Under the pieces are notes generated by a model. The model worked only from the letters and a program-made list of their open reading frames with translations. It was not told where the DNA came from and made no database searches. From Prevotella sp. (lineage in GTDB: Bacteria > Bacteroidota > Bacteroidia > Bacteroidales > Bacteroidaceae), in contig JAGCDZ010000016.1 of the NCBI GenBank assembly GCA_017650905.1, forward strand, positions 1-49,057: a stretch of DNA of 49,057 bases. Direction: 5' to 3'. Numbering within the stretch: position 1 is the stretch's first letter; each line of letters opens with the position of its first letter. This document shows, in pieces, positions 1 to 49,057 of this stretch. A program made the translations under genes and the position numbers.

Positions 1-114
1 ACGCTTAGGTGCCTTGAAGGTCGTAGAGGTCTCCTCCTCATCGAAATCATCCTGCGCAAAAGCCACTGGGCTTGCTACAAGGAATGCAATCAAAAATAGA
101 AATATCTTTTTCAT
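1..114 (-). CDS. Secreted protein, N-terminal fragment (runs off window)
   Basis: Only the first 38 codons are present and the gene continues beyond base 1. The visible part is a classic Sec signal peptide (MKKIFLFLIAFLVASP, then VAFAQ with a likely cut after AFA) followed by an acidic stretch (DDFDEEE). The start at 114 gives MKKIF; an ATG directly before it at 117 would add one Met and cannot be excluded. It lies 8 bases after the stop of the upstream FAS1 lipoprotein gene on the same strand, so it is probably the next gene of the SusC/SusD/fasciclin operon. Function cannot be named from this fragment. Confidence 0.7.
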   Translation of the reverse strand, partial: MKKIFLFLIAFLVASPVAFAQDDFDEEETSTTFKAPKR

Positions 115-122
115 CATCGTCA

Positions 123-1988
123 TTATTCGTTATTAGCCCATAAGTCGTTGTATTCCTTCGGAATGAGGAAGACACCAGCCACACGCATCTGCTGATCGTA
201 TTTCTTACGGTTGGCAGAAGAGGTGTAGCTCTTGGTGTGCATCATCGTCAGGCTGGGATAAGCATCCAGGCCATGATAACAGACAGGGAAGGTAAACTCA
301 CCAAGATCAATGACGTTGACACGTCCTGGGTCGCCAACATAAGTCAGCGTCTCTGTGCTCGCACCATTATCGGTCGTAATCTCCGATGAGGCCTTTGCAC
401 CCTGAGGCAGCACAGTGAGTTGCTGCTTGTTGTCGGCATCGGTCCAACTGAGATAGAAGCGCAGGTAGTAAGGCTTCACATCGGCCAGCGGCTCCTCCAC
501 CTGGGCAGGAACGGTGACCACATAGATGTGATAGGTTGTTGAACGGACACCCTGACCCTGACCGCCTCCACGTCCAGTTCTCAGAGCGAAACTGAACTCC
601 GGCTTACCCGTCGTACCATCGATATTGGCACTATCGACAGCCACGTAAGTGAAGAAGCGTGATGTCTGAGGGAAGAGCCACTGGTGGAACATCCTCGGCA
701 CCTTGCTGAAGAGGCTATCGCGTCCTGCCAGGTCTGCCAGGGGGATGCTATGGGTGGTCAGCTTGGTCACCTTCATCGTGGCCTCGGGCTCGATGACGGT
801 GATTCTCGGATTGTAGGTATTCCAAGAGCTGAAGGTCAGTTGGTCGATGGTACGCGCCACGCCATTACTCATCTCGTTGACAGCGATGGTGTGGTTCAGC
901 ACATCCTGCATATTGGTAAGTGACCGGCCACTGGTGGTATAAGCCGTATCCCTGGGGGCAAAGGAACCGTTGCCAAAGAGCGGCTGGTTGCCCTTGTACC
1001 AATTAGAGAAGACCAGGTTGTTGACAATGTTCCGGCAGGTCAGAGAGTCCTGCAACAGGCCGTCAGCCTCAGCGGCCTTGTCGGCCTTGGCATCGGTGGC
1101 TTTCATTGAAGAGGCCACAAGCGTCTTCTTCTCAAGATCCATGTAGTCCAACTTCGGAATGTAGTTGTAGCAAGGATTGATGGCTGCATAAGCCTCTGTC
1201 CATGCCTGGTCGTTGGGAATCAGCATGCAATAGGTACTGTCCTCATCCTCGAGGTTGGCTCTCATGATGGAGTTGATCACATTGTTGCGCTTCTTCATCA
1301 CAGAGTCCAGATAGGTCTGCTTACCATCGCGGAGCGGGCCGATGACGGAGGCATTGACATCGAGGTAGTACTCATCGTATTTCTGGATGTAGTTCTTGAG
1401 CAAATCACAGCCCGAGAGATTATCGATGTTCTCATAGAGGTTGTGGTAGAACTCCGACATGCCATTCAGTTTGTGCATCACGCCATTGGTAGCAGGGATA
1501 TTGATGGCACTGTAGCCAATGCCATCGAAGGACTCCTGGCTAAAGGGATGGTGCTTGGCATTGAGCGAGATAATCGTCGTGCTTGCCAGCGCACTGGAGA
1601 TGGGGTAGTTGTACTCCGTCATGTGCTGCTGCATGAACTGCTTGACGATGGTGGCACTGTCACTGGCCTTTAGGCGATTATACTCTGCATCGCTGATGGC
1701 AGCATCGACAGGTGCCCAGACAGTATAGAACCGCGGGCTATTGAGCGCCTCGGAGAACTTGCACTGCTGTGCCAGCGAAGCGAACTTGGTCAGCTGCGGG
1801 TCGCTGGAGATCGTCTCCCACAGCGTCTGGCTGGCACTGGGATGATCACCTGCAGACGGCTCTGAGTTGTAATCAGAATAGTCGGAGCAGGAGGTCATGA
1901 AGAGGTGAGAGGTGAGAGGTAAGAGGTAAGAGAGTACCCCCATGATCATGAACCTCACCCTGTTTTTATTGTTAATCTTGGTAATCAT
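123..1988 (-). CDS. Fasciclin (FAS1) domain surface lipoprotein, 621 aa
   Basis: Probable outer-membrane lipoprotein: a hydrophobic leader ends in MTSC at about residue 31, followed by acidic residues (SDYSDY), which in Bacteroidetes favour surface export. Two FAS1-like domains are visible. The first spans about residues 60-190 with the H1-like motif YTVWAPVDAAI and the H2-like NGVMHKLNG. The second spans about 190-370 with YCMLIPNDQAW and SNGVARTIDQL. The C-terminal third is beta-rich and unassigned. The ATG at 1988 is preferred over an upstream in-frame TTG at 1997, because that TTG lies in a heptamer repeat and because MITKIN matches the starts of the two preceding operon genes (MNTKIN, MMTKIN). 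FAS1 domains usually mediate adhesion; the ligand here is unknown. It is the fifth gene of the operon. Confidence 0.8.
   Translation of the reverse strand: MITKINNKNRVRFMIMGVLSYLLPLTSHLFMTSCSDYSDYNSEPSAGDHPSASQTLWETISSDPQLTKFASLAQQCKFSEALNSPRFYTVWAPVDAAISDAEYNRLKASDSATIVKQFMQQHMTEYNYPISSALASTTIISLNAKHHPFSQESFDGIGYSAINIPATNGVMHKLNGMSEFYHNLYENIDNLSGCDLLKNYIQKYDEYYLDVNASVIGPLRDGKQTYLDSVMKKRNNVINSIMRANLEDEDSTYCMLIPNDQAWTEAYAAINPCYNYIPKLDYMDLEKKTLVASSMKATDAKADKAAEADGLLQDSLTCRNIVNNLVFSNWYKGNQPLFGNGSFAPRDTAYTTSGRSLTNMQDVLNHTIAVNEMSNGVARTIDQLTFSSWNTYNPRITVIEPEATMKVTKLTTHSIPLADLAGRDSLFSKVPRMFHQWLFPQTSRFFTYVAVDSANIDGTTGKPEFSFALRTGRGGGQGQGVRSTTYHIYVVTVPAQVEEPLADVKPYYLRFYLSWTDADNKQQLTVLPQGAKASSEITTDNGASTETLTYVGDPGRVNVIDLGEFTFPVCYHGLDAYPSLTMMHTKSYTSSANRKKYDQQMRVAGVFLIPKEYNDLWANNE
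1901..1928. repeat. Heptamer array inside a signal-peptide coding region
   Basis: Four exact-period 7-bp units on the plus strand: AGAGGTG, AGAGGTG, AGAGGTA, AGAGGTA. They lie inside the signal peptide of the FAS1 lipoprotein gene, where the coding strand reads as the hydrophobic stretch LPLTSHLF. Confidence 0.9.
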
Positions 1989-1994
1989 AATTTT

Positions 1995-2022
1995 CAATTA
2001 TCAATTTTCAATTATCAATTTC
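1995..2022. repeat. Intergenic heptamer array (CAATTAT type)
   Basis: Four 7-bp units with exact spacing: CAATTAT, CAATTTT, CAATTAT, CAATTTC. They fill most of the gap between two fasciclin lipoprotein genes of one operon. Confidence 0.9.
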
Positions 2023-2026
2023 TATT

Positions 2027-4291
2027 TTAGTACCAGTCTTCTGTCATGGTCTGGCTATTGACAATGTCAAGCGGCACCAGTTCGATGAAGTCGAACGACC
2101 AGCCGAGGTTGGCATCGTTCACCAGGTTCTTGATGCGCAGCCAGTAATCCTTACCCTGCTCAAAGCGCTGGGTAGTGATGATACGGCGTAGCATCATCGT
2201 ACCATAGCCCGTTTCGGAGCGACAGCTGGTGGAGCCGATAATCTGGCTGGCAGCAGAATAGATATCATTCTCGTTATAAGTCAGCGGGTCGGTCACAGTG
2301 TTATAAGTACCACGTGAGAAGGAAGCCGGCGCACGCATATAACCACGCACATGCATACGCTGGTCGCTCGCTACACCGCAGTCGGAGGTCTCGTCGTCGG
2401 CACGATTCACAATGTCCTCATAACCGATGGTGGCATCCTGGTAGGGGTTGGCACATGCATCAAAGGGGATGCCGATGGCCACCATATCCGACTGCTTGGA
2501 GGTGTTACCGAGATAGAACTGCATCAGTCCACCACGCGCCATCGGAGGATAGATGATACGCAACTCATAGTCGCCGGTAGGCACATGCGGCAGTTTGACG
2601 GCGAAGTCGTAAACATCCCATCCCTGGAACTGGTCGGAGTTGTTGGCACGCCAGGCACCCATCACGCAGAAACGCAGCAGGGTACCGGGATTGTAGCAGA
2701 CGATATTATCGAAATAGTTGTTCTGGAAAGCGATACGGTTACCGTCACCACCACCGTTCAGGGTGCTCACTTCTGCCGGCGTGGCGAAACGTAGGCCGTT
2801 GTTAATCAACTCATAGAGGAAGGTGGACGAATCAAGGCGCAGACGCTCGTGGAGCGCGTCCTTTGCATTCTGATCGTACTTCAGAATACCCTTGATACGA
2901 TGGATATAGCCGTTGAGCGTCTCTATGCTCTTATTACGGTTGACAGACACGCCTTTGAATACCAGCGTGTGGTCGCCGTCGTTAGGCATACCGAACATGC
3001 CGAGTCGCTTGGTCAGCGTGTTGTTGGTCAGATAACGGTTCAGCCACAGATCCTTGGTGGTCTTGGGGTTCGTTTCCCATACCTTCAGGAGGGTATTGGG
3101 GAGCATGGTCTCAAAATACTCCTGCGGCTCATAGCCGAAGCACAGGTTCCAGGAGGCGTTGGTCTGGGCATTCTTCTCATAGACGATGCGGTCGATAGGC
3201 ATACCGGCACGCAGGATATGATAGGCCACAAACATATTCACCACATTAAACCGATTGGTATAGTCGTCGCCAGTGCTGATCTTAATACCCTTCTCATTGA
3301 CATAGTCATACCAGGCACCGCAGTTGCCATACCACTCCACACATTTCTCTTTCAGGTCGGCAAAACTGTTGATGCCGGCAGCGCGGAACACATCGTCGGT
3401 CTCGGCAAAGACGGTCCACTTGATCATACACTCCTTAGGGTAATAGATGGAGTTACCATCACGGTCGTTGTGGTTGTTGCCCAAGTCGTAGGTGATGGCC
3501 GTACCGTCAGGGTTGTTCTTGCGTTCAATCATGAGGGTATCGGTAAAGCCCGTTGCCTCAAGGGCAGCATAGAAGATGCTCAAGTCTTTCTCGCCCTCCA
3601 CACGCAACTGGTCGTCGGTGGTGCGGTCGGAACGTGGAATCACATTCGAGCAGATATGCAGGATGCCGTTGATGGCCTCGATATCGCCATCGAGGATGGC
3701 AGAGAGGTCGTTGAGACTGGTCAGTCCGATAAACTCTTCTTTGTAGGCATCCTCGCCGAAACTGCCGACACGGATGCTACGGCCAGTCTTCATCGTAGTC
3801 CAAGTGGTGGCAGTACCGTCGAGATCCACCTGCAGGTGCTCCTCACCGGAGAGGTGGAAACGGGCGATATCGTCGCACAGGGAGTCAGACATCAGTTCCA
3901 CTTTCGCCATCACGTCGAGGCTGTTCCAACCGGCATCTTCCTTGATGCCGTTGTGCTTCAGTTTGGCCTTGGAGATTAGGTAGGACTCATCGTTATAGAG
4001 ACTGTCGAGATAAGCGTTCACGCCATCGTTGACCGGTGCGAAACACGTGTATTCACCATACGTTCCCATATACTTGTCGAACTTACCCTTTTGCAGGATG
4101 CGGTAGAAGGCACTCAAATCAGACCGGTCACGCAACATTTCTGCAATGGTCTTCTGGTCCGAGGAGAAAAGATTTGAGCCATCTGGTTCCTCATTACAGG
4201 AGATAAAGAGGCAAGAGGTAAGAGGTAAGAGGTAAGAGAATACCACTATCATGATCCTCATCCAATTCATATTATTTATCTTCGTATTCAT
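2027..4291 (-). CDS. Fasciclin (FAS1) domain surface lipoprotein, 754 aa
   Basis: Lipoprotein leader ending in FISC at about residue 32 with acidic residues just after it (NEEPD), suggesting surface display. The first FAS1-like domain (about residues 45-220) has YTCFAPVNDGV as H1-like motif and INGILHICSNV as H2-like motif. A second, more divergent one (about 228-470) has WTVFAETDDVF and LNGYIHRIKGIL. Residues about 480-754 form a beta-rich region that could be a jelly roll. The start ATG gives MNTKIN, matching its operon neighbours. It follows SusD by 38 bases, so it is probably co-expressed with it. In FAS1-containing SusCD operons such proteins may be accessory ligand-binding or adhesive components; that role is inferred. 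Confidence 0.8.
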   Translation of the reverse strand: MNTKINNMNWMRIMIVVFSYLLPLTSCLFISCNEEPDGSNLFSSDQKTIAEMLRDRSDLSAFYRILQKGKFDKYMGTYGEYTCFAPVNDGVNAYLDSLYNDESYLISKAKLKHNGIKEDAGWNSLDVMAKVELMSDSLCDDIARFHLSGEEHLQVDLDGTATTWTTMKTGRSIRVGSFGEDAYKEEFIGLTSLNDLSAILDGDIEAINGILHICSNVIPRSDRTTDDQLRVEGEKDLSIFYAALEATGFTDTLMIERKNNPDGTAITYDLGNNHNDRDGNSIYYPKECMIKWTVFAETDDVFRAAGINSFADLKEKCVEWYGNCGAWYDYVNEKGIKISTGDDYTNRFNVVNMFVAYHILRAGMPIDRIVYEKNAQTNASWNLCFGYEPQEYFETMLPNTLLKVWETNPKTTKDLWLNRYLTNNTLTKRLGMFGMPNDGDHTLVFKGVSVNRNKSIETLNGYIHRIKGILKYDQNAKDALHERLRLDSSTFLYELINNGLRFATPAEVSTLNGGGDGNRIAFQNNYFDNIVCYNPGTLLRFCVMGAWRANNSDQFQGWDVYDFAVKLPHVPTGDYELRIIYPPMARGGLMQFYLGNTSKQSDMVAIGIPFDACANPYQDATIGYEDIVNRADDETSDCGVASDQRMHVRGYMRAPASFSRGTYNTVTDPLTYNENDIYSAASQIIGSTSCRSETGYGTMMLRRIITTQRFEQGKDYWLRIKNLVNDANLGWSFDFIELVPLDIVNSQTMTEDWY
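4207..4234. repeat. Heptamer array inside a second signal-peptide coding region
   Basis: Four 7-bp units: AGAGGCA, AGAGGTA, AGAGGTA, AGAGGTA, within the signal peptide codons of the 754-residue FAS1 lipoprotein. The coding strand reads as SYLLPLTSCL. Same unit family and same relative position as the array at 1901-1928. Confidence 0.9.
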
Positions 4292-4295
4292 AATC

Positions 4296-4323
4296 TATAA
4301 ACTATAAACTCTAAAATATAAAC
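4296..4323. repeat. Intergenic heptamer array (TATAAAC type)
   Basis: Four 7-bp units: TATAAAC, TATAAAC, TCTAAAA, TATAAAC, in the gap between the SusD gene stop and the start of the next lipoprotein gene. Confidence 0.9.
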
Positions 4324-4329
4324 TCTCAT

Positions 4330-6099
4330 CTAGTACTTCGAAGCAGATTTGTATACAGGATTCTGTACAAGACTGGTATTGATTTCCACCTCGTCCTGAT
4401 TGATCGGCATGTAGAGATAACGCTCGTCACGCATCTTTGCCTTCATGGCAGTAGGCACGGCATACTTACGCAGTGCCAACTCGAAGAACGCATCGCTATT
4501 GGTGACATAGCCCTCCGTCAGTTTTCTTCTCAAATCGGCCTGTGTCTCAGTGTGACGGTAGTTATAACGCATCAGGTCGAACCAGCGCTTGCCCTCAAAG
4601 CACAGCTCACGAGCACGCTCAGCCAGCACCAGTTCCTCCATCTTGTCCCTATAGACGGTATACTTCATGGTGTAAGAACCCTTGTTGGCATCAGACAATG
4701 CGCGGTCGTTAACGAACTTACAGATAGCGAAGGCCTCCTCGTTGCGGGTATCGCCCTCGGCCTTACCACCCATGTTGTAGAGCTGTACCAGGGCCTCAGC
4801 CTTCATCAGCATTACGTCGGTGAGACGATAGAGAATCCAGTTCTGATAGACCTGAGCACGGGTGTCGCGCTTGCTATCGGCAGTATTGTTGGTGCCTGCA
4901 TAGTTTGTCGCCACGAACTTACGGACGCCGAACTGCTCGGTATTCGTGCTAGTGGCATCGTAAACAAAGTCGTAAAGGCGCTGGTCTACACTGTTAACCC
5001 AGACGCCATTACCTGTAGCATCGACCTTTCCGAAGATCGGCGCAGCCTTCAGATAGCCATAGCCGTTGTTGCTGGCACTGTTGTAGCGGAAGTACATTTG
5101 GTCGAGACCTCTGTTGTTGGCATTGGAGTTGCGGAACTGCAGTTCGAAGATGCTCTCATCCGCATTCTGGCCTGTCTGTCCGAAAAGGTCATCATACATT
5201 TCACTATAGTCGGAGAGATAGTAATCCTTCATCTCCTCATCGCCATAGCGACGACGGCGAGGATTCTGCTCATAGGCTTCCTTCTTCGCCTGGATCACCT
5301 TATCGCAGTATTTTACACAAGCCTCGTAGTCGCTAGCACTCCGATTGATGGAACCGCGCCAGAGATAGATATCGGCCAGAATGGCATTAATACCATCCTG
5401 GTTCAGATAACCCTTGTCACGCCAGTCACCATAAGTAGAACCTGAGACGGCATACTTAGAAGCCTCTTCCAAGTCATTGATACACATGGTAAGTACTGAA
5501 TCTGGATTAGCCTGCGGTGCGTTGAGGTCGTCACTACTGTTCAGGTAAGCACCGGGTGTCACAGGGATATCATGGAACACTTTTGTGAGATAGAAATAGC
5601 AGAACGAACGCAAGGCCAACATCTGTGCCTTATTGGCATCATAGTCGCCACGCGTATAGTCCGGATCCACGGCAATCACGCTCTCAGCCTTCTCCAGCAC
5701 CAGGTTACAGTAGTTGATGGCTGAATAGAAGGGATACCAAGAAGTAAATGCATTCTCTGTCTCGATATTGCAGGAATAGATCTGCTGCAATGCCGTTCTG
5801 TAGGTAGCACTGGTAGGCAGTGTAGAGGTCACCACAAGTTCATCGGAACGGAAGTCACCCCAGACGATCATATTGCGTATGGCAGCCTCATCTCTCAACT
5901 GTGCGTAGGCGGTTGCCACAACGGCATCCACTTCGCTTTTCTTCTGCCAATAATCGTCGTCGACAGTCTTGTTGTCAGGCAAGATGACCGTATCGACACA
6001 AGATGTGAGGAAAGAAGGAGAGAAGGAGAGAAGGAGTAAGTAGAATACTCCTGCCATAGTTTCCTTCATCCTACTATTTATATTTATCTTTGTCATCAT
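4330..6099 (-). CDS. SusD-like outer-membrane nutrient-binding lipoprotein, 589 aa
   Basis: SusD-family partner of the SusC protein encoded immediately upstream. It has a lipoprotein leader ending LTSC at about residue 34, then a helical TPR-like N-terminal part (RSFCYFYLTKVF, YLWRGSINRS) and the typical C-terminal block (LAERARELCFEGKRWFDLMR followed by YLYMPINQDE), with length as expected for SusD. It would cap the SusC barrel and bind ligand at the cell surface. The start is 6099 or the adjacent ATG at 6096; the latter gives MTKIN, resembling the two following genes. The signal peptide contains a short octamer repeat. The ligand cannot be deduced, since the operon has no enzyme. Confidence 0.95.
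   Translation of the reverse strand: MMTKININSRMKETMAGVFYLLLLSFSPSFLTSCVDTVILPDNKTVDDDYWQKKSEVDAVVATAYAQLRDEAAIRNMIVWGDFRSDELVVTSTLPTSATYRTALQQIYSCNIETENAFTSWYPFYSAINYCNLVLEKAESVIAVDPDYTRGDYDANKAQMLALRSFCYFYLTKVFHDIPVTPGAYLNSSDDLNAPQANPDSVLTMCINDLEEASKYAVSGSTYGDWRDKGYLNQDGINAILADIYLWRGSINRSASDYEACVKYCDKVIQAKKEAYEQNPRRRRYGDEEMKDYYLSDYSEMYDDLFGQTGQNADESIFELQFRNSNANNRGLDQMYFRYNSASNNGYGYLKAAPIFGKVDATGNGVWVNSVDQRLYDFVYDATSTNTEQFGVRKFVATNYAGTNNTADSKRDTRAQVYQNWILYRLTDVMLMKAEALVQLYNMGGKAEGDTRNEEAFAICKFVNDRALSDANKGSYTMKYTVYRDKMEELVLAERARELCFEGKRWFDLMRYNYRHTETQADLRRKLTEGYVTNSDAFFELALRKYAVPTAMKAKMRDERYLYMPINQDEVEINTSLVQNPVYKSASKY
6014..6037. repeat. Octamer array in the SusD signal-peptide coding region
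   Basis: Three 8-bp units: GAAGGAGA, GAAGGAGA, GAAGGAGT. They encode the LSFSPSF part of the SusD leader. Position matches the heptamer arrays in the next two lipoprotein genes, but the period is 8. Confidence 0.8.
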
Positions 6100-6151
6100 A
6101 ATTCTCTTTTGTTCTTATGTTATTATGTCTAAAAAACATCTGTTCTTATGT

Positions 6152-9100
6152 CTAGAAGCCAAAGCTGAGGCTGGCAGTGATAGACTTAGACCTTGGAGTG
6201 GTCGCACCATCAGAGGCTGGTGTATAGGTTCCAGAAGCAATTTCCGGATCAATACCAGTGTACTTCGTCCAACAGAAGAGATTGTTCATTGTCACATAAG
6301 CAGAAAGCGAGTTCACACCAAGTTTCTTAAGCGACTTCTTAGGAACGCTGTAAGAGATCTGCAGGTTGTTGAAGCGCAGGAACGAACCGTCCTCAACGAA
6401 GCGCGAGCTCACCTGATAGTTATAGCCCGTTCCGTAGAGGGCACGTGGTATCTGCGTCACATCACCATCCTTACGCCAGCGGTAGGTAACCGACGAGCAC
6501 TGGTTCTCTGTACCATACATGCTCTCCAGACCCATACGAGCCGTATTGATGATCTTATTACCCCAACGGAAGTTGAAGCGGGATATCAGTCTCCAGTTAC
6601 CATATTGGAATGTGAAGCTGAAACCACCCTGCATCTTCGGCAGTGAGTTACCCAGATACTTGATATCGAGTTCATTGATCGTACCGTCGTGATTGACATC
6701 TTCATAGATGGCATCACCACCCTTGAACTCATAATCTGTATCACCATAATAATAAGCCAGGTGCTTGGGCACACCGGTATTGGTCATGATGACCTTACCA
6801 TCTTCATCAGTAGCCACGGGGAAGGTCTTGCCTTCAGCCAGCTGCTGGTTGATCCACGCCTCGTAGTTCCAGTCGTAGGCCTCGCCACGGGCAGCAGCCT
6901 GCTGTTGTAACTGGAGTTGCTTGGTATTATAATTGGTGAGGTAGTCGTAAGTATATTGGAACACGCCTAAGTTCTGGAATCCATAGATAGAGCAGAGCGG
7001 GTCGCCCACCACGACGCGGCTGAGGATAGACTTAGATCCGCGATTACCCCAACTGGGCTGCGAGTTCAGGTTGTCCAATACGCGCTGATCCATCTCCAGC
7101 AACTTGTTGACGTTCTGAGCCAGGTTGACGCTGGCAGTCACCGAGAACTTCTTGATCCTGATAAACTTATTAGCGGTGACCGAGAGTTCCCAACCTTTGT
7201 TCTCCATCTCACCCACGTTTCCGTAAGAGAGTGCGGTCGAAGTGTTCCAGGTAGCAGAAGTAGGAATAGGAAGTCTCTGCATGATCAGATCTTTGGTATT
7301 ATCCTTATAGAGGTTCAGGTCAACCTCAATCATATCCTCGAGGAAACCTACGTTGAAACCGAGGTTCAAACCCGTCTTCTTCTGCGGACGCAGGTCGTCG
7401 AGCTTCATACCGCTCATCGTGGTGTAATAACTCGTTCCATAACGCCCGGCACGTGAATTATACTGGTTAAAATAGTTGTCGACTGCAACGCTGGAACTAC
7501 CTGTAATACCCCAAGATCCACGGATACCGAACATCGACACGACCTTACGCAGAGGTGTGAAGAACGGCTCTTCGCTGAGGTTGTATCGCAGGGATACAGC
7601 CGGCGAAATAAACCACGGATTCTTCGGTCCGAACTTAGAGTTACCATCGCCACGCAGTGAGAAACCAATCGTATAACGCGACTTATAGGAGAAGTGAGCG
7701 TTGTAGATAAAGTCCTGCCAGGCTGACTTTGTGCTGCTGGGCTGATTGTCCATTCCTATCAGGCTGGCATCGATAGTTGCAGATTCTATGCCGTTAGGGA
7801 TAGAGTTCTGACCAGTGTACTGATACGTATTCTTCTGCGTACCGGCCTCATATCTTGCCAACATGGTAAGATAGAAGTCTTCGTTCTTGAAAGCAGGTGT
7901 GAAAATCAGTTCCACACGCGATCCCATCTTGAACTGGTTGGTTTCGGTATTGGTGATGAAATTATAATTCTCATCCGTATATCTGCCGTTAGAAAGACTT
8001 CCAGGCATATAGGTCGGCTTCGAGTAGGCATAAATATCGAAGTAGACGCGGCCGTTAAAGGTCAGACGATGCTTACCGTTTTCAGTGCCGAGCAACTCAT
8101 ACTTGATATTGAAGTCAGGCACGATGCTGTAGGTCTGTTCCTTCTGCCAGGATTTGTTAGCGTATGCCACAGGGTTACCGATAGCCACCACGTCCTGCAA
8201 CTCTGTCGATGTGTAGTTACCATCGTCAGGCGTCATACCGTTCATGGTGGGATTCATCAGGAAGTAATCACCGGTGTTATTGTTAAACTGGTCCATGCGC
8301 CAGATGCTGGCATTCGGTGCCATCGTCAGAGCCATGGCCAGCAGGTTGTTATGCGAACCGCCACTCTTGCTACTACCTTTTGTATAATTCTTCAGGTTGT
8401 CGGTATAAGTCAGTGCGAAGTTGGTAGAGAAACGGATGCGGTCAGACACATTGTAGTCGAGCACCAAGCGTGTGGTCAGACGATCCATCTTTTGCTTGAT
8501 GATGGTACCCAACTGATGGCTGTAACTACCAGAGATACGGAATGTAGCCTTCTGACCACCACCGGTGATATTGAAGTTAGCCTCATGTTGCTCACCGAAC
8601 TGCTTCACAGCATCTACCCAATCGGTATTCTTGTTCCAGTTGTTGGCCTCGGCCCATGACTCAGCAGGGATATAATTGATCTCGTTGATGGTCGAGGTGG
8701 CAGAAGAACTCTGTGTGGGGTTATAGAACTCCTCCTTGAGCATCATGGTGTAGTTGTCACCATTCAGCAGGTCGTAGCCTTTTGGCATCCAAGTACCTGT
8801 GAACTTATAGCCTAAGGTCACTTTTGGTTTTCCGCGTGCACCACGTTTGGTGGTAATCATAATCACACCGTTGGCACCCTGTGAACCCCAGATGGCCGTA
8901 GCAGCAGCATCCTTGAGCACCTTGATGTCAGCGATATCATCCACACTCACGGCGAGCAACGACGAGAAAGCCTCCTCATCGATATTCTCCGGGTCGAAGT
9001 CAGCCTTGTCATATTCAAAGATCTTGTCATCCACCACAATCAGCGGTTCTGCACTACCACTCAAGGTCGACACACCACGCATACGCATGGACGTACCGGC

Positions 9101-9604
9101 ACCGAGGTTACCAGAGTTGTTGACGATATCCAGACCGGCAATCTCACCCTGCAGGGCCTCATCGGCTGAGGTGAAGGCCATACCATCCACCTTATCCATG
9201 CTGAAGGTCTGCTGCGATACGGATATCTCGCGCTTGTCGATGTTCAGACCGCCCGAACTGGTGCGGCGTCCCTTGACAACCACTTCGCTTACGGTCGTAT
9301 TCTCACTCTCCATCTTGATATTGAAGGTGGTCTGACTGCCGATATTGACAATCTTGGTCTTGTTACCAACATACGAGAATACGAGTTTATTCTTCGGGTT
9401 CTTAATCTCCATGGAGAAGTTACCCATCATATCAGTCTGTGTCGCGCTGACGATACGGTTGTTGGCATCACGCTCCACCACATTGGCCATCATGATCGGC
9501 CCCATGGCATCTTCCACCGTACCTGATATGACTTTACTCTGCGCCAGCATCGTCTGAGCGATGACGGTAAACAGGAGTGTCAATAGAAATTTATATTTTG
9601 ACAT
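6152..9604 (-). CDS. SusC-like TonB-dependent outer-membrane transporter, 1150 aa
   Basis: Outer-membrane TonB-dependent receptor of the SusC/RagA class. Signal peptide 1-21 (ending MLAQS), then a carboxypeptidase-regulatory-like domain (about 24-95; ISGTVEDAMGPIMMANV), then the plug with the class-typical segments GVSTLSGSAEPLIVVDD and DIADIKVLKDAAATAIWG and GANGVIMITTKRG (about 120-255). The rest is a long beta barrel ending in aromatic F (LSFGF). With the SusD encoded 52 bases downstream it should form the SusCD import complex, energised by TonB-ExbBD. An exbB gene starts at 48398, but no link to it is shown. The gene sits between a four-FAS1 lipoprotein and SusD, in one operon. Confidence 0.95.
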   Translation of the reverse strand: MSKYKFLLTLLFTVIAQTMLAQSKVISGTVEDAMGPIMMANVVERDANNRIVSATQTDMMGNFSMEIKNPKNKLVFSYVGNKTKIVNIGSQTTFNIKMESENTTVSEVVVKGRRTSSGGLNIDKREISVSQQTFSMDKVDGMAFTSADEALQGEIAGLDIVNNSGNLGAGTSMRMRGVSTLSGSAEPLIVVDDKIFEYDKADFDPENIDEEAFSSLLAVSVDDIADIKVLKDAAATAIWGSQGANGVIMITTKRGARGKPKVTLGYKFTGTWMPKGYDLLNGDNYTMMLKEEFYNPTQSSSATSTINEINYIPAESWAEANNWNKNTDWVDAVKQFGEQHEANFNITGGGQKATFRISGSYSHQLGTIIKQKMDRLTTRLVLDYNVSDRIRFSTNFALTYTDNLKNYTKGSSKSGGSHNNLLAMALTMAPNASIWRMDQFNNNTGDYFLMNPTMNGMTPDDGNYTSTELQDVVAIGNPVAYANKSWQKEQTYSIVPDFNIKYELLGTENGKHRLTFNGRVYFDIYAYSKPTYMPGSLSNGRYTDENYNFITNTETNQFKMGSRVELIFTPAFKNEDFYLTMLARYEAGTQKNTYQYTGQNSIPNGIESATIDASLIGMDNQPSSTKSAWQDFIYNAHFSYKSRYTIGFSLRGDGNSKFGPKNPWFISPAVSLRYNLSEEPFFTPLRKVVSMFGIRGSWGITGSSSVAVDNYFNQYNSRAGRYGTSYYTTMSGMKLDDLRPQKKTGLNLGFNVGFLEDMIEVDLNLYKDNTKDLIMQRLPIPTSATWNTSTALSYGNVGEMENKGWELSVTANKFIRIKKFSVTASVNLAQNVNKLLEMDQRVLDNLNSQPSWGNRGSKSILSRVVVGDPLCSIYGFQNLGVFQYTYDYLTNYNTKQLQLQQQAAARGEAYDWNYEAWINQQLAEGKTFPVATDEDGKVIMTNTGVPKHLAYYYGDTDYEFKGGDAIYEDVNHDGTINELDIKYLGNSLPKMQGGFSFTFQYGNWRLISRFNFRWGNKIINTARMGLESMYGTENQCSSVTYRWRKDGDVTQIPRALYGTGYNYQVSSRFVEDGSFLRFNNLQISYSVPKKSLKKLGVNSLSAYVTMNNLFCWTKYTGIDPEIASGTYTPASDGATTPRSKSITASLSFGF

Positions 9605-9608
9605 ATTC

Positions 9609-9650
9609 TATAAACTATAAACTATAAACTTTAAACTCTAACCTTCAAAC
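9609..9650. repeat. Intergenic heptamer array, six units
   Basis: Six consecutive 7-bp units: TATAAAC three times, TTTAAAC, TCTAACC, TTCAAAC. They occupy practically the whole gap between the first FAS1 gene and the SusC gene. Same unit family as at 4296-4323. Confidence 0.88.
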
Positions 9651-12533
9651 TTAATACTGTCGGTTGCTGTTGAAACATAGAGGTGTGTCAATACCATGAA
9701 CTGTCACGAAGGCCGATGTTTCTATGATGTTGTACGATCCAGCCGTACCGGTCTTCTCCGATGTCGTGATGTCACGGGCAATCAGGTTGGCAGTGTTTGA
9801 AGAAGCATTGATGGTCACCGCCGTATTGGAGGCGTCCTTCACCGTAAGTTTGTAGTCACCGCCAGAAACGGTCAGCGTCTGGGCAATACCGAGCGCATTC
9901 GAACAGAACGTAGAGAAAACAGGCTCCGGTGTGGTCAAACCCGTCTCGGGATCGTAATTCTTGAAGTAACGGTCGGCAAAGAGCGAACTGTTCTGAGTGT
10001 GGTAGCGTACGAACTTAGACATCTTGTCGAGTTGTTCCTTCACATACTTCGAAGCATCGTCCTGACTCTTGAATCCGTACTGATCTGCTACACTCTCCCA
10101 GTTATTCACAATAGCCATCACCTCTTTCCAAGTAGGCAGGCCCATGGACTGCTGTGCCTTGACCATCGCCTCATAGGTAGGCGCATAGATGGTGTAGTTA
10201 TAAGCACTGAGCATGCCCCAGTTATCATTATCGTCAATCACGCGATAGGCCTTCATTTTTGTCTTTTTCTGGTCTTCCGTCTCGTTTTTGTCGCCAGTTA
10301 CAATACCTGCGAAGGTATAGAGTTCCTCATTGTTGAACTGCAGACAGAAGTTGAGGAAGTGGTCGTATTCAGGAGCATTCACGTCATAGTCGGCATTCTC
10401 GTCATAGAACTCCGGACGCGACAACGTCTGCATCACACTTGTGATAGTAGGCTGAATCGGATAATCCAAACGATACACCGTACCATTCTCAATCTTTGCA
10501 TCAGCGCTATTGATATCAAAGACCTCAGTGATGGTCGACCATTGTGAGGGGTCGTTCATCTGCAGACCGCCTGCCACCTTGTTGTCATTGACAACGACAA
10601 CACCGCCATGCTTGGTCTTATAATATTTATTGCCATAGAGTGCATACTGAGGATTGCCTTTACCTGTCTCTGTGGAATCGGCAAGCACGATGGTGCAATA
10701 GTCCAGTAAATCCTTGATCTGGCTATTGAACATACCAGTCTCAATATTTATATCCTGTGCACCAGCAGTCTCTACATAGGAACTGAGCTGATTGTAAGGA
10801 CCAGACTGATAGATATATTTCTTGACCATAATGTGGAAAGAGCCATCTGCCTGCGGATCGAAACGGAAGCGCAATCCTTTCAAGCCGTCAGCATCCCTCA
10901 CAGACGTAGGATCGATGACAATGAACTGTGTCTCATTATCCGTAGGGACGAAGAGACCATAACGTGCCTTCATCGAGAGCAGGTAGTAATACATGTCGGC
11001 ACCGAGTTTTGATGGTGTTCCAGCAGTAATCTGGTGGTCGTTGAGCATCTCACCCATGGTGCGCATGTCCTTATAGACTGATGCAGGACCGAGTACAGAG
11101 TTATACAGCTTCGGCCCAAAGAGTTTGTTCATCTTATACACCACACCATTGTTGGCGATAGTGACATCGTAGTTACCGTCACTTTTACGAAGAATGTCAT
11201 CTCTGGTCACATCCAGGAACTCGAAAGCATCGTTCTGCACCGTAGAGAAAGTGCTGGGCACGGTCTTGGTGAGATAAGGCTTCATCACGTTGTTCAAGAT
11301 GCTGGCAAAGATCGAAGGATCGTTGTTATAGATGGCATCGAGATGGTCGTTAAGTGTCGAAGATGAGAGTTCAAGGCCAGGAACACCCAGGTTCTTGAGG
11401 ATATAGGCCGACTCCTTGAGGAAATAGTCTTCTACAGCCTTATCAGAAGGAGCAAGGAAAGCAGCAATCTCCGCATCATCGTCCACAGGCTGGCCTTTCA
11501 TCGTAGGATTATAGTAGTTCCATCCCGGGTCGAAGTCAAGCAGACGATTATCGGCAACGGTCATACCGCGTATAGGCTGTGCCAACTTTGAACGCTGTGA
11601 GTTCTTACTCAGATAGCGGATGGCAAACACCGTATCCTGACTGCTGCCACCCGAGGTTTCGTTATATTGCTCCGTCAGCGTCAGATCCGGATCTGGGAAA
11701 CTGTAATAGTCCAGCATACGTGAGATAAAGCGTGTGTCGCTGCCTGCACGCAGAATCTCAGCCATGTTGCCAGGATTCACGAGCACCTCGTTCAACTGGT
11801 GGATGTAACCGTTCTGGCAAACCACATCACCCTTAATCACCTTGCGGTCGAAGACATAGGCATCGCCGTCAACATAGTCCTGACCAGTCAGCACCTTGAA
11901 ATCGCTGTCATCGCCCGTCACGGTCATGTTGTTGTTAAGCATGTACTCACCCGTCAGATGCACCATCGGTGCTACTGTGTTGTCAAACACAGCCAGGATG
12001 GAATTACGGCCTCCTGTCTGAAAACGGGAGAAGTACTTGTTGTTGGCAGGCATGTCCTGAGCCGAGAACGGGGTCACAGCATAAGAAAGACGCATGTTTG
12101 TGGCATGCTTCACCAACTGGCCCTGCAGCATGTTGCCGGCATTGTTCTGCATGTTGGACAGCGTACCTACGAGGATGGCATTGTCAATCATGGTTGAGAA
12201 CAACAACTCTGCCTTCTGTGAATGAGTTAGCTGTTCATAACTGCTCACTCCAAACTTGTTGTTTCCCCCTGCAAAGAATCTTGCAAAGGCTTCATCATTG
12301 GCGGGGAAGATCGTCTTACTACCAGTTTTGCTCAGCACCTCCGTATAACCTAAGTCATCTATCAGCTTGCAGTACGTATTGAACGTGCCTTCAAGCTGTG
12401 AAGACTGCTGAAGCTCTTTGTAGATACTCTCGCCAAGCCAAGATGGCAATTCTCCCTCCGGCACCAGATAGTCCTTCTTACAGGACATTAAGCCTATGCA
12501 CAATAGGGATGCATACAAAAAGAGTTTTTTCAT
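9651..12533 (-). CDS. Large fasciclin-repeat surface lipoprotein, 960 aa
   Basis: First gene of the SusCD/fasciclin operon. The lipoprotein leader ends LMSC at residue 18 and is followed by KKDY. Four FAS1-like segments can be traced. About 48-255 has KTIFPANDEAFARFF and NGYIHQLNEVLV. About 270-475 has AAFLAPSDKAVEDYF and NNGVVYKMNKLF. About 490-700 has YGLFVPTDNETQF and ENGTVYRLDYP. About 705-960 has YTIYAPTYEAM and a C-terminal VHGIDTPL. These match the FAS1 pattern of an early (T/F)xFAPTDxAF-like motif and a late NGxxHxL-like motif. It probably sits on the cell surface next to SusC and may bind or present ligand, or mediate adhesion. A probable promoter and leader hairpin lie just upstream. 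Confidence 0.82.
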   Translation of the reverse strand: MKKLFLYASLLCIGLMSCKKDYLVPEGELPSWLGESIYKELQQSSQLEGTFNTYCKLIDDLGYTEVLSKTGSKTIFPANDEAFARFFAGGNNKFGVSSYEQLTHSQKAELLFSTMIDNAILVGTLSNMQNNAGNMLQGQLVKHATNMRLSYAVTPFSAQDMPANNKYFSRFQTGGRNSILAVFDNTVAPMVHLTGEYMLNNNMTVTGDDSDFKVLTGQDYVDGDAYVFDRKVIKGDVVCQNGYIHQLNEVLVNPGNMAEILRAGSDTRFISRMLDYYSFPDPDLTLTEQYNETSGGSSQDTVFAIRYLSKNSQRSKLAQPIRGMTVADNRLLDFDPGWNYYNPTMKGQPVDDDAEIAAFLAPSDKAVEDYFLKESAYILKNLGVPGLELSSSTLNDHLDAIYNNDPSIFASILNNVMKPYLTKTVPSTFSTVQNDAFEFLDVTRDDILRKSDGNYDVTIANNGVVYKMNKLFGPKLYNSVLGPASVYKDMRTMGEMLNDHQITAGTPSKLGADMYYYLLSMKARYGLFVPTDNETQFIVIDPTSVRDADGLKGLRFRFDPQADGSFHIMVKKYIYQSGPYNQLSSYVETAGAQDINIETGMFNSQIKDLLDYCTIVLADSTETGKGNPQYALYGNKYYKTKHGGVVVVNDNKVAGGLQMNDPSQWSTITEVFDINSADAKIENGTVYRLDYPIQPTITSVMQTLSRPEFYDENADYDVNAPEYDHFLNFCLQFNNEELYTFAGIVTGDKNETEDQKKTKMKAYRVIDDNDNWGMLSAYNYTIYAPTYEAMVKAQQSMGLPTWKEVMAIVNNWESVADQYGFKSQDDASKYVKEQLDKMSKFVRYHTQNSSLFADRYFKNYDPETGLTTPEPVFSTFCSNALGIAQTLTVSGGDYKLTVKDASNTAVTINASSNTANLIARDITTSEKTGTAGSYNIIETSAFVTVHGIDTPLCFNSNRQY

Positions 12534-12586
12534 AAATGGTTTGTTATATTAATAATTATTTGATTTGCCAGTAGGATAGCATTATA

Positions 12587-12606
12587 ACCACACATTTCTG
12601 CGTGGT
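12587..12606 (-). promoter_or_regulatory. 5' leader hairpin with GAAA tetraloop
   Basis: On the minus strand ACCACGCA and TGTGTGGT pair as an 8-bp stem (one G-U pair) closing a GAAA loop. It falls about 10-30 nt after the predicted transcription start of the fasciclin/SusCD operon and about 54 nt before its first start codon. It may protect the 5' end of the long mRNA or act as a regulatory structure. Function is inferred. Confidence 0.5.
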
Positions 12607-12621
12607 ATACGGATTCGACTT

Positions 12622-12653
12622 GCAAAATAACAAAAAATTATTGAATCTTGCAA
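12622..12653 (-). promoter_or_regulatory. Probable promoter of the fasciclin/SusCD operon
   Basis: Minus-strand -7-like box TTATTTTG (12629-12622), one base off the Bacteroidetes TAnnTTTG consensus, with TTG 20 nt upstream (12653-12651). It would give a leader of about 80 nt. It is the best candidate in the gap but not a perfect one. Confidence 0.45.
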
Positions 12654-12693
12654 CTATTTAACCATCTATTTTTTTAAATAGGTGCCATTTCGC

Positions 12694-12810
12694 CAAATAA
12701 CCAAGACTTATTGTCAAATAACTAAGCCTTATTGTCAAATAGGCTATCAAATAGGCTACCCTTATTGTGGAATAACCCTGCCTTATTATCAGATAAGTGC
12801 CACTTAACAA
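12694..12810. repeat. Degenerate 21-bp tandem repeats with internal dyads
   Basis: Units begin near 12694, 12715, 12736 (shortened to 12 bp), 12748, 12769 and 12790. Typical units are CAAATAACCAAGACTTATTG plus T, and a copy with ACTAAGCCT in the middle. Each full unit has an imperfect dyad AATAA...TTATT. The run lies between a terminator and the promoter of the SusCD/fasciclin operon, so it may be an array of binding sites, or simply a minisatellite. Confidence 0.75.
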
Positions 12811-12841
12811 AATTCCCCCGCAGCGGATACTGCAGGGGAAT
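12803..12841 (-). terminator. Rho-independent terminator after the 944-aa secreted protein gene
   Basis: On the minus strand ATTCCCCTGCAG and CTGCGGGGGAAT form a 12-bp stem with one U-G pair, followed by a T-rich run (TTTTGTT). It lies 21 bases past the stop codon at 12863. The wobble pair exists only in the minus-strand RNA, which supports that direction. Confidence 0.8.
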
Positions 12842-12862
12842 GATTATAGGATTTGAAGGAGA

Positions 12863-15697
12863 TTACTTAACCACGAACTTCTTACCGTTCTGGATGTAGA
12901 TACCCTTAGTTGGAACTGTCTTTAGCTTCAAACCACTGAGTGTATAAATACCATCAGCATTAGGAGCTGCTTTTACAGACTCAATACCAGTTGGATCAAA
13001 CGGCTCCGTTGCACCAGCGGTAATGCGCTGAATTAACAGGTTATCGAACCAAGGACGACGGTCGTTGTTATTGTAGTTGGACTGGAGGATGAACTTTGTA
13101 GGAATAGCCTCAAGAATAACCTCATTAGAAGTGGTCGAGCCGTTAACGCTGCTAATGGTACAGTACATAGACTTTCTACCATAATCCATAATCACCTCGA
13201 AATGAGTCTTCTCCAGAGGATTAGATGTAATAGAATCTGTAGCATCAGCAGGAGAAGCATTGTTATAACTACTACCAGACTTAGCCCAAATATAGCTCAA
13301 ATCAGCCTCACATGTATTCGTGGTGTTCGTGCCATCATAGAAGTTATGGAAAATACCGAATATATCAACATCTTCAGCATCCTTCAAGAAGAAGCCGAGG
13401 TTACGGCCAGAAAGGCCCTGAACGTAGAAGTCGCAGGCAACCTTAAGGATATTGGTGCCCATAGAACCATTCTCCGTCGGGTCGAAGGTAACTGTACCAG
13501 TACCATTACCAACACGGAGGTAACCCTTCCACAACTGCTCACCATTATCCCAGAAGCCCTTCTCAAACTCTTGGCTTGAAGCTGCCTGAGGACTGAATGA
13601 AGACAGAACCATTGAACCTACAGCTCCAGGATTAGTATAAAGAGTATTTCCTGTTTCTAAGTCGAATTCTTCAACTACAGCCTTCTCGAAATCTATATCA
13701 ACAATCGTTGCGATGCAGTTTGCAGGAATCGTCGTAGTAAATACAGAAACTGCCTCTTCCAATTCAGCATTAGCAGTTACGATAGTTGCAGCATTCTCCT
13801 CGCTATACTGTGAAGCCTTCATCTGAGCCTGAATACCCTTAGCTTTATCAATAGCAGCCTGAAGCGCATCCTTACCAGTAGCAGCATCGTATAAACGCAT
13901 CTTTATTGTTGTCTCAGCATTGTCGATGACAGCCTGCATAGAATTCAACGTATCGTTTTCAGCAAGGAACTCCTTGTTGGCAGCAATGATGAACTTGGTG
14001 GCCTCCTGATAAACCTGATACTGCAGCAGACCTGTCTCTTCTGATGTAGAGCTTACATAGGTATCTCTGTCATATGTGGCAATAATATCATCTTGGCTCA
14101 TGGCCTCATAGGCAGCAATCTTTGGCTCAACCTCATCAACCACAGCCTTCAGGGCTTCCTTACCCCAGACGTATGACTCATCAGCCAGATAACCAACTGC
14201 AGTGTTCAGATTCGTACGACCAGTGTTAATCTGCTCGAGAACATTAGCCTCATACTTCAGCTGCTTCTGGTTGTACTTGTTGTCATTCTTACCATATATA
14301 GAAGCATTTCTCACGTAAGTTACAGAGCCAAACTTCAATTCTTTATAAGCATCTTTACAGTAAGCCTTGAAGCCTATCTCATAGGTTGCACTTTCTGCTA
14401 TCTTAACAGATACAATGAACGGTGTGTATATACGTGAGTCCAGATCTTTGACCACAGAAGCAATGGTATCAGTAGCAGCACCGTCAACAATCTTCACGAT
14501 GTAAGCTACGCCATAGGCAGGGTTCCAGCCCTCATTAAGTGTCCAAGAATTAGATGTTGATTCTGCTCGCAGAGCTGCAAGAGACTCTATCGTGAACACA
14601 TATGAGCCGGGATCAAGAATCTTCTGCTGATAGATACCCATTGGAGTATCTGGGTTACTATAGTTCCAAGCATTGTTTCCGCCGTAGTGCCCCAAATCAG
14701 GATACGCATCCGCGCTCCAGAACATACGTCCAGAAACACCAGAAGGCTGCCAGTCACCAAGGTTGCTAACCTTCTGGACATTACCACTGGTAGTCTTAAT
14801 ACCCAGATAGTTATCATTAGCGCCAGAAGTCGTGGGACCGTCTGCCAGATAGTCATCCATATTCTCATACAGGAATTCATCCAGAACCTCCTGAGCAACT
14901 GCTAACAGTTCGTCCAGCTCAGCCTGACCACTCTCATCGCCAATCTCTTCCAAACCGGCAATCACTTCGGGATAGCCGTCAAACGTAGCCCACACTTCAT
15001 CCTTCCAAGGATAACAGTCCCTGTAAGCCTTCAACTTTTCAAGCATTTCATCGCGGGCACGAAGGTCAGCAAACTGCATGGCAGGAGCTATCTGGAGGTC
15101 AGCAATTTCAATAGTGGTAGCCATCTTAGTGAACGAGATAAACCAGACACGTGCTGTACCGTCACCCACAATGGCATAATTAAAGGTCTGCCACTCTTCT
15201 GTCAATTCCTCCCATGTGTTAACAACCACCTCATCAGCAGTCTCGGGATAAGTATAAGTGCCTGCAGTATTTCCAGCAACTTTCACCAAATTTGCATCTT
15301 TATCAACAGTTGCCGTATTATCACCATTGATAAAGGTTTTCACAGTGTTCAAAGCAGCACCCTTCAACTTGAAACTTACCACATAAACACCATTTGCATC
15401 TGTAGGTTCAAATTTGTAATACATACCCTCATCGGCTGTTTCACCATCCACACTAACAACAGAATTGAAACCATCAGCATAACCATTAGCAACGGTGTTG
15501 AATTTATCAGCAAGAGTCTTACCTGCGCCAATGACGGTCCATCCGGTCATGTCTAAGAATTTGTTGTCAGGATTCAGATTATCACCTGTAATCTGGAAGC
15601 GTCCCTGTGGAGTATAGAGGAACTCTCCCTTCGTAAGCGCATAACCTGATACAGCAACGCACAATGCCATAAAGGCAAAAAGTAAACGTTTTTTCAT
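12863..15697 (-). CDS. Large secreted multidomain protein with T9SS-like tail, 944 aa
   Basis: Signal peptide 1-20 (MKKRLLFAFMALCVAVSGYA). Then come a beta-rich carbohydrate-binding-like region (about 30-190), a short helical segment, a second beta-rich module (about 280-465), a long helical region of about 200 residues with FIVAR-like spacing (LNTAVGYLADES, ALQAAIDKAKG, ANAELEEAVS), and a concanavalin-like beta region (about 665-900; NNNDRRPWFDNLLIQRI). The last about 40 residues (GIYTLSGLKLK, KGIYIQNGKKFVVK) resemble the C-terminal sorting tail common in Prevotella secreted proteins. No catalytic motif was recognised. The neighbouring lyase-like gene suggests a polysaccharide-binding or degrading role. 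It has its own strong promoter and a terminator. Confidence 0.75.
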   Translation of the reverse strand: MKKRLLFAFMALCVAVSGYALTKGEFLYTPQGRFQITGDNLNPDNKFLDMTGWTVIGAGKTLADKFNTVANGYADGFNSVVSVDGETADEGMYYKFEPTDANGVYVVSFKLKGAALNTVKTFINGDNTATVDKDANLVKVAGNTAGTYTYPETADEVVVNTWEELTEEWQTFNYAIVGDGTARVWFISFTKMATTIEIADLQIAPAMQFADLRARDEMLEKLKAYRDCYPWKDEVWATFDGYPEVIAGLEEIGDESGQAELDELLAVAQEVLDEFLYENMDDYLADGPTTSGANDNYLGIKTTSGNVQKVSNLGDWQPSGVSGRMFWSADAYPDLGHYGGNNAWNYSNPDTPMGIYQQKILDPGSYVFTIESLAALRAESTSNSWTLNEGWNPAYGVAYIVKIVDGAATDTIASVVKDLDSRIYTPFIVSVKIAESATYEIGFKAYCKDAYKELKFGSVTYVRNASIYGKNDNKYNQKQLKYEANVLEQINTGRTNLNTAVGYLADESYVWGKEALKAVVDEVEPKIAAYEAMSQDDIIATYDRDTYVSSTSEETGLLQYQVYQEATKFIIAANKEFLAENDTLNSMQAVIDNAETTIKMRLYDAATGKDALQAAIDKAKGIQAQMKASQYSEENAATIVTANAELEEAVSVFTTTIPANCIATIVDIDFEKAVVEEFDLETGNTLYTNPGAVGSMVLSSFSPQAASSQEFEKGFWDNGEQLWKGYLRVGNGTGTVTFDPTENGSMGTNILKVACDFYVQGLSGRNLGFFLKDAEDVDIFGIFHNFYDGTNTTNTCEADLSYIWAKSGSSYNNASPADATDSITSNPLEKTHFEVIMDYGRKSMYCTISSVNGSTTSNEVILEAIPTKFILQSNYNNNDRRPWFDNLLIQRITAGATEPFDPTGIESVKAAPNADGIYTLSGLKLKTVPTKGIYIQNGKKFVVK

Positions 15698-15751
15698 ACG
15701 ATTTGTTTTTAGAAAGTTATTAATTAATAAAAAGATTTGTCTTAATGCGCC

Positions 15752-15784
15752 GCAAAGATACTCATTTTTTTCTTCTCACACAAA
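15752..15784 (-). promoter_or_regulatory. Promoter of the 944-aa secreted protein gene
   Basis: Minus-strand TTTG (15784-15781), 20-nt spacer, TATCTTTG (15760-15753) followed by C. This is a full match to the Bacteroidetes -33/-7 pattern and predicts a leader of about 50 nt before the ATG at 15697. Confidence 0.85.
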
Positions 15785-15805
15785 CATTTTAGTTTTTTTT
15801 GCAAT

Positions 15806-18800
15806 TTACTTCCTTATTGTCATGGAGCCAAAAGCATCTTTTTCACTTCTGAAGCGCAAGATATAGACACCTTTCGGCAAAACCAGCCGATTGAAGGCAG
15901 CCTTGGCCTCAGCGAGCGTGCTTACATAACTGGCCACAATAGCGCCATTAGCAGCAAAGACGTCTACATGAACGGTCTCACCGGATGCGATGCCCGTAAT
16001 AGCAGAAGAACTTGTATAACGGACATGCAGATAACCATTCTTGAAGCTGGCAACATCCCAGTAATAATGTTCGGGCAACTGCGGCAATTCAAAATGCACA
16101 TCGCCTATCTCAACCTTCGGGAAATTGAACACATAGAAAGAATCAGCCTTAGCCTCATCGGTGCCAATGCTCATAGTGGGATCATAAGAGGAATCCAAAT
16201 AAACACTGACGGTAGCACCATCCTTGAAAGTAATAGAGCCATTAGATGCATCACCCCAAAGATGGGTACAGCCCGGTGCCGATTCTGAAGTGGCACACTT
16301 GCTCACACCTACATAGAGTTTACCTGTGGCACCAATGATAAGTGGCATATTGCCAAAATACCAATAACCTGCAGAGGCTTTACCGTCTGCACCTGCACGC
16401 AAAGCACCATTAATGGTGACACTGCTATTGGTGAAGGGATGGCTCTTGGAGGTTGACCTGAGAACAGAACTCATACCAGCCAATGTTGCGCCCTCAGCCA
16501 CAGTGAGTGCACCTTTGCCGAGTGTCTTACCCTGTCCGAGAATCATGCTACCTTCGGAGATTTTCACCGTTCCGCTATTCGTCCAAATTCCTCCTACAGT
16601 CATCGCACAGTCGCCAACCTTCTCGAAGTTCGACTTATTCTTACCACCAGCATCATAAATAGAGCCATTGAAGGTAAAATCTCCAAGGTCAGAAGAGCCC
16701 ACCTTCCATGTCACATCGCCAGACACACCATTCTGATTCCCGAAATTCATCTCCTTATGACGTAGTGTGCCGGAGCCAATAAGTTTACCAATAGGATAAG
16801 TAATCGAAGCGTTATCATTGGATGCCGCAATACCGATATTGGTATTAGCACCTGTGTTGAGCGTGGCATTCGGCATACCGCTGTTCTTTAAAGGCAGGAG
16901 AATAGAAGTGTTGTTGTAAACAATTGTTCCCTTGAAGTCCGTCCATTTGCCAGTGATAGACACACGATTCACGGTGTTGGTAGGATTGATGGTCAACTGT
17001 CCCTTACCCGTCAATGCACCGGAATAAGCCTGATAATTGGTTTTTGTCAATGTCAGCGTAGCCTTTGCTCCTTCTGCCACAACAATAGAAGAAGGGATAA
17101 AGCCATCACCTGAGATAGAGGCAGTGCCTTGCATCTCTACTACCTTGGAAAAACTATTGCCACTATAGTTCATCGTTCCCTCTTTTACAATGACTCGTGG
17201 AACATTGAGATTTCCTGTCATATTGAGAGAACCTGCACCGGTCTTTATCAATGTATCACCAGCTATGAAACCTTGCTGAGTAAATGATGCATCAGTCTTT
17301 ATGACGCCTTTACCAATCAAACCAATCGATGATCCATTGGTTACGGCCGCTGTGTTCTTCAGCACAGCACCGTTCTCAATCGTAAATTTGGTGCCCGAAG
17401 TGGTAACACCACCAAGATTGCCATAGGCCTGTGTAGCACTAGAGAGTGAACTGACGATGGTGGTTCCACCTGTGAGATGATTACCGCCAGTATAGGTATT
17501 GGCATTGCCCATTGTGACAGAACCGCTTCCACTATGGTGGAATGTGGCTTCGACTATTTTGCCCGCACCACTGAAGGTGTAAGCCTCTGAGCCTGTGCAA
17601 TAGATATTGGCTGCTTTCACTTCTGTACCGTCAGCAATCACTACGTTCTTGTTCTGCGAATTATCGGTGAAATAAACATTATCATCCTCGATAAAAGTTT
17701 CTGTGGTACGAACAGCATCGTAGGTGACGAAATTCTCTGTCGTAGCCACATCCCACACATTTGACTGCGTGGCATTCCACTCGATATCGGCAGCATCGCG
17801 TGTTCCTTCCACGTTCAGAAAGAGGCGACCATTCTCGAAAGCCAAGGAAGCCTTCACCTTGGCAATACCCTCTATCTTAATCTTATCAATATCGCCTTCC
17901 ACTGAATTAACAGCCCCCAGGTCATATTGGCCTGTAGCCAGTTTTTCCTCTCCACTTGCGAAGTGACTGTCAAACTCTATAACAGGCTGCTTATACGCAG
18001 GACCATATTTCCAGTTCTTCGTCTCAACGATGAGTTTGGCTGTATTAATCAGATCAGCCTTATGCCCGTCGCTGTAAAGATCAATCTTCAGACGGGAGCC
18101 GAAACCCATCTTCAGTGATTCTGTAGCCGTGAGTGTACCGATAGCACCTACCCCACCGATTGTTGTGACAGATCCGTAGTCGGCTGTCAACGATTTCACA
18201 GTAATGGCCTTAGCCGGGGTATTAAGAGACGTAAGACGGTTGAGCCACAGCGGTGAGTTGACTATGGAACCATTCAGGCTGAGTGTGCCAGCCCACACAT
18301 CAGTATTGCCGCTGTAAGTCATATCCTTTTCAGGATAAACCAAAATACCATCACCCTGCTTCACCACTCGGGTAGTTCCCCCGAATCCACCACCCTGTAA
18401 GGTGTGGGTATAGTATTGGTATTTTATCGCATATGATGCAGCCGTAGCCTCCGAGGGTGCAGAACCCTGAACCCACGAGGGGACATTATCTATATATAAA
18501 TAAGGTGTAGCACCATCGGAAATGTTAATGGTCATATCATTAGTCTCACAAGTAATGACCTCCTCACCATTGTTGGAAATAGTGCCACCATTGGCAATCT
18601 CCATGCGTCCTTCCATCGTAAGTGCCGGCGGAGCAACAGTGATACCCTCCATTTCACCCAAGAAATAGGAGGTGTGAGGCGGCTGGTTGTAACCACACAT
18701 CTCCCACACCATACCATTACGATACTGATGGTCGTACCATAATGAATAGTTTCGCCAAGGCGTTTCAATGGTAGTTGTGTAGATACGAATCTTATTGTCG

Positions 18801-20476
18801 GCAGTACGCATGATGAACTCCTCGCGCCAGTCGCCTAAAATATCGCCCATATAGCAAGGCGTACCCTTGGTATCGTTGTTGGTCAGCGAACCAGCCAACA
18901 CCCAAGAAGTATTTTTACCAGGCTTCAGCACGACTCCTTCAGTATTCTTACCATTGCAATAATTGAAGGTCTCTTCCAGCAGATCGCCATCCCAATAACA
19001 GCGGAAGTTCTGAGAGATACCAGAAGTGCTGTTGAGAGCATCGAGATGTTTGTTTTCGACCAGACTAACGGGACCCGGTGATGCGTCATGGGCTGAGAAA
19101 CCGACAGCCCCAGGTATAGAATTCAGGAAATTGCCTGCAATGGCACGACCGTCATCATCACCACCATCTACACGATAATAGAGTTTGGAGGTGGTCAGGT
19201 CGCGGTAGTTATTAGATGGACGGTCCTCATTGCAAAAGAAACCCTCCTGACCATGAACATACGGATTAAGGTCACCATGATGCTGTGCATCGCCATGCCC
19301 GAGGCCTGTAGTTGACAAGCCTTTACCATTGTCATCGATCACCATAGAACCCCACACAATCTCATCGCGGCCATCCCAGTCAACATCTACAATAGCAAAA
19401 TTATGATACCCTTGTCCATACCAAGGAGATCCTGCCTGATTATTGGTCCAGCGCCAACGCTCTATCAGTTGGTGAGTAGCAGGATCAACATCAAATGCTA
19501 CAAATTTATGCCGGGTGTAGATACCACGACCAAGGAAAATACTCGGTTTACGACCGTCAAGGTAAGGCGCACCGAAAAAATGCTTGGAAGAGCGGTGACC
19601 ATAACCGTCACCCCAAGCTTTATTGAGATCTGTCTCTCCATTCTCAAGACGCTTCAAAGGATAATCCATCGTAACGTATGGTACACCCGTAGCGCCATTC
19701 ATATAAACAAGGTATTCTGCACCCTCATGCATAAACCAGTTGGTACCACCACCCGTGGTGGCACGGTAGTTCTTCGAGGCATCACCGATAACGTATGTCT
19801 GACCGTCGGCAGCATGAATAGTCGTGCCATCAGCCGCACGCATAATGGCCTCAGCCTTGCCGTCGAGGTCCCAGTCGTAGGCCACAATATTCTGTTCGTT
19901 GTTTTGGAAATCGCCCATATTCGGACCGCAATTGACCCACCAAAGCACCGTACCATCGAGTTTCAGACACTCAAAAATGCTGTATTCGCCGTTATGACCT
20001 TCACGGGGGAAACTAGCATTGATTTCGCTCTGGTTATCATATTTCAAGAGAATTTCCAATTCACCATCTCCATCGACATCCGCACAACAAGCATCATTGG
20101 GGACAAGCGTAGAGGTAATAGATTTGTCATGCTTAGGTATTATCTCCAGATAACTATTGCTCCATGGAGTAACAGCAGCACTTTGGGGCAGTTTTATGCC
20201 ATGCTTCACAGCCTCAATGGTGTAACTATTAGTGGTGACACCTGCGACATCGGTGTAATTGGAAGTGGTCAGGTTCTCTGCTATCAGTGAACCATTGCGA
20301 TAAAGGTTGTATGTGACATCATAGTATTCATCCGACTGGATGCGCCAACTAACAAAAACACCATTTGTGGTCTTCACTGCCACCACGCCACGATCCAGTT
20401 TATCAGTTACTCGCTGTGCATGGGCATTTATAGCCATAGACAGCAGGATAGAAAATAGTATAAGTAGTTTGTTCAT
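15806..20476 (-). CDS. Rhamnogalacturonan-lyase-like (PL11-type) protein fused to autotransporter-type beta repeats, 1556 aa
   Basis: Signal peptide 1-20 (ending INAHAQ). Residues about 21-620 match the PL11 rhamnogalacturonan lyase layout: RGVVAVKTTNGVFVSWR near the N-terminus, calcium-type motifs DVDGDGELE, DWDLDGKAE and DVDWDGRDE, GLGHGDAQHH, CYWDGDLLEE and ILGDWREEF. PL11 enzymes cleave the rhamnogalacturonan-I backbone by beta-elimination. The region corresponding to KWDPSNS in the other two PL11 proteins here is changed (KYDNQSE), so it is a divergent member. Residues about 640-1475 are Gly/Thr/Asn-rich strands like passenger-associated repeats (LIKTGAGSLNMTGN, GKGQLTINPTN, TYTGGNHLTGGTTIV). 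The C-terminus (LPKGVYILRF, MTIRK) is T9SS-like. Such a long beta-repeat extension on a lyase is unusual. Confidence 0.85.
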   Translation of the reverse strand: MNKLLILFSILLSMAINAHAQRVTDKLDRGVVAVKTTNGVFVSWRIQSDEYYDVTYNLYRNGSLIAENLTTSNYTDVAGVTTNSYTIEAVKHGIKLPQSAAVTPWSNSYLEIIPKHDKSITSTLVPNDACCADVDGDGELEILLKYDNQSEINASFPREGHNGEYSIFECLKLDGTVLWWVNCGPNMGDFQNNEQNIVAYDWDLDGKAEAIMRAADGTTIHAADGQTYVIGDASKNYRATTGGGTNWFMHEGAEYLVYMNGATGVPYVTMDYPLKRLENGETDLNKAWGDGYGHRSSKHFFGAPYLDGRKPSIFLGRGIYTRHKFVAFDVDPATHQLIERWRWTNNQAGSPWYGQGYHNFAIVDVDWDGRDEIVWGSMVIDDNGKGLSTTGLGHGDAQHHGDLNPYVHGQEGFFCNEDRPSNNYRDLTTSKLYYRVDGGDDDGRAIAGNFLNSIPGAVGFSAHDASPGPVSLVENKHLDALNSTSGISQNFRCYWDGDLLEETFNYCNGKNTEGVVLKPGKNTSWVLAGSLTNNDTKGTPCYMGDILGDWREEFIMRTADNKIRIYTTTIETPWRNYSLWYDHQYRNGMVWEMCGYNQPPHTSYFLGEMEGITVAPPALTMEGRMEIANGGTISNNGEEVITCETNDMTINISDGATPYLYIDNVPSWVQGSAPSEATAASYAIKYQYYTHTLQGGGFGGTTRVVKQGDGILVYPEKDMTYSGNTDVWAGTLSLNGSIVNSPLWLNRLTSLNTPAKAITVKSLTADYGSVTTIGGVGAIGTLTATESLKMGFGSRLKIDLYSDGHKADLINTAKLIVETKNWKYGPAYKQPVIEFDSHFASGEEKLATGQYDLGAVNSVEGDIDKIKIEGIAKVKASLAFENGRLFLNVEGTRDAADIEWNATQSNVWDVATTENFVTYDAVRTTETFIEDDNVYFTDNSQNKNVVIADGTEVKAANIYCTGSEAYTFSGAGKIVEATFHHSGSGSVTMGNANTYTGGNHLTGGTTIVSSLSSATQAYGNLGGVTTSGTKFTIENGAVLKNTAAVTNGSSIGLIGKGVIKTDASFTQQGFIAGDTLIKTGAGSLNMTGNLNVPRVIVKEGTMNYSGNSFSKVVEMQGTASISGDGFIPSSIVVAEGAKATLTLTKTNYQAYSGALTGKGQLTINPTNTVNRVSITGKWTDFKGTIVYNNTSILLPLKNSGMPNATLNTGANTNIGIAASNDNASITYPIGKLIGSGTLRHKEMNFGNQNGVSGDVTWKVGSSDLGDFTFNGSIYDAGGKNKSNFEKVGDCAMTVGGIWTNSGTVKISEGSMILGQGKTLGKGALTVAEGATLAGMSSVLRSTSKSHPFTNSSVTINGALRAGADGKASAGYWYFGNMPLIIGATGKLYVGVSKCATSESAPGCTHLWGDASNGSITFKDGATVSVYLDSSYDPTMSIGTDEAKADSFYVFNFPKVEIGDVHFELPQLPEHYYWDVASFKNGYLHVRYTSSSAITGIASGETVHVDVFAANGAIVASYVSTLAEAKAAFNRLVLPKGVYILRFRSEKDAFGSMTIRK

Positions 20477-20490
20477 ATGTCATATTAAAA

Positions 20491-20544
20491 ACCACAGTTT
20501 CACAGATTAAACAGATTATCCATTAAAACTGTGAAATCTGTGGT
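20491..20544 (-). repeat. Imperfect inverted repeat, possible terminator
   Basis: ACCACAGTTTCACAG (20491-20505) faces CTGTGAAATCTGTGGT (20529-20544), complementary apart from one inserted base. Read on the minus strand, the stem is followed by TTTTTAAT, so it could terminate or attenuate transcription between the gene ending at 20567 and the lyase gene starting at 20476. No -7 box was seen for the lyase gene, so some read-through is likely. Confidence 0.5.
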
Positions 20545-20566
20545 CGTTATTAAAAGAATCTATCAA

Positions 20567-22270
20567 TTATTTCATCTGAACGCCAAGGGCATTGAAGATA
20601 CCTGCTTCGGTCTCAATGAGAACCTGACCGCTCTTAGCCACCTTACGGACAGTTTTCTGAGCATTGGCCTTCAGTTCTACAATGCCATCAGGATCCTCTG
20701 TAGCAGCGTAGATCAAAATCACATCAATACCCTGATTATCACCGCCACCAGCTTTCAGGATAATGTCAGTAGCCTCAGTAATGGTCAGTAGATCAGATTC
20801 AGCATTTGTCCAATTGGTTGCTGTAGCAGAGAGGTAAATCTCGTTCTCCTCACCTTCGCCCTTTGTCAGCGTGCAAATGTAGACAGGCTCCTTGTTGGCA
20901 TCGAAGAGGATAGCACGAATCTTATAAGTACCAGGTTGCAGCGTTACAAGCTTCAGATCCTCTGTCACATAGCCAGCCTTACCCATCGAAGAACGGACGG
21001 CAGCATTGCCGCTAGTACACTCAACAGCACCAGGAAGATCCTCGCCTTCAGAGAGGAACAAAGCGCCTTCGATATCTGTCTTGCTATATTCCATGACGAA
21101 GGTAGTATCGCTATTCAGTTCAAAAGCCACATTAAACTCCTTGCTGATAGCTGCGTGCTGATAGACATTACCTTCAGCATCCTTAAGCCAATAGGGAAAC
21201 TGTGTCTTAACGGTAGAACCCGACATAGCCTCGGTCTCAGCAACGAGTTCTTTGAGGATGGTGGTATTCTCCTCTGTCACATAAGCAGCGACAATATTAT
21301 ACTTGCAGGGTTTCTTCTCTTGAGCCTCAGCAATCTGAACAGATTTCAGGATACAGTTGCCAAAACGGAAAGTCAGGTCGCCATCGGCCTGTACCTCGAA
21401 CTTAAAGTTCATAAATGAAGAACCCAACCAGATGGAGTCCTGAATACCAGTAGAAGACACGAGTCCGTCAACGGCAAGAGCAGCACCGTTTAAGGCCTGT
21501 ATACAAGTTTGCTTAGAAGCATTACCTGAAGTGGCACGATTCGCATTAAACGTTATGACGTCGCCCTCATGGCAATCGGGGATAACCATAAACTGGTTGT
21601 TACCATTGAAACAGATAGCATCAGCCCAGTTACCAGCATGACCACTAACATAAAATACTTTTTCACCAAACTTAAATGTCAAGTCCTCTGTAGCAGGCAG
21701 TGCCGTTCCATTGGGAAGCATAATCTCCTCATAATTACGAGCAGGCACATAATAGCGCGGAGCATTGTTCTTGGTGATGTCGATATACTTGGCAACATCG
21801 CCATCAGCGTTACCAGTAGCATCGGCAGCAATCATCTCTAATGAGGCATCGTCAATAGCGAACGACCAACTCATCTTACGCTCCGTACCACGAGTCTTGA
21901 AGTTAAGTGTATAGCCCTCAGCAGGAGCCAATTCCGTACCGTCGACCTTTACAGAAGTAATCTTCAGCGCATAGTCTGTGGCCGGCTGCAGTTCAAACTC
22001 AGCCAAATCAAAGGTGACACCTGAAGCAAATGAGCCAGAGACCTCGTCGAATTCAAGACCTTCCGCAAAGCTTCCTGCCAACACAAAATTCGTGGCAGCG
22101 GGATCAGCAACACCTGTGACATTGGGGAACGTAATGATAATCTTACCGGTTACGGGGTTGATCTTACTTCCCTCTTTGAGACTGAAGTTGATGTCACCCA
22201 ACACTACCTGAGCTGTAGAACTCAGGCAGAAAAAGAAAGCCATAATGGCAAGCGTAGATATTTTTTTCAT
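20567..22270 (-). CDS. Secreted protein with Ig-like and carbohydrate-binding-like modules, 567 aa
   Basis: Signal peptide MKKISTLAIMAFFFCLSSTA at 1-20. The ATG at 22270 is chosen over an upstream in-frame TTG, because the leader begins there and the hairpin upstream would otherwise be inside the gene. Residues about 25-120 resemble a bacterial Ig-like fold of the SbsA type (INPVTGKIIITFPNVTG, PATDYALKITSVKVDG). The rest is beta-rich, with two segments that could bind glycan (TFRFGNCILKSVQIAE and TLQPGTYKIRAILFDANKE). The end (IVELKANAQKTVRKVA ... FNALGVQMK) looks like a shortened version of the Prevotella C-terminal sorting tail. No enzyme motif was found. It is the middle gene between a surface lipoprotein and the large lyase-like gene, probably in one transcript. 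Confidence 0.7.
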   Translation of the reverse strand: MKKISTLAIMAFFFCLSSTAQVVLGDINFSLKEGSKINPVTGKIIITFPNVTGVADPAATNFVLAGSFAEGLEFDEVSGSFASGVTFDLAEFELQPATDYALKITSVKVDGTELAPAEGYTLNFKTRGTERKMSWSFAIDDASLEMIAADATGNADGDVAKYIDITKNNAPRYYVPARNYEEIMLPNGTALPATEDLTFKFGEKVFYVSGHAGNWADAICFNGNNQFMVIPDCHEGDVITFNANRATSGNASKQTCIQALNGAALAVDGLVSSTGIQDSIWLGSSFMNFKFEVQADGDLTFRFGNCILKSVQIAEAQEKKPCKYNIVAAYVTEENTTILKELVAETEAMSGSTVKTQFPYWLKDAEGNVYQHAAISKEFNVAFELNSDTTFVMEYSKTDIEGALFLSEGEDLPGAVECTSGNAAVRSSMGKAGYVTEDLKLVTLQPGTYKIRAILFDANKEPVYICTLTKGEGEENEIYLSATATNWTNAESDLLTITEATDIILKAGGGDNQGIDVILIYAATEDPDGIVELKANAQKTVRKVAKSGQVLIETEAGIFNALGVQMK

Positions 22271-22283
22271 AAGCAATTGTTTT

Positions 22284-22321
22284 TTGTTTAAAAGCCCCCG
22301 CACTTTAGGGCGCGAGGGCTT
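22284..22321 (-). terminator. Hairpin between two secreted-protein genes
   Basis: On the minus strand AAGCCCTCGC pairs with GCGGGGGCTT (one U-G pair), followed by TTTAAACAAAA. It is 30 bases past the stop at 22352 and 21 bases before the next start at 22270. The U-tract is short, so it may be a partial terminator or an mRNA-stability stem within an operon. Confidence 0.6.
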
Positions 22322-22351
22322 ATGATGTTATCGGGATATCCCGGATTGATA

Positions 22352-23881
22352 TTACTCAGCAGCAGCGGGCTTGCTTACCTTAATATCGTCAAGTGAAACC
22401 TGCTTTGCTGCATCATCGTTCTTGATAACCAATGAAGAACCAGCGGGAATCTCAACTCCCTCAACAATGCTCTCACCCGTTACAGCGCCACCCCATGAAG
22501 GAATTGTCAGGCCTTCGAACCATGTAATCTTGCCCTCAGCATCGCGCAGACCGAGAACATAAGGAGGTTCAGCAGCGTCATTAGTATCATTACGACCATA
22601 GATAGTTACCGTATAAGTACCACCCTCAGCAATAGGCTCAGTCCAAACGTATGAATCAGCATCGAGACGAATGCCGCGACCACCAGAGAAACGGTTAAAG
22701 ATGCCGCCACTGAAGCTGAACCAGCTATTCACTGTGCCTTCGAGCTGGCCGAGACCACCTTCAGCTACAGGCATAGCCAGACGCTCAATATCGCTATAGT
22801 AGACAACATTCTCATCCAAATCATAATTCAATGTGCCTATATAAACAGTCTTACCACCTGAAACTGTAGGTGTCAATGTGCCTGGGAATGTATACTCTGC
22901 ACCATTATACTTTCCACCATTGTTATTAACTGGAGTGAAATAGACTGCTCCATCCTTCACAAAACCACGTGAAGGATAGATGGTATATGAATCACCCTCA
23001 TAGAACCAATATTTCTCAAGATCATAATATCTATTCAGCAGAGTGCTTCCTGACATACAATTCAGAAGCACATAATATTTCTCGGCTTCACGGTAAACGA
23101 CTGTAATAACAGTAGAACCATCCCTCTTAACAACATTGCTTTCAGAGTTGCTGGCTGTCAGGAACAACAGTCTGCCATTCTCTGTATCAATAGGAGCGAT
23201 ATCGCTGGGCAACAGGTTAACAGGTTTACCAACCTCACCCTTATGCTTCACATCATCCTTTAACTTCTTACCTGATTTGTCAACGAATCTAACAGTGTAC
23301 TCTACACCTACGAAATCCTTAACAGAAACTTTAGAAATGACATTGTAACGAGGCAGATTGAAAACAACATCACAATCAGAATTCGCATAGTACACATAAG
23401 AACTGTCGCTCTTACTGAACAACTCAACATCTCCAATCTTTACAGAAGGCTGCTCTGTAACTTCGACTGTAATGACCTGATCCTGCTTAACGCCTAAGAC
23501 ACCAAAAGTACGACCACCGCCATTACCCTGATAAAGACCAGTCTTACCGTGGTTGGTATAGAAGAACCAGCTTGTTCCAGACTGTAAAGCAAATTTAGGA
23601 AATTCCATGCTGGCAGTTGTTGAGCCATCCTCTGCAGGCTCTCTCAGAGCACCGTCCACAATTGAAGTGGTACCTACATTGTCAACGACAGCAGCTGTGA
23701 TAGTCAGACCTACCTTATCAGCATATTTTTGAGACAAAGCGAAAAAGTCGATTTCCCACTCATTAGGATTGACAACTTCCCCAGAATTAGGATTACTGGG
23801 AACGTCCTCCGTAGAACATGCTGTAAATGCAAGTCCACATGACACGATGGCTACAGCCATCCATAAAAGATTCTTTTTCAT
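22352..23881 (-). CDS. Surface lipoprotein with carbohydrate-binding-like modules, 509 aa
   Basis: Lipoprotein leader ending FTAC at about residue 21, then STEDVPSN, the acidic residues favouring surface display. Residues about 195-270 resemble a MucBP/Ig-like module (YTVRFVDKSGKKLKDDVKHK ... STVITVVYREAE). The C-terminal half is beta-rich (YTFPGTLTPTVSGGKTVYIG; GGTYTVTIYGRNDTND) and ends in a module with ASLDDIK-like strands (QVSLDDIKVSK). No enzyme motif was recognised. It is the first gene of a probable three-gene transcript leading to the large lyase-like protein, so a glycan-capturing surface protein is the best guess. It shares a divergent promoter region with the PL11 gene starting at 24071. 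Confidence 0.7.
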   Translation of the reverse strand: MKKNLLWMAVAIVSCGLAFTACSTEDVPSNPNSGEVVNPNEWEIDFFALSQKYADKVGLTITAAVVDNVGTTSIVDGALREPAEDGSTTASMEFPKFALQSGTSWFFYTNHGKTGLYQGNGGGRTFGVLGVKQDQVITVEVTEQPSVKIGDVELFSKSDSSYVYYANSDCDVVFNLPRYNVISKVSVKDFVGVEYTVRFVDKSGKKLKDDVKHKGEVGKPVNLLPSDIAPIDTENGRLLFLTASNSESNVVKRDGSTVITVVYREAEKYYVLLNCMSGSTLLNRYYDLEKYWFYEGDSYTIYPSRGFVKDGAVYFTPVNNNGGKYNGAEYTFPGTLTPTVSGGKTVYIGTLNYDLDENVVYYSDIERLAMPVAEGGLGQLEGTVNSWFSFSGGIFNRFSGGRGIRLDADSYVWTEPIAEGGTYTVTIYGRNDTNDAAEPPYVLGLRDAEGKITWFEGLTIPSWGGAVTGESIVEGVEIPAGSSLVIKNDDAAKQVSLDDIKVSKPAAAE

Positions 23882-23936
23882 ACTGTTTTTAAATAATTTA
23901 TTAATAATGATTGAATAGTAGGCTCATAAATCGGTG

Positions 23937-23944
23937 CAAATTTA
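23937..23944 (-). promoter_or_regulatory. Probable -7 box for the 509-aa lipoprotein gene
   Basis: Minus-strand TAAATTTG followed by C matches TAnnTTTG, 55 bases before the start at 23881. No clear TTTG at the expected -33 distance. Confidence 0.5.
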
Positions 23945-24041
23945 GGTTAATTTTTCCAAATCGCCATGCTTTTTGGTGAATAAAATCATAAATTTTAGTT
24001 TTTTTATCATTTCGGCCAGTCTGAATACCGGGTCTTTTTCA

Positions 24042-24050
24042 TACCTTTGC
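24042..24050 (+). promoter_or_regulatory. -7 box for the PL11 gene at 24071
   Basis: TACCTTTGC matches the Bacteroidetes -7 element. It overlaps an in-frame TTG (24047) that could be mistaken for a start codon. The transcript would begin just before the ATG at 24071. No TTTG at -33. Confidence 0.7.
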
Positions 24051-24070
24051 ACCCGGATAACAATATAATA

Positions 24071-26218
24071 ATGAACAAGACAAGACTTTACACCACCTTT
24101 TTCTTATCAGCAATGCTTTTGTGTAGCAGCGCGCAGATTACTCCTATCAGTCAGATAGAGAAACTCGATCGCGGACTCGTGGCACTACCTGCGAACAGTG
24201 GCAGCGGCAACTTTGTCAGTTGGCGAATTCTCGGTACCGACGATAACAATACTCGTTTTGACCTTGTTCGCAATGGAACAACCATCGCCACTGACTTAGA
24301 AGTGAGCAACTACAAAGATGCCAGTGGTAATAGTAGTTCCGAATATCAGGTTATCACTAAGGTTAATGGCGAGGCGGTCAATACCTCCGACCCTGTCAAG
24401 GCCTGGGGTGAGGTCTATAAGAAACTGAAGCTTGACCGTCCGGCAACCGGCGTCCAAGGTGGCACTTATTCCCCAAACGACTGCTCAGTTGGCGATGTCG
24501 ACGGTGATGGTGAATACGAAATCATCGTAAAATGGGACCCGAGCAACTCACAGGACAACTCCAATGGTGGCAAGACCGACAATGTTTATATTGACTGCTA
24601 CAAGCTCAACGGCACCAAACTCTGGCGCATTGACCTCGGGGTGAATATCCGAGCAGGCGCCCACTACACCCAGTTCCAGGTGTATGATTACGACGGCGAC
24701 GGCAAGGCCGAGCTGATGTGCAAAACGGCTCCTGGCTCCAAAGACGGCAAAGGCAACTTCGTCAATCAGGTTGCCACCGACGAGAAGATCAAAGTTGCAG
24801 ACAACACCAAGGATCATCGAACGAGTGCCGGCCGTATCAACAGCGGACATGAATACCTCACGGTTTTCAATGGCGAGACAGGCGAAGCAATTCACACTAT
24901 TGCCTACTACCCTAACCGCAACGCCAAAGCAGAACTGAGCGAAGCTGCAGGCACCTATAATTGGGACGACCGCGACGGCAAGAACGACAAGGGCGACTAC
25001 GGTAACCGCGGAGAGCGCTACCTCGCTGCCACCGCCTATCTCGACGGACCTGACAAAAATCCTAGCGGAATCTTCTGCCGCGGTTATTATACCTATGCCC
25101 ACATCTGGGCGGTGGACTTCGACGGACAGCAGCTCAAAACCCGCTGGCTGCATAGCTCAGACGCAAGAACCACCTATAAACTGAGGGATGCCGATGGCAA
25201 TTCGAAAACATTCAAAGGCAATACTTGTATGTCAGGCTTAAACCGCTATACAATGTATGCCAACGGCAACCACAATATGTCCATCGGTGATGTTGACGGC
25301 GATGGTAAGGACGAGATTATCTGGGGCTCCGCTGCCCTCGACGACGATGGTAAGATGCTCTATTCTGTTGGCTTTGGTCATGGCGATGCCATCCATCTGG
25401 CCGACCTCGACCCTGATCGTCCAGGACTGGAACTATTTGACGTACATGAGGAAAAAGGCAACTATGCTTGGGACCTACACGATGCCGCCACAGGTGAGAT
25501 TATTTGGAAAGGCGGTCCTAAGGGAGCTGACAATGGTCGTGGACTGGCAGCCGACATTGTTGCCAGCAACCGAGGTTATGAATTCTGGTCATCATATGGT
25601 GGTGTTGAGAACGCTACTGACAGGAATCAGAACCCCTTCAGTGCCCAGACCTGTAAACAAGTTATCGATCAGAAAGCCTCGATGAACTTCCGTATCTATT
25701 GGGATGGCGACGTGCAAGACGAACTCTTCGACGGCACCACCATCAGCAAGTGGAATGGCAACGGCTATACGAGCATCAATTTGGCAGGTTACAACGCCTC
25801 TAATAGCTGCAACGGCACTAAAGCTACCCCTAATCTGTTGGCAGATATTCTCGGAGACTGGCGCGAGGAGGTGATTCTTTGGTCATCCACAGACAATGCC
25901 ACGCTGAACATCTTCACCACCAACACGCCAACCACCTACCGCGTGCCCACCCTAATGCACGATCATACCTATCGTATGGGCATTTGCTGGCAGAACACTG
26001 CCTACAACCAGCCGCCACACCTAGGCTACTATCTGCCCGACTACATCGACGGCAAGTTGACAAGCATAGAAAGCATCAAGACAAATACGCCGACAGAGAA
26101 GACTGTCATTTATGACCTGTCAGGCCGTCATCTGCCTTCGGTCGACATTAACGAACTGCCGAAAGGCATTTATCTCATCAAACAAGGAACCAACGTCATT
26201 AAATACAACAAGCAATGA
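24071..26218 (+). CDS. PL11 rhamnogalacturonan lyase with T9SS-like tail, 715 aa
   Basis: Secreted PL11-family lyase expected to cut the rhamnogalacturonan-I backbone by beta-elimination. Signal peptide about 1-22 (ends LLCSSAQ). Family hallmarks are LDRGLVALPANSGSGNFVSW near the N-terminus, DVDGDGEYEIIVKWDPSNS, YDYDGDGKAELMCKTAPGS, DVDGDGKDEIIWGSAALDDD, GHGDAIHLADLDP and ILGDWREEVI. The Asp-rich loops are calcium sites in this propeller family. The last about 45 residues (VIYDLSGRHLP ... LPKGIYLIKQG) resemble a T9SS sorting tail, so it is probably released or displayed outside the cell. The ATG at 24071 is chosen because the in-frame TTG upstream is part of the -7 box. It overlaps the next gene by ATGA. 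Confidence 0.93.
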   Translation: MNKTRLYTTFFLSAMLLCSSAQITPISQIEKLDRGLVALPANSGSGNFVSWRILGTDDNNTRFDLVRNGTTIATDLEVSNYKDASGNSSSEYQVITKVNGEAVNTSDPVKAWGEVYKKLKLDRPATGVQGGTYSPNDCSVGDVDGDGEYEIIVKWDPSNSQDNSNGGKTDNVYIDCYKLNGTKLWRIDLGVNIRAGAHYTQFQVYDYDGDGKAELMCKTAPGSKDGKGNFVNQVATDEKIKVADNTKDHRTSAGRINSGHEYLTVFNGETGEAIHTIAYYPNRNAKAELSEAAGTYNWDDRDGKNDKGDYGNRGERYLAATAYLDGPDKNPSGIFCRGYYTYAHIWAVDFDGQQLKTRWLHSSDARTTYKLRDADGNSKTFKGNTCMSGLNRYTMYANGNHNMSIGDVDGDGKDEIIWGSAALDDDGKMLYSVGFGHGDAIHLADLDPDRPGLELFDVHEEKGNYAWDLHDAATGEIIWKGGPKGADNGRGLAADIVASNRGYEFWSSYGGVENATDRNQNPFSAQTCKQVIDQKASMNFRIYWDGDVQDELFDGTTISKWNGNGYTSINLAGYNASNSCNGTKATPNLLADILGDWREEVILWSSTDNATLNIFTTNTPTTYRVPTLMHDHTYRMGICWQNTAYNQPPHLGYYLPDYIDGKLTSIESIKTNTPTEKTVIYDLSGRHLPSVDINELPKGIYLIKQGTNVIKYNKQ

Positions 26219-26862
26219 AAAAACTAGTTTTATTATCAACAATGCTAATGCTGGCCGCTTTCAAAAGCGCCGCCCAAGAAGTGACACCACAACTGACGGT
26301 CTTCCCGGAATTCCGTCCTGCCACAGTCTATCTGTCTGATGGTAAAAAACTGGACATTCCGATGGCCAACATCTTCCTCAAGAACAGTTCACTGCTCTAT
26401 ATCAGCGGAGAACTAACGAAGGAAGTCGATACCAAGAATCTTATGCGTGTCGACTTCAAGGATCGTATCTATTTCCGCATTGACTCGGTGCTGGCTTATC
26501 AAGTGGATACAATAGGGGCAAATGCGCTTTTCTGTGCCAAAGTACTCGACCTCAAGGCCTATAGACAACTGATTGCGAATAATTCAAACATCACCAACCT
26601 CGATATCAACGATTTGACCACCATGAATATGTTACAGTACACCACTATCGACATCAACGATGTGAACGATATTCATTTCCCGGTCATTCCCCTTTATTAT
26701 TACCGTATCAACGATCAGTTCGTCCTCGTTCATGAACGCAATCTCAAACGTTTCTTCAACAAGGAGAACCGCCGTCGGATGGAATCGGTGATGAACCTGC
26801 CTGACTTCAGTTGGACTGACGAAAAGTCCCTCCTCAAGATCCTGGAGATCATTCAACAATAA
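26215..26862 (+). CDS. Uncharacterised secreted protein, 215 aa
   Basis: Signal peptide MKKLVLLSTMLMLAAFKSAA (1-20, cut near AAQE). The mature part is about 195 residues with no recognised catalytic motif. It starts with beta strands (PATVYLSDGKKLDIP, KNSSLLYISGE, TKNLMRVDFKDRIYFRIDS) and ends in a charged helical part (HERNLKRFFNKENRRRMESV). It overlaps the PL11 stop codon by ATGA, so translation is coupled. That makes it a likely periplasmic or cell-envelope accessory of the secreted lyase or its export, but this is only context. Apparently complete, with a weak hairpin downstream. Confidence 0.8.
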   Translation: MKKLVLLSTMLMLAAFKSAAQEVTPQLTVFPEFRPATVYLSDGKKLDIPMANIFLKNSSLLYISGELTKEVDTKNLMRVDFKDRIYFRIDSVLAYQVDTIGANALFCAKVLDLKAYRQLIANNSNITNLDINDLTTMNMLQYTTIDINDVNDIHFPVIPLYYYRINDQFVLVHERNLKRFFNKENRRRMESVMNLPDFSWTDEKSLLKILEIIQQ

Positions 26863-26867
26863 TCAGT

Positions 26868-26886
26868 GCCTTCAGAACGGAAGGGC
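26868..26886 (+). terminator. Weak hairpin between convergent genes
   Basis: GCCTTC and GAAGGGC can pair around a short loop, followed by TCTTTGATT. It sits in the 32-base gap between convergent stops. Short stem and poor T-run. Confidence 0.3.
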
Positions 26887-26894
26887 TCTTTGAT

Positions 26895-27902
26895 TCAGAA
26901 CCGCATGCCGATGAAAGCGCGGGCGCGCCATTTGTTCTGGTTCACAGTGACGGCATCGTCTTTGAATACGGAGTTGTTCACTACAGCAGTGGCACCTACG
27001 AAATAGCGGGGTGATATATTATAGACGATGGCAGCACGCTCGTTGAACATCATGTTTAATTGCATGTGCTGTGCTTCCTTACGCTCATCATTCACAGTCA
27101 TATTGTTGCGGTTGTAGACGACAAACGTGGGCAGCAAAGACAAATGGAGCAACCATTTTTTTCCGAGTACCCAATTGTAGCCATAGCCGCCACCAATGCC
27201 GAGATGTCCTATATAGATACGGACATCCGGCGCATTCGGGTTTCTCGCTTTCAGATTATCGGTAGTCTTGATGCTGCCACCCTGATAACTGATGCCCGCC
27301 AGCCACGAGCCTGCTGAACGACGCTGCACGTAGCTTTGCGTAAAGGCGGCAGGATAGGAGAAACGTCGATGGTTGAAGGTATAATAGCCAGCTATGTTCA
27401 GTACCTTCAGCGTAACGTCGTCCGATTGCAAGTGCTGTTCCCCTCGGTCACCGATGATGTCGCCCGCCAACGTTTCCGACCGCTGATAACTGAGGTCGAG
27501 ACTTAGGCGATTGCTGTAGTAGTTCAGGTTGAACTCATAGTCTTTGTAAACGCCTTTTATCTTGGCAGGATTGATGGCCACAGCAGCAGAGATGCCACGA
27601 TAGGAGGCACCGATGCTCATGGTGGTTTTGTGACTGGTTTTGAGGTCGGCCTTCGAATAGATATCGTTCACCGTTCCCTTCACATGGAAATCATTGCCCG
27701 TCTGGTTCAGCCTCAGCTTCAGTGTCAGCTTGCCCTCGGGCCTTATAACATAGTTCGTATCGTATGGCGTACGATAATATCGGGCCGTAAGCGTACTATC
27801 AATCCTCGCCCTCCGCTCGGCTTGGGTCAGCGTCTGTGCAACAATTTCATTTGCAAAGGCAAAGAAAAACACACCAGACATCACATATTTTAATAGTTTC
27901 AT
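26895..27902 (-). CDS. Outer-membrane beta-barrel-like protein (DUF4421-like), 335 aa
   Basis: The start at 27902 gives MKLLKYVMSGVFFFAFANEI, a signal peptide with a cut near VAQT. A longer in-frame start upstream would include the -7 box and was rejected. After a short N-terminal segment (AERRARIDSTLTARYYRTPY) the protein is a series of amphipathic strands with alternating aromatics (FNLNYYSNRLSLDLSY, HLGIGGGYGYNWVLGKKWLL), ending in MRF, like an outer-membrane barrel. The layout resembles the DUF4421 family of Bacteroidetes, whose function is unknown to me. It lies between two PL11 transcripts on the opposite strand and need not be related to them. Confidence 0.7.
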   Translation of the reverse strand: MKLLKYVMSGVFFFAFANEIVAQTLTQAERRARIDSTLTARYYRTPYDTNYVIRPEGKLTLKLRLNQTGNDFHVKGTVNDIYSKADLKTSHKTTMSIGASYRGISAAVAINPAKIKGVYKDYEFNLNYYSNRLSLDLSYQRSETLAGDIIGDRGEQHLQSDDVTLKVLNIAGYYTFNHRRFSYPAAFTQSYVQRRSAGSWLAGISYQGGSIKTTDNLKARNPNAPDVRIYIGHLGIGGGYGYNWVLGKKWLLHLSLLPTFVVYNRNNMTVNDERKEAQHMQLNMMFNERAAIVYNISPRYFVGATAVVNNSVFKDDAVTVNQNKWRARAFIGMRF

Positions 27903-27906
27903 GTTG

Positions 27907-27914
27907 CAAAAATA
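27907..27914 (-). promoter_or_regulatory. Probable -7 box giving a near-leaderless transcript
   Basis: Minus-strand TATTTTTG followed by CAAC and the ATG at 27902. If used, the 5' leader is only a few bases or absent. No clear -33 element. Confidence 0.5.
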
Positions 27915-28008
27915 GACGATTATGATTATATCTAACTGCACTTTTTGACATTCCAACCCTATTTTATGGCAATTAAAAAAACATCCATAAAAAAAGAGAG
28001 ATTATTTC

Positions 28009-28040
28009 TTGCAATATTGAGCAATAATTCGTATATTTGC
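28009..28040 (+). promoter_or_regulatory. Promoter of the pectin enzyme operon
   Basis: TTG (28009-28011), 20-nt spacer, TATATTTGC (28032-28040). The predicted leader is about 25 nt and A-rich before the ATG at 28070. An in-frame TTG inside the box (28037) is not the start. Confidence 0.78.
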
Positions 28041-28069
28041 ACACAAATCCAAACATACTCAAAAACAAA

Positions 28070-29977
28070 ATGAAACGAAAACTAATCTCAACCGGGCTCC
28101 TATTATGCATGTTGACGGCTGTAGCGCAGCCCAATTACAACATGCAGCAAATCAAACGCGAGCATTTGAACCGAGGGGTTGTGGCCATCCGTCACGGCCA
28201 GCAGGTCATCGTCAGCTGGCGCATTCTCACCTCCGATGCACCTGGACAAGCCTTCGATATTTACCGCGATGGGGAGAAACTCAACCGCGCCCCACTCACG
28301 AAAGGCGGAACTTTTTTTATCGACGAAAAACCACTACTTAAGACAGCAACCTACGAAGTGCGGGGCGGAAGCATTAACGGCCGTTACGTCCTTCAAGGCG
28401 ATGCTCCCGACGACTATCTGACCATTCAACTGCAAAAACCTGCTGATGGCGAGATTCCTGAAAGTCTACGAACGGATAACCGAATGTCTGCATTCGGGTG
28501 GCAATACCGTTATTCGGCCAACGATGCTAGTGTGGGCGATGTCGACGGCGACGGACAATATGAGATCATCCTGAAATGGGACCCTTCAAACTCACACGAT
28601 AACGCCCATGACGGTTACACCGGCCCCACCCTCTTCGACTGTTACCGTCTGGATGGCACACTGCTCTGGCGCATTGATCTGGGCATCAACATCCGCAGCG
28701 GCGCCCACTACACACCCTTCATCGTGTACGACCTCGATGGCGACGGTAAGGCCGAAATGATGGTACGCACCTCAGACGGTACCCGCGACGGCAAGGGTAA
28801 GGTGATTGGCGATTCAGAAGCCGACTCCCGCCACAAGGGTCCCGACAAAATCGGGCGTATACTCACAGGCAAGGAATACATCACCGTGTTCAACGGTCTG
28901 ACGGGTGAGGCGATGGACACAAAACCCTATATCCCCGAGCGCGGTGACCCCAGAGGCTGGGGCGACGAGAAGGCCAACCGCAGCGACCGTATGCTGGCGG
29001 CCGTAGGTTATCTCGACGGGAAAAAGGCGTCGGCCATCTTTTGTCGGGGCTACTACACCCGCTCTGTGCTCGCCGCCTGGGACTGGGACGGCAAAGAATT
29101 GAAGAGCCGATGGGTGTTTGACACTAACAATCCGGAGTGGGCCAGTTACGCCGGACAGGGCAACCACAACCTCCGTGTGGCGGATGTAGACGGCGACGGC
29201 TGCGACGAAATTACCTACGGTTCGATGGCTGTTGACCACGATGGACGCGGTCTCTACAACACCGGTATGGGTCACGGCGACGCCATCCACCTGATGGCCT
29301 TCGACCCGAAAAGCCGCGAGTTGCAGGTGTGGGACTGTCATGAGAACAAGCGCGATGGCTCCGACTTCCGCAACGCCCGCACGGGTGAGGTCATCTTCAA
29401 GGTGCCTTCGAAGAGTGACGTTGGTCGTGCGATGGCTGCCGACATCGACCCCACCAATCCGGGAGTAGAGATGTGGAGTGCCGACAGTCACGGAATCCGC
29501 AACCTTAACGGCGAAGTCATCAATACCGCCAAGGACCCCAACGACCCGCAGCACAACAATTACATGATGCTCGGCGGACGCTGGCTCCCAATGAACTTCG
29601 GCATCTGGTGGGACGGCGACCTGCTGCGCGAGATGCTCGACCGCGGAAGGGTGTCGAAATACAACTGGCAGAACAACACGATCGATGATATAGTCATATT
29701 CCCGGACATCGTATTTAACAACGGTACGAAGTCGAACCCCTGTCTGTCGGCCGACATCCTGGGTGACTGGCGCGAGGAAGTCATCGCCCGCACACCCGAT
29801 AGCAGCGAACTGCGCATCTTCGTATCACCCATCCCCACCGACTACCGCATCAACTGTCTGATGGAGGATATCCCCTACCGATTGTCGGTGGCTACGCAGA
29901 ACGTAGGCTACAACCAACCTTCGGAGCCGGGCTTCTATCTCGGACCCGACGAGACCGTCAATCCTTTCCTGAAATAA
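28070..29977 (+). CDS. PL11 rhamnogalacturonan lyase without sorting tail, 635 aa
   Basis: First gene of the main enzyme operon. Signal peptide about 1-19 (ends LTAVAQ). PL11 hallmarks are LNRGVVAIRHGQQVIVSWRI, DVDGDGQYEIILKWDPSNS, DLDGDGKAEMMVRTSDGT, DVDGDGCDEITYGSMAVD, GMGHGDAIHLMAFDP, FGIWWDGDLLREML and ILGDWREEVIAR. The protein ends right after the propeller (GPDETVNPFLK), with no T9SS-like tail, so it should stay in the periplasm. There it could process imported rhamnogalacturonan oligomers to products for GH105 and GH2 encoded downstream. It is closely related to the protein at 24071 (same KWDPSNS block) and more distant from the one at 15806. Confidence 0.93.
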   Translation: MKRKLISTGLLLCMLTAVAQPNYNMQQIKREHLNRGVVAIRHGQQVIVSWRILTSDAPGQAFDIYRDGEKLNRAPLTKGGTFFIDEKPLLKTATYEVRGGSINGRYVLQGDAPDDYLTIQLQKPADGEIPESLRTDNRMSAFGWQYRYSANDASVGDVDGDGQYEIILKWDPSNSHDNAHDGYTGPTLFDCYRLDGTLLWRIDLGINIRSGAHYTPFIVYDLDGDGKAEMMVRTSDGTRDGKGKVIGDSEADSRHKGPDKIGRILTGKEYITVFNGLTGEAMDTKPYIPERGDPRGWGDEKANRSDRMLAAVGYLDGKKASAIFCRGYYTRSVLAAWDWDGKELKSRWVFDTNNPEWASYAGQGNHNLRVADVDGDGCDEITYGSMAVDHDGRGLYNTGMGHGDAIHLMAFDPKSRELQVWDCHENKRDGSDFRNARTGEVIFKVPSKSDVGRAMAADIDPTNPGVEMWSADSHGIRNLNGEVINTAKDPNDPQHNNYMMLGGRWLPMNFGIWWDGDLLREMLDRGRVSKYNWQNNTIDDIVIFPDIVFNNGTKSNPCLSADILGDWREEVIARTPDSSELRIFVSPIPTDYRINCLMEDIPYRLSVATQNVGYNQPSEPGFYLGPDETVNPFLK

Positions 29978-29999
29978 CGAAACTAAAAACAATAACGAC

Positions 30000-32354
30000 A
30001 TGAAAAGAATATCCGCATGGATGCTCACCGCAGCATCGCTTCTCGCCTTGACAGCCTGTACGAGTGGAAAACCGTCGGAAGAAGGTCACGAAAGAGCCAT
30101 CCGACAAATCCAGAATGTCCATGAGGAGAGAAACTACCAAGAGTTGATGCATCTGGCAGACAGCCTGTATAACATCGGTGAACTAAGTGAACCCGAAGCT
30201 TTCTATTGGCAGGGCTATGCGTGCGACCGCACCAATCAGTTGCGCATGGCTGAGTTTTATTGGAAGACAGCCGTCGCCCAGACCAGCAACTCCACAGCTC
30301 CCGAGGATCTGGCTATCTACGCCAAGTCAGCCAGTCATTTGGCTAACGTACTCGGTTCCCGAGGTGAATATAGTGCGGTGTTGGATATGGGAAAACCGGT
30401 GGTCAAGCGATTAGAAGAACTGAAATGCGATACCATGAGTGACTATACCAATCTGCTGCTTATCATGGGCTTGTGTCAAACGCGCTTCGGTTTGTCAGAA
30501 GATGCCGCAAACGAGAATTATGAGCGGGCCTATCAGACACATATGAAGAATATTGAGAAGCACCGTTCCGACGAGGCCTACAAGGATGCCATTGCCGGTG
30601 TAGTAAACATCGCCTTCAACTGCAACGAAACCCAGTCTTACCGCGATGCTATTATCTGGATTGACCGTTATGCCGAACTCATCCGTCAGTATGAGCTGCG
30701 CAATGATGTCGACCCAGCCTATATCGACCGGCAGTGGGCACGCTACGATATCTACCGCGCCATCGCACTCGACGGACTAGGGAAAAAAGATGAGGCGGCA
30801 AATGTCTACGATCACTATCTGACCACCCACTATAGTCAGACACCGGAAGGCCACATCGCCGTTATCGACTACCTGTCAGCCGCCGGACGTTGGACAGAGG
30901 CGGCCGACAACTACAAGTATCTTGACGCCCTGCTCCGCCACAAGGATTACTCTATCGAGGATTTCCAAAAGATGGTGCTGCCGAAATTCAAAGCCAACAT
31001 GCAGGCCGGTCGAAGCGACTCAGCTATGGCCGTTGCCCTTGACATCAGCCATTCACTCGACTCAGCCATCACCCAAGCCCGTCGTCAGGATGCCGAAGAA
31101 TTGTCGACTATCCGTCTGAAAGCAACTCAGATGGCTGATGAGGAGGCTAATCGCACCCGTCTGCGTACACTCAACTTGCTAATAGCCATCGCCCTAATTT
31201 TCGGAGGATTCTCGCTCTTCACACTCTATCGCCGTCGCAAGACCCATCGTCTGGTCAAGAAATACAAAGACCTAAAAGATGCCTATAATGAGATGGAGAC
31301 CGACAAGACGATTCACAATCAAGGACTCCTGGAACAGAATATCGCTCGCAACATCCAGTTAGCAATGACTCCCGATGCCCTGACTCAGCAAGACGATATC
31401 CATCTGTTTGCCACTTTGAAACCCGCCGACGAGACCGACTGTGACCTCTACGACTATTTCGTACGAGACAACAAGTTCTTCTTCTGCATCGGCGATGCGA
31501 AGGGCAAGGGCATCAACGCCTCAACAGCAATGAGTATCACCCGAACAGAATTCCGCAGTCTTTCTGTTGATACAACTGATCCGGCTCAGATTGTAACGGC
31601 CATCAATAAGACACTGACCAATCGCAAGAGCTCTGACATGGCCGTCACACTCTTCGTGGGTATCCTCGACCTCATTACCGGTCGTCTGTGCTACACCAAT
31701 GCCGGGCATACAGCCCCCATGCTCGTAGGCTCCGGTATCGGACTATTGCCCGTTGACCAGAATACGGTTGTCGGAATCCAAACCGATTATTTATACAACA
31801 CTCAGGAAACCCGCATCGACCCAGGCACTCTGATTTTCCTCTTTACACAGAACCTATTGGAGATGAAGAATGCCGCCAATGACGCTTATGGCGAACGTCG
31901 CATGATGGGTGAGAGTCTGCAAGCGATGAAGGTGCTGAAGGAAAAACTGTCTGCAGAATCGTTTGCAAACTGGATGAAGGAGGCCATTGGCCGCTTCGTG
32001 GGCAAGGAAGCCGGGGAGCAGCCGTTAACCATGCTCACTCTGCAATACAAACAGCTCAAGTTTGGCGTCCCCTATCAGCGCAGCATCTCTTTCTCCAACG
32101 ACCCGAAGGATGAACCTTATATCACCTATTTCACTACGGAAGTTTGCACGGCTGTTGGTCTGAAACCAAAAACCAGCGCTCCCATCATAAAGGAAATTGA
32201 GACCGTGGTGAAAAATCTGATGAAGGAAGCCTGGCCTGATGACACCAAGGGTGATGTACACATCGAGGCGCATGCCGACGAATCCACCCTGAAGTTCGTC
32301 ATCTCAGCAGCAGATAAATTATTGACATTAACAAAAGAAATATCCAAACAATGA
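30000..32354 (+). CDS. TPR membrane lipoprotein with SpoIIE-type phosphatase-like domain, 784 aa
   Basis: N-terminal lipobox LTAC at residue 20, then TPR-like helices (about 30-370; EAFYWQGYACDRTNQLRMAE), a coiled-coil-like stretch, and one membrane helix (about 390-410; LLIAIALIFGGFSLFTLY). Next comes a PP2C/SpoIIE-type domain (about 440-690) with CDLYDYF, IGDAKGKGINASTAMS and YTNAGHTAPMLV. The place where the family has YTDG reads FTQN (about residue 617), so a late metal-binding Asp is lost. The end (about 690-784; VVKNLMKEAWPD) resembles a degenerate RsbW-type kinase fold. Likely topology is periplasmic sensor and cytoplasmic output. SpoIIE phosphatases usually control anti-sigma antagonists; none is encoded in this window. 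It is the second gene of the enzyme operon and overlaps GH105 by ATGA. Confidence 0.85.
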   Translation: MKRISAWMLTAASLLALTACTSGKPSEEGHERAIRQIQNVHEERNYQELMHLADSLYNIGELSEPEAFYWQGYACDRTNQLRMAEFYWKTAVAQTSNSTAPEDLAIYAKSASHLANVLGSRGEYSAVLDMGKPVVKRLEELKCDTMSDYTNLLLIMGLCQTRFGLSEDAANENYERAYQTHMKNIEKHRSDEAYKDAIAGVVNIAFNCNETQSYRDAIIWIDRYAELIRQYELRNDVDPAYIDRQWARYDIYRAIALDGLGKKDEAANVYDHYLTTHYSQTPEGHIAVIDYLSAAGRWTEAADNYKYLDALLRHKDYSIEDFQKMVLPKFKANMQAGRSDSAMAVALDISHSLDSAITQARRQDAEELSTIRLKATQMADEEANRTRLRTLNLLIAIALIFGGFSLFTLYRRRKTHRLVKKYKDLKDAYNEMETDKTIHNQGLLEQNIARNIQLAMTPDALTQQDDIHLFATLKPADETDCDLYDYFVRDNKFFFCIGDAKGKGINASTAMSITRTEFRSLSVDTTDPAQIVTAINKTLTNRKSSDMAVTLFVGILDLITGRLCYTNAGHTAPMLVGSGIGLLPVDQNTVVGIQTDYLYNTQETRIDPGTLIFLFTQNLLEMKNAANDAYGERRMMGESLQAMKVLKEKLSAESFANWMKEAIGRFVGKEAGEQPLTMLTLQYKQLKFGVPYQRSISFSNDPKDEPYITYFTTEVCTAVGLKPKTSAPIIKEIETVVKNLMKEAWPDDTKGDVHIEAHADESTLKFVISAADKLLTLTKEISKQ

Positions 32355-33526
32355 GAAGAATGTTTATGAGCCTTCTCGCCATGATAGTCGTCAACACGAC
32401 TTTTGGCCAAAGGCTACAGGTAGGCGACCACAGGTCGGAAATGAGCGAGTCAGCAAACAACGTGATGAAAACCCTGCGTAAAGTAAACGACTACTTTATG
32501 ATTAAGTATGCCGACCCCACGCTACCCACCAACGTCAATCGTGTACGCCCCTCGTCGCTGTGGACACGCGCCGTCTATTACGAAGGTCTAATGGCCCTCT
32601 ACGAGATTGACAAAGACCCACGTTACATCAACTATACCGACCGCTGGGGCAATTTCCACAAATGGACACCCCGCAACGGCGTGAAAACCAACGATGCCGA
32701 CGACCAATGTTGTGGACAGACCTACTTCGAGCGCTACTTGCAAAGTGGTGGCGATGAGAAAATCAAACCCATCCTTGAGAATCTCGACAACCAGATGCAA
32801 TCGCACAACCCGAAAGCGGATAATGAACTCTATGGCTGGTGGACATGGATCGACGCTATCCAGATGGCAATGCCCGTCTATATGCAGGCTTATAAAGTGA
32901 CTGGCGAACGAAAATATGCTGACCACGCAATGAAGATGTACCTCTGGACGCGCAATACCCTCGCCGGAGGTCTCTTCAACACAAAGGAAGGCTTATGGTG
33001 GCGCGATAAGGATTATGTGGCGCCTTATCAGACGCCCGATGGCAAGAACTGCTACTGGAGTCGCGGCAATGGTTGGGTGTATGCCGCCCTCGTGCGTTGC
33101 ATGAATCTCCTCTCGTCCAAAGATAAATATTATAAACAACTGAAGAAAGACTTCCTGCTGATGAGCGAGGCGCTGAAGAACTGCCAGCGCCAGGAGGATG
33201 GTCTATGGAACCCCAGCCTCGTCAGCTATGCTGACTATGGCGGCAAGGAAATGACGGGCACCGCCCTCTTCCTTTACGGCATGGCATGGGGTATCCAAAA
33301 GGGCTATCTCAAGGCTAACATCTATCGTCCCGTGTGCGACCGCGCCTGGGAGGGTCTCGTTCGTGACTGTGTCCATTCTGACGGATTCCTCGGCTGGGCT
33401 CAGGGTACAGGCAAAGACCCTTCTGCCGGCCAACCCCTTTCCTTCACCAAAGTACCCGACTTCGAGGACTACGGCACTGGCTGCTTCCTCCTCGGCGGAA
33501 GTGAATACTGCAAATTATTAAAGTAA
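32351..33526 (+). CDS. GH105 unsaturated rhamnogalacturonyl hydrolase, 391 aa
   Basis: Family GH105 (YteR/RhiN type), which removes the unsaturated galacturonyl residue left at the non-reducing end by rhamnogalacturonan lyases. Signal peptide MRRMFMSLLAMIVVNTTFG, then an (alpha/alpha)6-barrel with SSLWTRAVYYEGLMALYEI, DDQCCGQTYFERYL, the catalytic-type Asp in GWWTWIDAIQMAMP (D168) and YWSRGNGWVYAALVRCM. Length is normal for the family. The export signal places it in the periplasm, matching the tail-less PL11 encoded two genes upstream. It starts in an ATGA overlap with the phosphatase-like gene, so the two are translationally coupled. Confidence 0.93.
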   Translation: MRRMFMSLLAMIVVNTTFGQRLQVGDHRSEMSESANNVMKTLRKVNDYFMIKYADPTLPTNVNRVRPSSLWTRAVYYEGLMALYEIDKDPRYINYTDRWGNFHKWTPRNGVKTNDADDQCCGQTYFERYLQSGGDEKIKPILENLDNQMQSHNPKADNELYGWWTWIDAIQMAMPVYMQAYKVTGERKYADHAMKMYLWTRNTLAGGLFNTKEGLWWRDKDYVAPYQTPDGKNCYWSRGNGWVYAALVRCMNLLSSKDKYYKQLKKDFLLMSEALKNCQRQEDGLWNPSLVSYADYGGKEMTGTALFLYGMAWGIQKGYLKANIYRPVCDRAWEGLVRDCVHSDGFLGWAQGTGKDPSAGQPLSFTKVPDFEDYGTGCFLLGGSEYCKLLK

Positions 33527-33544
33527 TTATTCGTATGAAAGAAT

Positions 33545-35905
33545 ATGAGAAGAACTATATTATTCTTAGTCTGGGCGTTTGCGCTGAATTTATCGGCGCA
33601 GCGCAACGTGGAGTGTCTTAATTTCGGCTGGGAGTTTCGTTTAAATAACGAAGGCGAGTGGCTACAGGTCAACGTGCCCCACGATTTCCAGATTGAGCAG
33701 CCCTGGGTGGCACCCGCTGCCGACGAGAAAGCCGACAACACCGACGTCGCTGCCAATATCAAGAGTCGCCTCTCCAGTCGTGGTTTCAAGGAGATGGGCA
33801 AAGGTTATTACCGATACCGCCTCACCCCCCATCCCTCCCTGAAAGGACGTCGCATCCTCCTTGATTTCGAGGGCATCATGTACACTGCAGACGTGTTGCT
33901 TAACGGCCAGCTCGTGGGTAGTACCAACTATGGTTATGTAGGCTTCGAAGTCGACCTTTCCGACTGTCTGAAATACGGAGAGGTGAATCTCATCGAGGTT
34001 ATCGCCGATACCCGTGAACCCGGCAACTCCCGTTGGTACACAGGTGGCGGACTTTTCCGCAATGTCAGCCTCGTCATCACCCCCAAGGACCTCTATTTTG
34101 AGCGACATCCCCTCTACATCACCACGTGTGATAACAAATATGTGAGCATCTCTGCCGAGTTCACCAACCGTACCAACAAGGCGACGCACATTGCCCTGCA
34201 GATACTCGACCCCGACGGACAGACCGTCTATTCAGATACCGTTGCCGTGAAGCGTCATCGTGGTACCCGCCGTCAGGAGGCGCGCATCGCCACCGACATT
34301 GCTTTCAGCAACCCGAAAATCTGGGATCTCGACACTCCCTATCTCTATACCGCCAAGGCCCAGCTGTTGCGTGAAGATGGCACGGTGGCCGATGAAACCA
34401 GTGATGCATTCGGCATCCGCACCATCGAGTTTGGTCCCGAGTTTGGTCTTAAGCTCAACGGCCGCAAGGTGCTACTCAAAGGTTATGCCAACCACCACAC
34501 CCTCGGTGCCCTCGGAGCAGCCGCCTACCCCAAGGCCATCGAGAAGCGCATCCTGCTCATGAAACAGTTCGGCATGAATCATATCCGCACTTCACATAAC
34601 CCCTACAGCCGCGAATTCATCCGTCTCTGCGACAAGCACGGCATCCTCGTTGTCGACGAACTCTACGACAAGTGGACCCGTCAGCACACAGGTGGGAAAG
34701 TGCCCTTCGAACAGCTTTGGCAGTACGATGTACCCGAGTGGATCAAGCGCGACCGCAATTCTCCTTCTGTCATTCTCTGGAGTCTTGGCAATGAATTGCA
34801 ACAAGACCCTAACCAGCCGTTCAACGACTTTGGCGTGACAATGTACAAGTTGCAGAAGACGCTCCTCCTGCGTTACGACTCCACCCGACTGGTAACCGTC
34901 GCCATGCATCCCCGCTACCGCAACTGGGACACCGATTCCCTTCCCCACGACCTCGCCATCCAGACTGACATACAGGCATATAATTACAGATATATGTACT
35001 TCCCGGGCGACGGACGTCGCTTCCCCTGGATGACCTTCTATCAGAGTGAGGCCTCCATTTCCGCTATGGGACAGAACTATTTCGAGATGAACCTCGACCG
35101 CGTGATCGGCCTCGCCTACTGGGGCGCCATCGACTACCTCGGCGAGAGTCAGGGCTGGCCCGCAAAGGGCTGGGCACAGGGTGTATTCGATATCTCGCTT
35201 GAACCCAAGCCTAAGGCCTATTACCTGCGTTCGTTCTTCAAACCCGACGAGCCGTTGGTGCATATCGCCGTGATCGACTCGAAGAATGATATCATGTGGA
35301 ACGGCATCCAGACGGGCAACGACGGGATGAGCGATCATTGGAACCGTCAGCCTGGTTCCAAACTCAACCTCATCACCTATACCAATGCCGACGAGGTGGA
35401 GTTGCTGCTTAACGGCAAGTCCCTCGGTCGTAAGTCGAACCCTACCAACGACCCCAAACTGCGCAACCAGATTCGCTGGAACGATATCACCTATGCCGAC
35501 GGTCGTCTGGAGGCCATCGCCTACGTTAAAGATTGTGTCGTGGCACGACATAAAATTGAGACCACTGGCAAGGCCGTTCGTCTCATCGCCACCCCCGAGG
35601 ACAATAGCTGGCAGGCTGACGGCACCGACTTGATGCATGTCCGCATCCAAGCCGTCGACAGCAAGGGCCGTCGCGTACCGATGGCTCAGGATGAGCTCCA
35701 CTTCGCTGTCGAGGGTGATGCCGACATCGTGGCTGTCAGCAGTGGCAACCACAACTCCGACGAGCTCAACATCACTGACCACCGTCGTCTCTGGAACGGC
35801 TCCGCATTGGTTATCCTTCGTGCCAGTAAGAGTCCCTCGAAGATTGTGCTCAAGACCTCTGCCGACGGTTTTAAGACCGTCGCTACCAAACTGGAGACGA
35901 AATGA
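33545..35905 (+). CDS. GH2 glycosidase (beta-galactosidase type), 786 aa
   Basis: Glycoside hydrolase family 2. Signal peptide about 1-18 (ends LNLSAQ). Domains run in GH2 order: jelly-roll N-terminal domain (FGWEFRLNNEGEWLQVNVPH, SRWYTGGGLFRNVSL), Ig-like domain, TIM barrel with NHIRTSHNPYS, acid/base Glu in LWSLGNE (E417) and probable nucleophile in YQSEAS (E502), then a C-terminal pair of Ig-like domains (VELLLNGKSLGRK). The pattern fits beta-galactosidase best, though beta-glucuronidase-type activity cannot be excluded. In a rhamnogalacturonan-I operon, galactan or galactose side chains are the natural substrate. It starts 18 bases after GH105 and overlaps the next gene by ATGA. Confidence 0.9.
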   Translation: MRRTILFLVWAFALNLSAQRNVECLNFGWEFRLNNEGEWLQVNVPHDFQIEQPWVAPAADEKADNTDVAANIKSRLSSRGFKEMGKGYYRYRLTPHPSLKGRRILLDFEGIMYTADVLLNGQLVGSTNYGYVGFEVDLSDCLKYGEVNLIEVIADTREPGNSRWYTGGGLFRNVSLVITPKDLYFERHPLYITTCDNKYVSISAEFTNRTNKATHIALQILDPDGQTVYSDTVAVKRHRGTRRQEARIATDIAFSNPKIWDLDTPYLYTAKAQLLREDGTVADETSDAFGIRTIEFGPEFGLKLNGRKVLLKGYANHHTLGALGAAAYPKAIEKRILLMKQFGMNHIRTSHNPYSREFIRLCDKHGILVVDELYDKWTRQHTGGKVPFEQLWQYDVPEWIKRDRNSPSVILWSLGNELQQDPNQPFNDFGVTMYKLQKTLLLRYDSTRLVTVAMHPRYRNWDTDSLPHDLAIQTDIQAYNYRYMYFPGDGRRFPWMTFYQSEASISAMGQNYFEMNLDRVIGLAYWGAIDYLGESQGWPAKGWAQGVFDISLEPKPKAYYLRSFFKPDEPLVHIAVIDSKNDIMWNGIQTGNDGMSDHWNRQPGSKLNLITYTNADEVELLLNGKSLGRKSNPTNDPKLRNQIRWNDITYADGRLEAIAYVKDCVVARHKIETTGKAVRLIATPEDNSWQADGTDLMHVRIQAVDSKGRRVPMAQDELHFAVEGDADIVAVSSGNHNSDELNITDHRRLWNGSALVILRASKSPSKIVLKTSADGFKTVATKLETK

Positions 35906-37395
35906 AAATAGTCCTAACACTCATAGCAGCAATCATCATGATGAATTCGTGCAACGGACAGACACTTACACCGGTGGTGCGACCCGCAACACAGGCCAAC
36001 CGATTCTACACAGGTAACCCCAAGGCGCTGAGCCAAGAAGTCGATAGTTTCCTGTCACTCTACAAAAAGAGCCTTCAGTTCGAGAATGTGGCGGCGGTGA
36101 TTGTGCCGCATGCCGGCTATTACTATTCAGGCAACGTAGCGGCATCGGCCTATATGACCATCAACCCGAAGAAACTGTACAAGCGAATCTTCTTGCTGGG
36201 GCCGAGTCACCACGAATGGCTCAACGGTGCATCGGTGAATACCGAGGCCGATTACTATGCCACCCCACTGGGCAACGTGAAGGTAGACCACGAGACGGCG
36301 TTGAAACTAACGGATACAGATGACGCAGATCCTATGGATTCAGAATCAGTGTTTTTCTATCGTCCGGAAGCTCATGATCGCGAACATTGTCTCGAAGTCC
36401 AACTACCATTCTTGCAGCGAAGGTTTGAAGAGATGCCCCCCATCGTGCCCATCATCATCTCCACCAACGACTTCCATAAATTGAAACGAATAGCAGAGAT
36501 CCTGAAGCCGTATTTCAATGATGAGAATCTCTTTATCATCAGCAGCGATTTTTCACACTTTCCCATCTATGACGATGCCTGCGAGGCAGACGCCCGTACA
36601 GGCAAAGCCATCGAGAGTGGCAACGTAGAGGAATTCATCGCTGCTATAGAGAAGAACGCCCGCAGCGGGAAACCAAACTTAGCCACAAGTGCTTGCGGCC
36701 AATTCGCCATCATTACCCTGATGCTGATGCTTGACAACAGCATCAAAGTGAAACACTTGATGTACCAAAACTCCGGCGACATCAGCGGTGATCGTTCCCG
36801 TGTGGTAGGCTATCATGCCTTCGCCTTTCTCCGCAAGCAATCTTCCGACTTCACCCTTACCTCCGAGGATAAACGTCTTTTAAAGGATATCGCCCTCACC
36901 AGCATCCGCGACTCCCTCGATGGCAAGCCCACCGCACAGCCCAACTCTTCACTGTTTACTATCCACAATTCACTAAAACAGAAATGCGGCGCATTTATCT
37001 CGTTGCACAAACACGGCCGCCTGCGGGGTTGCATTGGCCACTTCGGCGAGGATGTTCCCCTGCACAAGATTGTGGCCTCGATGGCCCGTGCAGCCGCCTT
37101 CGAAGATCCGCGTTTCACGCCGGTCACCCGTGACGAACTCGACAATCTTGACATCGAGATATCCGTGCTCACCCCCATGCGGCGCATCCAGAGCCTCGAC
37201 GAGTTCGAGCTCCACCGTCATGGTATCTATATCCGCAAGGGCTATCGCAGCGGCACCTATTTGCCACAGGTAGCCGACGAGGTCAATTGGACTAAGGAAG
37301 AGTTTGTCAGTCATTGTTCTCAGGACAAGGCCGGCCTCGGTTGGGATGGTTGGCGCGATGCCGAGCTTTATGTCTACGAAGCAATCGTGTTTTGA
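35902..37395 (+). CDS. amrB-amrA fusion: Exported Memo-AMMECR1 fusion (AmmeMemoRadiSam proteins B and A), 497 aa
   Basis: Residues about 27-310 form a Memo domain, with the metal-ligand-type motifs VPHAGYYYSG, GPSHHEW and TSACGQFAI, which supply two His and a Cys in the human protein. Residues about 320-497 form an AMMECR1 domain with the signature LRGCIGHF and RAAAFEDPRFTPV. The two are separate genes in many organisms. Unusually, the protein begins with a hydrophobic leader ending MMNSC, a probable lipoprotein or export signal, implying periplasmic location. A 28-bp heptamer array encodes SLFTIHNSL in a loop of the AMMECR1 domain (about residues 349-358). It overlaps GH2 by ATGA and precedes the radical SAM gene by 25 bases. 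The system's reaction is not established to my knowledge. Confidence 0.88.
   Translation: MKIVLTLIAAIIMMNSCNGQTLTPVVRPATQANRFYTGNPKALSQEVDSFLSLYKKSLQFENVAAVIVPHAGYYYSGNVAASAYMTINPKKLYKRIFLLGPSHHEWLNGASVNTEADYYATPLGNVKVDHETALKLTDTDDADPMDSESVFFYRPEAHDREHCLEVQLPFLQRRFEEMPPIVPIIISTNDFHKLKRIAEILKPYFNDENLFIISSDFSHFPIYDDACEADARTGKAIESGNVEEFIAAIEKNARSGKPNLATSACGQFAIITLMLMLDNSIKVKHLMYQNSGDISGDRSRVVGYHAFAFLRKQSSDFTLTSEDKRLLKDIALTSIRDSLDGKPTAQPNSSLFTIHNSLKQKCGAFISLHKHGRLRGCIGHFGEDVPLHKIVASMARAAAFEDPRFTPVTRDELDNLDIEISVLTPMRRIQSLDEFELHRHGIYIRKGYRSGTYLPQVADEVNWTKEEFVSHCSQDKAGLGWDGWRDAELYVYEAIVF
36948..36975. repeat. In-frame heptamer array in the AMMECR1 coding region
   Basis: Four 7-bp units with exact spacing: TTCACTG, TTTACTA, TCCACAA, TTCACTA. 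They lie inside the AMMECR1 domain coding region, between the first helix and the GAFISL strand, and encode SLFTIHNSL. Same unit family as the intergenic arrays at 43734-43761 and 46964-46991. Confidence 0.85.
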
Positions 37396-37405
37396 GTGAA
37401 AAAAT

Positions 37406-37426
37406 AGTGAATAGTGATTAGTGAAT
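37406..37426. repeat. Heptamer array at the radical SAM gene start
   Basis: AGTGAAT, AGTGATT, AGTGAAT with exact spacing, preceded by a related AGTGAAA at 37395. The third unit contains the GTG start codon of the radical SAM gene. Orientation is inverted relative to the array at 36948-36975. Confidence 0.85.
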
Positions 37427-38293
37427 AGTTTCGAGTGCAGATATTATCAGCGTTTGGAGGATAGGAAGGTCGAATGCCGGCTCTGTCCGCATCATTGCCG
37501 CATTGCTGATGGCAAGACCGGCATCTGCCGCAGCCGCAGAAATCGAAGCGGCGTGCTTATCAGCGAGGTCTACGCCAAGCCTTGTGCTCTCGCCATCGAT
37601 CCCATCGAGAAGAAGCCTCTCTACCATTTCCATCCTGGCACTACCTGTCTCTCCCTCGCCTGTACGGGCTGCAATTTCCGTTGCCTGAACTGTCAGAACC
37701 ACGAGATCTCGCAGGCTGCACCCGCCGACATCGAACACTATGACCTCACCCCTGAGGCTGTTGTCACCCTCTGTCAGAAGCACCATTGTCCTGGCATTGC
37801 CTACACTTATACCGAACCCCTAACCTATCTCGAATACATCAGCGACTGCGCCCGATTAGCCCGTGAGGCAGGCATTTGGAACATTCTCGTCACCGCAGGC
37901 TACATTTGTCAGGAACCCTTAAATGACCTTTTGCCCTACCTCGATGCCGCCAATATCGATTTGAAGTCTTTCAGAGACGCCATCTACAACAAAGTTAGCG
38001 GCGGCCGTCTGCAACCCGTCCTCGACACCATCCTCGCTATGCGCGATGCGGGCGTGTGGATAGAGCTCACCAACCTCGTCATTCCTGGCATCAATGACGA
38101 TATGGACATGATACGCCAGATGTGCCGTTGGCTCACCGGCAACAACCTCACCAACGCCCCCCTCCACTTCAGCCGTTTCTTCCCACGCTACAGACTTCTT
38201 GACACACCTCCTACCCCTCTCTCCACGCTCCGCGCCGCCAAGCGCATCGCCCAGGAAGAGGGTATCAAACACGTGTATCTGGGAAATGTATAA
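37421..38293 (+). CDS. amrS: AmmeMemoRadiSam radical SAM enzyme, 290 aa
   Basis: Radical SAM protein of the AmmeMemoRadiSam type, related to pyruvate-formate-lyase activases. An N-terminal Cys-rich part (CRLCPHHCRIADGKTGICRS) precedes the cluster motif CNFRCLNC (CxxxCxxC), followed by YTYTEPLTYLEY, AANIDLKSF and LTNLVIPGINDD. Length is normal. No ATG exists before the conserved start region. The GTG at 37421, directly after an in-frame stop, is the only reasonable start and lies in a heptamer repeat. It is the last gene of the enzyme operon, following the Memo-AMMECR1 fusion, so the full three-part system is present. No export signal is seen, so this enzyme is cytoplasmic while its partner appears exported. 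Its stop directly abuts the stop of the convergent gene. Confidence 0.92.
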   Translation: MNSFECRYYQRLEDRKVECRLCPHHCRIADGKTGICRSRRNRSGVLISEVYAKPCALAIDPIEKKPLYHFHPGTTCLSLACTGCNFRCLNCQNHEISQAAPADIEHYDLTPEAVVTLCQKHHCPGIAYTYTEPLTYLEYISDCARLAREAGIWNILVTAGYICQEPLNDLLPYLDAANIDLKSFRDAIYNKVSGGRLQPVLDTILAMRDAGVWIELTNLVIPGINDDMDMIRQMCRWLTGNNLTNAPLHFSRFFPRYRLLDTPPTPLSTLRAAKRIAQEEGIKHVYLGNV

Positions 38294-39172
38294 TTATCTC
38301 TTATGAATAACCGTAGAATCCATATCATCTAACGAGCTTACGCCCGTACGTGCCATCACCCCTGCCAATTCTGCTGTCATCTCATTGATCCGTTGGGCTA
38401 CGGCCTCGGCACCATCCTTGAGCAGCGGCATCAGATGGCGGCCTACCGATACGGCCGTGGCACCGAGTGCAAGACATTTGTATGCATCCATGCCGCTCTC
38501 GATGCCGCAATCTACGAACACAGGCACGCTACCGCTAACCGCTGACAGGATGTCGGGCAGTATCATCAGCGGCGGAACGGCATACTGAATAATGCCGTGA
38601 TGGTGCGACACCACCAGACCTGAACATCCAGCCTTCAGACATTTCTCAGCATCGCGCGGACTGAGCACGCCCTTCACGATAAACGGCACGTTGGCAGCCT
38701 GCACGAACTCAGCCAGCTCCTCCGTCGATTTTGCCTTCATGGGCAATCCGAACACATTGTCGTAACCACCCTGGGCATTAAAGGCATGGTCGATGTCCAT
38801 TCCCACAGCCATACAGCCCACCTTGACGGCATGTTCTATTTTGCGAAGTACCTCACGATTGTCGGCATGAGGCTTGATAATCTTAATGGTCCTGGCCCCA
38901 GTAGCCACAATCTCTTCCAGTTCGCTTTCGCTGCCCATGCCCACCCAATGCACGGCTCCGCTCCAGGCAGCAGCCTGGGCATAGATAGTCATTCCGTTCT
39001 GTGCGGTATTGTGTAGGTGCGACAGGGCGGCAGTCATTATTGGTGTGCGAAAAGTCTCTCCAAACAGCGTCATCTCGGTAGAGGGGATGACGGCGTCCAG
39101 ATATCGCGTCTCAATCAACAGAGAGTCGAAATAGTCTCTCGTAATCTTGTCAGAGTTTGATGTCAGTTGCAT
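38294..39172 (-). CDS. FMN-dependent alpha-hydroxy-acid dehydrogenase-like protein, 292 aa
   Basis: TIM-barrel flavoprotein of the glycolate/lactate oxidase superfamily. Visible are PIMTAALSHLHN, the Lys in PFIVKGVLSPRDAEKCLKAG, GLVVSHHHGIIQ at the active-site His position, FVDCGIESGMDAYKCLALGA and VSVGRHLM for FMN phosphate. The family pattern SNHGGRQ is here SHHHGIIQ, so the substrate-carboxylate Arg appears to be Ile. The protein is also shorter than typical members (about 350-380). It may therefore use another substrate. It starts 2 bases after the stop of the GPH transporter gene, so the two form an operon. An oxidation step on a sugar acid from pectin is possible but only inferred. Converges with the radical SAM gene with no gap. 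Confidence 0.8.
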   Translation of the reverse strand: MQLTSNSDKITRDYFDSLLIETRYLDAVIPSTEMTLFGETFRTPIMTAALSHLHNTAQNGMTIYAQAAAWSGAVHWVGMGSESELEEIVATGARTIKIIKPHADNREVLRKIEHAVKVGCMAVGMDIDHAFNAQGGYDNVFGLPMKAKSTEELAEFVQAANVPFIVKGVLSPRDAEKCLKAGCSGLVVSHHHGIIQYAVPPLMILPDILSAVSGSVPVFVDCGIESGMDAYKCLALGATAVSVGRHLMPLLKDGAEAVAQRINEMTAELAGVMARTGVSSLDDMDSTVIHKR

Positions 39173-39174
39173 CT

Positions 39175-40593
39175 TTATTTGTTTTTTTGAGTTACTGCAG
39201 CATTGATTTCATCCATCTTCTCATCGGTCAGTTCATATTTGCCAATCACATAAATGGCCAACACGAACAGGGTGGCAGGTATCAAGGTGACGAGCCATAA
39301 GATGCCCTGCTCCGCCATCGGTGTCTGAACAGCTTCTCCCGCCTTGAAGCCCACCCAGGCCAGAACCAGTCCAGGAATAACGCCACCAAGGGCCATGCCT
39401 GCCTTCATGAAGATACAGATGAGTGCATTCACAATGGCGGCCACACGTCTACCTGATGCATACTCGCTATAGGTCACCACCTCTGGCACAAGGGCCCACA
39501 TATAACCCGTAGCCACCACTACACCCGTACTCTTCACGAACTGCACCACGAAGATGAGTGGGTAGCAGCTCTTCAGGCTCTCTACAGACATGATGAGATA
39601 CATCAGCAGCATAGCGGCGATAGCTATACCGAGGAACAAACGAAACATGCCGTTCTTGCCTATTTTCCGCTTAATGGCAGGCACCATTGGCAGGAAGATA
39701 AATGCTGGAATAGTACCGAGCCACATAAACACGGTAGTCATAAACGGCGTGGCTCCCATGTTGAACGTCATGAAATAGGAGTCGGCTGCATTACTGATAC
39801 TCATGGTGGTGAAGGCGATAATAAAGAAAAACGACAACACCCTGAGCGGACGGTTGCGTACTAGTTCCATCCAGAGGTCGCTCACCTTCACCGCTGCGCT
39901 CTCGCTCTTGTCCATAACAATGCGCTCCTTGCTCTCAAAAAAAGTAATAAGGAGCAATACCAGTCCGGTCAGGGCGAAGATACTCATGGTAATAAACCAT
40001 GCACGTCCTGCCTCCGGCGTATTGTAGACCGCCTCCATCTCGCCCGTCTGTTCGTTCAGCACCTTAGGGGCGAACAATACAATCACCAACGGCAAGGTTT
40101 TGATAATCAGACCCGCCAGATTGGCCATCACCATGCGCACGCTGGTCAAGATGGTTATCTCGTCGGTATCACGCGTGAGCGATGAACCGAGAGCTCCGTA
40201 GGGCACATTGATTAGCGTGAAGCACATGCTCAATCCCACATAGGTCACATAAGCGTAGAGCAGCGACCCGCTGAACCCATTCCAGAAACAGAGCATGGCG
40301 AAAGCTGCCAGCGGTATACCACCCAGAAGGAGCCACGAGCGGTATTTACCCCAACGGGGATGCGACTTGTCGACAAACGCACCCACCATCGGGTCCCATA
40401 TCACGTCGATGATACGGACCACAAGGAACATCACGGCCACAACGGCCGAATCCAGCCCGTACACATTATTATAATAAAATAGCAGCCAGATGCTGACAGT
40501 CTGGTAAATCAGGTTCTGGGCCAGGTCACCCGAACAGAACCCGATACGCTCTCGCCAAGAGAGCTTGTAATATCCATTAATAGCACTTTCCAT
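39175..40593 (-). CDS. GPH-family sugar/hexuronide:cation symporter (MFS), 472 aa
   Basis: Twelve-helix inner-membrane transporter of the glycoside-pentoside-hexuronide (melibiose carrier-like) group. Typical signatures are LSWRERIGFCSGDLAQNLIY, RIIDVIWDPMVGAFVDKSHP and RWGKYRSWLLLGGIP in the first half, and YMWALVPEVVTYSEYASGRR in the second. Members import oligosaccharides or uronides with H+ or Na+. Next to PL11/GH105 genes, import of rhamnogalacturonan-derived mono- or disaccharides is likely. The ATG at 40593 (MESAING) is preferred, because the upstream ATG at 40602 directly abuts the -7 box, where transcription would start at or after it. The promoter is a full consensus match. It is co-transcribed with the FMN oxidoreductase. 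Confidence 0.9.
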   Translation of the reverse strand: MESAINGYYKLSWRERIGFCSGDLAQNLIYQTVSIWLLFYYNNVYGLDSAVVAVMFLVVRIIDVIWDPMVGAFVDKSHPRWGKYRSWLLLGGIPLAAFAMLCFWNGFSGSLLYAYVTYVGLSMCFTLINVPYGALGSSLTRDTDEITILTSVRMVMANLAGLIIKTLPLVIVLFAPKVLNEQTGEMEAVYNTPEAGRAWFITMSIFALTGLVLLLITFFESKERIVMDKSESAAVKVSDLWMELVRNRPLRVLSFFFIIAFTTMSISNAADSYFMTFNMGATPFMTTVFMWLGTIPAFIFLPMVPAIKRKIGKNGMFRLFLGIAIAAMLLMYLIMSVESLKSCYPLIFVVQFVKSTGVVVATGYMWALVPEVVTYSEYASGRRVAAIVNALICIFMKAGMALGGVIPGLVLAWVGFKAGEAVQTPMAEQGILWLVTLIPATLFVLAIYVIGKYELTDEKMDEINAAVTQKNK

Positions 40594-40602
40594 TCGTTGC
40601 AT

Positions 40603-40635
40603 GCAAAGGTAAACACTTTTTCTGAAATCACCAAA
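40603..40635 (-). promoter_or_regulatory. Promoter of the GPH transporter operon
   Basis: Minus-strand TTTG (40635-40632), 20-nt spacer, TACCTTTGC (40611-40603). Full match to the Bacteroidetes pattern, with a very short leader before the ATG at 40593. Confidence 0.85.
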
Positions 40636-40725
40636 CAATTTCTGGAATAATCACAACGAGCCACCAAAGACAAACACAATGGGGATGCCTCTGAGTGAGA
40701 TATATAATGGCTGATTAAAATGTAG

Positions 40726-40754
40726 GCGGCAGACTCCTTTACGGAATCTGCCGC
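40726..40754 (-). terminator. Terminator hairpin containing the stop codon of the phosphatase gene
   Basis: On the minus strand GCGGCAGATTCC and GGAGTCTGCCGC form a 12-bp stem with one U-G pair around a 5-nt loop. The TAA of the tyrosine phosphatase gene (40741-40739) is in the loop. The following minus-strand sequence has only TTTTAAT, and the plus strand has TTTTT after the stem, so it may work in either direction. Confidence 0.65.
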
Positions 40755-41203
40755 TTTTTAAGTGTTTCCAACAGCGCCTTGCATCCTTCGAGAACGTCGC
40801 ACCAGGTGGCTTCGAAATTGCCTGTATACCAGGGGTCGGCCACATCGCCAGGGCGAGTGGTGTAGTCCATCAGCATACGGATCTTGCCCTCGGGGTCGCC
40901 ACCGCAGATGCGGTTCATGTTGCGGATATTCCACTCATCCATACCAATTAGCAAGTCGAAGCGGTCATAGTCGCGGCGGGTCATCTGGCGGGCACGCTTG
41001 CCTTTGCAGCCAATACCATGCTCAGCCAATTTCCAACGGGCGGGCGGATAAACCTCATTGCCGATTTCCTCAGTTGAGGTGGCTGCCGACTCGATATCGA
41101 ACTCGTCTTCGAACCCCGCTTTCCTGACGAGGTCCTTCATTACGAACTCCGCCATCGGACTGCGACAAATATTTCCGTGACATACGAAGAGAATATGTTT
41201 CAT
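40739..41203 (-). CDS. Low-molecular-weight protein-tyrosine phosphatase, 154 aa
   Basis: Small cytoplasmic phosphatase of the LMW-PTP family. The P-loop CHGNICRS (C8 nucleophile, R14) is intact at the N-terminus, and the general-acid Asp is in DPWYTGNF (D123). Length is typical. The ATG at 41203 (MKHILFVCHGN) is chosen, since an upstream in-frame codon would add residues unlike the family. It lies 16 bases after the stop of the secreted esterase gene and may be co-transcribed. LMW-PTPs often dephosphorylate tyrosine kinases of polysaccharide export, but none is encoded here. The gene ends inside a terminator hairpin. Confidence 0.92.
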   Translation of the reverse strand: MKHILFVCHGNICRSPMAEFVMKDLVRKAGFEDEFDIESAATSTEEIGNEVYPPARWKLAEHGIGCKGKRARQMTRRDYDRFDLLIGMDEWNIRNMNRICGGDPEGKIRMLMDYTTRPGDVADPWYTGNFEATWCDVLEGCKALLETLKKRQIP

Positions 41204-41219
41204 CTTCAAACCACATATA

Positions 41220-42989
41220 TTACTGGATGACAGTCTTGCGACCATCGATGATATAGATACCGCGCCTCAACTGCCCTGCCTCTACACGCCGGCCACTCAG
41301 GTCATAAACATGCAAGGCAGATGTCTGCTGGAGCTCGGTGACCTGATGAATGCCTGTCTCGAGGAAATCCTTCACCTGAATACTGGCCTGTGACAGCACA
41401 AAATCGGCATTATGCGCAGCATCCGTATAGAAAACAACGACAAAATCGCCTGTCTCGGCGATTTCGAACTCGAAGGTCTGCAGACTGACGGCAGAGAAAT
41501 TATTGCTTGTTTTGCCACCGATGTTGACGGTTGGTGTGTATGTCTGGGATGCCACCTCTTGACCATCGGTCTTCTCGATGGCGATAGTAACAGGCGTGAA
41601 ACTAGGCTGATTCCAGTTGCACACTTTATACTTGATGGCATAATGCCCTGTGTGCAATGTCAGGCCAGAGCGGGCGGTTGGGTCTCCGAACTTAGCCCAA
41701 GCAGCTTTTTCGTTGCCTGTGTTGTTTTGAATGAGCAGTCCGTATTCAAATCCCTTGGAGGAACCTGTGAAGCGTAGCAAGCGAGGACCGCCGGTGTTGG
41801 GAAGGCCACCACCCACACGCGTTATCGAACCATTGGATACATACCAATTCTGCGGCACGATACCCTCTGCATTGAAACGTGCTGAGAGGCCGTGGGACCC
41901 TTGTATTGAAACATAATTAACCAAGCATGTAGCCTCGCTCGACTTGCCCTTGTCGTCGGTCACCTCCACGCGCAGATTGTGTTTACCGGCTGCGGGGGCA
42001 GTCAGGATTGTCTGATAGGGAGCAGCCGATTTCGTATCGATCAGCGTCGCACCATCGTAGAAATCAATCTTCACAATCTCGCCATTGATAGCTTGGGCGG
42101 TAGCCTCAAGAGTGATGTCGGGGAATACAATCTCGTCTTTCGGTGCCAAACAGAGGTGCGTAGTCTCTCCCGTAGGTTGGGCAATGTGTGCCTCGGGCTG
42201 ATTGAGCGAGAAGCGCTTGCAGAAGTTCCAGATAAGATGGCGGTTCAGGTCCATGGGATAATGGCCTCCATTATGATAGGAGTAGAGCCACACTTCGCCG
42301 CCGTTCGGTCCACCAGTCCACTTCTCAAGATCACCGTTATACCAACTGCTGCTGATGGTCTTGTAGTTTGTCGTCTTGCTGTAGGTCGTATGTTTGTCAT
42401 GCTTGGCATAATTCTCTATGTATGAATGGATGCCATACTGCTCGTAGCCAAACACATCGTCGTCATAGGCTATGCATTCCAGCATGTTGACCGGCTTCTT
42501 GCAGTTGTTCCAAGGCTGTTCGGAGAATTGGATGCCGCTCGTGGGCGCAAAGGCCGCAATCTTGTCCTGCATCTTGCTGATGCAATGGTGGATCAGCATG
42601 GAGCCCATCGAGAAGCCCGACCAGTACACGCGGTCCTTATCAATATCGTAACGACTTGCCATCTCATCGATGGTCTTGATGACAAAGTTCTGATCTTTGG
42701 TACCACCGGTATCCCATGTGGTGCCATCGCTGCGCAGATAGGTAATGACAAACTTGGCCGTGTCGATCATCTCGTACATCTTATCAGAACCATACTGGTA
42801 TTCCGGACTTTGGTTCATACCATGGGTGACGATGAAGAGTGGTGATTTGGCAGGCAACGTATTGGGGGTGAAGACCACCATGCTCCTTTGTTTTCCATTG
42901 ACGTCGATTTTAATCTCTTGCTGCTTGTAAGCTAAAGCTTTCAGCGATGAGAAGAGGATGAGAAAAACTGGTAGTAATGAACGTTTCAT
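41220..42989 (-). CDS. Secreted CE1-like carbohydrate esterase with Ig, CBM-like and T9SS-like modules, 589 aa
   Basis: Signal peptide 1-20 (ends LKALA). Residues about 25-255 are an alpha/beta-hydrolase of the PHB-depolymerase/feruloyl-esterase (CE1-like) group: oxyanion-type VTHGMNQ, nucleophile GFSMGS (S127), candidate Asp in YDDDVF (176-178) and His in GGHYP (H243). About 280-350 is a bacterial Ig-like domain (IDFYDGATLIDTKSAAPYQ). About 360-545 is a beta-rich, CBM-like region. The end (LHVYDLSGRRV, RRGIYIIDGRKTVIQ) is T9SS-like. It may remove acetyl or feruloyl groups from pectin outside the cell. There are only 25 bases between the tRNA-Met terminator and its start, with no -7 box seen there. 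The LMW-PTP gene follows. Confidence 0.87.
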   Translation of the reverse strand: MKRSLLPVFLILFSSLKALAYKQQEIKIDVNGKQRSMVVFTPNTLPAKSPLFIVTHGMNQSPEYQYGSDKMYEMIDTAKFVITYLRSDGTTWDTGGTKDQNFVIKTIDEMASRYDIDKDRVYWSGFSMGSMLIHHCISKMQDKIAAFAPTSGIQFSEQPWNNCKKPVNMLECIAYDDDVFGYEQYGIHSYIENYAKHDKHTTYSKTTNYKTISSSWYNGDLEKWTGGPNGGEVWLYSYHNGGHYPMDLNRHLIWNFCKRFSLNQPEAHIAQPTGETTHLCLAPKDEIVFPDITLEATAQAINGEIVKIDFYDGATLIDTKSAAPYQTILTAPAAGKHNLRVEVTDDKGKSSEATCLVNYVSIQGSHGLSARFNAEGIVPQNWYVSNGSITRVGGGLPNTGGPRLLRFTGSSKGFEYGLLIQNNTGNEKAAWAKFGDPTARSGLTLHTGHYAIKYKVCNWNQPSFTPVTIAIEKTDGQEVASQTYTPTVNIGGKTSNNFSAVSLQTFEFEIAETGDFVVVFYTDAAHNADFVLSQASIQVKDFLETGIHQVTELQQTSALHVYDLSGRRVEAGQLRRGIYIIDGRKTVIQ

Positions 42990-43014
42990 ATGGTTATTGT
43001 TTAATTTATCTTAT

Positions 43015-43050
43015 AAAAAACAGCAAGCTGCTATTATTTGCGGCCTGCTG
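43015..43050 (-). terminator. Terminator of the tRNA-Met gene
   Basis: On the minus strand CAGCAGGCCGC pairs with GCAGCTTGCTG (one mismatch, one G-U), followed by TTTTTT (43020-43015). It sits directly after the tRNA 3' end. Confidence 0.85.
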
Positions 43051-43057
43051 ATGCTCT

Positions 43058-43134
43058 TGGTAGCGGGAGCCGGGATTGAACCGGCGACCTCATGATTATG
43101 AATCATGCGCTCTAACCAGCTGAGCTATCCCGCC
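43058..43134 (-). tRNA. tRNA-Met (CAU), elongator type, CCA encoded
   Basis: The minus-strand cloverleaf is complete. The acceptor stem GGCGGGA pairs with TCCCGCT (first pair G-U), the D arm is GCTC...GAGC, the anticodon stem is CATGA/TCATG with the loop TTCATAA, and the T arm is GCCGG/CCGGC around TTCAATC. The anticodon is CAU, and CCA is encoded (43060-43058). The anticodon stem lacks the three G-C pairs of initiator tRNA, so it is elongator Met; tRNA-Ile with lysidine is the alternative, less likely by overall sequence. Promoter and terminator are both clear. Confidence 0.93.
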
Positions 43135-43156
43135 ATCATTCTTTTGTTAAGCGGGT

Positions 43157-43188
43157 GCAAAGGTACTACTTTTTTGGAAACTACCAAA
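43157..43188 (-). promoter_or_regulatory. Promoter of tRNA-Met
   Basis: Minus-strand TTTG (43188-43185), 19-nt spacer, TACCTTTGC (43165-43157), about 20 bases upstream of the tRNA 5' end. Confidence 0.85.
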
Positions 43189-43205
43189 ATTTTTCCGGAA
43201 AATAT

Positions 43206-43236
43206 TTTGTGATTCCATTATTTTTATGTAATTTTG
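43206..43236 (+). promoter_or_regulatory. Promoter of the START-like protein gene
   Basis: TTTG (43206-43209), 19-nt spacer, TAATTTTG (43229-43236), divergent from the tRNA promoter. Full consensus match. Confidence 0.82.
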
Positions 43237-43271
43237 TAGCGACGAATGACAATAACCAACTCCTAAAGCGT

Positions 43272-43667
43272 ATGGGAAAGCAGAAAATCAACATTGAATA
43301 CCCGCTGACGACAGCGTCGCCAAACATTATCTGGGAGCAAATCAGTAGTGCGCACGGTTTGGAGCGCTGGCTAGCTGACCATGTAACGGAAGAGGAAGGT
43401 GTGTTTACCTTCACCTGGGGGGAGCCCTGGACGGAACAGGATGTACGCCGGGCACAACTGATAGAATATGTGAAATACGACCATATCACGCTGCAATGGG
43501 AAGAGGAGGACGAGGACACATATTGGGAGATGCGAATTGAGAAGAGTCCGTTGACGAACCATCTAAACCTGCTGATTACCGACTTTGCAGAGGACGATGA
43601 TACCGACGGGCTGAAGATTCTCTGGGAGAGCAACCTCGACCGGCTACACCGCGCCAGCGGACTGTAA
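43272..43667 (+). CDS. START-like (AHSA1/SRPBCC-type) domain protein, 131 aa
   Basis: Small cytoplasmic protein with no leader, starting MGKQKINIEYPL. The ATG at 43272 is chosen because upstream in-frame codons overlap the promoter. The order of motifs fits a helix-grip START-like fold: TASPNIIWEQISSAHGLERWLAD, then strands FTFTWGEPW, EYVKYDHITLQWEEED and YWEMRIEKS, with a C-terminal helix ILWESNLDRLHRAS. Single-domain proteins of this type are widespread in Bacteroidetes; their ligand is unknown. It is transcribed alone, ahead of a large heptamer-built inverted repeat. Confidence 0.8.
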   Translation: MGKQKINIEYPLTTASPNIIWEQISSAHGLERWLADHVTEEEGVFTFTWGEPWTEQDVRRAQLIEYVKYDHITLQWEEEDEDTYWEMRIEKSPLTNHLNLLITDFAEDDDTDGLKILWESNLDRLHRASGL

Positions 43668-43670
43668 GAT

Positions 43671-43761
43671 AGTGAATAGTGAATAGTGAAGAGTGAATAG
43701 GAAACGTGAAAAAAACTCAAGGAGGAGCAACTTTTCACTATTCTCTATTCACTATTCACTA
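43671..43761. repeat. Large inverted repeat made of two heptamer arrays
   Basis: The left array at 43671-43698 is AGTGAAT, AGTGAAT, AGTGAAG, AGTGAAT. The right array at 43734-43761 is TTCACTA, TTCTCTA, TTCACTA, TTCACTA. The arms are complementary over about 27 positions with two mismatches, separated by 35 bases. It lies between the START-like gene and the -7 box of the LptF/G gene, so it could act as a terminator for the former while the right arm reaches into the promoter of the latter. Confidence 0.88.
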
Positions 43762-43769
43762 TTTTTTTG

Positions 43770-43778
43770 TACCTTTGC
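43770..43778 (+). promoter_or_regulatory. -7 box of the LptF/G-RibBA operon
   Basis: TACCTTTGC, with ATG 10 nt later. The heptamer array ends 8 nt before the box and takes the place of a -33 TTTG. Confidence 0.75.
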
Positions 43779-43787
43779 ACGCTGATT

Positions 43788-45683
43788 ATGTTCCGAATCA
43801 AGAAATTAGACATATTCATCGTCAAGCAGTTCGGACTGCTTTTCATAGGTACCTTCTTCATCTGCCAGTTTGTGCTGATGATGCAGTTCCTATGGCGATA
43901 CGTCGACGAGCTTATCGGAAAAGGTTTGTCGCTGGAGATCATGGCGCAGTTCTTCTGGTACATGGGTCTGATGCTGATACCGCAGGCCCTACCGTTAGCT
44001 ATTCTGCTCTCCTCACTCATCTCATTCGGTAATTTAGGTGAGAGTTCGGAGCTGACAGCCATTAAGGCAGCGGGCGTCTCGCTAATGCAAGCCTTCCGGC
44101 CCCTGATCTTCATCGTCATCCTGATAGCAGGTGTGTCGTTCTATTTCCAGAACATCGTAGCGCCGATGGCTAACCAGTCGTTCTATCGGCTGCTGCTGGG
44201 CGTGAAGCAGAAGAGTCCCGAGGTAGAGATTCCCGAGGGTATCTTCTACGACGGCATCCAGGGCAGTAACATCTATGTACAGAAGAAGGACATGAGGACG
44301 GGTATGCTCTACGGCGTGATGATTTACCGACAGTCAGGCAGCTACGAGGACCAGGCGATTATCCTGGCCGACTCGGGCATGATGCAGTCGACAGCTGAGA
44401 AGAAACACCTACTGCTCACCCTGTATAGCGGCGAGTGGTTTGAGAACATGCGCTCGCAGGACCTGGCCAATAGTGCGGCTGTACCCTACCGTCGTGAGAC
44501 TTTCTCGACAAAGCGCATCGTGCTCGACTTCGACGGCGACTTCAACCTGGCCGATTTGGCCGATATCTCCGCCGATGCCCGAGCCAAGAGCCTGGGCAAG
44601 ATCCTGCACGATATGGATTCAATAAGGGAGTTCAACGACAGCGTGGGCCATGCCTACTACCGCGAGGCTCAACGTTATACCTATCGACATCCTGAGCTCT
44701 CGAAGGAGGACTCGGTGAAGGTGATGAAGGAGGTAAAGAGCGGGAAGGTGAACTTCGACACGATCTTTGCCAAGCTCAAAAACCGAGAGAAACAGGAAGT
44801 GGTGACCGATGCAATGAACAGCCTCCGTATGTCGATGACCGATATGGAGTATAAGGGCGAATATGCCGAATACCTGCACCGTAGGATGCGAACGCACCAG
44901 ATCGAGGCCATCGGCAAGTTTACGCTGGCGCTGTCGTGTATTATCTTCTTCTTTATCGGCGCCCCGCTGGGCGCCATTATCCGCAAGGGTGGTCTAGGTG
45001 TGCCTGTCATCGTGTCGGTGCTGGTGTTCATCGTTTACTTCATTTTCGAGAATTCGGGCATGAAAATGGCGCGTGACGACCAATGGACGGTGTGGTTCGG
45101 CAAACTCATCTCCACCGCCGTGCTCACACCAATAGCCGCGTTCTTTACCTACAAAGCCAACAACGATTCAGTAGTTTTCAATATCGACCTCTATAAGAAC
45201 CTGGCAATGAAGTTACTGGGCCTGCGCTCGAAGCGACACATCTACCGCAAGGAGGTCATCATCGAGGATCCGAAGTATCAAGAGGATGCCCAGAAACTGC
45301 TAAGCCTGAATCAGGATATCTACCGCTATACCCACGAACATAAGCTGCTGCATTGGCCCAGCCCTATCAAGGTGTTCTTCCACGCAGGCGACGATCAGGA
45401 GATGGAGACAATTAGCGAGCGACTGGAGGAGGTGATCGAGGACTTGGGCTACACGAAGGACAAGATCATCTTGTCGGAGCTGAACCACTATCCTGTGCTG
45501 GCAACGACGGCTCACACCAGGCCCTTCCGCAAAAAATGGATGAACATCATTGCCGGACTGATCCTCCCGCTGGGTATCTTCTTTTATATCCGCATGCTAC
45601 GCTTCAGAATGAGGCTCTACCGCGACCTGCGCACTATCCGACATACCAGCGACCACATTGTGGAGCGTATTAATAATATGTAA
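43788..45683 (+). CDS. LptF/LptG-family permease of lipopolysaccharide transport, 631 aa
   Basis: YjgP/YjgQ-family inner-membrane protein, part of the LPS ABC exporter that hands LPS to the periplasmic bridge. The N-terminal signature [20 protein letters not shown] is followed by membrane helices at about 13-37, 50-80 and 98-120, a periplasmic beta-jelly-roll region (about 125-330), helices at about 378-428 and 440-460, and an extra C-terminal region ending in a further helix (about 580-605). This is longer than the about 360-400 residues of proteobacterial LptF/G, a form also usual in Bacteroidetes. The ATG at 43788 gives MFRIKKLD; an upstream in-frame TTG is in the promoter. RibBA follows after 13 bases. 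Confidence 0.9.
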
Positions 45684-45696
45684 ACATTACTTATAT

Positions 45697-46908
45697 ATGG
45701 ACCCACTACGACTGAACAAGATAGAAGAGGCTATCGAGGACTTCAAGGAAGGTAAGTTCGTGATTGTCGTTGACGATGAGGACCGAGAGAATGAGGGCGA
45801 CCTGATTATCGCTGCCGAGAAGATTACCGCCGAGAAAGTGAACTTCATGCTGAAATACGCTCGCGGCGTACTCTGCGCCCCTATCACCATCGAACGCTGC
45901 AAGGAACTTGAACTGCCCCATCAGGTGGAAGACAACACCTCGGTGCTCGGCACCCCCTTTACCGTGACCGTCGACAAGTTGGAAGGCTGTACCACAGGTG
46001 TTTCAGCCCACGACCGTGCAGAGACCATCAAGGCCCTCGCAGATTCTCACTCTACCCCGCAGACCTTCGGACGACCAGGTCATGTGAACCCGCTATATGC
46101 CCAAGACAACGGCGTTTTGCGGCGCAGCGGACATACAGAAGCCACCATCGATCTATGCCACATGGCTGGGCTTTATCCCGCCGGCGCATTGATGGAAATC
46201 ATGAACGAGGACGGCACGATGGCCCGTCTGCCCCAGTTGCTGGAGATGGCACAGGAGTGGGATATGAAGGTAATCAGCATCAAGGATATGATTGCTTACC
46301 GTCTGCGTACGGAGTCGCTCATCGAGGTGGGCGAAGAGGTGGACATGCCTACTGATTACGGACACTTCCGACTGATTCCCTTCCGTCAGAAGAGCAATGG
46401 TCAGGAGCATCTAGCATTAATCAAGGGCGAGTGGAAGGAAGACGAGCCCGTGCTGGTGCGCGTCCACTCGTCGTGTATGACGGGCGATATCCTCGGCTCG
46501 AAGCGTTGCGACTGCGGCGAGCAGCTCCATAAGGCCATGCAGGCCATCGAGAAAGAAGGTAAAGGCGTGGTGGTCTATATGCAGCAGGAGGGTCGCGGTA
46601 TCGGTCTGATGAACAAGATTGCCGCCTATAAGCTACAGGAGGAAGGCCTCGACACCGTCGATGCCAATATCCATCTGGGGTTTAAACCCGACGAACGCGA
46701 CTACGGCTGTGGTGCGCAGATGCTCAGGTATTTAGGTGTCCACAAGATGCGTCTGCTGACTAACAATCCCGTGAAGCGCGTAGGCCTCGAGGCCTACGGG
46801 CTGGAGATTGTGGAAAACGTACCCATCGAGGTGACGCCCAATCCCTATAACCTCCGCTATCTGGAAACAAAGAAGAACCGGATGGGGCACACGCTCCACT
46901 TGAAGTGA
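45697..46908 (+). CDS. ribBA: RibBA: 3,4-dihydroxy-2-butanone-4-phosphate synthase / GTP cyclohydrolase II, 403 aa
   Basis: Bifunctional riboflavin enzyme. The N-terminal half makes dihydroxybutanone phosphate from ribulose 5-phosphate ([45 protein letters not shown]). The C-terminal half (about 208-400) opens GTP ([20 protein letters not shown] with the Zn cysteines, [37 protein letters not shown]). All key motifs are intact and the length is normal. The ATG at 45697 is chosen over an upstream start that overlaps the LptF/G gene. No FMN riboswitch-like leader is present, and expression should come from the LptF/G promoter. Confidence 0.96.
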
Positions 46909-46963
46909 GCAGTTAAGAATGAAGTGTGAAAAAGATAAAAAAATGAAGTGCGGCAGCAAATTA

Positions 46964-46991
46964 TTCATTATTCACCATTCACTATTCACTA
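46964..46991. repeat. Heptamer array upstream of the aminotransferase promoter
   Basis: TTCATTA, TTCACCA, TTCACTA, TTCACTA with exact spacing. It ends 8 nt before the -7 box at 47000, the same distance as for the LptF/G promoter. A poorly matching, partly complementary stretch lies at 46913-46933. Confidence 0.88.
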
Positions 46992-46999
46992 AAAATTAG

Positions 47000-47008
47000 T
47001 ACTTTTGC
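47000..47008 (+). promoter_or_regulatory. -7 box of the aminotransferase gene
   Basis: TACTTTTGC, 18 nt before the ATG at 47027, with no TTTG at -33; the heptamer array occupies that position. Confidence 0.75.
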
Positions 47009-47026
47009 ACAAAATTTTGATAAAAT

Positions 47027-48220
47027 ATGGCAAAACTATCCGATCGATTGCAGCGCCTGGCCCCTTCAGCCACGCTGGCAATGTCGCAGAAGAGCGCTGA
47101 GATGAAAGCGCAAGGCATTGATGTGATCAACATGAGTGTGGGTGAACCCGACTTCAACACCCCCGAGCCCATTAAGCAGGCCGCCAAACTGGCTATTGAC
47201 GAGAATTATTCCCGCTATTCGCCTGTACCAGGCTATCCCGACCTCCGACAGGCTATCGCCCGTAAATTGGAGCGTGAGAACCATCTGCACTATACACCCG
47301 CAGAAATCCTCGTGTCGAACGGTGCCAAGCAGAGTGTCTGCAACACGGTGATGGCGCTGGTGAACGATGGTGAGGAAGTAATCATCCCTGCTCCCTATTG
47401 GGTGAGTTATCCTCAAATGGTTCTATTAGCTGGTGGAAAGCCCGTCATTGTCGAAGCTGGTTTTGAGCAAAACTTCAAAATGACACCCGTTCAGTTAGAG
47501 GCCGCCATTACACCTAAGACGCGTATGCTCATCCTCTGTTCGCCCAGCAATCCGACGGGCAGCGTCTATAGTAAGGACGAGCTTCAGGCGTTGGCCGAAG
47601 TGATTCTAAAACATGAGGATCTCTTCGTTTTGGCTGATGAGATTTATGAGCATATCAACTACATCGGCAGACATGAGTCAATTGCCCAGTTCCCGGGCAT
47701 GAAGGAAAGGGCCATCATCGTCAACGGTGTGTCGAAGGCCTATGCGATGACCGGCTGGCGTATCGGTTATATCGCTGCGCCTGAATGGATTGTGAAAGGT
47801 TGCAACAAATTGCAGGGACAATATACCAGCGGACCATGCTCCGTGAGTCAGAAGGCTGCAGAATTCGCCTATGTCGGCGACCAGCAATGTGTGGAGGACA
47901 TGCGACAAGCCTTTGAGCGCCGTCGCGACCTTATTGTGAAGCTGGCTAAGGAAATACCAGGTCTGGAGGTGAACGTGCCGGAAGGCGCCTTCTATCTCTT
48001 CCCCAAGTGCAGTTCGTTCTTTGGCAAGAGCGACGGTAAAACTACCATCAACAACTCTACTGATTTCGCCATGTATCTACTTGAAAAAGGGCATGTAGCA
48101 ACGGTTGGAGGCGATGCTTTCGGCGACGCAGAATGCTTCCGTATGAGTTATGCCACAAGCGACGAAAACATCATCGAGGCAATGAGGCGTATGAAACAGG
48201 TACTGGCCGATTTAAAGTGA
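47027..48220 (+). CDS. aspC: Aspartate aminotransferase, PLP-dependent class I, 397 aa
   Basis: Cytoplasmic fold-type I aminotransferase of the aspartate group (subfamily I-gamma, as in thermophiles and Bacteroidetes), transferring the amino group between aspartate and 2-oxoglutarate. Motifs are MSVGEPDFNTPEPI at the N-terminus, VSNGAKQSVCNTVMAL, CSPSNPTGSVYSKDEL, LADEIYEHINY and the PLP lysine in VSKAYAMTGWRIGY (K237), ending with FRMSYATSDENI, where Arg binds the substrate carboxylate. Length is typical. The start ATG follows the promoter by 18 nt. It is transcribed alone. Confidence 0.94.
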   Translation: MAKLSDRLQRLAPSATLAMSQKSAEMKAQGIDVINMSVGEPDFNTPEPIKQAAKLAIDENYSRYSPVPGYPDLRQAIARKLERENHLHYTPAEILVSNGAKQSVCNTVMALVNDGEEVIIPAPYWVSYPQMVLLAGGKPVIVEAGFEQNFKMTPVQLEAAITPKTRMLILCSPSNPTGSVYSKDELQALAEVILKHEDLFVLADEIYEHINYIGRHESIAQFPGMKERAIIVNGVSKAYAMTGWRIGYIAAPEWIVKGCNKLQGQYTSGPCSVSQKAAEFAYVGDQQCVEDMRQAFERRRDLIVKLAKEIPGLEVNVPEGAFYLFPKCSSFFGKSDGKTTINNSTDFAMYLLEKGHVATVGGDAFGDAECFRMSYATSDENIIEAMRRMKQVLADLK

Positions 48221-48279
48221 TTATTGAAAATTAACGAGTTAAATCTTGTTAATCCGTGCGGTAGTCCCGTGAAATTTGT

Positions 48280-48288
48280 TATCTTTGC
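48280..48288 (+). promoter_or_regulatory. -7 box of the exbB gene
   Basis: TATCTTTGC matches the -7 consensus. The leader to the ATG at 48398 would be about 105 nt, long compared with the other promoters here, and ends in an A/T-rich tract. Confidence 0.65.
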
Positions 48289-48397
48289 CAAGTGATTTCG
48301 GCGAAAGTCGGAAAAGGCAAGCTACGGAACTAGCAAAAACGTTTGAAAGAGAATATTTTAAACTCAATTTTTAATAACTAAAAAATTAAATTAAATT

Positions 48398-49057
48398 ATG
48401 GCAACAACAACAAAGGCTGCAGCCCCAGCCAAAAAGAATTCGGGCTTCCAAGGTGTTAAAGCTGCATGGATCATCCTCGTTATCTGTGCTATCGCAGGTT
48501 ACAGTGTTTGGTATTTCGTAATGGGTAACCCCGACAACTTCATCGGTGGCGACCGTAGCGGACATCCCGCAAACCTGCTGGGTACCGTGTATAAGGGAGG
48601 TTTCGTGGTAGGTCTGATCCTCACCCTGCTCTTCACCGTTATCTGTCTCGGTATCGAGCGTTATTTCGCTATTAAGACCGCTGCTGGTAAGATCAACCTC
48701 GCTAAGTTCACTGCTCAGGTGAAGGAGTTGATCAAGGGTCAGAAGTTTGCTGAGGCTGAAGCTCTCTGCGACAAGATGCAGGGTTCTGTAGCCAACGTTG
48801 TGAAGGCTTCTATCAAGATGTACCAGACCGTTGAGGGCGACGACACACTGAAGAAGGCCGCTAAGATCGCTAAGATCTCTCAGGCTCACGAGGAGGCTAC
48901 TCAGCTTGAGATGCCTACCCTTCAGATGAACATGCCAATGGTTGCTACCATCGTATCTCTGGGTACCCTGACCGCTCTGTTCGGTACTGTGCTCGGTATG
49001 ATCGGATCGTTCCAGGCTCTGTCTGCTGGTGGTGGTGCTGACTCTATGGCTCTGTCT
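48398..49057 (+). CDS. exbB: ExbB/TolQ-family proton channel subunit, partial (220 codons)
   Basis: The reading frame begins at the ATG at 48398 (MATTTKAAAPAKKNSGFQ) and is open to the window end. Membrane helices lie at about 21-42 (AAWIILVICAIAGYSVWYFV), 69-90 (GLILTLLFTVICLGIERYF) and 178-207 (MVATIVSLGTLTALFGTVLG, then MIGSFQAL), the last being the MotA/TolQ/ExbB signature. With ExbD and TonB it uses the proton gradient to power TonB-dependent receptors such as the SusC protein encoded at 6152. Codon use is strongly biased (mostly gct, aag, gtt, ctg), as in highly expressed genes. exbD and tonB probably follow outside the window. Confidence 0.92.
   Translation, partial: MATTTKAAAPAKKNSGFQGVKAAWIILVICAIAGYSVWYFVMGNPDNFIGGDRSGHPANLLGTVYKGGFVVGLILTLLFTVICLGIERYFAIKTAAGKINLAKFTAQVKELIKGQKFAEAEALCDKMQGSVANVVKASIKMYQTVEGDDTLKKAAKIAKISQAHEEATQLEMPTLQMNMPMVATIVSLGTLTALFGTVLGMIGSFQALSAGGGADSMALS

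Follow-up and report, generated by a model that had tools for sequence, protein, structure and literature searches.

Dispersed heptamer arrays of about four units in a Prevotella genome, a variant of bacterial heptameric repeats

Arrays and genes of the window

The window, the whole stretch of 49,057 nucleotides analysed here (Prevotella sp., contig JAGCDZ010000016.1), holds short tandem arrays of period 7 beside and within genes. On the minus strand, a fasciclin-domain gene (Pfam Fasciclin; ATG at 1988) with, by eye, a lipoprotein-like signal peptide carries a TACCTCT/CACCTCT array in that peptide (1901..1932; 4.6 units on the gene strand), which codes for LSYLLPLTSHLF, and a leader array directly upstream of its ATG (1989..2020; AATTGATAATTGAAA... 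on the gene strand), both called by TRF and by our scan. A second fasciclin-domain gene on this strand (2027..4291; Pfam) has 4.7 TACCTCT units in its signal peptide (4206..4238; TRF, scan) and five GTTTATA units directly upstream of its ATG at 4291 (4290..4324; TRF), and a degenerate GTTTATA/GTTTAAA leader array (9608..9651, minus strand; TRF, scan) lies 3 nt upstream of a SusC-like gene (6152..9604; Pfam Plug). The SusD gene (Pfam SusD_RagB) shows period-8 repeats on the minus strand (TRF), with a counterpart in the signal peptide (6008..6036; 3.6 copies of TCTCTCCT on the gene strand) and an array just upstream of the start codon at 6099 (6105..6128).

On the plus strand, an AATAGTG array (37403..37429; TRF, scan), the TTCACTN family in reverse orientation, lies 7 nt past the stop codon of a Memo/AMMECR1 gene (35902..37395; Pfam), and within this gene a degenerate TTCACTN-like stretch (36948..36975: TTCACTG, TTTACTA, TCCACAA, TTCACTA) was found by direct reading, being sub-threshold in the scans and called neither by TRF nor by the lag-7 scan. 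Just past the stop (43665-43667) of a small gene with its ATG at 43272 lie four AGTGAAT units (43669..43698, plus strand; scan), the left arm of an inverted pair whose right arm, four TTCACTA units followed by a T-run (43734..43763, plus strand; scan, RNA fold), is also the array upstream of the predicted lptF promoter; the -7 box TACCTTTG (43770..43777, plus strand; motif) stands 9 nt past the last TTCACT, and the lptF ATG is at 43788 (Pfam LptF_LptG). The same distance separates the units TTCATTA, TTCACCA, TTCACTA and TTCACTA (46964..46991, plus strand; read from the sequence), which have GCGGCAGCAAATT just before them, from the -7 box TACTTTTG (47000..47007, plus strand; motif) of an aminotransferase gene (47027..48220; Pfam Aminotran_1_2), again counted from the last TTCACT. 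The sequence-only reading had listed ten stretches (in its text, at least nine) as exact period-7 arrays; a period of 7 is present in all ten, but most hold mismatched units and the exactness does not stand.

Period, copy number and unit families

The arrays are real, and the period-7 excess that had been claimed is confirmed as genuine. The window contains 8 lag-7 segments against 0.03 expected (the mean over 40 order-3 Markov sequences), with 8 of the listed arrays scoring at least 12 and that at 4296-4323 scoring 11. A 699,370-base sample of this genome has 41 lag-7 segments against 0.33 expected, and the part taken in plain contig order (256 kb) alone has 9 against 0. The next lags in the 699 kb are 14 (29 segments) and 21 (11), both multiples of 7, then 8 (9) and 22 (8), no other base period exceeding 9 segments. 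The arrays thus clearly exceed both the chance level and the counts at other periods, as heptameric simple sequence repeats do, and chance or base composition as their cause is ruled out by the Markov simulation counts.

Period-7 segments also occur in other genomes, with 8 in 190 kb of G267, 12 in 200 kb of G233, 16 in 133 kb of G157 and 5 in 200 kb of ten stretches from other families, against 0 in the simulated counterparts (one simulation each); the 200 kb scanned of G150, from the same genus, held none, and array presence varies strongly between species. Three consecutive ATCACTN units were found in 2 of 15 genomes (G262 with 20 matches, G256 with 28 and the 13 others with none, the matches overlapping and not being array numbers), and by this measure the units are species-specific. 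The reversed-pattern control was unclean, reversed TTCACTN being matched by TTCACTT arrays and reversed ATCACTN by TTCACTA arrays, and gave 15 matches in the studied genome, 19 in G262 and 60 in G256 in the first scan, and 7 in the studied genome and 14 in G256 in the ATCACTN scan.

The claim of exactly four units is an approximation: TRF gives 3.9-5.0 copies, and the array at 9609-9650 has six degenerate units. Spans in half-unit bins from 2.0 to 5.5 number 36, 17, 7, 10, 14, 15, 2 and 3, with two longer, and one simulation gave 37 and 5 in the first two bins and nothing longer; the mode for all units lies at 4-4.5. Chains of 2, 3, 4, 5 and 6 TTCACT units occur 16, 9, 19, 0 and 1 times (45 chains; 14 of the 19 four-unit chains come from selectively sampled stretches, and 6 of the 7 contigs concerned had been pre-listed for three-unit matches). 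At least 19 fours with at most one longer chain arose in 0 of 200,000 geometric draws, and Markov simulation yields two-unit TTCACT chains only (2.6 per 650 kb). In the 256 kb of plain contig order the chains number 5, 5 and 2 for two, three and four units (2 of 12 being fours), and therefore the TTCACT family has no four-peak there. The expected four-unit peak over background accordingly holds as an overall mode near four, but not for the TTCACT family in the contig-order part, where 6 of 10 all-unit spans lie between 3.7 and 4.7. Sampling bias does not explain the scarcity of arrays with at least five units. Since arrays inside genes show the same mode near four (16 arrays), promoter spacing was rejected as the sole cause of the fixed length.

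Four hexamer families (TTCACTN, ACCTCTN, TCAATTN and TAAACTN) cover 51 of the 52 arrays in the studied genome, against 28-31 of 52 for random heptamers in five draws. The family units contain no GGG on either strand and so do not have the G-tract of the Xanthomonas GGGAATC-type repeats; a G-quadruplex reading was rejected for lack of G-runs in them. Column 7 of TTCACTN holds 38% minor bases against at most 5% in the other columns, and mismatches within arrays, counted by column, are 6, 4, 0, 6, 6, 3 and 6 (51 comparisons), with no excess in column 7. The variation of that column therefore lies between arrays, and a unit of six fixed bases and one free base, in its pure form, was rejected for this family by the within-array test. 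The free-column pattern holds within arrays of ACCTCTN (13/24), TCAATTN (8/18) and TAAACTN (10/20), and irrespective of the unit a single column takes 71-85% of deviations, where 49-56% would be expected (17, 8 and 6 arrays).

Array settings in genes, promoters and hairpins

As had been noted, arrays lie both in gaps and inside genes: 36 of the 52 are in predicted gaps, which make up 9.4% of bases (a few signal-peptide arrays are counted here, the gene caller having set the start codon downstream), 5 within the first 90 nt of a gene and 11 farther into genes. The densities per 100 kb are 46 arrays for gaps, 72 for the 60 nt preceding starts, 10 for the initial 90 nt of genes and 1.9 for the remainder; the arrays are mostly intergenic, as are heptameric simple sequence repeats. 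The linker of a DnaG-like protein holds 10.6 units with a 21-bp super-period, the pattern that frame-keeping growth would give; among the 17 orthologs displayed, 15 have a short turn there and 2 other inserts, five more loci being missed by the text pattern. An array in a nucleotidyltransferase-like gene aligns without gaps to a 69% ortholog (the gene names dnaG, guaB, GH3 and nucleotidyltransferase were assigned by eye). Some arrays replace sequence with its length unchanged, which counts against the explanation preferred below.

Promoters here are read against the -7/-33 consensus. Nine of the 20 TTCACTN arrays of at least four units end 8-10 nt before TAnnTTTG on the strand of the array, seven of them at exactly 9 nt, and for 11 of the 20 the nearest 40 nt contain no -7 box; on the opposite side the box occurs within 40 nt in 1 of 20, at 15 nt, and its background frequency is 0.00036 per base. 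Our strongest result, a comparison of sequences, comes from the predicted SRP-RNA promoter, where 8 of 33 Prevotella loci with a -7 box score at least 10 at lag 7 in the same place, and none of the 33 does so at the seven control lags (5, 6 and 8-12). At least five different units occupy this slot, including TTCACTT, ATCACTT, TTCACTA and TTCTTAA. Of the seven array loci where the spacing could be measured, four have 46-47 bp, as do species without the array, and three have 57-58 bp, the two classes being about one helical turn apart. Arrays also precede guaB in 3 of 34 named loci and in 2 of the 21 whole-genome loci shown (units TTCACTA, TTCAATG, TTCTTAA, TTCACTN and TTTCTCA; one locus, L364, scores 10 at a non-7 lag), and arrays of other units lie in the gap upstream of lptF in 3 of 28 orthologous loci. 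Such loci show that predicted orthologous promoters of several species carry a block of about four units, ending about 9 nt before TAnnTTTG, with different units. The sequence-only reading had held that the unit differs and the build does not; this is true across species in the SRP and guaB promoters, but within the genome a few families dominate. An element defined by period and copy number and not by sequence is likewise half right, each genome having few unit families, which differ between species.

Inverted partners within 120 bp accompany 11 of the 52 arrays (8 in four mutual pairs, which are the only arrays so paired, one with a 14-bp partner and two weak), and convergent pairs like those of the Xanthomonas GGGAATC-type repeats are thus present. 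The arms change together: they are AGTGAAT/ATTCACT in the studied genome (RNA fold of 43666-43770, -38.3 kcal/mol, then T7), ATTGAAN/NTTCAAT at locus L277 (-30.2 kcal/mol) and AGTTAAG-like/CTTAATT-like at L077 (-22.2 kcal/mol). The gap at L032 folds with -28.5 kcal/mol and has T7, and 46906-47000 folds weakly (-13.1 kcal/mol) with no T-run; the folds at 43666-43770, L032 and 46906-47000 are values without a shuffle control.

Some flanks recur. The motif [AG]CGG[TC]AGCAAAT adjoins six TTCACT arrays in the studied genome (6 of 27 GG[TC]AGCAAA sites) and also precedes arrays in G124 and G176, exact AGTAAATA[AC]ACT adjoins 8 of 17 arrays in G157, and GTAACTTAGATT-like flanks occur in three genomes of genus g14.

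Origin of the arrays and known heptamer repeats

Local slippage alone is insufficient, given the same few hexamers at unrelated loci (51 of 52 arrays in four families) and the recurring flanks. We suggest, with about an even chance of being right, that the arrays are the Prevotella version of heptameric simple sequence repeats, dispersed by slippage and template switching, with the promoter copies co-opted. Slippage of DNA polymerase, strongly favouring steps of 7 nt, would keep the units of an array alike, short-range template switching would also copy the array to the other arm of a hairpin, and together they could replace one unit by another over evolutionary time. Arrays would persist where sequence is free but length matters, that is, upstream of the -7 box, in intergenic stems, in the leader before the start codon, in signal-peptide cores and in protein linkers. 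The promoter block may have been co-opted as an upstream promoter element, spacing keeping it near four, and the TTC of its third unit, by count 19 nt ahead of the -7 box, would then fall at position -33. Paired inverted arrays with their T-run may serve the upstream gene as the stems of terminators. Counting against this account are the empty 200 kb of G150, the 11 of 20 arrays that lack a nearby -7 box, the small share of arrays in mutual inverted pairs, the guaB locus with a high score at another lag and the weak fold at 46906-47000.

The main rival, which we regard as rather unlikely, would make the arrays operators of a DNA-binding protein, possibly of the ribbon-helix-helix type, with one dimer per heptad and a unit that drifts genome-wide as the protein co-evolves. 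The parS site of plasmid pSM19035, with WATCACW heptads over promoters (PMC9499535, from the part of the text available), offers a precedent; the G262 unit TATCACT, in four copies, fits WATCACW exactly, the WTTCACT of the studied genome is one base off, and the other families do not fit. Species-specific units (ATCACTN x3 in G262 and G256, in none of 13 others) and the fixed distance to the -7 box also speak for operators. In the accessible portion of the pSM19035 paper, however, two repeats already bind ParB well and four are needed for ParA activation (PMC9499535), so that four is not a binding minimum there. Units within one genome (TTCACT, ACCTCT, TCAATT, TAAACT) are moreover too diverse for one protein, and arrays also lie in signal peptides and protein linkers. 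Pfam PF07764 (Omega) matched none of 12 genomes, and the control genomes were likewise without a match, so that absence is not implied. Rather doubtful, too, is a class of Prevotella promoters in which the layout of the upstream element (about four heptads ending 9 nt from the -7 box) is what a trans-acting factor or RNA polymerase reads. In that case a concerted process would rewrite the heptad across the whole genome of each species, and the blocks found in linkers, signal peptides, leaders and hairpin arms would be further products of it.

A further rival is a small element, mobile or copied, whose flanks are conserved and whose variable core is the heptamers, spread by a transposase, a reverse transcriptase or gene conversion. 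It would account for the flanks beside arrays in the studied genome, G124, G176, G157 and genus g14 and for the same unit families at unrelated loci; we hold it to be unlikely, as the flanking motifs change from one genus to another and many arrays lack them, and at least one in-gene array aligns to an ortholog without insertion. Contingency loci, in which unit gain or loss shifts the signal-peptide frame or promoter spacing and so switches surface proteins on or off, would fit a period that is not a multiple of 3 and the pairs of leader and signal-peptide arrays on genes adjoining the SusC/SusD pair, but are very improbable: slippage should be slow with only about four imperfect units, and arrays also occur at the housekeeping genes lptF, SRP RNA, guaB and dnaG (the last two by eye). 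Chance, base composition or an assembly artefact has a practically negligible probability, being favoured by nothing but the fragmentation of the studied genome (label G000; 110 contigs, 71.55% complete) and opposed by the segment counts (41 against 0.33; 9 against 0 in the contig-order part) and by a period-7 peak in G233, a single-contig genome.

The arrays bear on a standing question, the preference of simple repeats in bacteria for units of 7 bp and for about four copies. Orthologous promoters with swapped units can serve as natural replicates to find out if an array is read, tolerated or generated, and the arrays offer a tractable case of concerted evolution across dispersed short arrays. 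A paper on Prevotella heptamer arrays or this promoter arrangement was not found in the literature searched, which lacks most subscription journals.

Cyanobacterial STRR sequences consist of a small number of heptamer families scattered through a genome, and among long simple sequence repeats period 7 was reportedly over-represented (Mrazek, 2007), with polymerase slippage said to be the proposed cause; the Prevotella arrays resemble both by description only. The earlier view that no named element class fits is not supported, heptameric simple sequence repeats being a class described in Xanthomonas (GGGAATC) and Nostoc (GGGGA(C/T)T) (Rehm et al., 2015, PMC4692102). As given in the excerpts available, the Xanthomonas repeats have a four-unit majority and inverted pairs and were studied as G-quadruplexes (PMC4692102). 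Shared with the Xanthomonas and Nostoc repeats are the period, the dispersal, the mostly intergenic position and degenerate unit positions, and with those of Xanthomonas the convergent pairs forming inverted repeats (PMC4692102). The four-unit majority is a feature of the Xanthomonas repeats, against 19 of 45 TTCACT chains in Prevotella overall and 2 of 12 in the contig-order part. Unlike those two, as far as the excerpts describe them, the Prevotella units are not G-rich, belong to several families per genome, stand at a fixed distance from the -7 box and are swapped in orthologous promoter slots; G-quadruplexes therefore cannot be the reason for four units here, and another cause is needed, the mode near four being seen with units unable to form them. 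Direct TAACTGA repeats are reported from Beggiatoaceae, cyanobacteria and five Bacteroidetes, with other heptamer repeats noted in Bacteroidetes gaps (MacGregor, 2015, PMC4679880, the accessible sections); in Prevotella this unit is found in 0 of 52 arrays, and promoters, signal peptides and hairpin arms are also affected. On plasmid pSM19035, contiguous 7-bp WATCACW repeats, direct or inverted, overlap promoters as those of Prevotella do and bind one Omega/ParB dimer each, but parS is, in the sections available, a plasmid centromere of 7-10 repeats with one unit and a known protein (PMC9499535), whereas the Prevotella arrays are chromosomal, of about four units, in several families per genome and known from sequence alone. 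Since most heptamer arrays of Xanthomonas, as far as the accessible text describes them, have four units and inverted pairs occur among them, the Prevotella arrays are repeats of a general type known from other bacteria, and their arrangement is a variant of it.

Excess and length of heptamer arrays

A 7-base period had been claimed from the sequence alone at ten stretches of the window, and it is visible by eye in all ten. A self-match scan at lag 7, counting stretches that score at least 12 as segments, found eight in the window, where 40 order-3 Markov sequences averaged 0.03. The excess extends to the parent genome G000 (Prevotellaceae; 2,899,368 bases, 110 contigs including the window, 71.55% complete), with 41 segments against 0.33 expected in 699,370 bases; lags 14 and 21, multiples of 7, gave 29 and 11, and lags 8 and 22 gave 9 and 8. 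Of 80 records matching the guaB-like protein of G000, the best 16 are from Prevotella or Prevotellaceae at 90-96%, several labelled as rumen samples and one from P. aff. ruminicola Tc2-24 (95%).

The sample comprises the window and 650,313 bases of other G000 stretches, one part being the first 20 kb per contig in contig order (256,226 bases) and the other seven chosen contigs, six of which had prior TTCACTA matches. The contig-order part alone gave nine segments at period 7 and four at period 8, with 0 in simulation. The period-7 peak recurs in genomes G267 (8 segments) and G233 (12), in stretches picked regardless of matches, and G157 gave 16 in stretches picked partly from match-bearing contigs. 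Ten stretches from other families gave five, four of them within one locus, and G150, of the same genus, gave none in the 200 kb scanned. A secondary peak at period 22 was also seen (8, 6 and 8 segments in the 699 kb of G000 and the G267 and G233 stretches), and 21-bp and 12-bp tandem arrays lie side by side in a gap at 12694-12758 of the window.

The proposed peak at four units is borne out only in part. Unit-agnostic spans in G000, binned by half units over the range 2.0 to 5.5, numbered 36, 17, 7, 10, 14, 15, 2 and 3, with two longer, against 37 and 5 in the first two bins and zero beyond in a single simulation; pooled spans from G267, G233 and G157 were 41, 23, 7, 10, 9, 9, 3 and 2, with six longer. 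Arrays inside genes (16) and those in gaps (36) both show the mode near four. Chains of TTCACT in the G000 sample, allowing one mismatch per additional unit and counting an interrupted array twice, numbered 16, 9, 19, 0 and 1 for two to six units, a distribution never matched by a geometric law of equal mean in 200,000 draws. However, the contig-order part held only 5, 5 and 2 chains of two, three and four units, and the TTCACT peak therefore rests mainly on the chosen contigs. The G157 distribution is broader, reaching 14.

Promoter, leader and hairpin positions

That arrays occur both in gaps and inside genes held up under a simple hexamer-based gene caller, their density per 100 kb being 72 within 60 nt before starts, 46 in gaps away from starts, 10 over the initial 90 nt of genes and 1.9 further inside them. 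At promoters the placement is tight: 43734-43763 and 46964-46991 end 9 nt before the -7 boxes (TAnnTTTG) TACCTTTG and TACTTTTG, respectively. Among 20 TTCACTN arrays of at least four units in the 699 kb, nine end at a distance of 8-10 nt from a downstream TAnnTTTG (exactly 9 nt in seven cases), and the motif is absent within 40 nt of the other 11. Conversely, where 0.0 would be expected, 16 of 180 promoter-like sites have a lag-7 segment within 52 nt on their upstream side (13 distinct sites, three stretches being counted from both strands), with 8 at lag 14 and 5 at lag 8. Several array promoters are divergent pairs with 43-44 bp between outward -7 boxes (manual count) and AATT-type heptamers as filler, possibly a bidirectional promoter module; in the stretches compared (L numbers) such promoters lie at L012 ~10000-10045, L016 ~10433, L038 ~16277, L137 ~7203, L139 ~9765 and L101 ~2871.

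In two fasciclin-domain genes one array abuts the ATG, and a second, 60-90 nt further in, supplies the codons for the hydrophobic core of a signal peptide that resembles those of lipoproteins (VLSYLLPLTSHLFMTSC; VFSYLLPLTSCLFISC). A nearby SusD gene has the same pair at period 8, just before its start codon (6105-6128) and inside its signal peptide (6008-6036), and other loci build signal peptides from TGCATTG (L026), TTCACTC (L021) and ATTTATC (L017). At L026 (14030-14056 and 14110-14137), one gene has a leader array and a signal-peptide array that are each other's inverted complement. At L072:933-983 of G267 an array extends into the lptF start, where translation seems, by eye, to begin at an array-internal TTG.

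An inverted partner was called for 11 of 52 arrays, eight of these forming four mutual pairs. In the interval that separates a stop codon from the lptF promoter, 43669-43698 and 43734-43763 pair into a stem (-38.3 kcal/mol) with T7 after it; the L032 guaB gap shows the same construction (-28.5 kcal/mol), and 46906-47000 folds weakly (-13.1 kcal/mol) and lacks a T-run, all three folds being computed without a shuffle control.

Shared units and unit replacement at orthologous slots

Four hexamer families (TTCACTN, ACCTCTN, TCAATTN, TAAACTN) account for 51 of the 52 arrays, against 28-31 for random heptamers (five draws, each allowed its own best four families); with families fixed in advance and a stricter rule, coverage was 48 or 46 of 52 in two countings. 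Arrays of the TTCACTN family are spread over promoters, leaders, signal peptides and the interior of genes. In a count over 15 genomes, whose reversed-pattern control was not clean for this family, overlapping matches to three TTCACTN units numbered 39 in G000, 95 in G256, 57 in G233 and 74 in G157, with none in G257, G258 and G150; three ATCACTN units matched 20 times in G262, 28 in G256 and in none of the remaining 13. Of 251 family genomes, 23, including G000, contain three TTCACTA units when one mismatch is allowed. In G157 (L141-L148), the motif AGTAAATA[AC]ACT immediately precedes eight of the 17 TTCACTN arrays, and TAA often follows on the far side of the array; the copy of the motif at L144:9757 stands alone, with no array next to it.

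The SRP RNA promoter was compared across 39 genus loci (21 of 30, other families having been dropped, and 18 new), 33 of which passed the -7 box rule; of the six failing, G254 had earlier shown a box without an array. A lag-7 score of at least 10 was reached in 8 of the 33, and in none at lags 5, 6 or 8-12. The one slot holds TTCACTT (G267, G273), ATCACTT (G262), TTCACTA or TTCACGA (G279, G000), TATGAAC-like units (G309), TTCTTAA (G269) or TTCTTTC/TTCATTC (G257). Measured from TTAAAA to the -7 box, the spacing is 46-47 in four of the array loci and 57-58 in three, one being unmeasured, and 45-47 in 12 and 67 in one of the array-less loci (13 of 25 measured).

At the guaB promoter, displayed for 34 of 80 named loci and 21 of 30 whole-genome loci with species overlap between the sets, three of the 34 and two of the 21, namely those of G000 and G271, have arrays, built of TTCAATG, TTCTTAA, TTCACTN, TTCACTA and TTTCTCA. 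Most remaining loci are mutually similar by eye and lack an array; L364 scores 10 at a lag other than 7, and in L277 the inverted partner carries the same altered unit. The gap upstream of lptF has arrays of other units at 3 of 28 orthologous loci, and arms of period 9, by eye, in L078. Within genes, a GH3-like gene and its G262 ortholog (80%) carry arrays that match in place and length but differ in unit, and the array of a nucleotidyltransferase-like gene aligns gap-free to a 69% ortholog. The DnaG-like primase of G000 has a 10.6-unit linker array with a 21-bp super-period (L008:14982-15055), where 15 of 17 displayed orthologs have a short turn and G272 and G254 other inserts; five loci were missed. 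In promoters and, at the same time, in some hairpin arms, units are exchanged within a slot whose period and approximate copy number persist.

Possible origin of the arrays and known heptamer repeats

Heptamer slippage tied to the polymerase-contacted segment was proposed in a 2007 survey (cited in PMC4692102 and PMC4679880), and template switching that equalises hairpin arms has been described (PMC8794818; PMC8604942). Together these processes would produce array homogeneity, covarying arms and growth by 21 bp. Alone, however, they leave the sharing of units among unrelated loci and the number of about four in genes unexplained; both features would follow from a process of copying or from a factor that binds the arrays. 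As to the latter, the WATCACW heptads of pSM19035 parS, of which four are reported as needed for ParA activation and not for ParB binding (PMC9499535), bear a striking, if unproven, likeness to the G262 units.

The Xanthomonas heptamers are described as having a four-unit majority, conservation at positions 1-4 and 6, and inverted pairs numbering 70 and 75 (Rehm et al., 2015, PMC4692102). The Prevotella arrays are of similar build, though a four-unit majority is less clear among them; their units are unable to form G-quadruplexes, and they add a constant position within promoters and a turnover of units at orthologous sites. On these grounds we regard the Prevotella arrays as a variant of the known heptamer repeats.
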